Shown: positions 1 through 43,934 of the stretch, one piece after another
How positions within the stretch are numbered: position 1 is the first letter of the stretch
Layout: every line of letters begins with the position of its first letter
From: an uncultured Lachnospiraceae bacterium
GTDB lineage: Bacteria > Bacillota > Clostridia > Lachnospirales > Lachnospiraceae
Direction: 5' to 3'
Length of the DNA stretch: 43,934 nucleotides
Assembly (NCBI GenBank): GCA_902780385.1
Contig: CACZFF010000025.1
Location: 1 to 43,934, forward strand
Translations under genes and position numbers: made by a program
Notes under the pieces: generated by a model
What the model was told of the DNA's origin: nothing
Databases searched by the model: none
Seen by the model: the letters and a program-made list of their open reading frames with translations, nothing else

Positions 1-2998
1 TGCAGAGATCGTCAAGAATGAGACCACTACGGTCGATTTCGAGGACGACTTCACCAGCAAGCCCGGTATCCTCGAGCTGACCAAGACCATCCTCGGCGAT
101 ATCACCGAGGAAGAGGCCGAAGGTGCCCTGACCTTCGTCATCACTACAAAGGTCACTGAAGGCGGAAATGAAACCACGAAGTATCTCAAAGCCGACGGCA
201 CGCTAAGCGATACCGAGGTCAAACTTACACTTAATGACTTTGAACATGACAAAGGAACCGACAAGTACACCCTGACGATCACGACCTTCGAACTCGGAAG
301 CTACACAGTGACTGAGACCACCAAGGACGTCGACGGAAAGGATGTCACCGTCGAGTACAGCATCAACGGAAGCGACAGGGCGGAAGGCACGGAAGCTGAA
401 ACAGCTATCGAAGCCGGAAAGACCACTGAAGTTGCATTCGAAGATGATTACACCGACAAGCCCGAACCCAGGAAGGGCAACCTCGAGCTGGTGAAGACCA
501 TCAAGGGCGACATCACCGAGGAAGAAGCCAACGGAGCCCTGACCTTCGTCGTAGCAACTACAGTTACCGAAGGTGACCAGACGGCCACGAAGTACCTCAA
601 GGCAGACGGAAGCCTCAGCGACACAGAAGTCAGGCTCACGCTCAATGACTTCGCACACGATGAAGGATCCGACGAGTACATCCTGAAACTCGAGAACATC
701 GACCTCGGAAATTACACCGTGACCGAGACCACAAAAGACATCGACGGAAAGGATGTCACCGTCACCTACAGCGTGGACGGAGGAGAGAAGACCGAAGGCA
801 CAGAAACAGAGGCAGCAGTCGAAGACGGAAAGACCACCAGGGTCGAATTCCAGAACGACTACACGGAGCAGACCGGAAATCTTGAACTGACCAAGACCAT
901 CCTCGGCGACATCACCGAGGAAGAGGCAGAAGGTGCCCTGACCTTCGTCATCACCACAAAGGTCACTGAAGGCGGAAACGAAGTCACGAAGTACCTCAAG
1001 GCAGACGGAACGCTCAGCGATACCGAGGCCAAACTTACGCTCAAGGACTTCGACCATGAAGAAGAGACAGACAAGTACACCCTGACGATCACGACCTCCG
1101 AACTCGGCAGCTACACCGTGACCGAGACCACCAAGGACGTCGATGGAAAGGATGTCACAGTCGAGTACAGCATCAACGGAAGTGACAGGACGGAAGGCAC
1201 AGAGGCCGGAACAGCCATCGAAGCCGGAAAGACCACCAGGGTTGAATTCCAGAACAATTATGAGAATACTTTCAACAAGAAGGTCCTCAGAGTAGATCCG
1301 AAGACCCAGGAGCCTCTGCCGGGAGCTGTGATCCAGCTGCTCGATGAGGATGGAACGGTACTGAAGGAATGGACATCTTCCGACGAAACGCCGGAGATCC
1401 TGGAAGGACTGAAACCCGGAAGGACCTACACGATCCACGAGGAAACAGCGCCTGAGGGATATCCGCAGGCACCGGACAGCAAGGTTGTGCTGAATAAGGA
1501 CGGAAGCCTCAACGTGGAGAAATCCGATGTCATAGAAGCTCCGGACGGAACCCTGCTGCTCACAGAAACCGAGGAACCCGAAGAAACCTTCGAGAAGAAG
1601 ATCATCAGAGTTGATCCCGAAACTCAGGAGCCTCTGCCGGGAGCTGTCATCCAGCTGCTTGATGAGGAAGGAAATGTTCTGAGAGAATGGATATCTTCTG
1701 ATCAAGCACCGGAGATCCTTGAAGGACTGAAGCCGGGAACAGCCTATGTGATTCATGAAATAACAGCACCTGAAGGATATCCGCTTGCACCGGACAGCAG
1801 GTTTGTCTTGAATGAAGACGGAAGTATCGACGAAGAAAAATCCAACGTTACCGAGAGACCGGATGGAACATTGCTTCTGACAGAGCCTGAGGATAAACCT
1901 GAGGCAGGAATCCTCGAACTGACCAAGACCATCCTCGGCGACATCACTGAGGAAGAGGCCGAAGGTGCACTGACCTTCGTCATCACCACAAAGGTCACTG
2001 AAGGCGGAGAGGAAGTCACTAAGTATCTCAAGGCCGACGGAACCCTCAGCGATACTGAAATCAAACTGACGCTCAAAGACTTTGAGCACGACAAAGGAAC
2101 CGACAAGTACACCCTGACGATCACCACCTCCGAGCTCGGAAGCTACACCGTGACCGAGACCACGAAGGATATCGACGGGAAGGACGTCACCGTCACCCAC
2201 AGCGTGGACGGCGGCGAGAAGACCGAAGGAACTGAAACAGAAGCAGCAGTTGAAGACGGAAAGACCACCAGGGTCGAATTCCAGAACGACTACAAGATGC
2301 AGACAACCCCTGAAGAAACAGGCAAACTGGTGATCACGAAGACCATAGACGGTCTGACAATCACCGAATCCGAATTTGAAGGCGCACTGACATTTGAGGT
2401 GAAGACCGAAGATGGCAAGTGGCTGGATAAGGATGGAAATATTTCCGAGACCGAAGTCAAGCTGACCCTCAAGGACGGCGGCTTCGTCAAGGGAGAAGAC
2501 GGCACTTACACCAAGACATTTGAGAACGTTGCACCCGGCAAGTACACCGTAGTTGAGACTAACAGCGACGTTGAAGGCTACAAACTTGTCGCAGACAAGA
2601 GCGTGACTGAAGGCAATGCAACAGTCGAAGCCGGAAAGACGGCGGCAATCGAACTCAAAGACGTCTATGAAAAGACAGAAGATACCCCTGGTGAGAATCC
2701 CGGAACAGAAGATGATGGAAAGAAAGATGACGATCATGGCGGTTCTAACGGTACAAATCCCGGCGGTACTTCAACAAAGGACGACGATAATACGGGCAAA
2801 AAGCCTGCATCGTCCACTGTCAAGAGAGGATCGTCTTCAGGAGGAGGCTCTGCAAAGAGCTCTGCTGGCACAAGATCCAGAGGATCAGTTGGCACTGGTG
2901 ATGATACGGATGTAGCAACACCGGCCATTACTGCAATCCTTGCTCTCGGAGCAATTCTGGCAATTCTTCGCAGGAAGAGAAATCAGAACATGGAATAA
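1..2998 (+). CDS. Repetitive Cna_B-like surface protein with C-terminal sortase-type anchor (5' truncated by window edge)
   Basis: The reading frame is open from the first bases of the window, so the N-terminus lies outside; 998 residues are visible. They form repeats of about 135 residues beginning LELTKTI and ending VEFQNDY (near bases 68, 473, 878, 1909 and 2320). Between them sit two copies of a SpaA-like module (about 1270-1590 and 1591-1905) with the PLPGAVIQLLDE and APEGYP motifs. These match prealbumin-like Cna_B folds; the Lys of TKTI, the Glu of VTETT and the Asn of QNDY fit the usual isopeptide triad. A Ser/Gly/Asp-rich wall-spanning linker follows, then SVGTGDD, a hydrophobic segment and RRKR. 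That is a plausible variant sortase signal (xxTG rather than LPxTG). The likely role is a cell-wall stalk or adhesin; the ligand is unknown. Long antisense frames here are shadows of the repeats. Confidence 0.85.
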   Translation, partial: AEIVKNETTTVDFEDDFTSKPGILELTKTILGDITEEEAEGALTFVITTKVTEGGNETTKYLKADGTLSDTEVKLTLNDFEHDKGTDKYTLTITTFELGSYTVTETTKDVDGKDVTVEYSINGSDRAEGTEAETAIEAGKTTEVAFEDDYTDKPEPRKGNLELVKTIKGDITEEEANGALTFVVATTVTEGDQTATKYLKADGSLSDTEVRLTLNDFAHDEGSDEYILKLENIDLGNYTVTETTKDIDGKDVTVTYSVDGGEKTEGTETEAAVEDGKTTRVEFQNDYTEQTGNLELTKTILGDITEEEAEGALTFVITTKVTEGGNEVTKYLKADGTLSDTEAKLTLKDFDHEEETDKYTLTITTSELGSYTVTETTKDVDGKDVTVEYSINGSDRTEGTEAGTAIEAGKTTRVEFQNNYENTFNKKVLRVDPKTQEPLPGAVIQLLDEDGTVLKEWTSSDETPEILEGLKPGRTYTIHEETAPEGYPQAPDSKVVLNKDGSLNVEKSDVIEAPDGTLLLTETEEPEETFEKKIIRVDPETQEPLPGAVIQLLDEEGNVLREWISSDQAPEILEGLKPGTAYVIHEITAPEGYPLAPDSRFVLNEDGSIDEEKSNVTERPDGTLLLTEPEDKPEAGILELTKTILGDITEEEAEGALTFVITTKVTEGGEEVTKYLKADGTLSDTEIKLTLKDFEHDKGTDKYTLTITTSELGSYTVTETTKDIDGKDVTVTHSVDGGEKTEGTETEAAVEDGKTTRVEFQNDYKMQTTPEETGKLVITKTIDGLTITESEFEGALTFEVKTEDGKWLDKDGNISETEVKLTLKDGGFVKGEDGTYTKTFENVAPGKYTVVETNSDVEGYKLVADKSVTEGNATVEAGKTAAIELKDVYEKTEDTPGENPGTEDDGKKDDDHGGSNGTNPGGTSTKDDDNTGKKPASSTVKRGSSSGGGSAKSSAGTRSRGSVGTGDDTDVATPAITAILALGAILAILRRKRNQNME

Positions 2999-3128
2999 AA
3001 GCAGCAGATTTTCTTGAAAATAAGTAAATCTCCTCAAAAAAACAGCTATCAACAGAGCACCCGAAGGATGATATTCCTCGGGAGCCAACAGCAAAGGCAG
3101 AATCATAAGTAATACGATTTATGCTTAT

Positions 3129-3190
3129 AAATGCCCGGTGACATGGAGAACCGCAGAAGGCAATCCATGTTATCGGGCATTTTCCATTTT
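3129..3190 (+). terminator. Hairpin terminator after the surface protein gene
   Basis: The arms at 3129-3147 and 3164-3183 are complementary over about 19 positions (AAATGCCCG against CGGGCATTT, and CATGGA against TCCATG) with two wobble or mismatch positions. The right arm runs into TTTTCCATTTT. It lies 130 bases after the stop codon, so it probably ends the surface protein transcript. Confidence 0.65.
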
Positions 3191-3314
3191 CAAAAATGCA
3201 ATTCATACTGCAGGGCATTTTCTGATTTATTAACAAAACAAATTGGCATTGCCGGGATTTTCCGGTTTTTTGATTTTTCCATTATTTGTTTTTTTTCAAA
3301 GAAATCCTTCCTGT

Positions 3315-3342
3315 TTTACAAAGCCGGGAAATGTTTTATAAT
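3315..3342 (+). promoter_or_regulatory. Sigma-A promoter of the peptidase E-like gene
   Basis: TTTACA at 3315-3320, a 16-base spacer, and a perfect TATAAT at 3337-3342. The -10 box overlaps the ATG at 3341, so that ATG cannot be transcribed as a start codon and the next in-frame ATG at 3365 must be used. The expected transcript start is near 3349. Confidence 0.7.
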
Positions 3343-3364
3343 GAAATTAAGAGAATTAGAGAAA

Positions 3365-4105
3365 ATGAAACTTTTTTTAACGAGCAGTCCTACGGGAGCC
3401 TACCGAAGTGATGAACCGCCGGCATTCAGGGGATTTGACCCGGCCAACGGAATGGTGGAAGAACTGAAAAGGTACTGGAAACCTGATTCGCGGTGTCTTT
3501 TGATTGCGGCCTTCCCGGACGCCTTTGAGGAAAATGAGGTCATGCGGTCGTACTTTGAAGGCGTTATAGAGGATACAGGGCTTTCCGCAGTCTGTCTGGA
3601 TCTGTGCGACGGCAGGAACGGTAAAGAGGCGGTGCAGGATCTGCACAGCTACGACATGATCATTCTCAGCGGCGGCCATGTGCCCACGGAGAACGACTTT
3701 TTTATGGAAATCGGACTCCCGGAACAGATCCGGGATTTCGACGGCATCGTGATGGGCATCAGTGCCGGTACCATGAACTGTGCTGAAATTGTTTACGCTC
3801 AGCCGGAGGAACCGGGAGAGGCAGACAGCGAGACATACCGGAAGTTTATCCCCGGACTGGGCCTGACAAAATATAATATTCTTCCCCATTACCAGGCTGT
3901 GAAAGATGATTATGTGGATGGAAAAAGACTGTTTGAGGACATTACATTTCCGGACAGCATAGGACATATTTTTTACGCGATCGTTGATGGAACCTACTTG
4001 CTGCAGACGGAGGACCGCGCAGAAATCCACGGCGAGGCTTACAGGATCAGCGATGGAACAATGACCAGGATTGGCAGCGAAGGAGATATTATTCCCCTGT
4101 ATTAA
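3365..4105 (+). CDS. Peptidase E-like protein (peptidase S51 / type 1 glutamine amidotransferase-like fold)
   Basis: A cytosolic hydrolase of 246 residues, the usual length for the family. SGGH at residues 102-105 is followed by the nucleophile elbow GISAG with Ser133, the arrangement of S51 aspartyl dipeptidases (PepE) and cyanophycinase-like proteins. The N-terminus MKLFLTSSPTG is also typical. Known members cleave Asp-X dipeptides; the substrate here cannot be read from sequence. The start at 3365 is fixed by the promoter, whose -10 box covers the upstream in-frame ATG; AGAGA just before 3365 serves as a weak ribosome binding site. The XRE gene follows 44 bases later, possibly on the same transcript. 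Confidence 0.82.
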   Translation: MKLFLTSSPTGAYRSDEPPAFRGFDPANGMVEELKRYWKPDSRCLLIAAFPDAFEENEVMRSYFEGVIEDTGLSAVCLDLCDGRNGKEAVQDLHSYDMIILSGGHVPTENDFFMEIGLPEQIRDFDGIVMGISAGTMNCAEIVYAQPEEPGEADSETYRKFIPGLGLTKYNILPHYQAVKDDYVDGKRLFEDITFPDSIGHIFYAIVDGTYLLQTEDRAEIHGEAYRISDGTMTRIGSEGDIIPLY

Positions 4106-4149
4106 ATAATAAAAGTGTTGACGCCCCAGTGAGCGGATGAGAGGTAAAA

Positions 4150-4488
4150 ATGACTATCAGCGGAAAAATTTTTGAACTTATTAAAGAAAAAGGGATGACC
4201 CAGAAGGAATTCGGACGGAGGACAGGGATTCCGCAGAGCACGATCAGCGACTGGAAGGGCAAGCAGCTGAATCCGGCTTCAGATAAGATCCTGATCATCT
4301 GTGACGTGCTCGAAGTCTCGCCATATGAATTGCTGGGTGCTGCAGAGAGCAGCAAGTATGTGATCCCGGATCATGTCATCGTGCAAAAAGACACAGAGGA
4401 GTATGTGCTGATTGAAAGATACCGCAAACTGGGCAAAGATCAGAGGGAACGGCTTTTGGGCTATATGGAAGCCATCAGGAATCTGTGA
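4150..4488 (+). CDS. XRE-family helix-turn-helix transcriptional regulator
   Basis: 112 residues. An N-terminal HTH_3 domain (about residues 5-60) contains MTQKEFGRRTGIPQSTISDW as the recognition region and a typical final helix ending SPYELLG. The C-terminal 50 residues are a short tail with YVLIERYRKLGKDQRERL, a segment common in small Firmicute XRE regulators. The start is supported by GAGAGG five bases upstream. There is no integrase or phage gene nearby, so it looks like a chromosomal regulator. Its target is unknown. Confidence 0.88.
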   Translation: MTISGKIFELIKEKGMTQKEFGRRTGIPQSTISDWKGKQLNPASDKILIICDVLEVSPYELLGAAESSKYVIPDHVIVQKDTEEYVLIERYRKLGKDQRERLLGYMEAIRNL

Positions 4489-4549
4489 TACTGAGCCTGC
4501 GGTTACTCTACAGGAGTACAAATCTGCAGATCGAAAGGAAATATAAATA

Positions 4550-5017
4550 ATGACAGACTACACTCTGCTTGTGGAACAGGCCGCATCCATGATTGAAACG
4601 GAGCCGTATTATGTGGCTGCGCTCTCGAATATATCTGCGCTGATCTATGAATCCATGGACCGCCTCAACTGGGCAGGCTTTTATCTGATGGATAAGGGAA
4701 GTCTTCTGGTCGGTCCTTTTCAGGGACTGCCGGCTTGCATACGGATCGAGATTGGAAAAGGCGTCTGCGGCACAGCTGTAAAAGAAGAAAAGATTCAGCG
4801 GGTGGCAGATGTCCATGCTTTTCCTGGTCACATTGCCTGCGATGCGGCATCCAGGTCGGAAATTGTCCTTCCCATCCGCAGTGACGGAAGGATCGTGGGT
4901 GTCCTGGACATCGACAGCCCCGAAGCGGAGCGCTTTTCCATAGAGGATGAAAAGGGCCTGGCTTTGCTGTCGGATCTGATCGGAGCAAAGGCGGACTTTG
5001 CAGGTCTGCGGACCTGA
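4550..5017 (+). CDS. msrC: Free methionine-(R)-sulfoxide reductase (GAF-domain fRMsr)
   Basis: 155 residues, essentially a single GAF domain. Family members reduce free L-methionine-(R)-sulfoxide with thioredoxin and act in oxidative-stress repair in the cytosol. Three cysteines at residues 63, 73 and 97 have the same spacing (10 and 24) as Cys84, Cys94 and Cys118 of the E. coli enzyme. The surrounding GPFQGLPAC, GKGVCG and DAASRSEIVLP motifs are family hallmarks. AAAGGAAAT precedes the ATG. The end of the gene is unusual: its last 13 codons form the first copy of a 38-bp tandem repeat that continues into the spacer, and the stop codon is the first codon of copy two. Confidence 0.92.
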   Translation: MTDYTLLVEQAASMIETEPYYVAALSNISALIYESMDRLNWAGFYLMDKGSLLVGPFQGLPACIRIEIGKGVCGTAVKEEKIQRVADVHAFPGHIACDAASRSEIVLPIRSDGRIVGVLDIDSPEAERFSIEDEKGLALLSDLIGAKADFAGLRT

Positions 5018-5128
5018 TCGGAGCAAAGGTGAATTTTGCAGGTCTGCGGACCTGATCGGAGCAAAGGTGAATTTTGCAGGTCTGAGGATCTGATCGGAGC
5101 AAAGGCGGACTTTGCAGGGCAGAGGTGG
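4977..5128 (+). repeat. 38-bp tandem repeat, about four copies, seeded in the 3' end of msrC
   Basis: Copies begin at 4977, 5015, 5053 and 5091, each starting TGATCGGAGCAAAGG. Copy 1 is coding (the last residues of the methionine sulfoxide reductase). Copies 2-4 are non-coding and carry few substitutions; the fourth is incomplete at its end. 38 is not a multiple of three, and TGA at the start of copy two fixes the protein end. Confidence 0.9.
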
Positions 5129-5324
5129 TGATCCGGCTTTTTCGGCTGTACATCTCGCGGTGCAGTGGTTGATGCAGAAACCCTTTTAATGTAAATTATT
5201 GTATATACATGTTTGCAAGTACATGGGCATGTCAGCACGGTTATCGAACATGCCAACACAGGGGAGATATTGTCTGTTTCAAGATTACAGCACTATGCAG
5301 ACAAAGCGGAAAGCAGGGGAGCTG

Positions 5325-6323
5325 ATGAGACGTTACGAAGAAAAAGAGCTGCAGCAGGAAATGGAGCTGGTGGAAAAATATCTGTCAGAATACCTGCGCG
5401 ACCCGGGATACGGGGGTGCAGTGGGAAATATTCTCCGCGATATGGAGAATTCAAAAGGAAAGCGCCTGCGTCCGCGCCTCTTACTGATGGCCAGCCGATA
5501 TGGGAAGGGTCTGGATCCTGCAGTGCGTGAGCGCCTATGTCGTCTGGGAGCCCTGGTGGAACTGGTCCATATGGCATCGCTGATCCACGATGATATTGTC
5601 GATGATGCTCCGCTTCGCCGCGGACTTCCGACCACGCAGTCAAAGTATGGAAAGGATATGGCAGTCTATGCCGGTGACCTTATTCTGAGCCGGATCGTCC
5701 AGAGTCTCTTCCGGGACGGTTTCTATCAGGTCGGGGCCCTGTTCGGTGATGCTGTTGAGTCCATGTGCCTGGGAGAACTGGGACAGATGGAGTGCCGCGG
5801 CCGTGATGATGTTACAGTAGAGCAGTACCTGCGCAATATTTACGGGAAAACTGCCGCCCTATGCAGACTTGCCTGCCTGGCGGGCGCGGTAGAGAGCGGG
5901 TGCAGTGAAGAAGTGCAGGCACAGCTGGAACAACTGGGCATCAATTTCGGTTATATGTTCCAGATTAGGGATGATCTGCTGGATTTTATTTCCGATACAG
6001 AAGAGGAAGGCAAACTCACGCAGATGGATTTCAGGGAAGGAATCCTGACACTGCCGGTTCTTTATGCCATGCAGGACCAGCAGGCAAGGAAACGTATCAC
6101 TGGTCTTTTACAGGCGGCAAGGGAAGGCGCGTTCGGCGCAGACCAGGCCCGCGATTTGAAAACGATCGTAGCAGCTTCCGGCGGCCTTGCGAAGGCTGCA
6201 GCGGATATGGAAATGTACGCGGAGCGCGCCCTGCAGGCAATTGAAACACTGCCTGACCACGGTGTGAGCGCAGTATTCCGGGAACTTCTGCAGGCCAAGT
6301 GCAAAGTGTCGGCAGCAGGTTGA
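5325..6323 (+). CDS. Polyprenyl (trans-isoprenyl) diphosphate synthase, heptaprenyl-type
   Basis: 332 residues. The enzyme condenses isopentenyl diphosphate with an allylic diphosphate to make a medium-chain prenyl diphosphate. The first aspartate-rich motif is LIHDDIVDDAPLRRG and the second is FQIRDDLLDF; GKRLRPRLLL upstream is the conserved basic patch. The start at 5325 follows AGGGGAG with ideal spacing; an open frame upstream to 5199 lacks one and reads through non-conserved sequence. Length and motifs fit HepT/IspB-type long-chain synthases. Product length cannot be deduced. There are no quinone or carotenoid genes next to it, so the pathway is unclear. Confidence 0.88.
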   Translation: MRRYEEKELQQEMELVEKYLSEYLRDPGYGGAVGNILRDMENSKGKRLRPRLLLMASRYGKGLDPAVRERLCRLGALVELVHMASLIHDDIVDDAPLRRGLPTTQSKYGKDMAVYAGDLILSRIVQSLFRDGFYQVGALFGDAVESMCLGELGQMECRGRDDVTVEQYLRNIYGKTAALCRLACLAGAVESGCSEEVQAQLEQLGINFGYMFQIRDDLLDFISDTEEEGKLTQMDFREGILTLPVLYAMQDQQARKRITGLLQAAREGAFGADQARDLKTIVAASGGLAKAAADMEMYAERALQAIETLPDHGVSAVFRELLQAKCKVSAAG

Positions 6324-6367
6324 GAAAAACACGAAATTGTTTAAAATGAAATTGCTCGGGATGAAAA

Positions 6368-6420
6368 AACAGGCGGGATCGAAACAGATGAATGGTTTCG
6401 GTCGCGCCTGTTCTTTATTT
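6368..6420. terminator. Bidirectional terminator between convergent genes
   Basis: The left arm AACAGGCGGGATCGAAAC (6368-6385) pairs with GTTTCGGTCGCGCCTGTT (6395-6412) with two imperfect positions. It is flanked by AAAAAA on one side and TTCTTTATTT on the other, so it can end transcripts from both sides. It lies between the polyprenyl synthase (plus strand) and the EFR1 gene (minus strand). Confidence 0.75.
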
Positions 6421-6452
6421 GAAATTTGATATTTCAAATGTGAAATGTGAAA

Positions 6453-7298
6453 TCAGAGAAAAACTTTGTTTTCCGCCGGCCTCTCATAATGCTGCTCCAG
6501 CATGCGCGTGTGGGACAGCATGACCGGGTCATCAAAAAACTTGGCGTGCACAGGGCAGGACTTGACACAGGCCTGGCACTTGATACAGATTCCGGTGACA
6601 GTCCTGTAATCTTCCGGACTGATCGATCCCATGGGACATACCCGGGCACAGATCCCGCAGTCGTTGCAGCTGTCGGAGGTCTTTGGCTTTGCCTTGAGGA
6701 AATTGGCGGGAGAGCCGTCCTCCTGCAGGGGCCTGTAATAAGCGGGAACAGGCTCGATCCCCTTTACGGCAGCCGGTGCGGGAATCTCTGCCATTCCGTC
6801 CAGAGGACCTTCTTCAAGACCCTTGATTTTCTCCGCCACATCTCCCGCGAACCGGCGGATTAGCTCAAGATCTTTTTCATCTGGCCTTCCGGCGGCCAGC
6901 TTGTTTGAAAAAACGTGCTCTGCCACAAAGGCTGCGCCCGCTACTGTGTGAAAGCCGTGCTGCTCCAGCTCGATGCGCAGCTCGATCAGGGCGTTGTCAA
7001 AGCTGCGGTTGCCGAAAGTGACGACCGGAACCGCCAGCGCACCGTTCCCTTCGAACAGCGTCTGGACCGCAGGCAGGATCTTGTTGGGGATTCTGCCCGC
7101 ATAGACCGGCGTTCCGAAGATGACTAATTCCCCGGCTTCAAATTTTCTGACTTCCTCCCTTGCCCTGGGAAGCGTGAAATCTATTTCACGTACCGCGATA
7201 CCTTCCCTGTGGGCAATTACATCTGCTATTTCCACAACTGCTTTCCTGGTATTTCCTGTCGGACTGAAAAAAACTGCGGCAATGCCTTTTAATTTCAT
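6453..7298 (-). CDS. EFR1-family ferrodoxin (flavodoxin-like domain plus two [4Fe-4S] clusters)
   Basis: 281 residues, a cytosolic electron-transfer protein. The N-terminal flavodoxin fold carries the FMN-phosphate loop SPTGNTRKA (about residues 12-20) and FGTPVYAGRIP. The C-terminal bacterial ferredoxin part has two clusters, CNDCGICARVCP and CIKCQACVKSCP. The fusion of flavodoxin and two-cluster ferredoxin defines EFR1 proteins, widespread in Clostridia. Redox partners are unknown. AGGAGG lies 10 bases before the start codon. It is transcribed convergently to the polyprenyl synthase, with a shared terminator between them. Confidence 0.9.
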   Translation of the reverse strand: MKLKGIAAVFFSPTGNTRKAVVEIADVIAHREGIAVREIDFTLPRAREEVRKFEAGELVIFGTPVYAGRIPNKILPAVQTLFEGNGALAVPVVTFGNRSFDNALIELRIELEQHGFHTVAGAAFVAEHVFSNKLAAGRPDEKDLELIRRFAGDVAEKIKGLEEGPLDGMAEIPAPAAVKGIEPVPAYYRPLQEDGSPANFLKAKPKTSDSCNDCGICARVCPMGSISPEDYRTVTGICIKCQACVKSCPVHAKFFDDPVMLSHTRMLEQHYERPAENKVFL

Positions 7299-7443
7299 GC
7301 CCCTACCCTCCTTATGCTTTTTTCTTTCACATCCGTTTCGTGTAGTTCTATATCCTTTCTGCCGGTTTAATGTCCCTCCTGCCGCTCTTATGTTCCTTTT
7401 TCCGGAGCCGGCTTGAGCAGGCTTCAGCCTGTTCCAGCAGGTT

Positions 7444-7470
7444 TCGACCGGTATGACTGCCGGTCGGAAC
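7444..7470. other. Spacer with small hairpin and repeated GCCGG(C/T)TTGAGCAGG words
   Basis: The 7299-7711 spacer holds no convincing gene. Near 7404-7420 and 7485-7500 the word GAGCCGGYTTGAGCAGG occurs twice. CGACCGG and CCGGTCG (7445-7466) form a seven-pair hairpin. The role is unknown. Confidence 0.4.
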
Positions 7471-7531
7471 CTTTCTGTGTCTGAGCCGGTTTGAGCAGGA
7501 ACTATTTGACATGTATCGAATCATAAAGATA

Positions 7532-7540
7532 TGCTATAAT
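7532..7540 (+). promoter_or_regulatory. nth: Extended -10 promoter upstream of endonuclease III
   Basis: TGCTATAAT at 7532-7540 is a perfect -10 box with the extended TGn motif. TTGACA at 7506 is 23 bases away, too far for a normal -35, so the extended -10 probably drives it. The gene begins 170 bases downstream. Confidence 0.5.
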
Positions 7541-7711
7541 ATTTTAGCTCTCATATAATCTTTATAAGCCGTATAAAATATGCTTTAAATATAAATACTG
7601 CTGTAAAGATATATATGATGTAAGTATCAAAAGACAGCCCGGTCTGTGCAATTGAGAATCTTTTGGCTTCAGCACCATTATATTCTTTATTCTGTTTAAG
7701 GAAAACCAAAT

Positions 7712-8566
7712 GTGCTGCTTATTGATCGGAATGTTTTTCAACAAAAAGGTTCCGAAACGGAGATATTAGTGGAAAAAGAATCAAAAAAGGGGACAGCAGG
7801 AATAAAGCCTGCAGCTGAGAAGACAAGTGTGCCCGCCAGGAAAACCCCTGCAGGGAAAAAGAAAGTGACACGAAAAAAAGCCGCACTCACAAAAGATCAG
7901 AAGCTCCGTAAGGAACTCGCCCTGCAAGTGATTGAACGGCTCAAGAAGGAATACCCCATTGCGGAGTGCACACTGGACTACGAAAAGGCCTGGCAGCTCC
8001 TGGTGAGTGTCCGCCTCGCGGCTCAGTGTACCGACGCCCGCGTCGACCAGATCACACCTCTTCTATACGAAAAATTTCCTGACGTTGCGGCACTCGCAGC
8101 AGCGGAACCGGAGGAGATTGAAGAGATCGTCCGTCCATGCGGACTCGGGCGAAGCAAGGCACGCGACATCAGTGCCTGCATGCGAGTTCTTCACGAGCAA
8201 TATGATGACCATGTGCCTGAGACCTTCGATGAACTCCTGGCTCTGCCCGGTGTCGGTCGAAAGAGCGCCAACCTCATTATGGGCGATGTCTTCGGCAAAC
8301 CCGCTATCGTCACCGATACCCACTGCATCCGCCTGTGCAACCTGATCGGCCTCGTTGACAACATCAAAGAACCCGCGAAAGTGGAGCGCGAACTGTGGAA
8401 GATCATTCCTCCCGAAGAAGGCAATGACCTCTGCCACCGCTTCGTACACCACGGCCGCGCCGTCTGCGTCGCCCGCCGCCCGCAGTGCACTGCCTGCTGC
8501 CTCTGCGACATCTGCCGCCACGGCAGGAACCGTCCCCCTGACACCATTGGAGAATCGCAAATATGA
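7712..8566 (+). CDS. nth: Endonuclease III (DNA glycosylase/AP lyase)
   Basis: A base-excision repair enzyme that removes oxidised pyrimidines. The helix-hairpin-helix LPGVGRKSANLI carries the catalytic lysine; VTDTHCIRLCN carries the catalytic aspartate. The C-terminal cluster CVARRPQCTACCLCDIC has the canonical C-x6-C-x2-C-x5-C spacing for a [4Fe-4S] cluster. About 65 N-terminal residues are a lysine/alanine-rich, probably disordered extension not found in E. coli Nth. Two starts are possible: GTG at 7712 (AAGGAAA 7 bases upstream) and GTG at 7769 (GGAG 6 bases upstream). Both keep the catalytic domain whole. The stop overlaps the next start codon (ATGA), so the two are translationally coupled. 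Confidence 0.93.
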   Translation: MLLIDRNVFQQKGSETEILVEKESKKGTAGIKPAAEKTSVPARKTPAGKKKVTRKKAALTKDQKLRKELALQVIERLKKEYPIAECTLDYEKAWQLLVSVRLAAQCTDARVDQITPLLYEKFPDVAALAAAEPEEIEEIVRPCGLGRSKARDISACMRVLHEQYDDHVPETFDELLALPGVGRKSANLIMGDVFGKPAIVTDTHCIRLCNLIGLVDNIKEPAKVERELWKIIPPEEGNDLCHRFVHHGRAVCVARRPQCTACCLCDICRHGRNRPPDTIGESQI

Positions 8567-9510
8567 AGATGATCGATTACCTGGAAAAAGACCGTGATAA
8601 CGTGATGAACGGGCTTCGCACTGCGTCGACCCCCGCCGATGCGCAGAAGATACTGGAAAAGGAGACTGACCGTCTGCTTCTGCAGTATAATGAGGACTGT
8701 ACCAGTGTCCGCATGCGTGATGCAGCGGCAGGAATGGTCCAGGCACTGCGCAGCAGTGTCCCCCTTCTCGACACCATGGGAGAACCCCGTGTCTGGCACC
8801 GGGACGGCGGCAGCGGAAATGCGGCTTGCAGGTCCGCCGGAAAAAATCTGTCCCATATACTGCTTGGAATCGGCATTGTCCTGACGGTCGCGGCATTTGC
8901 GGTTCCTGCGCTTACTGCGGGCGGAACAGCTGCCGTGGGAGCCCTTATGAAGGGAATCCTTCTTCCGATAGCGGGCGGCGGATGCATGTATTTTGCCGGA
9001 AAGAGCTCGGCAGCAGATACCCGGATCGGTATCGGCAGTACCCAAAACACAGGACCCGGCAGCGCAGGTGTACCTGCCCAACGCATCGAGATCACGATCG
9101 ATCCTGAGAAGCTCTGGAGTTCCCTGCGGGGAGCAGTCATGGTCATTGACCGCAACCTTGAGATCGCCGGGGAAGAGGAAAAATACGAGCGGCAGAAGGA
9201 ACTCTCCGCCGCAGTGGGCGCCAAAGGCATCTCCGCCGAGGAGATTGAGCTGTTTTCGGGACTCCTGGAAATGGCCGACGCGGACAGCCCCCAGATGGCC
9301 GCTGACATCCGTTATTACCTTCATAAAAAAGATGTCGATGTCCTTTCCTGGAGCGCACAGAATGCCGCATGGTTTGAGATGCTGCCTTCTATGCCGGGCA
9401 GAATTCCCGCTTCAAAGTCTGATTCTTCCCTGGAAGACACCGTCATGACCATCCGTCCTGCTCTCGCGCAGAACGGCAGACTTCTGAAAAAAGGCACTGC
9501 AGTCCGTTAA
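8563..9510 (+). CDS. Unrecognised protein with a glycine-rich double membrane segment
   Basis: 315 residues that I cannot assign to a known family with confidence. The N-terminal 90 residues look helical and soluble. Two hydrophobic segments follow at about 97-118 (LSHILLGIGIVLTVAAFAV) and 123-145 (GALMKGILLPIAGGGC), a Gly/Ala-rich hairpin. The remaining 165 residues are soluble with charged helices (KYERQKELSAAV). The ends fit a cytosolic N-terminus and C-terminus around a membrane hairpin. It shares a 4-base overlap with nth and lies 137 bases before the Hsp70-like gene, whose C-terminus also contains a Gly-rich hydrophobic hairpin. Some resemblance in layout to XpaC/5-bromo-4-chloroindolyl-phosphate-hydrolysis proteins is possible but unproven. 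Confidence 0.75.
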   Translation: MKMIDYLEKDRDNVMNGLRTASTPADAQKILEKETDRLLLQYNEDCTSVRMRDAAAGMVQALRSSVPLLDTMGEPRVWHRDGGSGNAACRSAGKNLSHILLGIGIVLTVAAFAVPALTAGGTAAVGALMKGILLPIAGGGCMYFAGKSSAADTRIGIGSTQNTGPGSAGVPAQRIEITIDPEKLWSSLRGAVMVIDRNLEIAGEEEKYERQKELSAAVGAKGISAEEIELFSGLLEMADADSPQMAADIRYYLHKKDVDVLSWSAQNAAWFEMLPSMPGRIPASKSDSSLEDTVMTIRPALAQNGRLLKKGTAVR

Positions 9511-9606
9511 GGAGGAGACAGGGAGACAAGGGACGGTTCTCTGTCTCCTTTTCCCCAAGGAGACAGGAGGAGACAGCGAACCGTCCCCTGTCTCCTCCCC
9601 TGTCTG
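9511..9606. repeat. Large imperfect inverted repeat with GGGACGGTTC core
   Basis: The arms 9511-9550 and 9557-9598 are near-complements, each made of repeated GGAGACAG/CTGTCTCC words. The cores are GGGACGGTTC on the left and GAACCGTCCC on the right. The same core recurs at 11733-11799 and 17123-17162, so this is one member of a dispersed short family. It resembles REP-type elements. It sits between the membrane protein gene and the Hsp70-like gene and could also act as a terminator. Confidence 0.8.
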
Positions 9607-9647
9607 CTCTTGAACCATGAACCATATGAAACATGTGAGGTTTTATA

Positions 9648-11720
9648 ATGGATCGCTATTATGGATTTGATCTGGGTGACGCGGAGAGCGCGGTCACCTA
9701 TCTGAAAAAAGATGAAAAGGGCGAGCCGAATGTGGTGCCTGTCCGGGAGGCGGGCAGCTTTATCACGGCTTATGCCCGCCTGCGCACCGGGGAACTTCTC
9801 ATCGGAGAGGAAGCCTGCTACACACCGGACGCCACGGAGCGCAGACTCCGCTTCAAGAGCCGTTTTCTCACGGATCCTTCCAGTGCACGCGATGTCAAAA
9901 GCTTCGCGGGCGGCGTTCTGGGCGAGCTGTATATGTCCGGCGGCCTGATCAAGGGAGAGGACTGCTGCTTTTATATCGGATGCCCGGCCGGCTGGGACCG
10001 CGCCCAGCGTGAGCGCTACCGCGAAATTTTCGAGGCTGCAGGCTATCCGCCTGTGCGGGTCATTTCCGAGTCCCGCGCAGCGCTGATCAGCGCCTGCCAG
10101 TCCCGCCACTTCCAGGTCGGCTACGACATCTTGTCCCGCCCCGTCCTTGTCGTTGATATGGGCTCATCGACAACCGACTTTGCCTATATCAGCAGCGGGC
10201 GCGAAGTCGAGCTGCAGACGGCCGGAGAGGTCGCTCTGGGCGGCGGTATCATGGACGAGCTTTTATTGGACGCTTCCGTGGAGGCTTCCCCGGACCGGGA
10301 AGAACTCCGCAGAGTTTTTGACCAGAGCCCGCCCTGGCGCACATATTGTGAGTTTGCAGCCCGCAGATTAAAAGAAAAATATTTTTCCGATGAGGAGTAC
10401 TGGAGTCAGAATGGCTGCACCCAGACCGTGACGGTCATGGGCAGAAAGAGACTGCGTCTGGAACTCAAGATGGATGCAAAGCTGGCAGAGCGCATTCTGG
10501 AATCTTCCGCGCCCCAGCTGGCAGGCAGATCTTTCCGCGATGTATTCAGCGGCAGCCTGCAGGAGATCCGTCACAGCCTCGAAGCACAGGAAAAAGCCTC
10601 AGGAAAGAAATTCGATAATAAATCCGGAAAGAATACTGGGCAGGAATCAGAAAAGGGATTTCTCAAAGAGATTGGAAAAGATCCGGAAAAGGAATCCGCG
10701 AAAGAAGGGAAAAAAAGCACTGCGGATGATACCGAAGGTCATGGCCGTCTGCCGGAGCTCCTCTTCCTCACCGGCGGTGTCTCCAGAATGCCTGCCCTGC
10801 GCACATGGTGCCGGGAAGCCTTTCCCGAGGCGATCGTCATCACCGGAGCGGAGCCGGAATACTCTGTTTCCAGAGGACTTGCCTACAGCGGCCGTGTCGA
10901 CGAGGAAATCCGGGCCTTTCGCCAGGAGGTCCGCGAACTCGTAGATTCCAGTATCGTGGAGCGCATTGTCGAGGAGCATGTGGAAGACCTTTTCCACAGG
11001 ACAGTGGACATCCTGGTGGAACCTATTCTACGAAATGCTGCGATTCCGGTTTTCGACCGCTGGCGCAGCGGGGAGATCCGAAGACTGGCTGATATAGACG
11101 GAGAAATGGAACGTGAAATTGACGCCTGGCTCCACTCTCCAGAGGCCGCCGAACTCCTTGTAAAACCCATCACTGCATGGCTCCGGCCTGTTGCCTATCG
11201 GCTTGAGGAATATACTATGCCGATCTGTGTGCGCCACAACGTTCCCTATCGAGCCCTCAGCCTGACATCCTACCTGTCCCTTGCCGAGATCGACGTGCAG
11301 ATCAACGCGCGCGACGTCTTTGCAGTGGAAGAACTCACCTGGATGGTCAACACCATTATTTCCATCCTCGTGGGCCTTCTTTGCGGCGGCAGCGGCATCG
11401 CCCTGATCTCCAGCGGAATCTCCGGCATCGTCGCAGGCGCCATGGTCACGCTTCTCCTCCTTTTCCTGGGGCGGGAGAAGATGGAATCTGCCGTTATGCA
11501 CATGGACTTCCCCGGCGTCGTCCGTAAACTTGTCCCCCGCGGCTACTTTGAGTCCCGCATGGAGAAGATCAGCGGCGAAGTCAAAAAGACCTGTTTCGAG
11601 ACCCTCGAAAAGGACAAAAGCGAAGAAGTCTCCCGCCGCATGATCAGCGAGATCTCCACCCAGATCGAGGAATGCCTCATGCGCATGGCCGAAGTCGTCG
11701 AAATCCCCCTGGGAAAATGA
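9648..11720 (+). CDS. Membrane-anchored Hsp70-like (actin/Hsp70-fold) ATPase
   Basis: 690 residues. The N-terminal half is an Hsp70/actin nucleotide-binding domain: phosphate-1 loop YYGFDLGDAES (4-14), phosphate-2 loop VVDMGSSTTDFAY (around 167) and adenosine motif FLTGGVSRMP. A Lys/Glu/Gly-rich low-complexity insertion lies between about residues 318 and 362. Instead of the DnaK peptide-binding domain there is an alpha-helical region, then a 41-residue Gly-rich hydrophobic stretch (567-607, two probable membrane passes) and an 83-residue charged helical tail. Canonical chaperone function is therefore unlikely; a membrane-bound ATP switch is an inference. There is no DnaJ or GrpE nearby. The preceding gene, also with a membrane hairpin, is the likely partner. 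ATG at 9648 follows a weak GTGAGG site. Confidence 0.82.
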   Translation: MDRYYGFDLGDAESAVTYLKKDEKGEPNVVPVREAGSFITAYARLRTGELLIGEEACYTPDATERRLRFKSRFLTDPSSARDVKSFAGGVLGELYMSGGLIKGEDCCFYIGCPAGWDRAQRERYREIFEAAGYPPVRVISESRAALISACQSRHFQVGYDILSRPVLVVDMGSSTTDFAYISSGREVELQTAGEVALGGGIMDELLLDASVEASPDREELRRVFDQSPPWRTYCEFAARRLKEKYFSDEEYWSQNGCTQTVTVMGRKRLRLELKMDAKLAERILESSAPQLAGRSFRDVFSGSLQEIRHSLEAQEKASGKKFDNKSGKNTGQESEKGFLKEIGKDPEKESAKEGKKSTADDTEGHGRLPELLFLTGGVSRMPALRTWCREAFPEAIVITGAEPEYSVSRGLAYSGRVDEEIRAFRQEVRELVDSSIVERIVEEHVEDLFHRTVDILVEPILRNAAIPVFDRWRSGEIRRLADIDGEMEREIDAWLHSPEAAELLVKPITAWLRPVAYRLEEYTMPICVRHNVPYRALSLTSYLSLAEIDVQINARDVFAVEELTWMVNTIISILVGLLCGGSGIALISSGISGIVAGAMVTLLLLFLGREKMESAVMHMDFPGVVRKLVPRGYFESRMEKISGEVKKTCFETLEKDKSEEVSRRMISEISTQIEECLMRMAEVVEIPLGK

Positions 11721-11732
11721 GTCACGACAGGT

Positions 11733-11799
11733 GTCACGGGGACGGTTCCAATGACAATGTTATGTTGTCACCGGGGACGGTTCCATTGACAATGTTACG
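11733..11799 (+). repeat. Two direct copies of a GGGGACGGTTCC element
   Basis: Copies at 11733-11766 and 11767-11799 share GGGGACGGTTCCA, TGACAATGTTA and leading GTCAC. They follow the Hsp70-like stop codon at once and belong to the same core family as 9511-9606 and 17123-17162. Confidence 0.8.
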
Positions 11800-11861
11800 A
11801 GGGGCATCTCCGATCAGCTCCTTGCACGCAATGTTTCGGCGGACAAAAAACTCGATGGGCT

Positions 11862-11993
11862 TATCAACTCAGCAGGCTATCAACTGCTATCAACTCAGCA
11901 GGCTATCAACTGCTATCAACTCAGTAGGCTATAAACTCAATAGGTTATAAACTCGGTGGGCTATAAACTCAATAGGTTATAAACTCAGTGGGT
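11862..11993 (+). repeat. Degenerate 16-bp tandem array (TATMAACTCARTRGGY)
   Basis: About seven 16-base units with two shortened 10-base units (TATCAACTGC) in the first part. The first copies read TATCAACTCAGCAGGC and later ones TATAAACTCAATAGGT, so the array drifts along its length. Together with the preceding direct repeats it fills most of the 11721-12057 spacer; I see no gene there. Confidence 0.85.
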
Positions 11994-12057
11994 GATAAAT
12001 GAATATGTACCATAATTGACAGAATAGAACATGCATTTTTGAGAAGAGGATTTGATT

Positions 12058-12642
12058 ATGTTTCGTGAGATGAGACGGAAAGGACAGCAGATTTCAGCAA
12101 AGGAATGTGCGGAGATTTTATCGAATGCAAAGAGCGGTGTGCTGGGACTGCACGGGGATGACGGATATCCCTATACAGTACCTGTGAGTTTCGTCTATAC
12201 GCCCGGCCCCGGTATAGAAGAGGCAGGTGCACAGACAGAAGGAATAAAGGCGGAGCAGCTTCCGGCGGGAACCCTTGGAACCATCGGATTCCACTGTGCC
12301 AAAACCGGCCACAAGATCGACGCTATCCGCCGGAATGAAAAGGTCTCTTTTACCGTTGTTGCCATGGATGAGATCATGCCCAAAGAGCGCACGACGAAAT
12401 TCTGCAGCGTCATCGTTTTCGGAAAGGCCAGGATCCTGGAGGGGGACGAGAATCTCCGCCGCGCGGCCAATGCGGTCGGCGCCAAGTATTCCTCGGGGTA
12501 TGAAGACCTCTACAAGGAAGAGACGGAAGACACGATCCGCAGAGGAACCCTTTGCTGTGTGGAAATCACGATCGACCACATGACCGGCAAGATCGGAAAG
12601 GAACTTCTGAAGGAAAGAAATCTCAGGAAAAAAGAGCAGTAA
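12058..12642 (+). CDS. Pyridoxamine 5'-phosphate oxidase-like flavoprotein (NimA-type)
   Basis: 194 residues with an FMN-binding split-barrel fold. It begins FREMRRKGQQIS and continues with GVLGLHGDDGYPYTVPVSF and IGFHCAKTGHKID, signatures of the Nim/PPOX-like family. Nim members include nitroimidazole-resistance reductases, but most clostridial homologues are uncharacterised flavin or heme-binding proteins. A loop with acidic residues and AGAQTEGIKAEQLPAG (about 48-70) replaces a shorter turn. AAGAGG lies upstream of ATG 12058; the in-frame TTG at 12052 is a weaker choice. It is followed 63 bases later by the ArsD-like gene. Confidence 0.85.
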   Translation: MFREMRRKGQQISAKECAEILSNAKSGVLGLHGDDGYPYTVPVSFVYTPGPGIEEAGAQTEGIKAEQLPAGTLGTIGFHCAKTGHKIDAIRRNEKVSFTVVAMDEIMPKERTTKFCSVIVFGKARILEGDENLRRAANAVGAKYSSGYEDLYKEETEDTIRRGTLCCVEITIDHMTGKIGKELLKERNLRKKEQ

Positions 12643-12705
12643 ACATAACAAGTTAAAGCAAAAGGTAAAGATGCAGTAAACACAAGGAATAAAAAGGAGG
12701 CCATT

Positions 12706-13122
12706 ATGAAAAAACTCAGGGTATATGATATCAATCTTTCTCCGGAAACACAGGCAATTGACACGGAAATCGGTGCAGCTTACCGCCGCGTGACCACCAT
12801 GCTGTACACACTCAATGCGCGCGGTGCAGATGCAAAGTATCTGAATCTGCACAGGGATTCTTTGATTTTCATGGAAAGCCCTGCGGTGCAGCAGATCATG
12901 CGCACAGACGGAATGGACGGATTCCCCTGCATGACCGCAGACGATGAAATCGTGATTTCCGGACGCTACCCCTCCAATGAGGAGATTCTGGAGCAGCTTG
13001 ATGCCGATATGCTTTCCCTTCTCGCAAATCCTTCCGGGGCGTTTGCGGGCAGCGGCTGCAATGGTGTATGTTCCTCCTGTCACAGCGCATGCGGTGTTCC
13101 TTCGGGAGCTCAGCAGTCATGA
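12706..13122 (+). CDS. ArsD-like metallochaperone-fold protein with C-terminal cysteine cluster
   Basis: 138 residues. The body follows ArsD (arsenic metallochaperone, thioredoxin-like): MKKLRVYDI at the start, LNLHRDSLIF, and the conserved TADDEIVISGRYPSNEEI. In ArsD the As(III)-binding cysteines sit near residue 12; here that region reads NLSPETQ and has none. Instead the tail carries CNGVCSSCHSAC (Cys118, 122, 125, 129), a C-x3-C-x2-C-x3-C cluster. It may still bind a thiophilic metal, but through a different site. No ArsA, ArsB or ArsR is adjacent. AAGGAGG precedes ATG at ideal distance. The neighbouring flavoprotein suggests a redox or metal stress unit (inference). Confidence 0.7.
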   Translation: MKKLRVYDINLSPETQAIDTEIGAAYRRVTTMLYTLNARGADAKYLNLHRDSLIFMESPAVQQIMRTDGMDGFPCMTADDEIVISGRYPSNEEILEQLDADMLSLLANPSGAFAGSGCNGVCSSCHSACGVPSGAQQS

Positions 13123-13144
13123 TCCGATATATTCTGAACGAACG

Positions 13145-13212
13145 GAAAGAATCATAAAGCAGAAAGAATCATAAAGCAGAAAGAATCATAAAGCGGAAAG
13201 AATCACAATACA
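13145..13212 (+). repeat. 17-bp tandem array, four copies
   Basis: GAAAGAATCATAAAGCA starts at 13145, 13162, 13179 and 13196; the last copy is degenerate. It follows the ArsD-like gene by 22 bases. Confidence 0.92.
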
Positions 13213-13330
13213 AAGAAAAAAGATTCATTATTTAGAAAAAGATATGACGAAAAGAACTACTACAGGCCATTCTGCAGTGAGACCCTCCACAGCATGGCTT
13301 GTTCGCTGTATTTCCATCCTTACCGACAAT

Positions 13331-13470
13331 ACCGGAGCGCCTTTGCGCGACGGTTGCGAGAGGAGAATTCGCGGAGGTGAATTCTCCGAGCGGTCACAGG
13401 AGGTTTGGGCCGCTTCGCGGCACAAACCTCTGATAGTGAAAAATATCGTATCGACGATATTTTTCACTAT
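13331..13470. repeat. Palindrome-rich element at the 5' end of the GH3 gene
   Basis: Three successive perfect hairpins: GGAGAATTC/GAATTCTCC (13362-13370 with 13379-13387); AGGTTTG/CAAACCT enclosing GCCGC/GCGGC (13401-13429); and a 17-bp stem ATAGTGAAAAATATCGT (13433-13449) pairing with 13454-13470. The last stem encodes the start of the lipoprotein signal peptide. The sequence from about 13256 may all belong to one inserted element. Confidence 0.7.
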
Positions 13471-15091
13471 TCTGGTCTGTGTCCTGCTGTCCGGATGCGG
13501 CATTCCGGGCGGCTCCAAAAGCTCTGAGGAAATAATGAAAGAGTCTGGAACAGCGCAATCGGAAGAGATGGAGAAAGTGACTGAAAAGGCAGAGAAGACC
13601 GAAATAACGGAACCGGCAGAAACAGCGGAAAAGACGGGAACAGCAGAAAAGGCCGAAACAGCGGAAACGGTGAAAGGGTCGGAAACGGCAGAAACAGTCG
13701 AAAAAGCGGATACTTCCGAAAAAGCAGAAAAGGCCGAAGCCGAAGCGGCAGAGCAGGCAGGCGCCTCCGCAGAGATGGCCGGAGCGGCGCAGACTTCTGA
13801 ATCTGCCGAACCGCAGCCGGAGTCTCTGACCGGGGAAGAATCTGCCGAACCGCAGCCGAAGCCCCTGACCGGGGAACAGAAGACGGAAAAAATGATTCGC
13901 GATTACCTCGAGACCTTGTCGCTTGAAGACAAAGTCAGCGGCCTTTTTATCATCACACCTGAACAGTTAACGGGATATGACGTGGTTACCGAGGCAGATG
14001 ACCTGGTGCAGGAATCCCTGGAGAAATACCCTGCTGCCGGTCTGATCTTTTTCGGACAAAATATCGTAGATCGTGACCAGGTGCAGAATATGCTGGCATC
14101 CACTAAAGAGTGGGGGAGTGCTTTCCCTGAGAAAGAAAGTACAGCAGTGATGGCTGCTGAAGGCTCAGAAGAAGCAGATATATCATCTACTATTGCTGAA
14201 AACGCAGCGTCAGAGGAAGAGACTTCAGAACCGACAGCTGCTGAAAACGCAGTGGTAGAGGAAGAGCCCGAACCTGAAACAGTATTCCCGCCCTTTCTTG
14301 CCATTGATGAGGAAGGCGGAAATGTCATGCGCATCGGCAGCAGTGCAATCGAAGTGCCCTATGTCGGCAGTATGGGAAGTGTAGGTGCGGCCGGAGATCC
14401 CGAAGCGGCGTACCAAGCCGGCAGTACCATCGGCGCCTATCTGCATGAACTCGGTTTCAACCTGGATCTTGCTCCGGACGCGGACGTACTGGTGGATCCG
14501 GGCAATGTGACTATAGGCGACCGTTCCTTCGGCAGCGATCCTGAGCTCTGCGGACAGATGGTTCACCGTTATGTGGACGGCCTTCATGAAAACGGGATTG
14601 CGTCCTGCCTCAAACATTTCCCGGGTCTCGGAGACACAGAGTCGGACACCCACACTGGTGCCGCATGGTCCTCCAGAACCATTGAGGACTATCGCAGCAC
14701 AGAATTCCTCTCCTTTGGAGGAGGCATCGATGCCGGGACAGAAATGGTGATGATCTCCCACCTGAGCAATTCTGAATTATCCGGCTCGGACCTTCCTGCC
14801 TCCCTCAATAAAACGATCATCGCGGATCTCCTCCGCACAGAGCTGGGATTTAAAGGTATCGTGATCACGGATTCTCTGCGGATGGGCGCTGTCACAGAGC
14901 AATTTGGCAGCGCAGAGGCTGCAGTTACGGCCCTTGAAGCAGGCGTAGATATACTCCTGATGCCCGCTGATTTTCATGCGGCCCGGCAGGGAATCCTGGA
15001 TGCCGTTCATGACGGACGAATCAGCGAAGAAAGAATTGATGAGTCTCTCTTCCGTATTCTGCGCGCACGAGCAGCCCTGGCAGAGTCGTGA
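13436..15091 (+). CDS. Glycoside hydrolase family 3 lipoprotein (NagZ-like beta-N-acetylhexosaminidase)
   Basis: 551 residues if started at GTG 13436, giving a classic lipoprotein signal ending LLSGC with lipidated Cys21. An ATG at 13244 is also in frame but would put 64 odd residues before the signal. An Ala/Glu/Lys/Thr-rich linker follows (about 25-145). The catalytic domain has FLAIDEEGGNVMR, GDRSF, KHFPGLGDTESDTH (acid/base loop, near 393) and VITDSLRMGA with the probable nucleophile Asp near 478. NagZ-like enzymes remove terminal beta-GlcNAc from wall fragments; substrate here is inferred. An acidic low-complexity insert of about 55 residues (around 230-285) interrupts the barrel before FPPFLAIDEEGG, which is unusual. 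No ribosome binding site is clear because hairpins fill the upstream region. Confidence 0.82.
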   Translation: MKNIVSTIFFTILVCVLLSGCGIPGGSKSSEEIMKESGTAQSEEMEKVTEKAEKTEITEPAETAEKTGTAEKAETAETVKGSETAETVEKADTSEKAEKAEAEAAEQAGASAEMAGAAQTSESAEPQPESLTGEESAEPQPKPLTGEQKTEKMIRDYLETLSLEDKVSGLFIITPEQLTGYDVVTEADDLVQESLEKYPAAGLIFFGQNIVDRDQVQNMLASTKEWGSAFPEKESTAVMAAEGSEEADISSTIAENAASEEETSEPTAAENAVVEEEPEPETVFPPFLAIDEEGGNVMRIGSSAIEVPYVGSMGSVGAAGDPEAAYQAGSTIGAYLHELGFNLDLAPDADVLVDPGNVTIGDRSFGSDPELCGQMVHRYVDGLHENGIASCLKHFPGLGDTESDTHTGAAWSSRTIEDYRSTEFLSFGGGIDAGTEMVMISHLSNSELSGSDLPASLNKTIIADLLRTELGFKGIVITDSLRMGAVTEQFGSAEAAVTALEAGVDILLMPADFHAARQGILDAVHDGRISEERIDESLFRILRARAALAES

Positions 15092-15134
15092 GAAAAGCAG
15101 GAGAAACGAGAAGAAAACACGAAGAAACGTTATA

Positions 15135-16298
15135 ATGCCATCAAGTTATAAAATGAACAAGCAATCACTCAAAAAACAAAAAAACGGCAGTGTTGAGTTA
15201 CTGCGTTTTTTGTTTACATCAATCATTATTTTCTTTCATATCAATCTGGATCTGTGGGATCAGAAAAAAATAATTGCCGTGATCGGGGATATCCCGGTTA
15301 CATTTTTTAATCACGGGAATATCGGCGTGGAGTTTTTCTTTCTGGTAACGGGCTGGCTGATGGCAAAATCCATCTACTCCCGGTATATTCAGACAAAGAC
15401 AACCTCTTATACAGGCGGCACCGTGACAGGACTTTTCACGGAAACAATAAATTTCGTGACCCACAAAGCGCGCACAATTTTTCCCTATTACCTGCTTGCC
15501 TGTGCCCTGACCCCCCTTGTCCGTGTGATGACTGACCGTATGCTGACATTCAGCTATTTTTTGAACAGACTCCCCTCGCTTTTTTTCCTGCAGAGGGTCG
15601 GAATCGGGAAACCATTCATCGGATGCACCTGGTATCTGAGCTCCATGCTGATCGCCCTTGTGGCAGCCTATCCCCTGTGCAGGCGTTTTTACAAGGCCTA
15701 TACACTGTTCATCGCTCCTGTGCTGTGCGCGGTGCTTCTGGGGGCGATTATTGTTTTCACAGGTTCTCTGGGAGACATTGACGACTGGTTCTTTTTTACT
15801 TACAAGACAAATATCCGGGCCTTTGCGGAGATTTCCATGGGAGCGACGGCCTTTGAAATCAGCCGCCGGATGCAGGGCCGCGTTTATCCCGCGGCAGTGC
15901 GTATCCTGCTCTCGCTGACAGCCCTGACATGTATGAGCCTTTCCATCGCCTATATGTGCAGCGCAATGGAAGGAAGATTAGGAATTGGCGTCTTTTATCT
16001 TTTATTTGTCCTGGTTGTGATTGCCTTCAGCGGAGAGGGAATCCTGTGCCACACGGGCTGTTTCAGCCATCCCCTCTTTTCATATCTGGGCAGGATCAGC
16101 CTTCCCATGTATGTGACCCAGACCCTGCTGCGCAGGAGCGTGCCCTGGTATTTTGCCGGGAGTTCACAGTGGACGCAATGCGTTCTCATTTATCTGGGAA
16201 TTTTCGGACTGGCAGTTTTTCTGGACTCGGCATCTGCTTTCATGCACAGGCACCCTGTGCTGCAGCCGCTTGCAAAACGTCAGACACAGCATACCTGA
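15135..16298 (+). CDS. Acyltransferase 3 family membrane protein (OafA-like)
   Basis: 387 residues, about ten membrane segments. Such proteins move acetyl or succinyl groups onto surface glycans or exopolysaccharide. The family histidine is in IIIFFHINLDL (His35), followed by GNIGVEFFFLVTGWLM, the typical second motif. The start at 15135 (MPSSYKMNK) is chosen because it lies nearest the upstream GAAGAAACG; ATG 15153 is also possible. It starts 44 bases after the GH3 stop, suggesting one transcript and a shared cell-wall or surface-glycan role. A TATAAT overlaps the start codon and is unlikely to serve this gene. Confidence 0.85.
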   Translation: MPSSYKMNKQSLKKQKNGSVELLRFLFTSIIIFFHINLDLWDQKKIIAVIGDIPVTFFNHGNIGVEFFFLVTGWLMAKSIYSRYIQTKTTSYTGGTVTGLFTETINFVTHKARTIFPYYLLACALTPLVRVMTDRMLTFSYFLNRLPSLFFLQRVGIGKPFIGCTWYLSSMLIALVAAYPLCRRFYKAYTLFIAPVLCAVLLGAIIVFTGSLGDIDDWFFFTYKTNIRAFAEISMGATAFEISRRMQGRVYPAAVRILLSLTALTCMSLSIAYMCSAMEGRLGIGVFYLLFVLVVIAFSGEGILCHTGCFSHPLFSYLGRISLPMYVTQTLLRRSVPWYFAGSSQWTQCVLIYLGIFGLAVFLDSASAFMHRHPVLQPLAKRQTQHT

Positions 16299-16303
16299 GA
16301 CGG

Positions 16304-16444
16304 GCAGATGCAATCGCTGCGCAGACGCAGCCGCCGCGCAGACGCAATAACTTCCCGGACGGATTAGCCGCACAGATGGATTGGCTGCGCAGACGGATTA
16401 AATGCACAGACAGATTAGCTGCGCAGATGTAATGGCCGTGCAGT
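16304..16444 (+). repeat. Degenerate 16-18-bp tandem array (GCAGACGSATTRSCTGC)
   Basis: About eight units such as GCAGATGCAATCGCTGC, GCAGACGCAGCCGCCGC and CAGACAGATTAGCTGC follow each other directly after the acyltransferase stop codon. It fills almost all of the spacer to the VanZ-like gene. Confidence 0.8.
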
Positions 16445-16477
16445 GTTTCACGCGGGGAGCATTGTTTTATGCATTGA

Positions 16478-16876
16478 TCACCTGCTTTCGGGAAACAGCA
16501 GATTTCTGATGCCGACAAAAATCATCCGCAGGATGGCAAAGATTATGAAGAGGAGCATGAATCCGGCCAGGCCGGAAATGACATCTTCCAGATCCATGTT
16601 TCCGGTATCGGTGATTCCCTGACCGATTTCAATCGCGAAGGACAGCATTACCATCACTGTAAACACATAAATCCAGGCAATCGTGAGCACATGCCTTTTG
16701 GATAACAAAAGGAACAGCGGATAGATGACCAACAGCAATCCCATTCCCAACAGACCCATGACTGCAAAGTGCAGCTGCTTGTCTGTAAGGAAAAGAGCCG
16801 AGGAATCGTTGATCTGCAGCAGTTTATCATGTATGCGTGCGACGCCTTCTACCATAAAATATAAAAATCTGACCAT
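16478..16876 (-). CDS. VanZ-like small membrane protein
   Basis: 132 residues with four hydrophobic segments. TDKQLHFAVMGLLG (31-44), AIEIGQGI (81-88) and DLEDVISGLAGF (95-106) follow the VanZ pattern: D-K-x-x-H-F, then E-x-x-Q, then D-x-x-D-x-x-x-N/S-x-x-G. VanZ gives low-level teicoplanin resistance in enterococci, but most chromosomal homologues have no known role. The start at 16876 is preceded by GAGGT at good spacing; an upstream ATG at 16909 has no ribosome binding site. It is a single-gene unit on the minus strand. Confidence 0.65.
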   Translation of the reverse strand: MVRFLYFMVEGVARIHDKLLQINDSSALFLTDKQLHFAVMGLLGMGLLLVIYPLFLLLSKRHVLTIAWIYVFTVMVMLSFAIEIGQGITDTGNMDLEDVISGLAGFMLLFIIFAILRMIFVGIRNLLFPESR

Positions 16877-16936
16877 TGCTAATACCTCATCTAAAAAATA
16901 TTTCATCAAAAATATTTATTCCAAAAAACGGAATCG

Positions 16937-17105
16937 GATGCTGTTGTGTATACCCTGTCGAAGGGCGTGCACAGCAGCATTTTTATATCCGGCAGAACAT
17001 CAGTCTGCCGAAATTCCCGTCTGTTTACTATAAAATTAACTGCTAAAATACCATAAATGCGCCGAAAGGGACATCCTTTTCAGGCGCATTTCGTTTATTT
17101 TTCAC
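16937..17105 (+). terminator. Three successive hairpins, two with T-rich tails
   Basis: ATGCTGTTGTG and CACAGCAGCAT (16937-16982) form a long stem followed by TTTTTAT. CGGCAGA and TCTGCCG (16989-17009) form a second one. AAATGCGCC and GGCGCATTT (17055-17092), with inner GAAAGG/CCTTTTC, are followed by CGTTTATTTTTC. All would work on the plus strand, upstream of any plus-strand gene, so what they terminate is unclear. Confidence 0.55.
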
Positions 17106-17122
17106 TTTTTCCCAACATACGA

Positions 17123-17162
17123 GGGAGACAGGAGGGAGACAGGGGACGGTTCTTTGTCTCCC
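17123..17162 (+). repeat. GGGGACGGTTC element, single copy
   Basis: GGGAGACA (17123-17130) and TGTCTCCC (17155-17162) flank a GGGGACGGTTCT core, the same core as at 9511-9606 and 11733-11799. The element lies 120 bases before the solute-binding protein start. Confidence 0.8.
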
Positions 17163-17279
17163 AAAATCCTCCCCGGCGGCGCATTTTTGACAGATGCTGT
17201 TTTCTCATGTATCATAATTATTACAAATATTACGAAATTTTTAAATCTTGATGCTTTTCTTTTCAGAAAGGGCTTTTCT

Positions 17280-20114
17280 ATGCTGGATATTCGCAGACAG
17301 AATGGCATGCAAAATCAAATGAAAAAGACGGATCACACAGGGCACTGCAGGGCATCTGCCGTGCTCCTTGCAGCAGTAACGGCGCTTTCGCCGCTATCTG
17401 TCTCTGTTCGGGGGGCGATGCTGAACGGCTTTTTGCCCGCAACGGGCATGCCCGTAATTATGGCTGCTGATGCAGATTCTTCCGGATCTTCAGGGGGCAG
17501 GGAAATCTATGTGCATCTTGCAGATGCGCCGCAGGACCCGGTGCCGTCAAAAGTGATGGACACAGACACAGCAAGCCTGCTGAAGCTGATCAGCGAGGGC
17601 CTGGTGGTCCTGGATGAAAACAACAGACCTGCTCCGGGCTGCGCTGAATCCTGGGAGGTCTCAAAGGACGGCCTGAAGTGGACCTTCCATCTTCGAGATA
17701 ACCTGAAGTGGTCCGACGGTTTTTCCATGAAAGCCTCTGACTTCGTATTACTTTTCAGAAAGACGGCCGACACTTCGACGGAAGCGCTGTACGGCAGCCA
17801 GCTGACACAGAACATTGCCGGCTATGAAGATGTCCTGAACGGTGACGTATCCGCCCTTCAGGTACACGCACCGGATGACAGGACGTTTGTGGTGGAACTG
17901 ACGACCCCCGATCCGGACTTTGCAAGAACCTGTGCGTCCTGGTCCCTTCTTCCCCTCCGCGAACAGATTCGGGAGGATTTTGACGGTGACGTGACGCCGG
18001 ACTGGAACTCCGCGACCGGAAACGGACCCTACTATGTCGATTCTGTCACTTATGAAAAAGAATTTATTCTGAAGAAAAATCCTTATTACAGGCAGGCTGA
18101 TCCAGAAGCGGAAACGGCCGGTGATACTGACGCAGATCAGTCTACTGACATGGCATGGACAGCATTTGACACCGTTCACTGGATTCTGGACGGGGACATC
18201 AACGAGGAATATTCCGATTTCCTCAACGGGGGGATCGATGCGATTTCCGCTCTTCCGGAAGAGGAAGAGAGGCTGCTCGAAACAGAGAAGCTGATTCAGC
18301 AAAAGACTCTTCCCGACACAATGGGAATATGTTTTAACTGCCGCCATGAAGTCCTGGGAGATGCCCGTGTACGCAGGGCGCTCTCCATGGCAGTGGACCG
18401 CACCTTTATCGCCTCGACAGTTCTGCAGGAAGTCTATCTGCCGCAGGGAGGAGACGGCCTGAACGATCAGGGAGATCTGGAGGATCATATTCCGGAGGCA
18501 AAAGAGCTGTTGGAGAAAGCCGGGTATAAGGACGGAAAAGGGATTCCCACTCTGACCTGCATCGCGGAGGAAAAGGGCGGAGCCCTTCTGACCGCGGAAT
18601 ATCTGGCGTCTGCATGGAGAGACCTCGGAATCAATGTGCGGGTGGAAGCAGAAAACGCGGATGACCTTGCCCAGGAAAAAACAGCGGGAACCTTCGATAT
18701 TTTCTGCGGCAGCATTTTCCTGGCGTCAGATCTCCCGGCCGCAGAACTTGCCAATTTTACAACTGATCATGAAAATAATGTCAGCGGTTTTTCTCTGGAA
18801 AAATACGATCTCCTGATCCAAGAAGCTTCGGAAATGTCGGATGAAGAAGACTATACGAAGGCTTTAGAGAAGGCATTTGACATTCTCAGAGAGGAAATGC
18901 CCGTGGTGCCGCTTGTTACGCGGTGTGTCTCCTGGCTGCGCAAAGACGAATATCCGGGAATCACCTGTGACAGCACAGGCTGCTGGCAGCTCAAGGACAT
19001 CCGGCCGGGCTATGCTGTTAATAGAATGGCAAACGACGGCCTATCGGGAAATCGGGATGCATCGGATGATGCATTTCCTGCGGAAAACCAGGATGGAGGC
19101 GGGACAGAAAACGGGACTGCCTCCCTCTCCGGAAGCCGGACCGGAAATCGTATAAAGGAAGTATCCGTCACTGCACAAATGCCTGCGGGAAGATCTGCAG
19201 CAGTACAGGCCGGCAATCCCAAAACACTCCCGCAAATCGGATCACCCGGATCACCCGGAGCAGCCGAATCAGCCGGATCAACAGGAGAAGCTGAAGAAGG
19301 CGGAGCATCCGGATCTTCCGGAACAAGCGTATCTTCCGAAGCAGTCAGGCCGGAGAGACAGGGCAGCACAAAGGCCGCAACAGGTCTTGACCTTATCCGC
19401 CAGTCCGATGCTTATTTTGAAAGGACAAATCAGCAGGCATATCTGACCCGTCAGGCCTGGGTCTATGATGCAGTCGGTGAAAACGCTCAGCGTATTATTT
19501 CTCTTCCCAAATACTCCGAGGTACACCTGACCGGAACAGGCAACTCCCGTCTTGTACGTATTACACAGGACGGAAAATCCTGCTATCTGGAGTCGAACAG
19601 GGTATCTCCGGACACCGGGGTGATTGACAGAATCCATGAAGAGGAGAGAGAGGAACTTGCGGAAAAAGCCATTCTCACCGCATCTCTGCATTCTGTAAAA
19701 GAGAATGAGCTCCAGGACCGCGCCGCAGATGTGCGGGCAAAAACGGATGAGATTCTGGCTGCAATCGCCCACCGCGAGATGATTCGCACCCAGACGCGGA
19801 ATCCCAACTGGAACGGACCTGTCCTTTCCCGCGGACGAGGCTCTGTCATGGGTCCCAGCGGAAAGGAGACTTACTATAATCTCAATATGAGCGGTGTCGT
19901 AAACATTATGCGCCGCATGGGCAATACGGATGAATACTGGGTCCGCGATGACGGCTGCAAAATGCTGGGAGACTATATCATGTGCGCGGCAAACCTCGGC
20001 GTTCACCCCCGCGGCTCGCTTGTCGAGTGCAGTCTGGGCACCTGCATTGTATGTGACACAGGCGGATTTGCCAGCGGCAATCCACATCAGCTGGACATTG
20101 CTGTCACATGGTGA
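17280..20114 (+). CDS. Secreted family 5 solute-binding protein fused to SH3-like and 3D (wall-enzyme-like) domains
   Basis: 944 residues. A Sec signal near residues 25-45 lacks a lipobox cysteine, so the protein is not a lipoprotein. Residues about 65-610 form an SBP_bac_5 peptide/nickel-binding domain (SEGLVVLDENNRPAPGCAES, RRALSMAVDRT). A Gly/Ser/Glu-rich linker runs to about 735. An SH3-like segment follows, then GPSGKETYYNLNMSGVVNIM and a C-terminal 3D-type double-psi barrel ending VCDTGGFASGNPHQLDIA, which matches the Asp-rich active loop of MltA/YabE-type 3D domains. No permease or ATPase gene is adjacent. A peptide-binding module tethered to a peptidoglycan-acting or -binding module is the inference. 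ATG 17280 follows AAAGGG. A 19-bp-stem terminator ends the transcript. Confidence 0.78.
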   Translation: MLDIRRQNGMQNQMKKTDHTGHCRASAVLLAAVTALSPLSVSVRGAMLNGFLPATGMPVIMAADADSSGSSGGREIYVHLADAPQDPVPSKVMDTDTASLLKLISEGLVVLDENNRPAPGCAESWEVSKDGLKWTFHLRDNLKWSDGFSMKASDFVLLFRKTADTSTEALYGSQLTQNIAGYEDVLNGDVSALQVHAPDDRTFVVELTTPDPDFARTCASWSLLPLREQIREDFDGDVTPDWNSATGNGPYYVDSVTYEKEFILKKNPYYRQADPEAETAGDTDADQSTDMAWTAFDTVHWILDGDINEEYSDFLNGGIDAISALPEEEERLLETEKLIQQKTLPDTMGICFNCRHEVLGDARVRRALSMAVDRTFIASTVLQEVYLPQGGDGLNDQGDLEDHIPEAKELLEKAGYKDGKGIPTLTCIAEEKGGALLTAEYLASAWRDLGINVRVEAENADDLAQEKTAGTFDIFCGSIFLASDLPAAELANFTTDHENNVSGFSLEKYDLLIQEASEMSDEEDYTKALEKAFDILREEMPVVPLVTRCVSWLRKDEYPGITCDSTGCWQLKDIRPGYAVNRMANDGLSGNRDASDDAFPAENQDGGGTENGTASLSGSRTGNRIKEVSVTAQMPAGRSAAVQAGNPKTLPQIGSPGSPGAAESAGSTGEAEEGGASGSSGTSVSSEAVRPERQGSTKAATGLDLIRQSDAYFERTNQQAYLTRQAWVYDAVGENAQRIISLPKYSEVHLTGTGNSRLVRITQDGKSCYLESNRVSPDTGVIDRIHEEEREELAEKAILTASLHSVKENELQDRAADVRAKTDEILAAIAHREMIRTQTRNPNWNGPVLSRGRGSVMGPSGKETYYNLNMSGVVNIMRRMGNTDEYWVRDDGCKMLGDYIMCAANLGVHPRGSLVECSLGTCIVCDTGGFASGNPHQLDIAVTW

Positions 20115-20221
20115 ATTGATCAGCCTGAACTGCTGCCGCATGGTGAATACTGATCAGCTGGACATTGCTGTCACATGGTAAATATTGATCAGCTGGACAC
20201 TGCTGTTGCGCAGCGAATGCT
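20085..20221 (+). repeat. 33-35-bp tandem array seeded in the 3' end of the solute-binding protein gene
   Basis: Four units begin near 20085, 20118, 20152 and 20187 with (C/G)ATCAGCTGGACA; the first includes the last residues and stop codon of the upstream protein. The second is the most diverged. Confidence 0.85.
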
Positions 20222-20255
20222 GAAATTTCTGAAGTTAAATACATAATACATAACG

Positions 20256-20310
20256 AAAAACCCTTCACAATGAATCCGGGGAATCAGGTTCATTGTGAAG
20301 GGTTTTTCTA
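20256..20310 (+). terminator. Strong intrinsic terminator
   Basis: The arms 20256-20274 and 20289-20307 are perfectly complementary over 19 bases (AAAAACCCTTCACAATGAA on the left) with a 14-base loop, followed by TTTTTCT. It ends the solute-binding protein transcript. Confidence 0.92.
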
Positions 20311-20324
20311 CATAAAGGGGGAGT

Positions 20325-20393
20325 ATGAAAATCTATGGTTTGAAACGAAATAACGAAGGGGGAAAGTCTGTCGTTCTCTTTCGCTTACAGTAG
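20325..20393 (+). CDS. Possible 22-residue small ORF
   Basis: ATG at 20325 is preceded by AAAGGGGG and opens 22 codons (MKIYGLKRNNEGGKSVVLFR and two more) to a TAG. It lies right after a terminator with no evident promoter, and the ribosome binding site is rather close to the ATG. It could be chance. The rest of the 20311-20615 spacer is AT-rich and shows only the downstream promoter. Confidence 0.2.
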   Translation: MKIYGLKRNNEGGKSVVLFRLQ

Positions 20394-20543
20394 TTATCAT
20401 ACACTATGATTCTAAAATGGTGATTTCCGAATTGTAAAAAGATAATAAAATAAGCAGGTAATTAAACTAAAATCAGTATCGGGTCAGGAAGGATTCTCAG
20501 CACAAATTTTTTGAATGCACAAGTGTAGTAAAGTGCTCGGATG

Positions 20544-20552
20544 TGTTATGAT
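20544..20552 (+). promoter_or_regulatory. Extended -10 promoter of the patatin gene
   Basis: TGTTATGAT at 20544-20552 is an extended -10 (TGn plus TATGAT). No clear -35 is visible. The start codon lies 64 bases downstream. Confidence 0.45.
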
Positions 20553-20615
20553 ATTGCTATATAGGCGCATTTGCAGTACAAATGTGCACTTTTAGCTGGC
20601 ATGGAGGGAAGTAAG

Positions 20616-22595
20616 ATGAAAAAAGGACTGGTTCTGGAAGGCGGCGGCATCCGCGGTATTTTCTCCGCAGGCGTTATGGATGTTCTGATGGAGGAAGGGA
20701 TTGAATTTGACGGTGCGATCGGTGTTTCTGCCGGTGCGGCTTTCGGCTGCAACTATAAATCACGGCAGCCTCGCCGTGCGATCCGTTACAATTTGAAATA
20801 TGCGAAAGACCCCCGTTATTCCAGTGTTCGTTCACTTCTGAAGACAGGTGATCTTTTTAATGCCCAGTTCTGCTATCACGATATTCCTGAAAAGCTGTAT
20901 CCCTTTGACTGGAAAGCATTTCGTGAGAATCCCATGCAGTTCTTTCTGGTCTGCACAGATGTAGAAACAGGCAAGCCGGTCTACCATTTGTGCGACAATG
21001 ACAGCGACTGGCAGATGCTGGAGTGGTTCCGCGCGTCCGGATCCATGCCGCTTGTTTCCAGAGTTGTAGAAATCGGCAGCCAGAAGCTTCTGGATGGCGG
21101 GATCTCTGATTCGATACCGCTGCGTTTTATGGAAAATAAGGGTTACGACCGCAATGTGGTCATTCTGACTCGTCCCGCAGGTTATGTCAAAGAGCGTGCT
21201 CCTATGATGCGCGTGATCAGCCGTGTACTGCAGCAGTATCCCGAGGCTGTGAAGGCGATGGAAAACAGACACAATGTCTACAATGAGACTCTGGCCTATA
21301 TCCGCCAGCGCGAGGCAGGCAAATTTGCTTTCGTAATCCGTCCCGAGGAAGACCTGGATGTCGGCCGTATCGAACACGACCGGTTTAAGATCCGTGAAGC
21401 CTATAAGGCAGGAAGAAGGGCTGCGCGAAAACGTCTCAATGCTCTGCGCCGTTTCCTCGATGCTGCCGACAATGAAGTGTTTGAGGACGGCACATATTCG
21501 ACCAACGCTTCCATCATTGCGAATGCACCCGGTGCAGAAACCCTCCCTTCCGATGACTTCCTTACTGATGAGGAGAAGACTGCTGCGGAAGCAGCTCCTG
21601 CAGGAGAAGAGAAAGCTGCAGAAAAAGCTCCTTCCTATGTGGGAACGATCGAAGAAGCAATCCCCGCTCCCGCAGAAGAAAAGAAGGATGAAAAGGATGC
21701 ATCATCCTTCCGTGCACAGGTTTTCGGGGAGGCTATAGACGAGCAGGCAGGATTTGAAAAGCCCGTTTCCTTTGTGGACCGGCAGGAAGCTGCGCTGAGA
21801 AGAGAGCGCGAAAGCGCAATGGAAGCCGAGGAAGCTGCCGAGAAAGAGGCGGCTGAGAAGGCAGAAGCCGAGCGGATTGCCGCTGAGAAGGCGGAAGCAG
21901 AGCGCATTGCCGCTGAGAAGGCGGAAGCAGAGCGCATTGCTGCAGAAAAAGCCGAAGCCGAAAGAATTGCCGCTGAGAAGGCGGAGGCAGAACGCATTGC
22001 CGCTGAGAAAGCGGAAGCCGAAAGAATAGCCGCCGAAAAAGCCGAAGCGGAGCGCATTGCTGCAGAGAAAGCGGAAGCAGAACGCATTGCTGCCGAGAAA
22101 GCCGAAGCCGAAAGAATCGCCGCCGAAAAAGCTGAAGCGGAGCGCATAGCCGCCGAGAAAGCCGAGGCAGAGCGAATTGCCGCTGAGAAGGCGGAGGCAG
22201 AAAGAATCGCCGCCGAGAAGGCCGAGGCGGAAAGAATCGCTGCAGAGAAAGCAGAAGCCGCGCGAATTGCCGCCGAGAAGAGAGCGGCCGAAAAGGCGGA
22301 AGCAGAGCGTATTGCTGCAGAGAAAAGAGCTGCTGCCAGAAAAGCCCGCGAGGACATGATTGCTGCAGAAAAGGCAGCTGCCGAGAAAGCCGCCGAGGAG
22401 AAGGCCGCAGCGATGAAGGCGGCGATGGAAAGAGCAGCGGCAGCAAAAGCCTCTGCAGTGACTGGTGCTAAGGATATCGCAGAGAATATATCCGAAGCGA
22501 ATTCTCCCCTCATGCTTCGCGGACGCAGACAGAAAAAGACCTGGAAGCCCGGCAATATGACCAGCCTCAAGAAACAGGAAGGTGAAGAAGAATAA
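20616..22595 (+). CDS. Patatin-like phospholipase with a long EAERIAAEKA repeat helix
   Basis: 659 residues. The patatin domain (1-300) has the oxyanion loop GGGIRG (9-14), nucleophile elbow GVSAG (Ser38) and DGG with catalytic Asp160, forming the Ser/Asp dyad. It acts as a lipid acyl hydrolase; the lipid is unknown. From about 390 the protein becomes Ala/Glu/Lys/Arg-rich and contains about 13 near-identical decapeptides EAERIAAEKA, followed by one EAARIAAEK and degenerate copies. This predicts a long single helix or coiled coil. A basic patch RGRRQKKTWKPG ends the chain, possibly a membrane contact. There is no signal peptide, so it is cytosolic. GGAGGGA precedes ATG 20616; the in-frame ATG at 20571 has none. 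Confidence 0.85.
   Translation: MKKGLVLEGGGIRGIFSAGVMDVLMEEGIEFDGAIGVSAGAAFGCNYKSRQPRRAIRYNLKYAKDPRYSSVRSLLKTGDLFNAQFCYHDIPEKLYPFDWKAFRENPMQFFLVCTDVETGKPVYHLCDNDSDWQMLEWFRASGSMPLVSRVVEIGSQKLLDGGISDSIPLRFMENKGYDRNVVILTRPAGYVKERAPMMRVISRVLQQYPEAVKAMENRHNVYNETLAYIRQREAGKFAFVIRPEEDLDVGRIEHDRFKIREAYKAGRRAARKRLNALRRFLDAADNEVFEDGTYSTNASIIANAPGAETLPSDDFLTDEEKTAAEAAPAGEEKAAEKAPSYVGTIEEAIPAPAEEKKDEKDASSFRAQVFGEAIDEQAGFEKPVSFVDRQEAALRRERESAMEAEEAAEKEAAEKAEAERIAAEKAEAERIAAEKAEAERIAAEKAEAERIAAEKAEAERIAAEKAEAERIAAEKAEAERIAAEKAEAERIAAEKAEAERIAAEKAEAERIAAEKAEAERIAAEKAEAERIAAEKAEAERIAAEKAEAARIAAEKRAAEKAEAERIAAEKRAAARKAREDMIAAEKAAAEKAAEEKAAAMKAAMERAAAAKASAVTGAKDIAENISEANSPLMLRGRRQKKTWKPGNMTSLKKQEGEEE
21866..22270 (+). 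repeat. 30-bp coding tandem repeat (decapeptide EAERIAAEKA)
   Basis: The 30-base units are nearly identical in protein but vary at third codon positions (GAG/GAA, GCC/GCT/GCG). Selection on the peptide is therefore likely, rather than recent DNA expansion alone. Confidence 0.85.
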
Positions 22596-22658
22596 GGAAT
22601 TGGCGGTCTTTGGTTCAGGGAACAAATCTGTCTTTATTTATTACATCGACACATGTAT

Positions 22659-23237
22659 TCAACTGATCCCGAACTGCTTCTGCAAGGCCGGCTTAGTTCC
22701 CTTTTCCATGGTGTGATAGGCAAAGTAGAAAGCTTCCTCCATGGAGACAGTTCCTGAATCCAGCAGCTGCAGCAGCATCTCGATGTAACCGCTCATTACA
22801 CTGTCCAGAATGATGTACTCGGGGCTGCCTTCCGGATAGTCAGGGAAGCGTCCATCCCTTTTCAGGGCATCCTTGAGCATTTGCCGATAGGCGCGGGAAA
22901 AGGAACTGCTGTGATAGTCGATCACGAGTGGCTTGAGGAAGATGCGGTTTTCTTCATAGACCTCCCGGAGAGCATTCAGCAGGCCGATAAAGCGGTCATT
23001 TCCCTCGCCCTCTGTGGCGAGTACCTCCTGCAGCAGGGAGAGCTGGCGCTCCTTGATAGCAGAGAAGATATCCTCGACAGCCTGAAAGTAAATATAGAAA
23101 GTGGAACGGTGGATTCCGGCGCGCTGTACGATCTCTTGTACGGTAACGCGCCGGAATTTTTTTTCCAGATACAGATCCCAGAATGCGCGTTCAATTTTTG
23201 CTCTTGTGCGGTTTCGTGCTGCAGTATATTCGGACAT
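22659..23237 (-). CDS. TetR/AcrR-family transcriptional regulator
   Basis: 192 residues. The N-terminal helix-turn-helix is VTVQEIVQRAGIHRSTFYIYF (about 31-51), a textbook TetR pattern. The C-terminal ligand and dimer domain (about 80-190) is poorly conserved. AGGGAGAGA precedes the start codon. It is divergent from the flavin/ferredoxin gene at 23449 with a 211-base shared spacer containing two inverted repeats, so it probably represses that gene and the operon behind it and itself. The inducer is unknown. Confidence 0.9.
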   Translation of the reverse strand: MSEYTAARNRTRAKIERAFWDLYLEKKFRRVTVQEIVQRAGIHRSTFYIYFQAVEDIFSAIKERQLSLLQEVLATEGEGNDRFIGLLNALREVYEENRIFLKPLVIDYHSSSFSRAYRQMLKDALKRDGRFPDYPEGSPEYIILDSVMSGYIEMLLQLLDSGTVSMEEAFYFAYHTMEKGTKPALQKQFGIS

Positions 23238-23294
23238 AAGATCTCTCCCTGGTGGTTTTTGGATTATTACAGTCCAGTCAGTCTTTTACGCAAC

Positions 23295-23333
23295 GTTACA
23301 TGTACAGGCCCTTCGAGGAGGGAGTACGGTAAC
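23295..23333. promoter_or_regulatory. Candidate TetR operator, inverted repeat GTTACATGTAC / GTACGGTAAC
   Basis: GTTACatGTAC (23295-23305) and GTACgGTAAC (23324-23333) are arranged as an inverted repeat about 60-90 bases from the TetR start. It fits autoregulation; binding is inferred. Confidence 0.4.
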
Positions 23334-23343
23334 AGTATAGCAG

Positions 23344-23403
23344 AAAATCCGACATTATGGCGGATTTTGTTCATTGATGTGCCTTACAGACGGATGTTAG
23401 AAT
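23344..23403 (+). promoter_or_regulatory. Promoter of the flavin/ferredoxin gene with adjacent inverted repeat
   Basis: TTGATG (23374-23379), an 18-base spacer and TGtTAGAAT (23395-23403, extended -10). Directly upstream, AAAATCCG (23344-23351) and CGGATTTT (23361-23368) form a perfect inverted repeat, a second candidate operator. Confidence 0.5.
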
Positions 23404-23448
23404 GGGAAACAGAAGACGTTCCGTTTTATGCGATTCGGGGAGGAAATA

Positions 23449-24075
23449 ATGGCAGAGAGAACGACAGAAAATTACTTCCGCATGCTGCGGGAGATGAGAG
23501 ATGTGGTTTTTTCTACGGTGGCAGAGGATGGGACGCCCCGTGCCCGCATCATCGATGTCATGCTGGTCGAGGGAGAAAAACTCTATTTTCTGACGGCAGC
23601 GGGGAAGGATTTTTATGAGGAACTGATGCGGAACGGCCGGGTGGCAATAGCCGGCCTGAACAGCAGCTGGGAGACCATCCGTGTCTGGGGCAGGGTCAGA
23701 AATGTCGGGCAGGATCTGCTTGGACGAATTTTCGAGGAAAATCCTTCCATGAACAATGTGTATCCCGGCGACAGCCGCTATATCCTCGAAGTGTTCTGTC
23801 TGGAGGAGGGCGAAGGAGAGTATTTCTGTCTCGGAACGGAACCTATCACACGCCATCCTTTTTCTTTTGGGAAAAAGACTTTCCGTAAAAAAGGCTTTGA
23901 GATCACGGATGCCTGTATCGGGTGCGGGACATGCGCGGCTGCCTGTCCTCAACAGGCCATTGATGAGGGGAGTCCCTATACGATCCGGCAGGAGAACTGC
24001 CTGCACTGCGGGCTCTGTTTCCGGGACTGCCCCGCAGAGGCGGTCATCCGGAGAAGCGGAGAGGCAGAGCAATAG
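23449..24075 (+). CDS. PPOX-like flavin-binding protein fused to a two-cluster ferredoxin domain
   Basis: 208 residues. Residues 1-140 form a split-barrel pyridoxamine phosphate oxidase-like domain (MREMRDVVFSTVAEDGTPRA, KLYFLTAAGKDFY). Residues about 150-205 carry two [4Fe-4S] motifs, CIGCGTCAAACP and CLHCGLCFRDCP. The fusion suggests electron transfer from ferredoxin clusters to a bound flavin. The partner is unknown. GGGAGGAAATA precedes ATG 23449; the in-frame ATG at 23428 lies upstream of this site. The gene is divergent from a TetR regulator and is followed 96 bases later by the ABC transporter genes, so it may lead that operon. Confidence 0.87.
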   Translation: MAERTTENYFRMLREMRDVVFSTVAEDGTPRARIIDVMLVEGEKLYFLTAAGKDFYEELMRNGRVAIAGLNSSWETIRVWGRVRNVGQDLLGRIFEENPSMNNVYPGDSRYILEVFCLEEGEGEYFCLGTEPITRHPFSFGKKTFRKKGFEITDACIGCGTCAAACPQQAIDEGSPYTIRQENCLHCGLCFRDCPAEAVIRRSGEAEQ

Positions 24076-24171
24076 AAACAACAGCAGGAAGGTATTTATA
24101 ACTTGTCATGTGCCTCTACGGAGCAGAGACCGGCAGAGGCAGAGAGGCGGCCGCGGCTGACAGGTGATTCT

Positions 24172-24810
24172 ATGTGGGAAAAAATGATTGCATATATCAT
24201 GACGCACGGGGACGCCCTCCTCGTTCAGATCGGAACGCATCTGTGGATCAGTCTGGCAGCACTTGCCGCCGCGATATTGATCGGGGCTCCCTGCGGTTAT
24301 CTTGCGGCCGATTCGCCCGGGATCGAAAAATGGATCTCAGCGCCTTTTCATGTTCTGCGCGTGATCCCGTCGCTGGCGATCCTGGTCCTGCTGATCCCGA
24401 TTGCGGGTACGGGTGCCCTGCCGGCGGTCATTGCCCTGACCATCCTGGCAGTTCCTCCGGTCCTGCTCAATACCATTGTGGGCTTTCGCGACGTGCCTCC
24501 TTTTATGACGGAATCCGCGGCAGGCATTGGCATGACGGATCGGGAGATCCTGTGGAAAGTCCGCATACCCCTTGCCCTGCCCATGATCTTTGCGGGGATT
24601 CGGACCGCCCTGGTGGAAGTGATCGCCAGTGCCGCTCTCGCCGCCAGGATCGGCGCGGGCGGATTGGGAGAGGTCATCTTCACAGGCCTGGGCCTCAACC
24701 GGATGGACCTGCTCCTGCTGGGCGGGACCCTGGTCGCAGCGCTCTCCCTTCTGTGCGGAGGCCTGTTTGATGCCCTGACGAGACGCCTTATGCCCTACAG
24801 ACAACTCTGA
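24172..24810 (+). CDS. Osmoprotectant/choline-type ABC transporter permease
   Basis: 212 residues with about five to six membrane segments. RVIPSLAILVLLIP, SAAGIGMTDREILWKVRIPLALPMI (EAA-type loop) and ARIGAGGLGEVIF match OpuBB/OpuCB-type permeases of the betaine/carnitine/choline family. It forms the membrane pore with the second permease at 27070. ATG 24172 follows AGGTGATT; an upstream in-frame ATG at 24103 gives an unlikely charged tail. Gene order here is permease, binding protein, ATPase, permease, rather than the Bacillus opuC order that starts with the ATPase. Confidence 0.9.
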   Translation: MWEKMIAYIMTHGDALLVQIGTHLWISLAALAAAILIGAPCGYLAADSPGIEKWISAPFHVLRVIPSLAILVLLIPIAGTGALPAVIALTILAVPPVLLNTIVGFRDVPPFMTESAAGIGMTDREILWKVRIPLALPMIFAGIRTALVEVIASAALAARIGAGGLGEVIFTGLGLNRMDLLLLGGTLVAALSLLCGGLFDALTRRLMPYRQL

Positions 24811-24862
24811 AAACAGCGATTCAGGGGTCCAATGGTCCCAATGGTCCAATAGCCATGTCAGC

Positions 24863-24922
24863 GTGAGTAAGGTCTGTGTGAGTAAGGTCTGGGAGAGTAA
24901 GGTCTGGGAGAGTAAGGTCTGC
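24863..24922 (+). repeat. 15-bp tandem array, four copies, inside the transporter operon
   Basis: GTGAGTAAGGTCTGK/GAGAGTAAGGTCTGG units start at 24863, 24878, 24893 and 24908. A shorter CCAATGGTCC repeat precedes them (24829-24849). The array lies between the permease and the binding protein genes. Confidence 0.9.
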
Positions 24923-24999
24923 GGGAGAGTGAAGCGTGGAACAATTCGTGACATCACTTTTGAACTTAGCATCACTCGATCGGAAAGGAGTGAAACGAA

Positions 25000-26019
25000 A
25001 TGACGAAAAAGGGTATAGCACTTGTCATATGCATCTGCATCATGACGGCACTCTGTGCCTGCGGCGGGAGCGGCACAGGTGGTGCGGGAAACAGCGCTGA
25101 CAGCCAGGCGGCAGCAGGTAAAGGGAGTTCAGCGGCAGCGGGTTCGGAAGCCGGTGAAAATGCTGCGGATTCGGAGACTTCTGCAGACAGTGCACAGGAG
25201 GCAGGCAGGATCATCGTAGGCTCCAAGGATTTTACCGAAAATGAGATCGTCGCGGAAATCTATGCGCTTGCACTGGAGGATGCGGGATTTACCGTGGAGC
25301 GCCGGATGAATATCGCTTCTTCCGTGATCCATACAAGTCTTGTCAACAAGGAGGTCGAGCTCTATCCCGAGTATACCGGTACAGGCCTTCTTTCCATCCT
25401 GCAGATGGATCTCATCACAGATCCGAATCAGGTATATGAAACGGTCAAAGCGGCTTACAAGAAAGAGTTCGGAGTTACCTGGCTGGATTATGCGCCTGCC
25501 AATGACGGACAGGGAATCTTTGTCAGCCGCAAGGTTTCTGACGAATACGGAATCACAACGATCTCCGATCTGCAGGCACATGCCTCGGACATCCGTTTTG
25601 CCTCCCAGGGTGAATTCGACGAGCGCGAGGACGGGATCCCGGGACTGGAAAAGGTATATGGCCCCTTTGACTGGAAATCCAGCAAGGTCTATGACAATGG
25701 CCTGAAATACCAGGTCGTGGAAAATGACGAGGCGGATGCCGCCCCTGCCTACACTACAGAGGGAAGACTCGTGGAAACCGACAAATTTGTCCTTCTGGAG
25801 GATGACAAACAGGTCTGGCCTCCCTACAACATTGCCCCTGTTGTGCGGGATGAAGTGCTGGAAGCCTATCCGCAGATTGCGGAGATCCTCAATTCCATCA
25901 GCACCGCTCTGGATACGGAGACAGTCACTTCTCTCAACGCAAAGGTGGACATCGACCAGGAAGAATACGAGGACGTTGCGTTGGATTTTTACGAGAGCAT
26001 AAAGAATATTGTGGAATAG
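25000..26019 (+). CDS. Glycine betaine/choline-type substrate-binding lipoprotein
   Basis: 339 residues. The signal peptide ends TALCAC with lipidated Cys21, followed by a Gly/Ser/Ala-rich tether to about 65. The OpuAC-type domain begins IIVGSKDFTENEIVAEIYA and includes ELYPEYTGTGL, TISDLQAHA and PYNIAPVVRDEVLEAYPQI, all typical of OpuBC/OpuCC. Family members bind quaternary ammonium compounds; the exact ligand is not readable. AAAGGAG is ten bases before ATG. The ATPase follows 9 bases after its stop. Confidence 0.92.
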   Translation: MTKKGIALVICICIMTALCACGGSGTGGAGNSADSQAAAGKGSSAAAGSEAGENAADSETSADSAQEAGRIIVGSKDFTENEIVAEIYALALEDAGFTVERRMNIASSVIHTSLVNKEVELYPEYTGTGLLSILQMDLITDPNQVYETVKAAYKKEFGVTWLDYAPANDGQGIFVSRKVSDEYGITTISDLQAHASDIRFASQGEFDEREDGIPGLEKVYGPFDWKSSKVYDNGLKYQVVENDEADAAPAYTTEGRLVETDKFVLLEDDKQVWPPYNIAPVVRDEVLEAYPQIAEILNSISTALDTETVTSLNAKVDIDQEEYEDVALDFYESIKNIVE

Positions 26020-26028
26020 GAAATAACT

Positions 26029-26916
26029 ATGAATCCTTATTCTGAAAAGAAAAGCACGGGTGCGGTCCCCGCAATCGAGTACCGGAATGTGTGCAAGCGC
26101 TTTGAACGCACGGAAGGGAAACAGGGCCGCGGACTCCATGTTCATGTCCGCAAGGACGGTCCTTCCAATCCCGGCTCATCAAAGCAGGAGGACGGTTTTT
26201 TCGCGGTCAATGACCTGAGTGCCGCTGTCCGGGACGGAGAGTTGATCACAATCCTGGGCTCCTCCGGATGCGGCAAGACCACCCTTTTGAAGATGACAAA
26301 CCGCCTGTATGAACCGGACGGGGGATCGATCCTTCTGTTCGGAGAGGATATACAGAAGCAGGATCCGGTGCAGCTGCGCCGGAAGATGGGCTATGTCATA
26401 CAGCAGGCGGGTCTTTTTCCCCATATGACAGTGGAGGACAATATCAGCGTGATCCCGCGGCTGCTCAAATGGGAACCGGCAAGATGCCATGACCGCGTAA
26501 CGGAACTGCTGAATCTGGTCGGGCTGGAGCCGGACCAGTACCGAAACCGCTACCCCTCCCAGCTCTCGGGAGGTCAGCAGCAACGCGTCGGCCTTGCCCG
26601 TGCCCTGGCGACGAAACCGAGGGTCATGCTGCTGGATGAGCCCTTTGGCGCTGTCGATGCCATCACCCGCCTCAACCTGCAGAACGAGCTGCTCCGCATC
26701 CACCGGGAGACCGGTGGGACTTTCCTCTTTGTCACCCATGACATCCACGAAGCCTTCCGCCTGGGAAACCGGGTCATGATCATGAACGCCGGAAGACTCC
26801 TGCAGATAGACACACCTGAAACCATTGTCCGGAATCCGGCAGACCCTTTTGTGGAGACATTGATCAGGTCCGCATTAGAGCAGGAGCGATTTTGGAGCAG
26901 CACTCCGGCAGAATAA
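26029..26916 (+). CDS. ABC transporter ATP-binding protein of the osmoprotectant uptake system
   Basis: 295 residues. Walker A GSSGCGKTT (77-85), signature LSGGQQQR, Walker B VMLLDEP and the H-loop FVTHD are all present. QOP-family marks such as MTNRLYEPDGGSIL and LFPHMTVEDNI place it with OpuCA/OpuBA. Unlike B. subtilis OpuCA it has no C-terminal CBS domains, so ionic-strength sensing through CBS is absent. An unusual 30-residue basic/hydrophilic insertion (about 26-56) separates the first beta strand from the rest. It works with permeases at 24172 and 27070 and the binding protein at 25000. GGAAATAACT precedes ATG. Confidence 0.93.
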   Translation: MNPYSEKKSTGAVPAIEYRNVCKRFERTEGKQGRGLHVHVRKDGPSNPGSSKQEDGFFAVNDLSAAVRDGELITILGSSGCGKTTLLKMTNRLYEPDGGSILLFGEDIQKQDPVQLRRKMGYVIQQAGLFPHMTVEDNISVIPRLLKWEPARCHDRVTELLNLVGLEPDQYRNRYPSQLSGGQQQRVGLARALATKPRVMLLDEPFGAVDAITRLNLQNELLRIHRETGGTFLFVTHDIHEAFRLGNRVMIMNAGRLLQIDTPETIVRNPADPFVETLIRSALEQERFWSSTPAE

Positions 26917-26927
26917 GAATAACGTCT

Positions 26928-27060
26928 GTGGATCTTGCGCGCCGAAGCATAGAATGCTTGTGAATCCTGCGCGCCGAAGCATAGAATGCCAGTGAGTCCT
27001 CCGTGCCGAAGAAAAAGAATAAAATGCTTGTAAATCCTGCGTGCCGAAGAATAAACAGGG
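26928..27060 (+). repeat. 32-bp tandem array, about four copies, inside the transporter operon
   Basis: Units begin at 26928, 26960, 26992 and 27030 with GTGRATCYTGCGYGCCGAAG. The first two are 32 bases and nearly identical; the third is 38. It fills the spacer between ATPase and second permease. Confidence 0.9.
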
Positions 27061-27069
27061 ATGATTTCA

Positions 27070-27678
27070 ATGATAAAATTTCTGACCCGTCATCCGGAAA
27101 AAATCTATATTCCCCTCCTGGAGCACATCCAGCTGGTCTTTCTGACCCTGGTCATTTCCGTAGCGATCGCATCCATACTTACCCTGTTGTGCATGCGCAG
27201 TGAGCGCCTGTCCATATGGCTGCAGCAGCTTCTGGCCGTCGTCTATTCCATCCCCTCGCTGGCCCTTTTTGCCATCCTGATCCCTGTCACGGGATTGGGC
27301 AGGACGACGGCAGTGATCGCGCTGACCGCCTATAATCAATACCTGTTGCTGCGCAATTTTACTACCGGTCTGCAGGAGGTGGATTCCGCAGTGACAGATG
27401 CGGCGAAGGGAATCGGGATGACCTGGCTGCAGGTTCTCACCAGGGTACAGATTCCTCTCGCAAAGCGGGCGCTTTTTGCCGGAATCAGGCTGGCAGTCGT
27501 CTCCACGATCGGGATCGGGACGATCGCCGCCTCCATCAATGCCGGAGGCCTGGGGACGCTTTTATTTGACGGTCTGCGCACCATGAACATGCCCAGGATC
27601 CTGTGGGGAAGCATACTTTCCGCAGGACTTGCCATTGTGACCAATGCCCTGCTGAAAGCGGTGGAAGACCACTTGTAA
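27070..27678 (+). CDS. Second osmoprotectant/choline-type ABC permease
   Basis: 202 residues from ATG 27070 (AGGGA seven bases upstream; ATG 27061 in frame overlaps that site). About five membrane segments. VVYSIPSLALFAILIP, AAKGIGMTWLQVLTRVQIPLAKR and IAASINAGGLGTLLF match OpuBD/OpuCD. It pairs with the permease at 24172 to form the transport channel. Confidence 0.92.
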   Translation: MIKFLTRHPEKIYIPLLEHIQLVFLTLVISVAIASILTLLCMRSERLSIWLQQLLAVVYSIPSLALFAILIPVTGLGRTTAVIALTAYNQYLLLRNFTTGLQEVDSAVTDAAKGIGMTWLQVLTRVQIPLAKRALFAGIRLAVVSTIGIGTIAASINAGGLGTLLFDGLRTMNMPRILWGSILSAGLAIVTNALLKAVEDHL

Positions 27679-27799
27679 TTCATCGGAGACCTGATCGGAT
27701 CCTTTTTGCAGGTACGTAAAAACAGGCGGCGATGAAGCTGTGAGAAATCCCATGAAGCCCCATGAAAATCCATGGAAAACCATCAGAAGAAAGGATTCT

Positions 27800-28771
27800 A
27801 TGAAAGCAATTGTGATCCATGAGCCCGGCGGACCGGAGAAACTGTGTTATGAAGAAGTGCCTGTGCCGGCTGTACGGGAAGGCTGGTCCCTGGTCCGAGT
27901 CCGCGGCTTCGGAATCAACCATTCGGAGATCTTTACCAGAAAAGGATTCTCACCAAGTGTGACTTTCCCCAGGATTTTGGGGATCGAATGTGTCGGTGAG
28001 ATTGCGGAGACAACAGACCCCGCACGTCTTCCGGTCGGACAGAAGGTCATTTCCATTATGGGAGAAATGGGCCGCGCCTTTGACGGCGGCTATGCCGAGT
28101 ACACGCTGCTGCCAAACAGGCAGATCTGTCCGGTGCAGACGGATCTGGACTGGAAAACCCTGGCAGCCCTTCCGGAAACTTACTATACCGCCTATGGATC
28201 CCTGCTGAATCTGCGGATCGCAGATTCTGTCGGAGATGGTATACCGCCCCGGATCCTCGTCCGCGGCGCCACGAGCGGTGTGGGAGTTGCCTTCCTGCGC
28301 CTGTTAAAAGGAAGGTGGCCGGAACTTGCTGTTGCCGGCTCGACCCGGAATATGAAAAAGGAGACGCAGCTGCGGGAGGCGGGCTTTGATGAAGTGATTC
28401 TTGATGCGGACGGCATCCTGCAGACGAAGCACCAGTTTGACCGCGTGCTGGAGCTGATCGGTCCCGCTGCCCTGCGAAATACTTTTTCTCATGTCGCGGA
28501 AGGCGGCATTGTCTGCAGTACAGGGCAGCTGGGCGGGCAATGGACTCTCAACGAATTTGATCCCATCATGGAACTGCCTGCCAACGGGTACCTTACAAGC
28601 TTTTACTCCGGGAACGTGGATCCGGAGCGGCTTCAGTCCCTGCTCGACTATGTCGAAAAGTACGGAATCGATCCGGCGCCCGAGCGTGTTTTTTCTCTGG
28701 CTCAGGTACCGGAGGCACATGCATATCTGGAGAGTGCCCATAGTTTTGGAAAAGTAATCGTGGTGATCTGA
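27800..28771 (+). CDS. Quinone oxidoreductase-like medium-chain dehydrogenase
   Basis: 323 residues, an NAD(P)H-dependent oxidoreductase of the zeta-crystallin branch. The start region MKAIVIHEPGGPEKLCYEEV, GINHSEIFTRKG and the cofactor loop RGATSGVGVAFLRLL are typical. The catalytic zinc ligands of alcohol dehydrogenases are not seen, as expected for this branch. AAAGGA lies five bases before ATG 27800. It starts 121 bases after the transporter; whether it belongs to that operon is open. Confidence 0.88.
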   Translation: MKAIVIHEPGGPEKLCYEEVPVPAVREGWSLVRVRGFGINHSEIFTRKGFSPSVTFPRILGIECVGEIAETTDPARLPVGQKVISIMGEMGRAFDGGYAEYTLLPNRQICPVQTDLDWKTLAALPETYYTAYGSLLNLRIADSVGDGIPPRILVRGATSGVGVAFLRLLKGRWPELAVAGSTRNMKKETQLREAGFDEVILDADGILQTKHQFDRVLELIGPAALRNTFSHVAEGGIVCSTGQLGGQWTLNEFDPIMELPANGYLTSFYSGNVDPERLQSLLDYVEKYGIDPAPERVFSLAQVPEAHAYLESAHSFGKVIVVI

Positions 28772-28854
28772 CAGAAAATTTTAAGACTTGCGTGCGGGCA
28801 CGCGGCACCCCCGGTCGCTTGACCGGAGCTTTTACAGAAAAGGGGGAGGTTTTT

Positions 28855-29763
28855 ATGATCCAGGAACTGAGCAACAATGAAGTTTATTCGAATGAATATC
28901 GAAACATTGCCCCCAAAGCGGGCGATCTGGCAGCTGTTTTCGAAAAGAATGGAAGAAAGCTGCTGATGCGGCTGGATGCGGAGGGAGCCATGTCTCTCCC
29001 GCAGGCGGTGCTTTTTGCCGATTACTGGTTTGATCCGGAGGATGCTGAGGCAGATCAGAAAGCGGCGGAAAAGGGAGGCAGGCTGGTTTATCTGTTTACT
29101 ATCGGAGAAACAGGGTACTATAGCTTTCTCTACATGGGGGAGAAGGCCCCGGATTTTGCCTTTACGGGGATGACCTTTCTGCCCTTCGGATTTGAAAATA
29201 AACCCATTCCGAAGAATATCTATTTCGGCGCGGAGACTGCTTTCCAGCTCTCCTCCTGGTACAACGGAAACCGCTTCTGCGGCCGCTGCGGCGGTCATAT
29301 GAGTGTGCATCCCGGGATGCGCTGCGTCCGGTGTACCTCCTGCGGAAATATGGATTTCCCCCGCGTTATGCCGGCGGTGACCATTGCGGTGGAGCACGAG
29401 GACAGGCTCCTGATGATCCGTTATAAACCGCGTGAAGAGGACGGCTATGCCGGGACTTCCCTGATCGCGGGATTTATCGAGGTCGGGGAGACAATTGAAG
29501 ATGCTGTGCGCCGGGAGGTCATGGAGGAGGCAGGGATCAAGGTCACCAATATACGCTATTACAAATCCCAGCCATGGGGTTTTGCCTCCAATCTGATGAT
29601 CGGAGTCATCTGCGACCTCGACGGAAGTGATGAGATTGCCGTGCACGATACCAATGAAGTGGCGGAAGCGGTCTGGATTCCCAGGGAGGAGATCCAGGTT
29701 CACGACAACGGCGTTTCCCTGACTTTTGAGATGATCGCCCGGTTTAAAGAAGGGGCATTATGA
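28855..29763 (+). CDS. nudC: NAD+ diphosphatase NudC (Nudix hydrolase)
   Basis: 302 residues. NudC splits NAD(H) into NMN(H) and AMP and can remove NAD caps from RNA. A zinc ribbon is visible as CGRCG and CVRCTSCG (near 140-165). The Nudix box GFIEVGETIEDAVRREVMEE (continuing AGI) carries the full G-x5-E-x7-R-E-x2-E-E pattern. SQPWGF follows as the NudC-specific SQPWPF-like motif. GGGGGAGG precedes ATG at good spacing. An upstream in-frame ATG at 28792 lacks a ribosome binding site. Confidence 0.93.
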   Translation: MIQELSNNEVYSNEYRNIAPKAGDLAAVFEKNGRKLLMRLDAEGAMSLPQAVLFADYWFDPEDAEADQKAAEKGGRLVYLFTIGETGYYSFLYMGEKAPDFAFTGMTFLPFGFENKPIPKNIYFGAETAFQLSSWYNGNRFCGRCGGHMSVHPGMRCVRCTSCGNMDFPRVMPAVTIAVEHEDRLLMIRYKPREEDGYAGTSLIAGFIEVGETIEDAVRREVMEEAGIKVTNIRYYKSQPWGFASNLMIGVICDLDGSDEIAVHDTNEVAEAVWIPREEIQVHDNGVSLTFEMIARFKEGAL

Positions 29764-29878
29764 GACTTGACATATGAAGGGAGACACTCTTTCCGACCAT
29801 GCCGGAGCAAATACGAATGCAGTAATCAACCAAACCTGTATGCAGTAATAATCAAAGCCGTGAATACTGCAAAATTAT

Positions 29879-32248
29879 TTACAACAGCTCAGTAATTTCC
29901 GCAAGAGAAGGAAGAATGATGTCGGGTCGAAAATCGTATTGTTCCAGATCGTCCAGCTGTGTCTCGCCGGTGAGGACCATGATGGAAAGAGCTTTGGTTC
30001 CGTTGGCGATGGCAATGTCTGTGTAGATCCGGTCGCCGACGACGGCAATTTCTTCTTCCCTGAACCCTGTATGGCGGATGATATAGTCCAGGGCGTGCCG
30101 GGAAGGCTTTCCGTAGAAATCCGGAAACCGTCCGGTGGAGCGCTCGACCAGCTTTGCGATGGAGCCGCAGTCAGGAATGTAATCCAGCACACCATTATCG
30201 TCGACGGGACAGTTGTAGTCCATGTTGACACCGTAATAGGCGGACCCGTGCCGCAGGTATTTGCAGGCGAGGGAGATCCGCTCATAGGTCAGGGTCGTAT
30301 CAAAGCCCAGGATGACAACGTCCGGCATATTCCCGGGCGCTTCCAGCTCCGGATCAAAGATCCTCAGACCGGCTCGCCGGAATGCTTCGACCAGATTGGG
30401 GGTTCCGACTATGAAGAAGGAATCCTCCCGGTGCAGGTTCTGCATCTCTTCGAGGATGACCTGCGTCGACAAAAAGACCTGGCTTTCCGTGACGGGAATT
30501 CCCATTCCGGACAGCTTATCAAGATAGTCCTGCTGGTGTTTGGTAGAGTTATTGGTGAAAAAACAATAACTGCGTCCGGTCTCATCCAGTTTTTTCAAAA
30601 ACGGCTTTGTGAAAGGGAAAAGGCGGTTGCTCAGATAGATGGTCCCGTCCATGTCGAGGACAAAACAGCGGATCCGCTGCAGACGACGGACATCCCCTTC
30701 TTTTTTCCATTGGAAATAAGTCTTCTGTATAGAGGAACGCATCTTTGGCTGCAGTTCAGAACCCGAACCTTCCCGCACATCTTCCGGGCCGGATCGTCCG
30801 ATGGTATAGTCCATAGCAGCGGATCCGGCGGAAGCAGTTTCCATGGTCAGGCCCTGCGGCGAATAATAGGCCGTGAGCCGGTCAGCAAATTCCTCAGACA
30901 GTCCCAGATCCGATAACAGGCGGAGCAGGGTATAGCGGTCCCTGACCTCCTTCGCGTACAGAACCGCCCCTCTTACCTCCTGCAGGGAGACGCCGATCTG
31001 CTCCGGATGGACCGGGGCATCCAGTGAGAGCAGGAGCTCCTCAATCTCGGAAACAGCCGGGAGATCATGGCGGATAGCCCAGAGAATTTCCTTTCGGCGA
31101 TTCCGAATCGCGTCCAGACGTATATTTCGAAATGCCGGGTCGTTTTTACAGGACTTTTCTTCGAGCGCAATAATACCGTCCGCGGCCTCGTCGAAGACAG
31201 CGCGGATCTCTTCTTCCCAGGCGGATTTATCAAAAGGCTTTGCGGCTGCAGCGGTAAAGAGATCTTGATCGACAGCGGAAAGAATCCTTTCAGAACCTTT
31301 GACGGAATCAACTTGCGCATCTTGCAGAATTTCAGCCAGCATATCATACATTTTCAGGCAGGCGATCGCGGCGACACCGACTTTGGCTCCGTGGAGGACT
31401 GCCTTTTTTCCATGCATGAGAAACTGCATTTCCCAGAAGTGCGACATATGGTGCTCACAGCCGGAGGCAGGCCGGGAGTTTCCGACGAACTTCATTGCAA
31501 TTCCAGTAAGAACCAGTGCTTCAGTGATTGCACCGATGACTTCGGGATCACGTTCCCTGATCCGGCTGCTCTGCGACAGCATAGTCCGCAGGGCAGTCCG
31601 CACCATGCCCTCTACATGTTCGCAATAATATTCCCCGGTGATGAGATGTGCCAGTTTCCAGTCCAGCAGGCAGGTGTATTTGCCCAGCATATCCCCCAGA
31701 CCTGCAGTGATCATTTCCATCGGCGCCTGCGTCAGGATGTCAGTGTCTGCCATGAAAGCCGCCGGTCCCTGAGCATCATAGGTGACCTTGACATGGTCGA
31801 CGATCAATGCAGCCCCTGAGGAAACAAAGCCGTCCATGGAAGGTGCAGTCGCCAGAATGACATAGGGCAGGCCTTTCAGCCGGCTGATATATTTGCAGAG
31901 ATCGTTGATGGTGCCGGTGCCGATGGCGAGGACCACATCGGCATCCTCAGGCAGATGAAGCAGGAGAGCACCGACAGACGACTCGTCAGGTACAAGTTCT
32001 GGATCCTGCAGGACAAAGGATTCGAAGGCAAAGTCCGAGGAAACCAGAATGGAAGCGGCTTGATGACCCGCAGCCTCCCAGGTGTTTACATCCGCGGCAA
32101 GATATGCTTTATGAAATCCCAGTCCGCGCAGCATCTCCGGGAGCCTCTGCAGTGCCCCGCGTCCGATGTCGATCACTTTCAAGTCTGTACTGTGCACGCG
32201 GCCGCAGCTGCAGTGCATCTCTTTTTCCAGGATGGGTTGGAAATTCAT
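29879..32248 (-). CDS. Glycerol-1-phosphate dehydrogenase (AraM/EgsA-like) fused to HAD-IIA phosphatase (AraL/NagD-like)
   Basis: 789 residues in one uninterrupted frame. Residues 1 to about 500 follow AraM/EgsA: AIGTGTINDLCKYIS (NAD-binding), ATAPSMDGFVSSGAAL, GLGDMLGKYTCLLDW, and metal-binding His residues in CEHHMSHFWEM and LHGAKVGVAA. They would reduce dihydroxyacetone phosphate to sn-glycerol-1-phosphate. Residues 528-789 are a HAD-IIA phosphatase: DMDGT with nucleophile Asp532, FFTNNST, YGKPS and GDRIYTDI. In B. subtilis araL and araM are separate neighbouring genes, so this fusion links the two steps. Possible products are glycerol or a detoxified sugar phosphate (inference). AGGAGG lies 14 bases from the ATG, rather far. 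Confidence 0.9.
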   Translation of the reverse strand: MNFQPILEKEMHCSCGRVHSTDLKVIDIGRGALQRLPEMLRGLGFHKAYLAADVNTWEAAGHQAASILVSSDFAFESFVLQDPELVPDESSVGALLLHLPEDADVVLAIGTGTINDLCKYISRLKGLPYVILATAPSMDGFVSSGAALIVDHVKVTYDAQGPAAFMADTDILTQAPMEMITAGLGDMLGKYTCLLDWKLAHLITGEYYCEHVEGMVRTALRTMLSQSSRIRERDPEVIGAITEALVLTGIAMKFVGNSRPASGCEHHMSHFWEMQFLMHGKKAVLHGAKVGVAAIACLKMYDMLAEILQDAQVDSVKGSERILSAVDQDLFTAAAAKPFDKSAWEEEIRAVFDEAADGIIALEEKSCKNDPAFRNIRLDAIRNRRKEILWAIRHDLPAVSEIEELLLSLDAPVHPEQIGVSLQEVRGAVLYAKEVRDRYTLLRLLSDLGLSEEFADRLTAYYSPQGLTMETASAGSAAMDYTIGRSGPEDVREGSGSELQPKMRSSIQKTYFQWKKEGDVRRLQRIRCFVLDMDGTIYLSNRLFPFTKPFLKKLDETGRSYCFFTNNSTKHQQDYLDKLSGMGIPVTESQVFLSTQVILEEMQNLHREDSFFIVGTPNLVEAFRRAGLRIFDPELEAPGNMPDVVILGFDTTLTYERISLACKYLRHGSAYYGVNMDYNCPVDDNGVLDYIPDCGSIAKLVERSTGRFPDFYGKPSRHALDYIIRHTGFREEEIAVVGDRIYTDIAIANGTKALSIMVLTGETQLDDLEQYDFRPDIILPSLAEITELL

Positions 32249-32321
32249 ATCAGCAGTAAAAACCTCCTGTTCACAGATGCGATTCCCGAATGCATTCCTA
32301 AGGGATTCCTGTGCAGTCGGG

Positions 32322-32352
32322 ATTATAACTTTCTGTTCGTAGTTTATCGCAA
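32322..32352 (-). promoter_or_regulatory. Possible promoter of the fusion gene
   Basis: On the minus strand TTGCGA (32352-32347), a 19-base spacer and TATAAT (32327-32322) lie 74 bases upstream of the start codon. The spacer is long. The rest of the 32249-32622 gap holds only the tRNA promoter. Confidence 0.35.
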
Positions 32353-32511
32353 ACCTTCCGGAAAGAAAAGCCGCTCCGCGACACCGGAATAAATCCGGGA
32401 AAAACTCTACATTAATGAATGCGGTGCGGCTGGTGGAAAAGGTCTCCGTAAGAGCCGCGAGATCATGCAGGATCAGCCGGGGATATTGGCGATATTAGCA
32501 TAAATAAAAGC

Positions 32512-32541
32512 TTGCATTCCTCAATCAAAATAGCATATAAT
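32512..32541 (+). promoter_or_regulatory. Promoter of tRNA-Ser
   Basis: TTGCAT (32512-32517), an 18-base spacer and TATAAT (32536-32541), about 80 bases before the tRNA. Confidence 0.65.
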
Positions 32542-32622
32542 AGGGAACGTGCTTTTGAGACCGTTCCGAAAAACCATCTGCCGGGTTTTACGGAAACGGT
32601 GGAGGCACACTATACAGAATCA

Positions 32623-32712
32623 GGAGACGTATCGAAGCGGTCATAACGAGCTCGACTCGAAATCGAGTTGTCGGTTAGTCCCGGCACGTGGGTTCGAATC
32701 CCACCGTCTCCG
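32623..32712 (+). tRNA. tRNA-Ser(CGA)
   Basis: Acceptor stem GGAGACG (32623-32629) pairs with CGTCTCC (32705-32711). The anticodon stem CTCGA/TCGAG encloses loop CTCGAAA, anticodon CGA at 32658-32660, reading UCG serine codons. A long variable arm (TGTCGG...CCGGCA) marks a class II tRNA, and the T arm is GTGGG TTCGAAT CCCAC. The CCA end is not encoded. Confidence 0.96.
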
Positions 32713-32721
32713 CGAATTGTG

Positions 32722-32783
32722 AGACCCGCGTAAGTGATGGCTGGAGAATGAAGGCCAATATTTGCGCGGGTCTTATTTTTTTA
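32722..32783 (+). terminator. Terminator after tRNA-Ser
   Basis: AGACCCGCG (32722-32730) and CGCGGGTCT (32765-32773) form a perfect nine-pair stem followed by TATTTTTTTA. Confidence 0.88.
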
Positions 32784-32819
32784 TTCTTCATCGCGAAATA
32801 CCTATGACTACAGCAGCAT

Positions 32820-33458
32820 TCACCTGTATTCCATCAAATCCCGTTCCCGGCAGCCCAGAGCGTTTGCCAGTCGTTGAAGAGTGACTGCCTGGGCTTTGTT
32901 GATATCCTTTCTCTGTTGTTCATACATCTGGATTGAGCGAAGAGAGACATCTGCTTTTTTCGCAAGAGCAGACTGAGTCAGATTGGCATAGCTGCGCAGT
33001 CTTTGAAGCTGGGTCTGTCTTTGACTCCTTTCTATCCTGCCTCGCAGTACGGAGGCGGCTTTCTGTTCGGATGTCTCATGCAGAACAGGATATAGAGAGA
33101 GCAGATCCTCTGCAGGGCAGCCATTGCAGATCCAACGGAAAGTCCAGCCTGTTTCCCACTGCAGATAAGCCAGAATCCAGCCGCACCAGTATTCCGCACT
33201 TCGTTCAGGGCGAAAAACAGAGGGCGGGATTTCACAGGTCAGCCCGCTTTTCTGTATAACGAAAATGGCCAGCTCCTCCCCTGACATTCCGGAGATCAGA
33301 GACGGATTGCCGCATTCAAACAGTTCTGCCTTTCCGGAGAGGATAAACATCTCCAGAAAAGTTCTCATGGAGATGGAACAGTCATTGACTGCATAATCCA
33401 GCATTCCCCCGAGATTTCGCATCGCATCGGATAAATACAGATCACTATAAGCGCTCAT
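32820..33458 (-). CDS. Antitoxin-like protein with C-terminal XRE helix-turn-helix
   Basis: 212 residues. The N-terminal part (SDLYLSDAMRNLGGMLDYAV, MSGEELAIFVIQKSGL) fits small proteins that travel with DUF3990 genes. The C-terminal HTH_3 domain (about 155-212) has YANLTQSALAKKADVSLRSI as recognition region. ATG 33458 follows GAGGA; TTG 33506 upstream has no spacing for a site. It lies 61 bases after the DUF3990 gene on the same strand, and a perfect palindrome stands before that gene. The pairing and order suggest an antitoxin that neutralises the toxin and represses the operon (inference). Confidence 0.8.
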   Translation of the reverse strand: MSAYSDLYLSDAMRNLGGMLDYAVNDCSISMRTFLEMFILSGKAELFECGNPSLISGMSGEELAIFVIQKSGLTCEIPPSVFRPERSAEYWCGWILAYLQWETGWTFRWICNGCPAEDLLSLYPVLHETSEQKAASVLRGRIERSQRQTQLQRLRSYANLTQSALAKKADVSLRSIQMYEQQRKDINKAQAVTLQRLANALGCRERDLMEYR

Positions 33459-33519
33459 TGCTATTTTTTCCTCACACAGGTTTTGTTTAAACAGATATAC
33501 CGGCAAGCCTCTGTCCGAT

Positions 33520-34203
33520 TTATTGTTTATCCAGTCTTTTATCTCCCGGCATGATCTTATCCCGCAGGATGTCCCGCATATAAATCCCGTCCAGGTCTGT
33601 CTGCATTGCCAGCTGCCGGTACTTCAATCGGGCACTCTCATCCCGCTGCTTTCTTTTCGGATAATAGATGCTGCCGTCCGCAGGCTCAAATCCTTCGAAG
33701 AGGATCCGCTCAAAGGCTGCTTCACTGTGCAGGACAATCTGCTCACCGAGCTCTCCAAGATACATGGCTTCTGACAACTGACGGTAAGAAATTGCATTCC
33801 CTGCGAAGGCGCGCGTAAAGGAAAAATAAGAGTCATCTGCTCTATATCCGCGGATCAGGTCATATTGATCCAAATCCGGCAGAAAATATGTCTGCAGATA
33901 AACTAATCCCTGTTGGGACAGAGCGGTTTCCGGCTGGAATTTCCTGTTCGCAGACAGGACAGCAAGCCAATGAAGTACAGTATAGGGCGGCTCCTGAAGA
34001 TTCAGAATCTTCAGGCCGGACACATCGATCTGATAACGGTTGGCATATCCGCCCGGAAGTTCCATACAAGCCCATTCTTTTGCAAGTTCCTCATGTTCCG
34101 TGCAGTAAAACCCTTGTCCGTAATCATTAAAACGCTTTCCGGCACCGTAACGGGGATGCTCTATAATCTTTGACGAGCCATGCCACAGGATCATCTTTTT
34201 CAC
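33520..34203 (-). CDS. DUF3990-type putative ADP-ribosyltransferase-fold toxin
   Basis: 227 residues. ILWHGSSKIIEHPRYGAGK, FNDYGQGFYCTEHEELAKEWAC and GYANRYQIDV match the DUF3990 family, which is grouped with ADP-ribosyltransferase folds. The HGS, Y-x-T and the later acidic residues could form the NAD site, but the catalytic Glu cannot be fixed by eye. The start is GTG 34203, preceded by GGAG; the frame extends further upstream only through AT-rich operator sequence. It is the first gene of a two-gene operon with an HTH antitoxin. Toxic activity and target are inferred. Confidence 0.8.
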   Translation of the reverse strand: MKKMILWHGSSKIIEHPRYGAGKRFNDYGQGFYCTEHEELAKEWACMELPGGYANRYQIDVSGLKILNLQEPPYTVLHWLAVLSANRKFQPETALSQQGLVYLQTYFLPDLDQYDLIRGYRADDSYFSFTRAFAGNAISYRQLSEAMYLGELGEQIVLHSEAAFERILFEGFEPADGSIYYPKRKQRDESARLKYRQLAMQTDLDGIYMRDILRDKIMPGDKRLDKQ

Positions 34204-34228
34204 GGGTATTCTCCAAAAAATGAATAAA

Positions 34229-34277
34229 AAAGTATCACCACAGTGATAGTATATCACTGTGGTGATACTTTAGGCAA
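34229..34277 (-). promoter_or_regulatory. Perfect 43-bp palindromic operator overlapping the toxin-antitoxin promoter
   Basis: Arms 34229-34248 and 34252-34271 are perfectly complementary over 20 bases (right arm TATCACTGTGGTGATACTTT) around a GTA centre. Each arm itself holds a smaller TATCAC/GTGATA inverted repeat, giving two dimer sites. On the minus strand -35 TTGCCT (34277-34272) and -10 TATACT (34253-34248) are spaced by 18 bases, so the operator covers spacer and -10 box. Confidence 0.85.
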
Positions 34278-34323
34278 GAGATCTTTTTTTCCCCTGGCGT
34301 TCAGCTTTTTAAAAAACTCTTAA

Positions 34324-35562
34324 TCAAACCGGAATTCCGGCGATTCTCATAAACATATTCACCGCTGTTTCAATAATCCGGTCATTGAAATCATATTCTG
34401 CCGTGTGCAGAGGCGGATAGTCTTCCCCGTTCCCGATGTAAAACATTGCGCCGTGACAGATCTTTAAATAATGTCCGAAATCTTCTGAAGCCCGCCAGAG
34501 CTCCCGCATGGAGATGGCGGGTACTTTGTTTTCCTGTGCCGCATCCAGCACCCGGTCCAGGCAGTCATCGTGATTACGTGTCTCAGGAAAATAGTCGTGG
34601 CTGCTGTAGGTCATCTGCAGTCCGGCAGCTGCAGACACTTGGCTGGCGAAGGAGATGATTGATTGTTCCATTGCCAGCATTTCTTCCTCCACCTCGGCGC
34701 GCAGCGTCATGCAGATTTCTCCTTCCCCCGGCGATATTCCAAAATCTCCGTCGCCCAGCCGGATTCCGGTGATGGTGCATAGACGCATGGGCGAATCCAG
34801 TGTCCCGGACTTAAATCTTGTCAATAAATCATGCTCCGGCGTCTGTGAGGATGGCTCAGAAATGCCATGCACTCTGTTCCCTGCAGAGTCCGCCGCGCGC
34901 AGCGCATATTGCACGATCGAGGCAACTGCCCCTGCTGGATTATTGCCTTTTTCCGGGGCGCTCGCGTGGGAAGTCTTGCCGGTCAGGCAGATTCGAAGTC
35001 CCTCGGAGGCAGGCTGGGTAAGTCCCCGGCGATAAACCAGGCTCCCCTCCGGATACCCGCCCAGATTATGCATGGCGTAGATTTCTGTAATCCCTTTCTC
35101 CCGGATCAGCTCCGCACACTGCCGGGCACCCGCGCCGATTTCCTCGCCGGGTTGGAAAATCAAATACACATCCCGGTCAGTTTCCCGGCTGTCCAATTCC
35201 AGCGCCAGCCCGCACAGGACTGCGCAGTGGCCGTCGTGCCCGCACTTGTGAGAGATGCCCTCATTTTGTGATTCATAGGGCAGTTTGATGGATTCCGGGA
35301 TCGGCAGCGCATCCATGTCTGCCCGGAAAGCGATCGGTTCAGTTCTGTTTAGTCCTGCGTTGCTGCCAGTGGATGGGCAAGAGGCGAGACCTTTTTTCAG
35401 CGCATAGAACCAGCCGTCTCTTATATGTATTTCAAGCGACGTATTTTCACGCAGAAAAGTCTGCAGGATTTTCATTGTCTCTTTTTCCTGCATGGAGAGT
35501 TCCGGGTGCTGATGGAGGTTATGACGAAGCTGTGTGATTACAGATAACTGTACCGGGGTCAT
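34324..35562 (-). CDS. M20 family amidohydrolase/peptidase
   Basis: 412 residues, cytosolic metallohydrolase of the M20D (aminoacylase/hippurate hydrolase-like) type. RHNLHQHPELSMQEKET opens the domain. CGHDGH supplies the metal ligands, QPGEEIGAGA the catalytic Glu, and HNLGGYPEG another ligand. TSHASAPEKGNNP lies in the lid domain. Known members hydrolyse N-acyl amino acids or peptides; substrate unknown. AGAGGA lies nine bases from the ATG. Its nearest upstream neighbour, pfkA, is divergent. Confidence 0.92.
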   Translation of the reverse strand: MTPVQLSVITQLRHNLHQHPELSMQEKETMKILQTFLRENTSLEIHIRDGWFYALKKGLASCPSTGSNAGLNRTEPIAFRADMDALPIPESIKLPYESQNEGISHKCGHDGHCAVLCGLALELDSRETDRDVYLIFQPGEEIGAGARQCAELIREKGITEIYAMHNLGGYPEGSLVYRRGLTQPASEGLRICLTGKTSHASAPEKGNNPAGAVASIVQYALRAADSAGNRVHGISEPSSQTPEHDLLTRFKSGTLDSPMRLCTITGIRLGDGDFGISPGEGEICMTLRAEVEEEMLAMEQSIISFASQVSAAAGLQMTYSSHDYFPETRNHDDCLDRVLDAAQENKVPAISMRELWRASEDFGHYLKICHGAMFYIGNGEDYPPLHTAEYDFNDRIIETAVNMFMRIAGIPV

Positions 35563-35710
35563 GGTATTAATCCTCTTGGGCTGTATATATAAGTTGAGCG
35601 ATATTACGCAGATGTACTGTCATCTGTAAGTGATATCATAGACTATATTATATAGCTAATTTTAACAAGTCTTAAATTATATCTATGATTTTTACTGGTT
35701 ATTTTGTATA

Positions 35711-35770
35711 ATAAATAATAGCTTTTAACAGGGGAGGGAACCCCTGTGTAATTCTATAATTATTATTTAT
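35711..35770 (+). promoter_or_regulatory. pfkA: Structured leader of pfkA
   Basis: ATAAATAATA (35711-35720) and TATTATTTAT (35761-35770) pair perfectly. Inside, ACAGGGG and CCCCTGT (35728-35747) form a second hairpin. A TATAAT at 35707-35712 slightly overlaps the outer stem. The ribosome binding site lies just outside, so the leader could set RNA stability or translation. Confidence 0.5.
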
Positions 35771-35793
35771 CAGCATTTTACAGGAGGCGGCTT

Positions 35794-36870
35794 ATGTTAC
35801 GTATCGGCTTTTTAACTTCCGGCGGCGACTGCCAGGCTCTGAACGCTGCAATGCGCGGTGTCTTCAAGGCAGTTACACGCAATGCAAAAGAACCCGTCGA
35901 GTTCTATGGCTTTGAAGACGGCTACAAAGGTCTGATCTACAGCAAGTTCAGGCTTTTGGACGGCAGAGATTTCAAGGGCATCCTGACCCGCGGCGGTACA
36001 ATGCTCGGCACCAGCAGGTGCCCCTTCAAGACCATCCGCGATCCCGATGAGAACGGACTGGACAAGGTCGAGGCCATGAAGCAGACCTATCATAAGCTGC
36101 AGCTTGACTGCCTGGTCATGGGCGGCGGCAACGGCTCTACCAAGACAGCAAATCTCCTCAGCGAGGAGGGACTCAATGTCATTACCCTGCCGAAGACCAT
36201 CGACAATGACCTCTATGGCACAGATATGACTTTCGGTTTCCACAGCGCTCTGGATATCGCCACCAAGTGCATTGATGATATCCACACCACTGCTTCCTCC
36301 CACGGCCGCGTCTTCATCGTTGAGATCATGGGCCACAAGGTAGGCTGGCTGCCTCTGTATGCCGGCATCGCAGGCGGCGCGGACATCATTCTTCTGCCCG
36401 AGATTCCTTATGACATCAACAAGGTTGTCGATGCGATCGAGGCCAGAGATAAAGGCGGCAGCCGTTTCACCGTTATCGCTGTTGCAGAGGGCGCAATCTC
36501 CAAAGAGGATGCCAAGCTCTCCAAAAAAGAATATAAGAAAAAAATGGCCAACTACGAGTATCCGTCAGTCTCCTATGAGATCGCTGCCAAGATCCAGCAG
36601 GCGACCGGACGTGAAGTCCGCGTAACGGTCCCCGGCCACACACAGCGAGGCGGTGCTCCCGATGCTTACGACCGCGTCTTCTCTACCCAGGTCGGCGCGG
36701 CAGCAGGCAAGCTGATCCTGAAGCAGCAGTACGGATATATGGTCGCTCTTAAAGACGGCGAGATTATAAAGGTTCCGCTTTCCGAGGTCGCAGGCAAGCT
36801 TAAGACTGTCGATCCCAATGCACAGATCATCAAGCATGCCAAGCTCGTCGGCATCTCCTTCGGCGACTGA
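35794..36870 (+). CDS. pfkA: 6-phosphofructokinase
   Basis: 358 residues. It phosphorylates fructose 6-phosphate in glycolysis. GFLTSGGDCQALNAAMRG binds the donor phosphate; PKTIDNDL holds the catalytic Asp137; GHTQRGGAPDAYDR is the fructose-phosphate region. Donor specificity marks: GGNGS (111-115) has Gly114 as in ATP enzymes, yet Lys134 stands where PPi enzymes also have lysine. Gly plus Lys is the pattern of ATP-using actinobacterial group III enzymes. Asn113 replaces the usual Mg-binding Asp103. ATP use is likely but not certain. AGGAGG precedes ATG at seven bases. A terminator follows. Confidence 0.93.
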   Translation: MLRIGFLTSGGDCQALNAAMRGVFKAVTRNAKEPVEFYGFEDGYKGLIYSKFRLLDGRDFKGILTRGGTMLGTSRCPFKTIRDPDENGLDKVEAMKQTYHKLQLDCLVMGGGNGSTKTANLLSEEGLNVITLPKTIDNDLYGTDMTFGFHSALDIATKCIDDIHTTASSHGRVFIVEIMGHKVGWLPLYAGIAGGADIILLPEIPYDINKVVDAIEARDKGGSRFTVIAVAEGAISKEDAKLSKKEYKKKMANYEYPSVSYEIAAKIQQATGREVRVTVPGHTQRGGAPDAYDRVFSTQVGAAAGKLILKQQYGYMVALKDGEIIKVPLSEVAGKLKTVDPNAQIIKHAKLVGISFGD

Positions 36871-36920
36871 TTTCTGGAAAATGTTTTTTACGGGGGCATA
36901 GCCGGAGTATTTATGTCAGG

Positions 36921-36948
36921 TTGACGTCTGCCGAAAAACAGGTAAAAT
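36921..36948 (+). promoter_or_regulatory. Promoter directly before a terminator
   Basis: TTGACG (36921-36926), 16 bases, TAAAAT (36943-36948). The expected start near 36955 lies only a few bases before the hairpin at 36961. Confidence 0.4.
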
Positions 36949-36960
36949 ACTAAATACAGG

Positions 36961-36996
36961 CAGGGTGTGCCGTTGTCGCGGCGCGCCCTGTTTTTT
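36961..36996 (+). terminator. pfkA terminator
   Basis: CAGGGTGTGCCG (36961-36972) pairs with CGGCGCGCCCTG (36979-36990) with two G-U pairs, followed by TTTTTT. Confidence 0.88.
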
Positions 36997-37090
36997 AACC
37001 CTTTCCCGATAATGTGGTACTCTTTGACCCGGAGAGGATTGTACTTTTTCTAAATTGTAATAATTGTAAAATAAAATAAGAGGCAGACCT

Positions 37091-38857
37091 ATGCCGGATG
37101 AAAAATACCTGGCGCTGTATCGCAAATACCGCCCCAATGACTTTGACGATGTCCGCGGGCGCGACGCGATCGTGCGCACACTAAAAAACCAGATCATCTC
37201 CGGGAGAATCGGACACAGCTACCTGTTCTGCGGGACACGCGGAACGGGTAAGACGACGATCGCCCGTATTTTTGCGCGTGCGGCCAACTGTGAAAACCAG
37301 CACGACGGTAATCCCTGCGGAGAGTGTCCGACCTGCCGGGCCATTCAGGCGGAGGCCAATCTCAATGTGACCGAGCTGGATGCGGCGTCCAACAACAGTG
37401 TCGACGATATCCGGTCCATCGTTGATCAGGTGGAGTATTCCCCGACCCAGGGACGCTTCCGCGTGTTCATCATCGACGAGGTCCACATGCTGTCCAACGC
37501 GGCCTTCAATGCTTTACTCAAAACGCTCGAAGAACCGCCCTCCTACGTGATTTTCATTCTCGCAACAACGGAACCCAACAAGCTCCCTGTTACGATTTTG
37601 TCCCGCTGCCAGCGCTATGATTTCGGCAGGCTGGCAACGGATGTGATCGAGGGACGTCTGCGGGAAGTGGCGCAGATGGAAGGACTTGAGGTCGAGGATA
37701 AGGCTTTCCGCTATATTGCCGGCGCAGCCGACGGTTCCATGCGTGACGGCTTAAGTCTTCTGGATCAGTGCAATGCCTTCAATTACGGCGGCGGCACACT
37801 GACCTATGAACGCACACTGGAGATTCTGGGCGCAGTGGACACCGGCGTGTTCGGAGACCTCTACCGCAATATCCACAATGGAAAAGTGGCAGACGCGCTC
37901 AAGGTTCTTGATGAGATTCTGCTCCAGGGCAGAGAACTCATGCAGTTTGTCACGGACTTCACCTGGTATCTCCGCAACCTCATGCTGCTCAAGGCTTCTG
38001 AAGAGACTGCGAAATCTCTGGATATTTCTGCGGACAACCTGCGTCTCATGATCGATCAGGCCCGCATGTCGGATATGGAAGAGATCATGCGTTATATCAA
38101 GGTGTTTTCGGCACTGCCGGACCTCATCCGCTATTCTCCCAACCGCCGTATCCTGACCGAGATGACGATCATCCGGGCATGCCGTTCTGCTATGGATGAC
38201 GGGGCAGAGGGCGGCGAATCTTTGCTCCTTGATAAGATCAAAAACCGTGTCCGTGAAATGGAGACGCGTCTCTATAATAATGAGATGACAATCGAAGAGC
38301 TTGCGGCAGGCGGGGCCGGACCGACAGGGTCTGCCGGCGCGGGCGGCGGTTTTGGAGGAGGCGCATCCGGCCTTCCCGGCGGCGCACATAATAGCCCGGG
38401 CGGAGCAGCAGGCTCATCTGCGGCTTCTGCCGGGAGCGGATCAAAGCAGCCCGCTGTTGCGCAGGAGCTCCCTCCTGCACTGCCCGATGAAATACAGAAG
38501 ATTGTCGCCAACTGGTCCCGGTATGCATCCGAAGCGCCGCAAGGTTCCAGGCGTCTTGCCCTGCGCAATGCCCGGCTCAGTCTGGGAGACCACGGCCAGC
38601 TGCTCATTATTTTTGAAAAAGAATACGGCAATCCGTATTTATACCAGCGCAAAGACAACAATGGAGAATCCACTGCCCGCGTGGACAACGACCGCCGCGA
38701 GCTTCAGCAGTTCCTGCAGGGGAAGGTCGGCAAAGCGATTGAAATCGAATATCGGGTACTTGACAGAGGCGGACGGATAACAGACAATTATGTCGATTTG
38801 CTGTCTCTCGTAGAACCGGGAGCAATTCAAATGTCTGTCGAAACAGATGATACGTGA
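37091..38857 (+). CDS. dnaX: DNA polymerase III subunits gamma/tau
   Basis: 588 residues. The clamp-loader ATPase. RKYRPNDFDDV opens the domain; Walker A GTRGTGKTT (48-56), zinc cysteines 67, 76, 79 and 82, Walker B FIIDE (126-130), and LSRCQRYDF are all present. A Gly/Ser/Ala-rich linker lies near 408-455. No clear slippery heptamer for gamma production is seen. AGAGG lies upstream of ATG 37091. It heads the conserved dnaX-ybaB-recR cluster. The last codons DDT and the stop begin a 32-bp tandem repeat. The usual small SRP RNA was not found in front of it. Confidence 0.96.
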   Translation: MPDEKYLALYRKYRPNDFDDVRGRDAIVRTLKNQIISGRIGHSYLFCGTRGTGKTTIARIFARAANCENQHDGNPCGECPTCRAIQAEANLNVTELDAASNNSVDDIRSIVDQVEYSPTQGRFRVFIIDEVHMLSNAAFNALLKTLEEPPSYVIFILATTEPNKLPVTILSRCQRYDFGRLATDVIEGRLREVAQMEGLEVEDKAFRYIAGAADGSMRDGLSLLDQCNAFNYGGGTLTYERTLEILGAVDTGVFGDLYRNIHNGKVADALKVLDEILLQGRELMQFVTDFTWYLRNLMLLKASEETAKSLDISADNLRLMIDQARMSDMEEIMRYIKVFSALPDLIRYSPNRRILTEMTIIRACRSAMDDGAEGGESLLLDKIKNRVREMETRLYNNEMTIEELAAGGAGPTGSAGAGGGFGGGASGLPGGAHNSPGGAAGSSAASAGSGSKQPAVAQELPPALPDEIQKIVANWSRYASEAPQGSRRLALRNARLSLGDHGQLLIIFEKEYGNPYLYQRKDNNGESTARVDNDRRELQQFLQGKVGKAIEIEYRVLDRGGRITDNYVDLLSLVEPGAIQMSVETDDT

Positions 38858-38942
38858 CAGCGGGAGATTTGCTTGTTGGTGATACATGGCAGCGGAAGAC
38901 TTGCCTGCTGATGATACGTGACGGCAGCAGAGTTGTATGTCG
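38847..38942 (+). repeat. 32-bp tandem array, three copies, seeded in the 3' end of dnaX
   Basis: Copies at 38847, 38879 and 38911 begin (A/G)TGATACRTG. The first contains the dnaX stop codon at 38855-38857; copies two and three are non-coding. Confidence 0.88.
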
Positions 38943-39009
38943 AATACAGGTTTTGAATCCTTGGAAAGATATACATTTTTATCATATTAATTATTAAACG
39001 GAGGAAAAA

Positions 39010-39336
39010 ATGGCCAGAAGAGGTGGATTTGCAGGCGGAATGCCCGGAAACATGAATAACCTGATGAAACAGGCGCAGCGCATGCAGCGCCAGATGGAAG
39101 AGAACAAGAAGGCGCTTGAGGAGAAGGAATTCAAGGCGACCGCGGGCGGCGGTGCTGTCGAAGTCGTCATGACCGGCGCACATGAGATGAAAGCCATCAC
39201 GATCGATCCCGATGCAGTGGATCCCGATGATGTTGAGACTCTCCAGGACATGATCATCGTTGCCGTCAATGACGTACTCGGTCAGATAACTGAAGAGAGC
39301 GGCAAGCTGATGGGCGGCATGGGCATGGGCTTCTGA
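39010..39336 (+). CDS. YbaB/EbfC family nucleoid-associated protein
   Basis: 108 residues. NMNNLMKQAQRMQRQMEENKKALEE, VEVVMTGAHEMKAITIDPDAV and the Gly/Met-rich tail are typical of this small DNA-binding dimer. It is coded between dnaX and recR as in many bacteria. GGAGGAAAAA precedes ATG. recR starts 8 bases after its stop, so the two are coupled. Confidence 0.96.
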   Translation: MARRGGFAGGMPGNMNNLMKQAQRMQRQMEENKKALEEKEFKATAGGGAVEVVMTGAHEMKAITIDPDAVDPDDVETLQDMIIVAVNDVLGQITEESGKLMGGMGMGF

Positions 39337-39344
39337 GGTGCAAA

Positions 39345-39944
39345 GTGGATCTATATTCCGGCTATATTAACAGGCTGATCGACGAGCTCGCTGCCCTGCC
39401 GGGCATCGGCAATAAATCAGCGCAGCGTCTCGCGTTTCATATCATAGGTATGTCCCCTGCGCGGGTAAACCGCCTGGCGGACACCATCCGCAGCGCCAAG
39501 GAGCACGTGACTTTCTGTAAAGTCTGCCAGAATCTGACAGATGAGGAGATCTGCCCGATCTGCAAAAATCCGGCGCGCGACAAGACCACAATCATGGTTG
39601 TTGAAAATCCCCGCGACCTGGCGGCTTACGAGCGGACAGGTCGTTTTCAGGGACTCTATCATGTGCTGCACGGAGCGATCTCACCCATGCTGGGCGTCGG
39701 TCCCGCAGACATCCGTCTGAAGGAACTCATGGAAAGGCTGCGCGACGAGGAAGTGAAGGAAGTCATCATCGCCACCAACTCCAGTCTTGAGGGTGAGACT
39801 ACTGCCATGTATATCAGCAAGCTGGTCAAGCCGGCAGGCATCAAAGTGACCCGGATCGCCAGCGGTGTCCCGGTCGGCGGGGATCTCGAGAATATCGACG
39901 AGGTCACGCTTCTGCGTGCCCTTGAAGGCAGGACTGAACTTTAA
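39345..39944 (+). CDS. recR: Recombination mediator RecR
   Basis: 199 residues. RecR with RecO/RecF loads RecA at gaps. The helix-hairpin-helix LPGIGNKSAQRLAFHI is followed by zinc finger CKVCQNLTDEEICPIC and a Toprim domain (MVVENPRDLAAYERTG). GGVGPADI and ASGVPVGGDLE complete the family pattern. The start is GTG 39345 with GAGGTG just before it, overlapping the end of ybaB. Last gene of the cluster. Confidence 0.96.
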   Translation: MDLYSGYINRLIDELAALPGIGNKSAQRLAFHIIGMSPARVNRLADTIRSAKEHVTFCKVCQNLTDEEICPICKNPARDKTTIMVVENPRDLAAYERTGRFQGLYHVLHGAISPMLGVGPADIRLKELMERLRDEEVKEVIIATNSSLEGETTAMYISKLVKPAGIKVTRIASGVPVGGDLENIDEVTLLRALEGRTEL

Positions 39945-39998
39945 AACACAAGCTCTTCTGTAACCGAATGGAATCAAAAAGATACCATTATAATAAAG

Positions 39999-40083
39999 TG
40001 CCGCTCTGAAGAGCGGCATAAGTTATAAGATACCGACCGTAAGAGCGACATATCTTATAAAATGCCGCTCTGAAGAGCGGTAT
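39999..40083 (+). repeat. Row of three palindromes between recR and galM
   Basis: GCCGCTC-TGAA-GAGCGGC (40000-40017) and a near copy GCCGCTC-TGAA-GAGCGG (40064-40080) flank TTATAAGATA (40023-40032) pairing with TATCTTATAA (40051-40060). No T-run follows, so these are not simple terminators. Confidence 0.8.
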
Positions 40084-40100
40084 GATCAGAAAGAGGAAAA

Positions 40101-41141
40101 ATGAAAAAAGAACGTTTTGGCTATATGCCCGACGGCACGGAAATCTCTCTTTACACTCTGGAAAATGACAGGATATCTCTGTCTGTCTCGGACCTCGGCG
40201 CGCTTTTAGTGCGTCTCTGTGTGCCGGACAAAAACGGCAGGAAGGCGGACATTGTTCTCGGTTTCGATTCCGGGGAGGAATATCTTGATAATCCCAACTG
40301 TCTCGGCGCAATTGTCGTGCCGGTTGCCAACCGCACAAGAAACGCGAGTGTTGTGATTGACGGAACAGAGTACCATATGACAGTCAATGAGGGCAGCAAC
40401 AACCTTCATTCCGACAAGAAATCCTTTGTCACCATGTGGGATATTGCCGCGCAGGGCGAGGACTTTATCACTTTTGCCCAGGAGCGCGCGGACATGTCGG
40501 ACGGTCTTCCCGGAGACCGCCGCTTTGAGGTCACCTATACCCTCCTCGCGGACGGCGTCCGTGTGGCTTATCATGTGACTTCTACCCGGCCGACATACAT
40601 CAATCCCACCAACCATTCCTATTTTAATCTTGCGGGAGAGGCATCCGGCAGTATCCTGGATCAGACTCTGCGCATGTATGCCGCTGAATATACACCGCTG
40701 GCAGAGGGGCAGATTCCTTCGGGCCAAATCATCCCTGTCAAGGGCACGGCTTTTGACTTCCTGGCTCCCAAGACCTTCGGCCTTGAAATGGAGAGCACCG
40801 AGCCCCAGATGGTACTTGCCGGCGGATATGATCACAACTTTGTAATCGAAGGATATAGCGGCGACGGCAGTATGCTTACTGCTGCCTGCGCGGCGGATCC
40901 CGCCAGCGGCCGTGTTATGACGGTCATGACTGACATGCCCGGAGTCCAGCTCTACACAGCAAATTTCACAGACGTCAAAAACGGCAAGAACGGAGTACAC
41001 TACGGAAAGCGCAGCGGATTCTGCCTGGAGACACAGTTTTTCCCGGACAATGTCCACCATGACAACTTCCGAAAAGCAATTTTCGGCGGAGATACAGATC
41101 TTCGCACAGCTACTGAGTTCCGTTTCTCTGCCGCAGAATGA
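40101..41141 (+). CDS. galM: Aldose 1-epimerase (galactose mutarotase)
   Basis: 346 residues. It interconverts alpha and beta anomers of aldohexoses. VANRTRNASVVIDGTEY, NNLHSDKKSF, NPTNHSYFNLAG (catalytic His), GYDHNFV and ETQFFPDNVHH (catalytic Glu) are all family motifs. AGAGGAAAA precedes ATG. No other galactose gene is nearby. Confidence 0.94.
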   Translation: MKKERFGYMPDGTEISLYTLENDRISLSVSDLGALLVRLCVPDKNGRKADIVLGFDSGEEYLDNPNCLGAIVVPVANRTRNASVVIDGTEYHMTVNEGSNNLHSDKKSFVTMWDIAAQGEDFITFAQERADMSDGLPGDRRFEVTYTLLADGVRVAYHVTSTRPTYINPTNHSYFNLAGEASGSILDQTLRMYAAEYTPLAEGQIPSGQIIPVKGTAFDFLAPKTFGLEMESTEPQMVLAGGYDHNFVIEGYSGDGSMLTAACAADPASGRVMTVMTDMPGVQLYTANFTDVKNGKNGVHYGKRSGFCLETQFFPDNVHHDNFRKAIFGGDTDLRTATEFRFSAAE

Positions 41142-41165
41142 CCCGCAATATTTACAGCAACTGAG

Positions 41166-41216
41166 GATACCTGCACACGGAGGGTGCCTGCGCACTGACG
41201 ATATCTGCGCACCGAC
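41166..41216 (+). repeat. 17-bp tandem array, three copies
   Basis: GATACCTGCACACGGAG, GGTGCCTGCGCACTGAC and GATATCTGCGCACCGAC follow each other at 41166, 41183 and 41200 in the galM-DUF5711 spacer. Confidence 0.75.
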
Positions 41217-41245
41217 GTGCTGCGACATGTATGGAAGTGGATAAA

Positions 41246-43003
41246 ATGTCTGATTTTTCTCCTGATATGGAAAAAAACAATTCTTCCAAACTGAATACAG
41301 AGTCTGCGGATACCGGTGTAAAAAAACCGGGCCTCCGCAAAGAGAAGCCCAACCCTGCCGGACCTGCAGAAAAACCCACAGGGGATACTATGCCTTACCG
41401 CATACCGGGAGTTGATTCAACAGATTCAACAGATCCGAAAGAGCCGACAGGAAAGGTAAAGAAGGCAGGGAAAGCAGAGAAGGCAGAAAAGACACAGAAG
41501 GCAGAGAAGGCAGAAAAGACACAGAAGGCAGAAAAGGCAGAGAAGACACAGAAGGCAGAAAAGGCAGAGAAGATGGATGCTGTCGGAGATTCCGGAACTG
41601 CCTCCGGACAGGAAGAAAATCCTGCAGACGATCCGGTCTCTGCACAGGAAGAAACTTCCGCAGATAATTCCGCCTCCGGACAGGGAGAAACTTCCGGGGA
41701 CGATTCTGCTTCCGCGCAGAAAGAAAATTCTGCAGACGGCTCGGCCTCCGCTCAGGAAGGCACTTCCGCAGACGGTTCAGCCACTGGGCAGGAAAAGGAT
41801 GAGAAAGCAGATCCTGCCGCGTCTGCAGACAAGAAGAAGGCCGCAAAATCCAAAACGGCTTCCTATAAGGACAAGATCCTGCGTCACAAAAGAAGAAGAT
41901 ACCGCCGCACCATCATAGTGGTTGTTCTCGCTATGATCATTCTTGTCTCTGCGGTGATCCTCTGGATGCGGCGCGGATATACACGCGCGGAACTGATCCG
42001 GATATCTGCACTTTCATCGGACGACACTGCCTCTTACGAAAACCTTGGCGGAAATGTTGTCCAGTATGGCAACAACGGGGCTGTCTGTGTTGACCAGCGC
42101 GGAAACACCCTGTGGAATGTCACCTATGAAATGCAGCAGCCCATCACCAGTGTCAGTGGGAATGTGATCGCAATCGCCAGCCGCGGCGGATACTATATTT
42201 ATGTGATGGACACCCGGGGCCTGATGGGGACGATCCAGACCACGCTTCCGATCCACAGCATTGCGGCTGCGGAAAACGGCGAAGTCGCGGTCATCATGAA
42301 TGACACCAGGGCGACCTGGATCCGTCTGTACACCGCGGAAGGAAGGGAGATTGCTTATCTGGTCCGCACCATGGAGGAAAATGGCTATCCCATTGCCGCG
42401 GCTGTGTCTCCGGACGGAGAAACACTCTGTCTGTCCAGCGTATCGCTGTCGAATGCTGCTGTAAAGACGGATATTTCCTTCTATAATTTCGGAAGTTCCG
42501 GCCAGAAGAGGAGTGATTACCGGGTGCAGCATTCTGAATCCATTGATGAAGTGTTTCCTTACCTGCACTATATGGACAACACTACCTGCCTCTGTGTCTC
42601 CGACAGGCGGCTGCTCTGCTTCTGGAGCACCTTTATCCGCAGGTCCGGCAGCTCCTATGCTGAGTTTTCTGATAATATCCTGGGCGTTTTCGGCGGAGAC
42701 AGCTTTATCGGCGTCCTTTCTACCAATACAAAAGGAGACAGCCATTATACCCTGAGTCTCTATAACAAACGCGGCAAAAAAGCAGGCAGCGTAAACTTTA
42801 CCATGCAGTACACGGATATAGACCTGGCAGGTGACAAGGTTTATATCCACAACGAACAGGAATGCCAGATCTTCACGATCAGCGGCCGCTGCCTGTTCGA
42901 TGGCAAATTTGACAAATCCATCCGCGCCATGATTCCGGGTGCCGGGCTCAGTGACCTGCTCGTTGTCACAGACGGCGAAGTGGACAGTGTCCGCCTGCAT
43001 TGA
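41246..43003 (+). CDS. DUF5711-like single-pass membrane protein with extracellular propeller-like domain
   Basis: 585 residues from ATG 41246 (GGAAGTGG upstream; ATG 41231 in frame is the other option). The first 220 residues are low complexity: KAEKAEKTQ repeats then Ser/Ala/Asp/Gln-rich repeats (SASAQEGTSADGSA). A basic stretch HKRRRYRR and a membrane helix (222-242) follow. The outside part has repeats such as YGNNGAVCVDQRGNTLW and GGYYIYVMDTRG, like a PQQ-type beta-propeller. This layout fits DUF5711 proteins of Clostridia, whose function is unknown. The CvpA-like gene downstream is likely co-transcribed. Confidence 0.78.
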   Translation: MSDFSPDMEKNNSSKLNTESADTGVKKPGLRKEKPNPAGPAEKPTGDTMPYRIPGVDSTDSTDPKEPTGKVKKAGKAEKAEKTQKAEKAEKTQKAEKAEKTQKAEKAEKMDAVGDSGTASGQEENPADDPVSAQEETSADNSASGQGETSGDDSASAQKENSADGSASAQEGTSADGSATGQEKDEKADPAASADKKKAAKSKTASYKDKILRHKRRRYRRTIIVVVLAMIILVSAVILWMRRGYTRAELIRISALSSDDTASYENLGGNVVQYGNNGAVCVDQRGNTLWNVTYEMQQPITSVSGNVIAIASRGGYYIYVMDTRGLMGTIQTTLPIHSIAAAENGEVAVIMNDTRATWIRLYTAEGREIAYLVRTMEENGYPIAAAVSPDGETLCLSSVSLSNAAVKTDISFYNFGSSGQKRSDYRVQHSESIDEVFPYLHYMDNTTCLCVSDRRLLCFWSTFIRRSGSSYAEFSDNILGVFGGDSFIGVLSTNTKGDSHYTLSLYNKRGKKAGSVNFTMQYTDIDLAGDKVYIHNEQECQIFTISGRCLFDGKFDKSIRAMIPGAGLSDLLVVTDGEVDSVRLH

Positions 43004-43013
43004 TATTCCGGAT

Positions 43014-43158
43014 CGCGGCAGTCCGGGCATTCCACTCCGGGCAATCTGGTTCAGGCATTCCGCTCCGGGCAATCCAGTCCGGGCATTCCGGGCGCTCAGG
43101 GAATTCCGGTTCATGCAATCCAGCCTGGGCAGTCCGGGCATTCCGGGACTTCCGGTAA
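43014..43158 (+). repeat. Degenerate tandem array of GCATTCCGGG/CTCCGGGCAATC words
   Basis: Units such as GCATTCCACTCCGGGCAATC, GCATTCCGCTCCGGGCAATC and CAGTCCGGGCATTCCGGG recur through the spacer after the DUF5711-like stop codon, with a period of roughly 26-30 bases. Confidence 0.8.
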
Positions 43159-43170
43159 GGAGACAAGACA

Positions 43171-43560
43171 TTGAATCTCTATTTCTGGCTGATTATATTT
43201 ATATCGATCATTATTCTGATTATCGGTGCTGTCCGCGGATACCGCAATGGATTTGTGGCAGAACTGGAAGGGCTCGTTGCCCTGATTTTAGCCCTGGTAT
43301 CCCTGATCATCATCAGCGGACTGGTCAGAGGCTCCGCAGGAAATGGGATCAGCACAATAGCACTGGCAATTGCCCTTCTAATCGTAATCGGTGCACTTTA
43401 TTCGCTGTGCCGCATTATATTCGGATCGCTCAAATTGTTTGCCGGACTCCCCGTGATCAAGTTCGTCGACGAGGCGCTCGGCCTCATTGCAGGGGCTGCT
43501 AAGGCCTTCATGCTACTATATGTAGTGGACTATATTGTCAAAATCTGGCTTAATTTGTAA
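43171..43560 (+). CDS. CvpA-like membrane protein
   Basis: 129 residues, four hydrophobic segments. GAVRGYRNGFVAELEGLVAL near the N-terminus and LPVIKFVDEALGLIAGAAKA near the C-terminus match the CvpA (colicin V production) family. The start codon is TTG 43171, supported by AAGGAG eight bases upstream. It stands last in the run from galM; the role in Firmicutes is unclear. Confidence 0.82.
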   Translation: MNLYFWLIIFISIIILIIGAVRGYRNGFVAELEGLVALILALVSLIIISGLVRGSAGNGISTIALAIALLIVIGALYSLCRIIFGSLKLFAGLPVIKFVDEALGLIAGAAKAFMLLYVVDYIVKIWLNL

Positions 43561-43594
43561 TTGGAAAAAAACATAAAAAAAGTTAAAATTTTGC

Positions 43595-43623
43595 TTGCAA
43601 TTCCATCAGCCACGTGATATTAT
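43595..43623 (+). promoter_or_regulatory. Upstream promoter P1 of the operon beyond the window
   Basis: TTGCAA (43595-43600), exactly 17 bases, TATTAT (43618-43623), with TATAAT overlapping at 43621. Confidence 0.65.
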
Positions 43624-43709
43624 AATATTCGCCGTTGAAAAACAGCGGTCTTCAACAGTCGAAAAACAAGGTTTTTGATAAAAAGAAAATAAAAAATCTT
43701 AAAAAACTG

Positions 43710-43738
43710 TTGACAGCCAAAAGAAAAAGCGATATAAT
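43710..43738 (+). promoter_or_regulatory. Downstream promoter P2, perfect consensus with A-rich UP element
   Basis: TTGACA (43710-43715), 17 bases, TATAAT (43733-43738), preceded by A/T-rich tracts (43678-43706) typical of an UP element. A strong promoter such as for rRNA or tRNA is expected. Confidence 0.88.
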
Positions 43739-43744
43739 GTCAAA

Positions 43745-43934
43745 GTTGTCGCACGAAATTCGAGAGAAATTCGAGGCAATGATAATCAGCTGATTTGAGG
43801 CTGAAAATTGCATCCCTGCCCTGCAGGATCGGTGCAAAACATTTCCAATCTTATATGAGTACTAGACAGAAATGCAACCCTGAATATATTCCTTTATATT
43901 TGAGGTCATCAATGAACGGCATACGCTGTTCATG
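43745..43934 (+). other. Leader RNA region, truncated by the window edge
   Basis: The 190 bases after P2 have no start codon with a ribosome binding site. They contain CTGCCCTGCAG, a TTGCA...TGCAA stem (43807-43838) and ATGAACGGC/GCTGTTCAT (43912-43933). It could be an rRNA leader or a regulatory leader; the window stops too soon to tell. Confidence 0.45.

Follow-up and report, generated by a model that had tools for sequence, protein, structure and literature searches.

We analysed a stretch of 43,934 nucleotides (hereafter the window), whose gene content is of housekeeping type (dnaX, recR, phosphofructokinase) and which carries short tandem arrays both in its spacers and inside its genes (Table 1). 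Tandem Repeats Finder (TRF) recovered nine of the ten arrays listed in a preliminary description, with nearly the same coordinates, and the tenth (41166-41216), which lies under the TRF threshold, was confirmed as a real degenerate 17-bp array by its identity of 70% at offset 17, against 11-27% at offsets 14-16, 18 and 19. All ten arrays therefore exist. The units had been given as 15 to 38 bp, a range that some best periods exceed (46 and 51 bp), and the arrays at 39993-40079 and 11732-11797, as well as those inside genes, had been overlooked. All the listed arrays had been placed downstream of plus-strand genes; this is true in the window, but it is uninformative since most window genes are on the plus strand, and the array at 16304-16443 also lies downstream of a minus-strand gene.

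Three arrays indeed begin within coding sequence, as described (4971, 20086 and 38846). At 20086 and 38846 the first unit is the upstream gene's own 3' end including the stop codon, and at 4971 the same holds with a shifted stop: by eye, the GAF-domain gene owes its present stop codon to the 38-bp shift. The same arrangement was seen by eye behind arsD of a relative, G026, and behind the DUF5711 gene of another, G028.

Table 1. Tandem arrays in the window, with unit lengths, copy numbers and flanking genes.
Feature	Positions	Strand	Detection
Array, 38 bp x 3.9; end of GAF-domain gene 4550-5017 serves as first unit	4971..5118	+	TRF
REP-like array of a different kind, 35 bp x 1.9, unit GGGGACGGTTCC	11732..11797	+	TRF
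Array, 16/26/32-bp units, behind Hsp70-like gene 9648-11720	11862..11999	+	TRF
Array, 17 bp x 3.6, behind ArsD-like gene 12706-13122	13145..13205	+	TRF
Coding arrays, periods 18/27/36/39, ahead of GH3 domain	13583..13876	+	TRF
Array, 17/34/51-bp units, convergent spacer behind acyltransferase gene	16304..16443	+	TRF
Coding array, 27 bp, in solute-binding protein gene	19241..19304	+	TRF
Array, 35 bp x 3.6; unit contains the last codons and stop of the solute-binding protein gene ending 20114	20086..20206	+	TRF
Coding arrays, 30/60/90/45 bp, C-terminal extension of patatin gene	21837..22399	+	TRF
Array, 15 bp x 3.8 (30 bp also given by TRF), behind ABC permease gene 24103-24810	24865..24930	+	TRF
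Array, 32 bp x 3.8; fills the spacer behind the ABC ATPase gene (end 26916)	26926..27055	+	TRF
Array, 32 bp x 2.4, beginning in the last dnaX codons (stop 38857)	38846..38922	+	TRF
Array, 32 bp x 2.7, behind recR	39993..40079	+	TRF
Degenerate 17-bp array, following the aldose epimerase gene (end 41141)	41166..41216	+	Offset identity
Coding arrays, 9/27/36 bp, N-terminal part of DUF5711 gene	41460..41782	+	TRF
Array, 14/28/46-bp units, following the DUF5711 gene (end 43003)	43019..43156	+	TRF

The claim that the units are mutually unrelated, and not one spreading family, held: no pair among the 11 TRF spacer arrays of the window has a common 10-mer, and the window units had no match at E 1e-4 in the rest of the genome (1.2-Mb sample). 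Only the array at 11732-11797 is REP-like by motif among these 11, an assignment that we presume from the motif of its unit. CRISPR arrays were ruled out, as the copies abut without unique spacers between repeats, and a known-RNA reading of the arrays was rejected, because only a tRNA-Ser exceeded the Rfam gathering score in the window.

Array density across the genome and the genus

We then counted arrays beyond the window, with genes called by a purpose-made hexamer script instead of a standard caller and with one genome per species. In the window's own genome (G000), 60 stretches outside the window, picked by contig number and not at random, contained 139 spacer arrays in 1.2 Mb, or 11.6 per 100 kb, which is about half the density of the window itself (11 in 44 kb). 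Five array-rich relatives, most of whose contigs were picked for having matches to the window, yielded 16-27 spacer arrays per 100 kb (G026, 49 in 300 kb; G010, 11 in 56 kb; G017, 50 in 269 kb; G028, 52 in 228 kb; G009, 12 in 45 kb). Outside this clade but within the genus, G014, called with its own codon model, had one spacer array in 167 kb. Small loci from 25 outside species (34 loci, called with the G000 codon model and including one 4.7-kb G014 locus that overlaps the other G014 sample) had two in 212 kb, and the outside-clade samples of these 25 species gave about 0.8 per 100 kb. Per spacer base, the density in the clade is about 9-fold higher (8.6 vs 0.95 per 10 kb), and the contrast with G014 was stable at TRF cut-offs of 50-120. 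Chance was rejected as a source, since dinucleotide-shuffled spacers gave no array in each of seven genomes (one shuffle), and five further shuffles each gave 0 or 1.

In a DnaX tree, the measured array-rich species fell into one group (support 100/100). Given the array density across the genome and these relatives, the preliminary description was right in seeing a genome-wide habit and not a local accident, and the habit is indeed clade-wide. G008, a clade member by DnaX, had no spacer array and three coding arrays in the 14.3 kb sampled. Several of the named control loci (L152-L231), mostly Bacteroidales and called with the unsuited G000 codon model, had 3-4 arrays in 12-22 kb and are not counted as evidence.

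The arrays that we call REP-like are presumably REP / GGGGACGGTTC-type dispersed elements, which are intergenic, numerous in this genome and sometimes tandem, as at 11732-11797. Such elements form a common sequence family, whereas 125 of the 139 G000 spacer arrays do not belong to it by motif. One spreading repeat family was likewise rejected for these 125, only five of which have a unit that shares a 12-mer with another array.

Reading frame, start codons and turnover

Across six genomes (2.1 Mb), 210 coding arrays were found vs 313 spacer arrays. The period is divisible by three in 206 of the 210 coding arrays, whereas the non-REP spacer periods are spread evenly over the three remainders (104/91/98; divisible in 104 of 293). 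This suggested that one process, followed by a frame filter, generates both. Periods span 9 to more than 80 and peak broadly at about 14-21, and the copies are imperfect (median match 88%, median 2.8 copies). Furthermore, the arrays unambiguously avoid start codons: only 9 of 198 touch or lie within 5 bp of one, against 46.2 expected (2,000 placements, lowest 26).

Neither the units nor the sites are common to orthologous spacers of relatives. A common 11-mer occurred in one of 33 syntenic comparisons (counting the convergent spacer 16298/16478 from both sides), at a locus whose array begins in coding sequence, and an array was present in the ortholog in 11 of 33 comparisons for window spacers with an array and in 14 of 38 for those without. 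Aligned gene segments of the compared species are mostly about 70-90% identical. We also inspected exact duplications, counting two-copy cases only and requiring the junction to be less than half a period long. In spacers, junction microhomology was 0-2 bp in 50 of 69 cases and 3 bp or more in 19, vs about 3.5 expected. Inside genes, such duplications numbered 2.6-20 per 100 kb in the clade; in G014 there was one event, or 0.7 per 100 kb.

Duplication rate, selection and rival readings

We favor a clade-specific, chromosome-wide raised rate of short tandem duplication, filtered by selection, at a probability of roughly 0.64. While DNA is replicated or a gap is repaired, a segment of about 10-50 bp would be copied in head-to-tail order, in most cases with microhomology at its ends short or lacking; once two copies are present, slippage or unequal exchange would change the copy number while point mutation degrades the copies. 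Selection, as its footprint shows, then purges events that shift the frame or disturb a start codon. The survivors are in-frame arrays in genes and arrays of any period in spacers; the latter can begin already in the final codons of the gene upstream and mostly end before the next start. Stop codons are thus probably the edge of a tolerant zone and not a target. The likeliest cause is a trans-acting change in replication or repair, because the elevation is confined to one clade among the sampled species. A bolder version is tentative and in our view rather doubtful: a heritable change in a replication, repair or other enzyme, acquired by one clade of Lachnospiraceae (so placed by its named relatives), may continuously produce short, mostly microhomology-free duplications chromosome-wide, with some preference for transcription ends, as a bacterial counterpart of the habit of archaeal Borg elements with a mappable genetic cause. 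If so, spacers and disordered protein linkers would be rebuilt from duplicated sequence within a species' lifetime.

It is unlikely that the mutation rate is ordinary and that weaker purifying selection (small effective population, inflated spacers) merely lets duplications persist. Clade spacers are indeed long, with medians of 164-435 bp vs 91.5 bp in G014 (29 to 342 bp in small samples of 11 other species), and between dnaX and ybaB six clade members have a gap of 37-168 bp vs 1-95 bp in 20 outside loci readable by eye, 13 of them under 30 bp; the long spacers would fit weaker purging as well as a higher rate. However, the ninefold excess persists per spacer base, the frame filter in genes is nearly perfect, and exact in-gene duplications are commoner as well.

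The preliminary description had instead proposed that a replication, repair or RNA-linked process repeatedly duplicates gene 3' ends; we weighed this as a targeting of 3' ends coupled to transcription ends or termination. Under plain uniform placement, 45.5 of 198 arrays would be expected to overlap a stop codon or come to within 5 bp of it, and 60 do. Of the 131 arrays that keep 40 bp or more from the next start, 44 begin at -20 to +15 of the stop vs 26.4 expected. The stop also often lies within the first unit, and convergent spacers are densest (14.5 arrays per 10 kb, vs 6.0 in divergent spacers and 5.7 and 9.3 in co-directional ones). However, when the null allowed the first unit in the upstream gene and spared the next start by 15 bp, array starts up to +10 past the stop numbered 58 of 171 vs 51.2 (P 0.10), and 26 of 83 vs 23.9 in G000 alone. 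The predicted enrichment near stops is therefore present under some nulls and lost under the start-sparing one; the excess is small and dependent on the null, and we keep a weak preference, up to about 1.7-fold, as possible because some cuts of the same data show it. As the 210 in-gene arrays and the 41 arrays in 69 kb of divergent spacers also speak against it, the proposed targeting of 3' ends is improbable, and the case carries a warning that a pattern "at stop codons" can arise from selection on where duplications survive.

It is highly improbable that the arrays are functional 3'-UTR elements under selection for RNA structure, termination or mRNA stability. G000 array RNAs do fold better than array-free spacer pieces, both without the REP-like arrays (median z -1.17 vs -0.33; 29% vs 19% below -2; n=91 each, P 0.001) and with them (-1.18 vs -0.74; 31% vs 14%; n=104 each, P 0.006), and the array behind recR repeats a hairpin-like unit. 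However, self-pairing may be increased by repetition alone, and shuffling abolishes the repetition; arrays hold no excess of stop triplets (0.0426 vs 0.0455 per bp shuffled), and both units and sites fail to persist between the compared species. Finally, although every genome used from the genus is a multi-contig draft, it is scarcely credible that short-read or metagenome assembly manufactured the copies, since these differ from each other and respect the frame in genes, outside-clade drafts are without such arrays, and G028 is equally dense (22.8 per 100 kb); its contig C59 agrees in length and dnaX position with NZ_FNFZ01000029.1 (Sarcina sp. DSM 11001), the title of which carries no MAG label.

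Candidate genes and known systems

In our judgement, little is known about what determines how often bacteria duplicate short segments in tandem. We searched 21 genomes (7 of the clade, 14 others) for a causal gene among repair and replication candidates, and none was found. Loss of mismatch repair was rejected, as MutS1 exceeded the cut-off in 20 of 21 genomes (6/7 clade; the exception, G010, is 75% complete), and so was Ku end joining, Ku being absent from all 21. Reverse transcriptase, which matched in 10 genomes (5/7 clade, 5/14 other), and family-B polymerase, which matched in none, were rejected too. RecJ was over the cut-off in 20 genomes (7/7 clade; the exception, G006, lies outside the clade) and SbcD in all 21, which dismissed their loss. 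Loss of the PolA 5' flap-nuclease domain, an idea that reportedly has its basis in yeast rad27 work, was also rejected: the domain is present in 20 of 21 genomes (6/7 clade; missing in G026, 82% complete), and in G000 the PolA frame stays open across both halves. Y-family polymerase matches of at least 150 bits were absent from 7/7 clade genomes, and also from G006, G015 and G019, while 11 of the 14 others had one; we regard this absence as a lead and not as a cause.

As one branch of a bacterial genus seems to go on forming short tandem duplications throughout its chromosome, with survival mainly in the gaps behind genes, it offers a natural experiment on the causes of self-duplication in genomes, and not a gene-end device. 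Because the ninefold contrast lies within one genus, with DSM 11001 (by contig match) on the array-rich side and many array-poor sister species, the rate question is testable by comparative genomics and mutation accumulation. The duplications also offer a way for spacers, gene ends and protein linkers to originate. Among the matches listed from open-licence literature, titles and abstract beginnings gave no account of arrays behind stop codons in a bacterial clade.

In the accessible part of a 2019 study of prokaryote "satellites" (PMC6749651), a few species carry many unrelated, unique tandem repeats, for example scattered in Methanobrevibacter ruminantium and clustered in Clostridioides difficile. 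That part contains no within-genus comparison with and without arrays, the term "stop codon" is absent from the text of the study, and the densities are not directly comparable because detector and copy threshold differ. The 52-nt and 20-21-nt repeats of Bacillus, as far as the available text describes them (PMC8161180, 2021), form many non-coding arrays in some species and few in others and are partially conserved between strains; their unit length is constant (20-21 or 52), unlike the broad periods found here.

The closest known system, from the available portion of its report, is found in the Borg elements of archaea (Schoelmerich et al. 2023, PMC9879509), which carry tandem repeats. As counted there, Borg repeats are perfect, with 3 or more units and 50 nt or more, on linear extrachromosomal elements with PolB9, whereas the present arrays have a median match of 88% and 2.8 copies, on a bacterial chromosome and with no family-B polymerase in the 21 genomes. 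The Borg enrichment of A on the coding strand may at most have a weak parallel here, as the difference is small (0.328 in arrays vs 0.302 in the rest of the same spacers). Each Borg array has its own unit, turns over fast between relatives and is rare in related genomes, the first unit often lies partly in a gene end, and in-gene units are divisible by three while most intergenic ones are not; array-specific units, turnover between relatives, rarity in sister species, first units reaching into gene ends and the same division between genes (206/210) and spacers (104/293) were also found here.

Abundance and independence of the arrays

We searched the window, the entire 43,934-bp contig G000:C25 of a 3.3-Mb draft genome (G000), with TRF, which returned nine of the ten spacer arrays listed in the preliminary description and so confirmed that these are real; the tenth is degenerate, with a 17-bp period. 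At a score of at least 60, the window contained 11 spacer arrays, including two beyond the earlier list (11732, REP-like, i.e. of a dispersed intergenic family recognised by motif; and 39993), and, after merging, eight more arrays inside genes. The gene content is ordinary chromosomal, with phosphofructokinase, dnaX, ybaB, recR and ABC transporters among others. A SpaA-domain protein gene (21-1255) contains about three repeats of 399 bp, probably ordinary domain repeats.

Arrays were counted at a TRF score of at least 60 and a period of at least 9 in 1.2 Mb of G000, sampled as 60 stretches of 20 kb each, with genes called by a hexamer-based script. The spacers yielded 139 arrays and the coding sequence 95, as against none in one dinucleotide shuffle of the spacers and 0 or 1 in each of five more. 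By motif, 14 of the 139 spacer units were REP-like, and only 5 of the 125 non-REP units had a 12-mer in common with another array. The arrays are thus numerous, real and independent, which bears out the earlier claims of a genome-wide habit and of units that do not form one spreading family.

Other repeated elements of the window
Element	Position	Occurrence
REP-like GGGGACGGTTC / GTCTCC element	9512-9606	52 blastn-short matches including self, in 19 of 61 own-genome records
REP-like GGGGACGGTTC / GTCTCC element	11732-11797	
REP-like GGGGACGGTTC / GTCTCC element	17121-17161	
Dispersed family, ~113 bp	13360-13472	12 matches including self, in 8 of 61 own-genome records; many in relatives
Element of 36-40 bp, ~62 bp behind tRNA-Ser	32775-32814	Many contigs of five relatives, mostly 82-93% identity; just one partial second copy in own-genome sample

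The gap separating the genes for the solute-binding protein and patatin contains, at 20250-20420, a conserved non-coding element with ~90% DNA identity in the relatives G010 and G026, where the adjacent solute-binding proteins are only ~62% identical; its orientation is reversed in G009. Judged by eye, it has a strong hairpin; T-runs flank it on each strand, and the minus strand also has C-rich stretches. An Rfam search gave no match at the gathering score. The element is a candidate small RNA.

Position, reading frame and turnover

For six genomes, we compared the positions of 198 non-REP arrays from co-directional spacers with uniform placement in the same spacers. Only nine overlapped a start codon or came within 5 bp of one (46.2 expected), indicating that start avoidance is the main positional signal; at stop codons the number was 60 (45.5 expected). 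The size of the stop-side excess varies with the null chosen. Array starts from -20 to +15 of a stop were found in 44/131 arrays at least 40 bp from the next start (26.4 expected) and in 56/171 at least 15 bp from it (41.0 expected), and any start up to +10 in 58/171 (51.2 expected, P 0.10), or 26/83 in G000 alone (23.9 expected). The proposal of a process acting at gene 3' ends is therefore mostly not supported; the stop-side excess appears under some nulls and is slight under another. Convergent spacers were the densest (14.5 arrays per 10 kb, versus 5.7 and 9.3 in co-directional and 6.0 in divergent spacers), a pattern that protection of promoters and start regions would produce. We concluded that stop codons are the edge where tolerance begins; arrays may have a weak additional preference for them.

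The periods of 293 non-REP spacer arrays split evenly modulo three (104, 91 and 98), and 206/210 coding arrays had a period divisible by three, which is the mark of a single process at work everywhere, its frame-shifting products purged within genes. The distribution of spacer periods peaked broadly at ~14-21 bp and trailed beyond 80 bp, with no single constant length.

In several arrays the first unit is, by eye, the upstream gene's own 3' end. The 38-bp unit at 4971 consists of coding sequence, with the stop supplied by the shifted second copy; at 20086 the unit includes the last codons and the stop, and is single-copy in the five relatives shown. Similar gene-end first units were seen in dnaX, arsD of G026 and DUF5711 of G028. 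Among 71 syntenic spacer-by-species comparisons, the ortholog had an array in 11/33 where the window has one and in 14/38 where it has none, and an 11-mer in common with the window unit was found in only 1/33, at the GAF locus, where the array starts in coding sequence. Arrays are thus gained and lost between species with mostly ~70-90% identity in their aligned gene segments.

Furthermore, we analysed the junctions of exact two-copy duplications (spacer period at least 12). Terminal microhomology was 0, 1 or 2 bp in 50/69 spacer duplications (65.5 expected from chance matching alone) and at least 3 bp in 19 (~3.5 expected); within genes, it was 0-2 bp in 18/23. For most events, then, little homology suffices; a minority used short direct repeats. 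The junction sequences point, without deciding the matter, to polymerase misalignment or gap repair over slippage between long repeats.

Clade contrast and candidate causes

Five array-rich relatives of G000, namely G026, G010, G017, G028 and G009, had 16.3, 19.6, 18.6, 22.8 and 26.9 spacer arrays per 100 kb, versus 0.6 in G014, a distant member of the same genus, and the contrast between clade and G014 persisted at TRF cut-offs from 50 to 120. Small loci of 25 species beyond the clade (212 kb) gave two spacer and eight coding arrays. Pooled, the clade had 313 spacer arrays in 2,097 kb versus three in 379 kb outside (4.7 kb of the outside total being counted twice). A 105-kb sample from two further families of the order gave two spacer and two coding arrays, every one in a single genome (G057). 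A maximum-likelihood DnaX tree (30 species, midpoint root) placed the six array-rich genomes and G008 on one side of a branch supported at 100/100; the 14.3-kb sample of G008 had no spacer arrays and three coding arrays. The nearest named relative found was Sarcina sp. DSM 11001 (DnaX identity 80%), followed by a Lachnospiraceae bacterium (62%). Some Bacteroidales-labelled 20-kb dnaX regions among the control loci (L164, L169, L173, L192, L199, L200, L204, L231 and others) showed three to four non-coding arrays under a codon model unsuited to them; arrays may be common in Bacteroidales too.

Across 21 genomes, none of eight families (MutS1, Ku, reverse transcriptase, Y-family polymerase, 5' flap nuclease, RecJ, SbcD and family-B polymerase) separated the clade. 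A Y-family polymerase match of at least 150 bits was absent in 7/7 clade genomes, and also in 3/14 others searched. The reading frame of G000 PolA is open, and the protein has a repetitive, low-complexity linker of its own. In several clade genomes (G009, G026, G028, G017 and others) and some outside, the profile matches of the housekeeping proteins MutS1, RecJ and SbcD fell into two parts of a single long frame, a pattern that growth of linkers would give.

We put the chance that a clade-specific raised rate of short tandem duplication, filtered by selection, explains the arrays at just under two in three. Clade spacers are longer than those of G014, which favours the main rival, relaxed selection in the clade, with retention rather than mutation rate as the cause; counted per spacer base, arrays number 8.6 per 10 kb in the clade versus 0.95 outside. 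Raised duplication remains the best explanation overall, and the arrays are still read as by-products because neither unit nor site is conserved. Compared with array-free pieces, array RNAs (REP-like arrays left out) folded better (median z -1.17 versus -0.33, P 0.001), which counts against the by-product reading and lowers the best explanation slightly.

Comparison with known repeats

Among the open-licence papers listed on tandem repeats (titles and abstract starts), we found no account of this clade, nor of a within-genus contrast of the same size with variable unit length. Surveys of prokaryotic satellites describe, in the portions consulted, bursts restricted to certain species (PMC6749651, PMC8161180). 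Relative to the Borg repeats, as presented in the sections consulted of PMC9879509, the arrays differ in the perfection of copies, the carrier and the polymerase, but are similar in the unit unique to each array, the quick turnover, the frame rule and the first units within gene ends. Enrichment in A, a feature of Borg units, was small here (0.328, versus 0.302 in the remainder of the same spacers). In most respects the likeness to Borg repeats holds.
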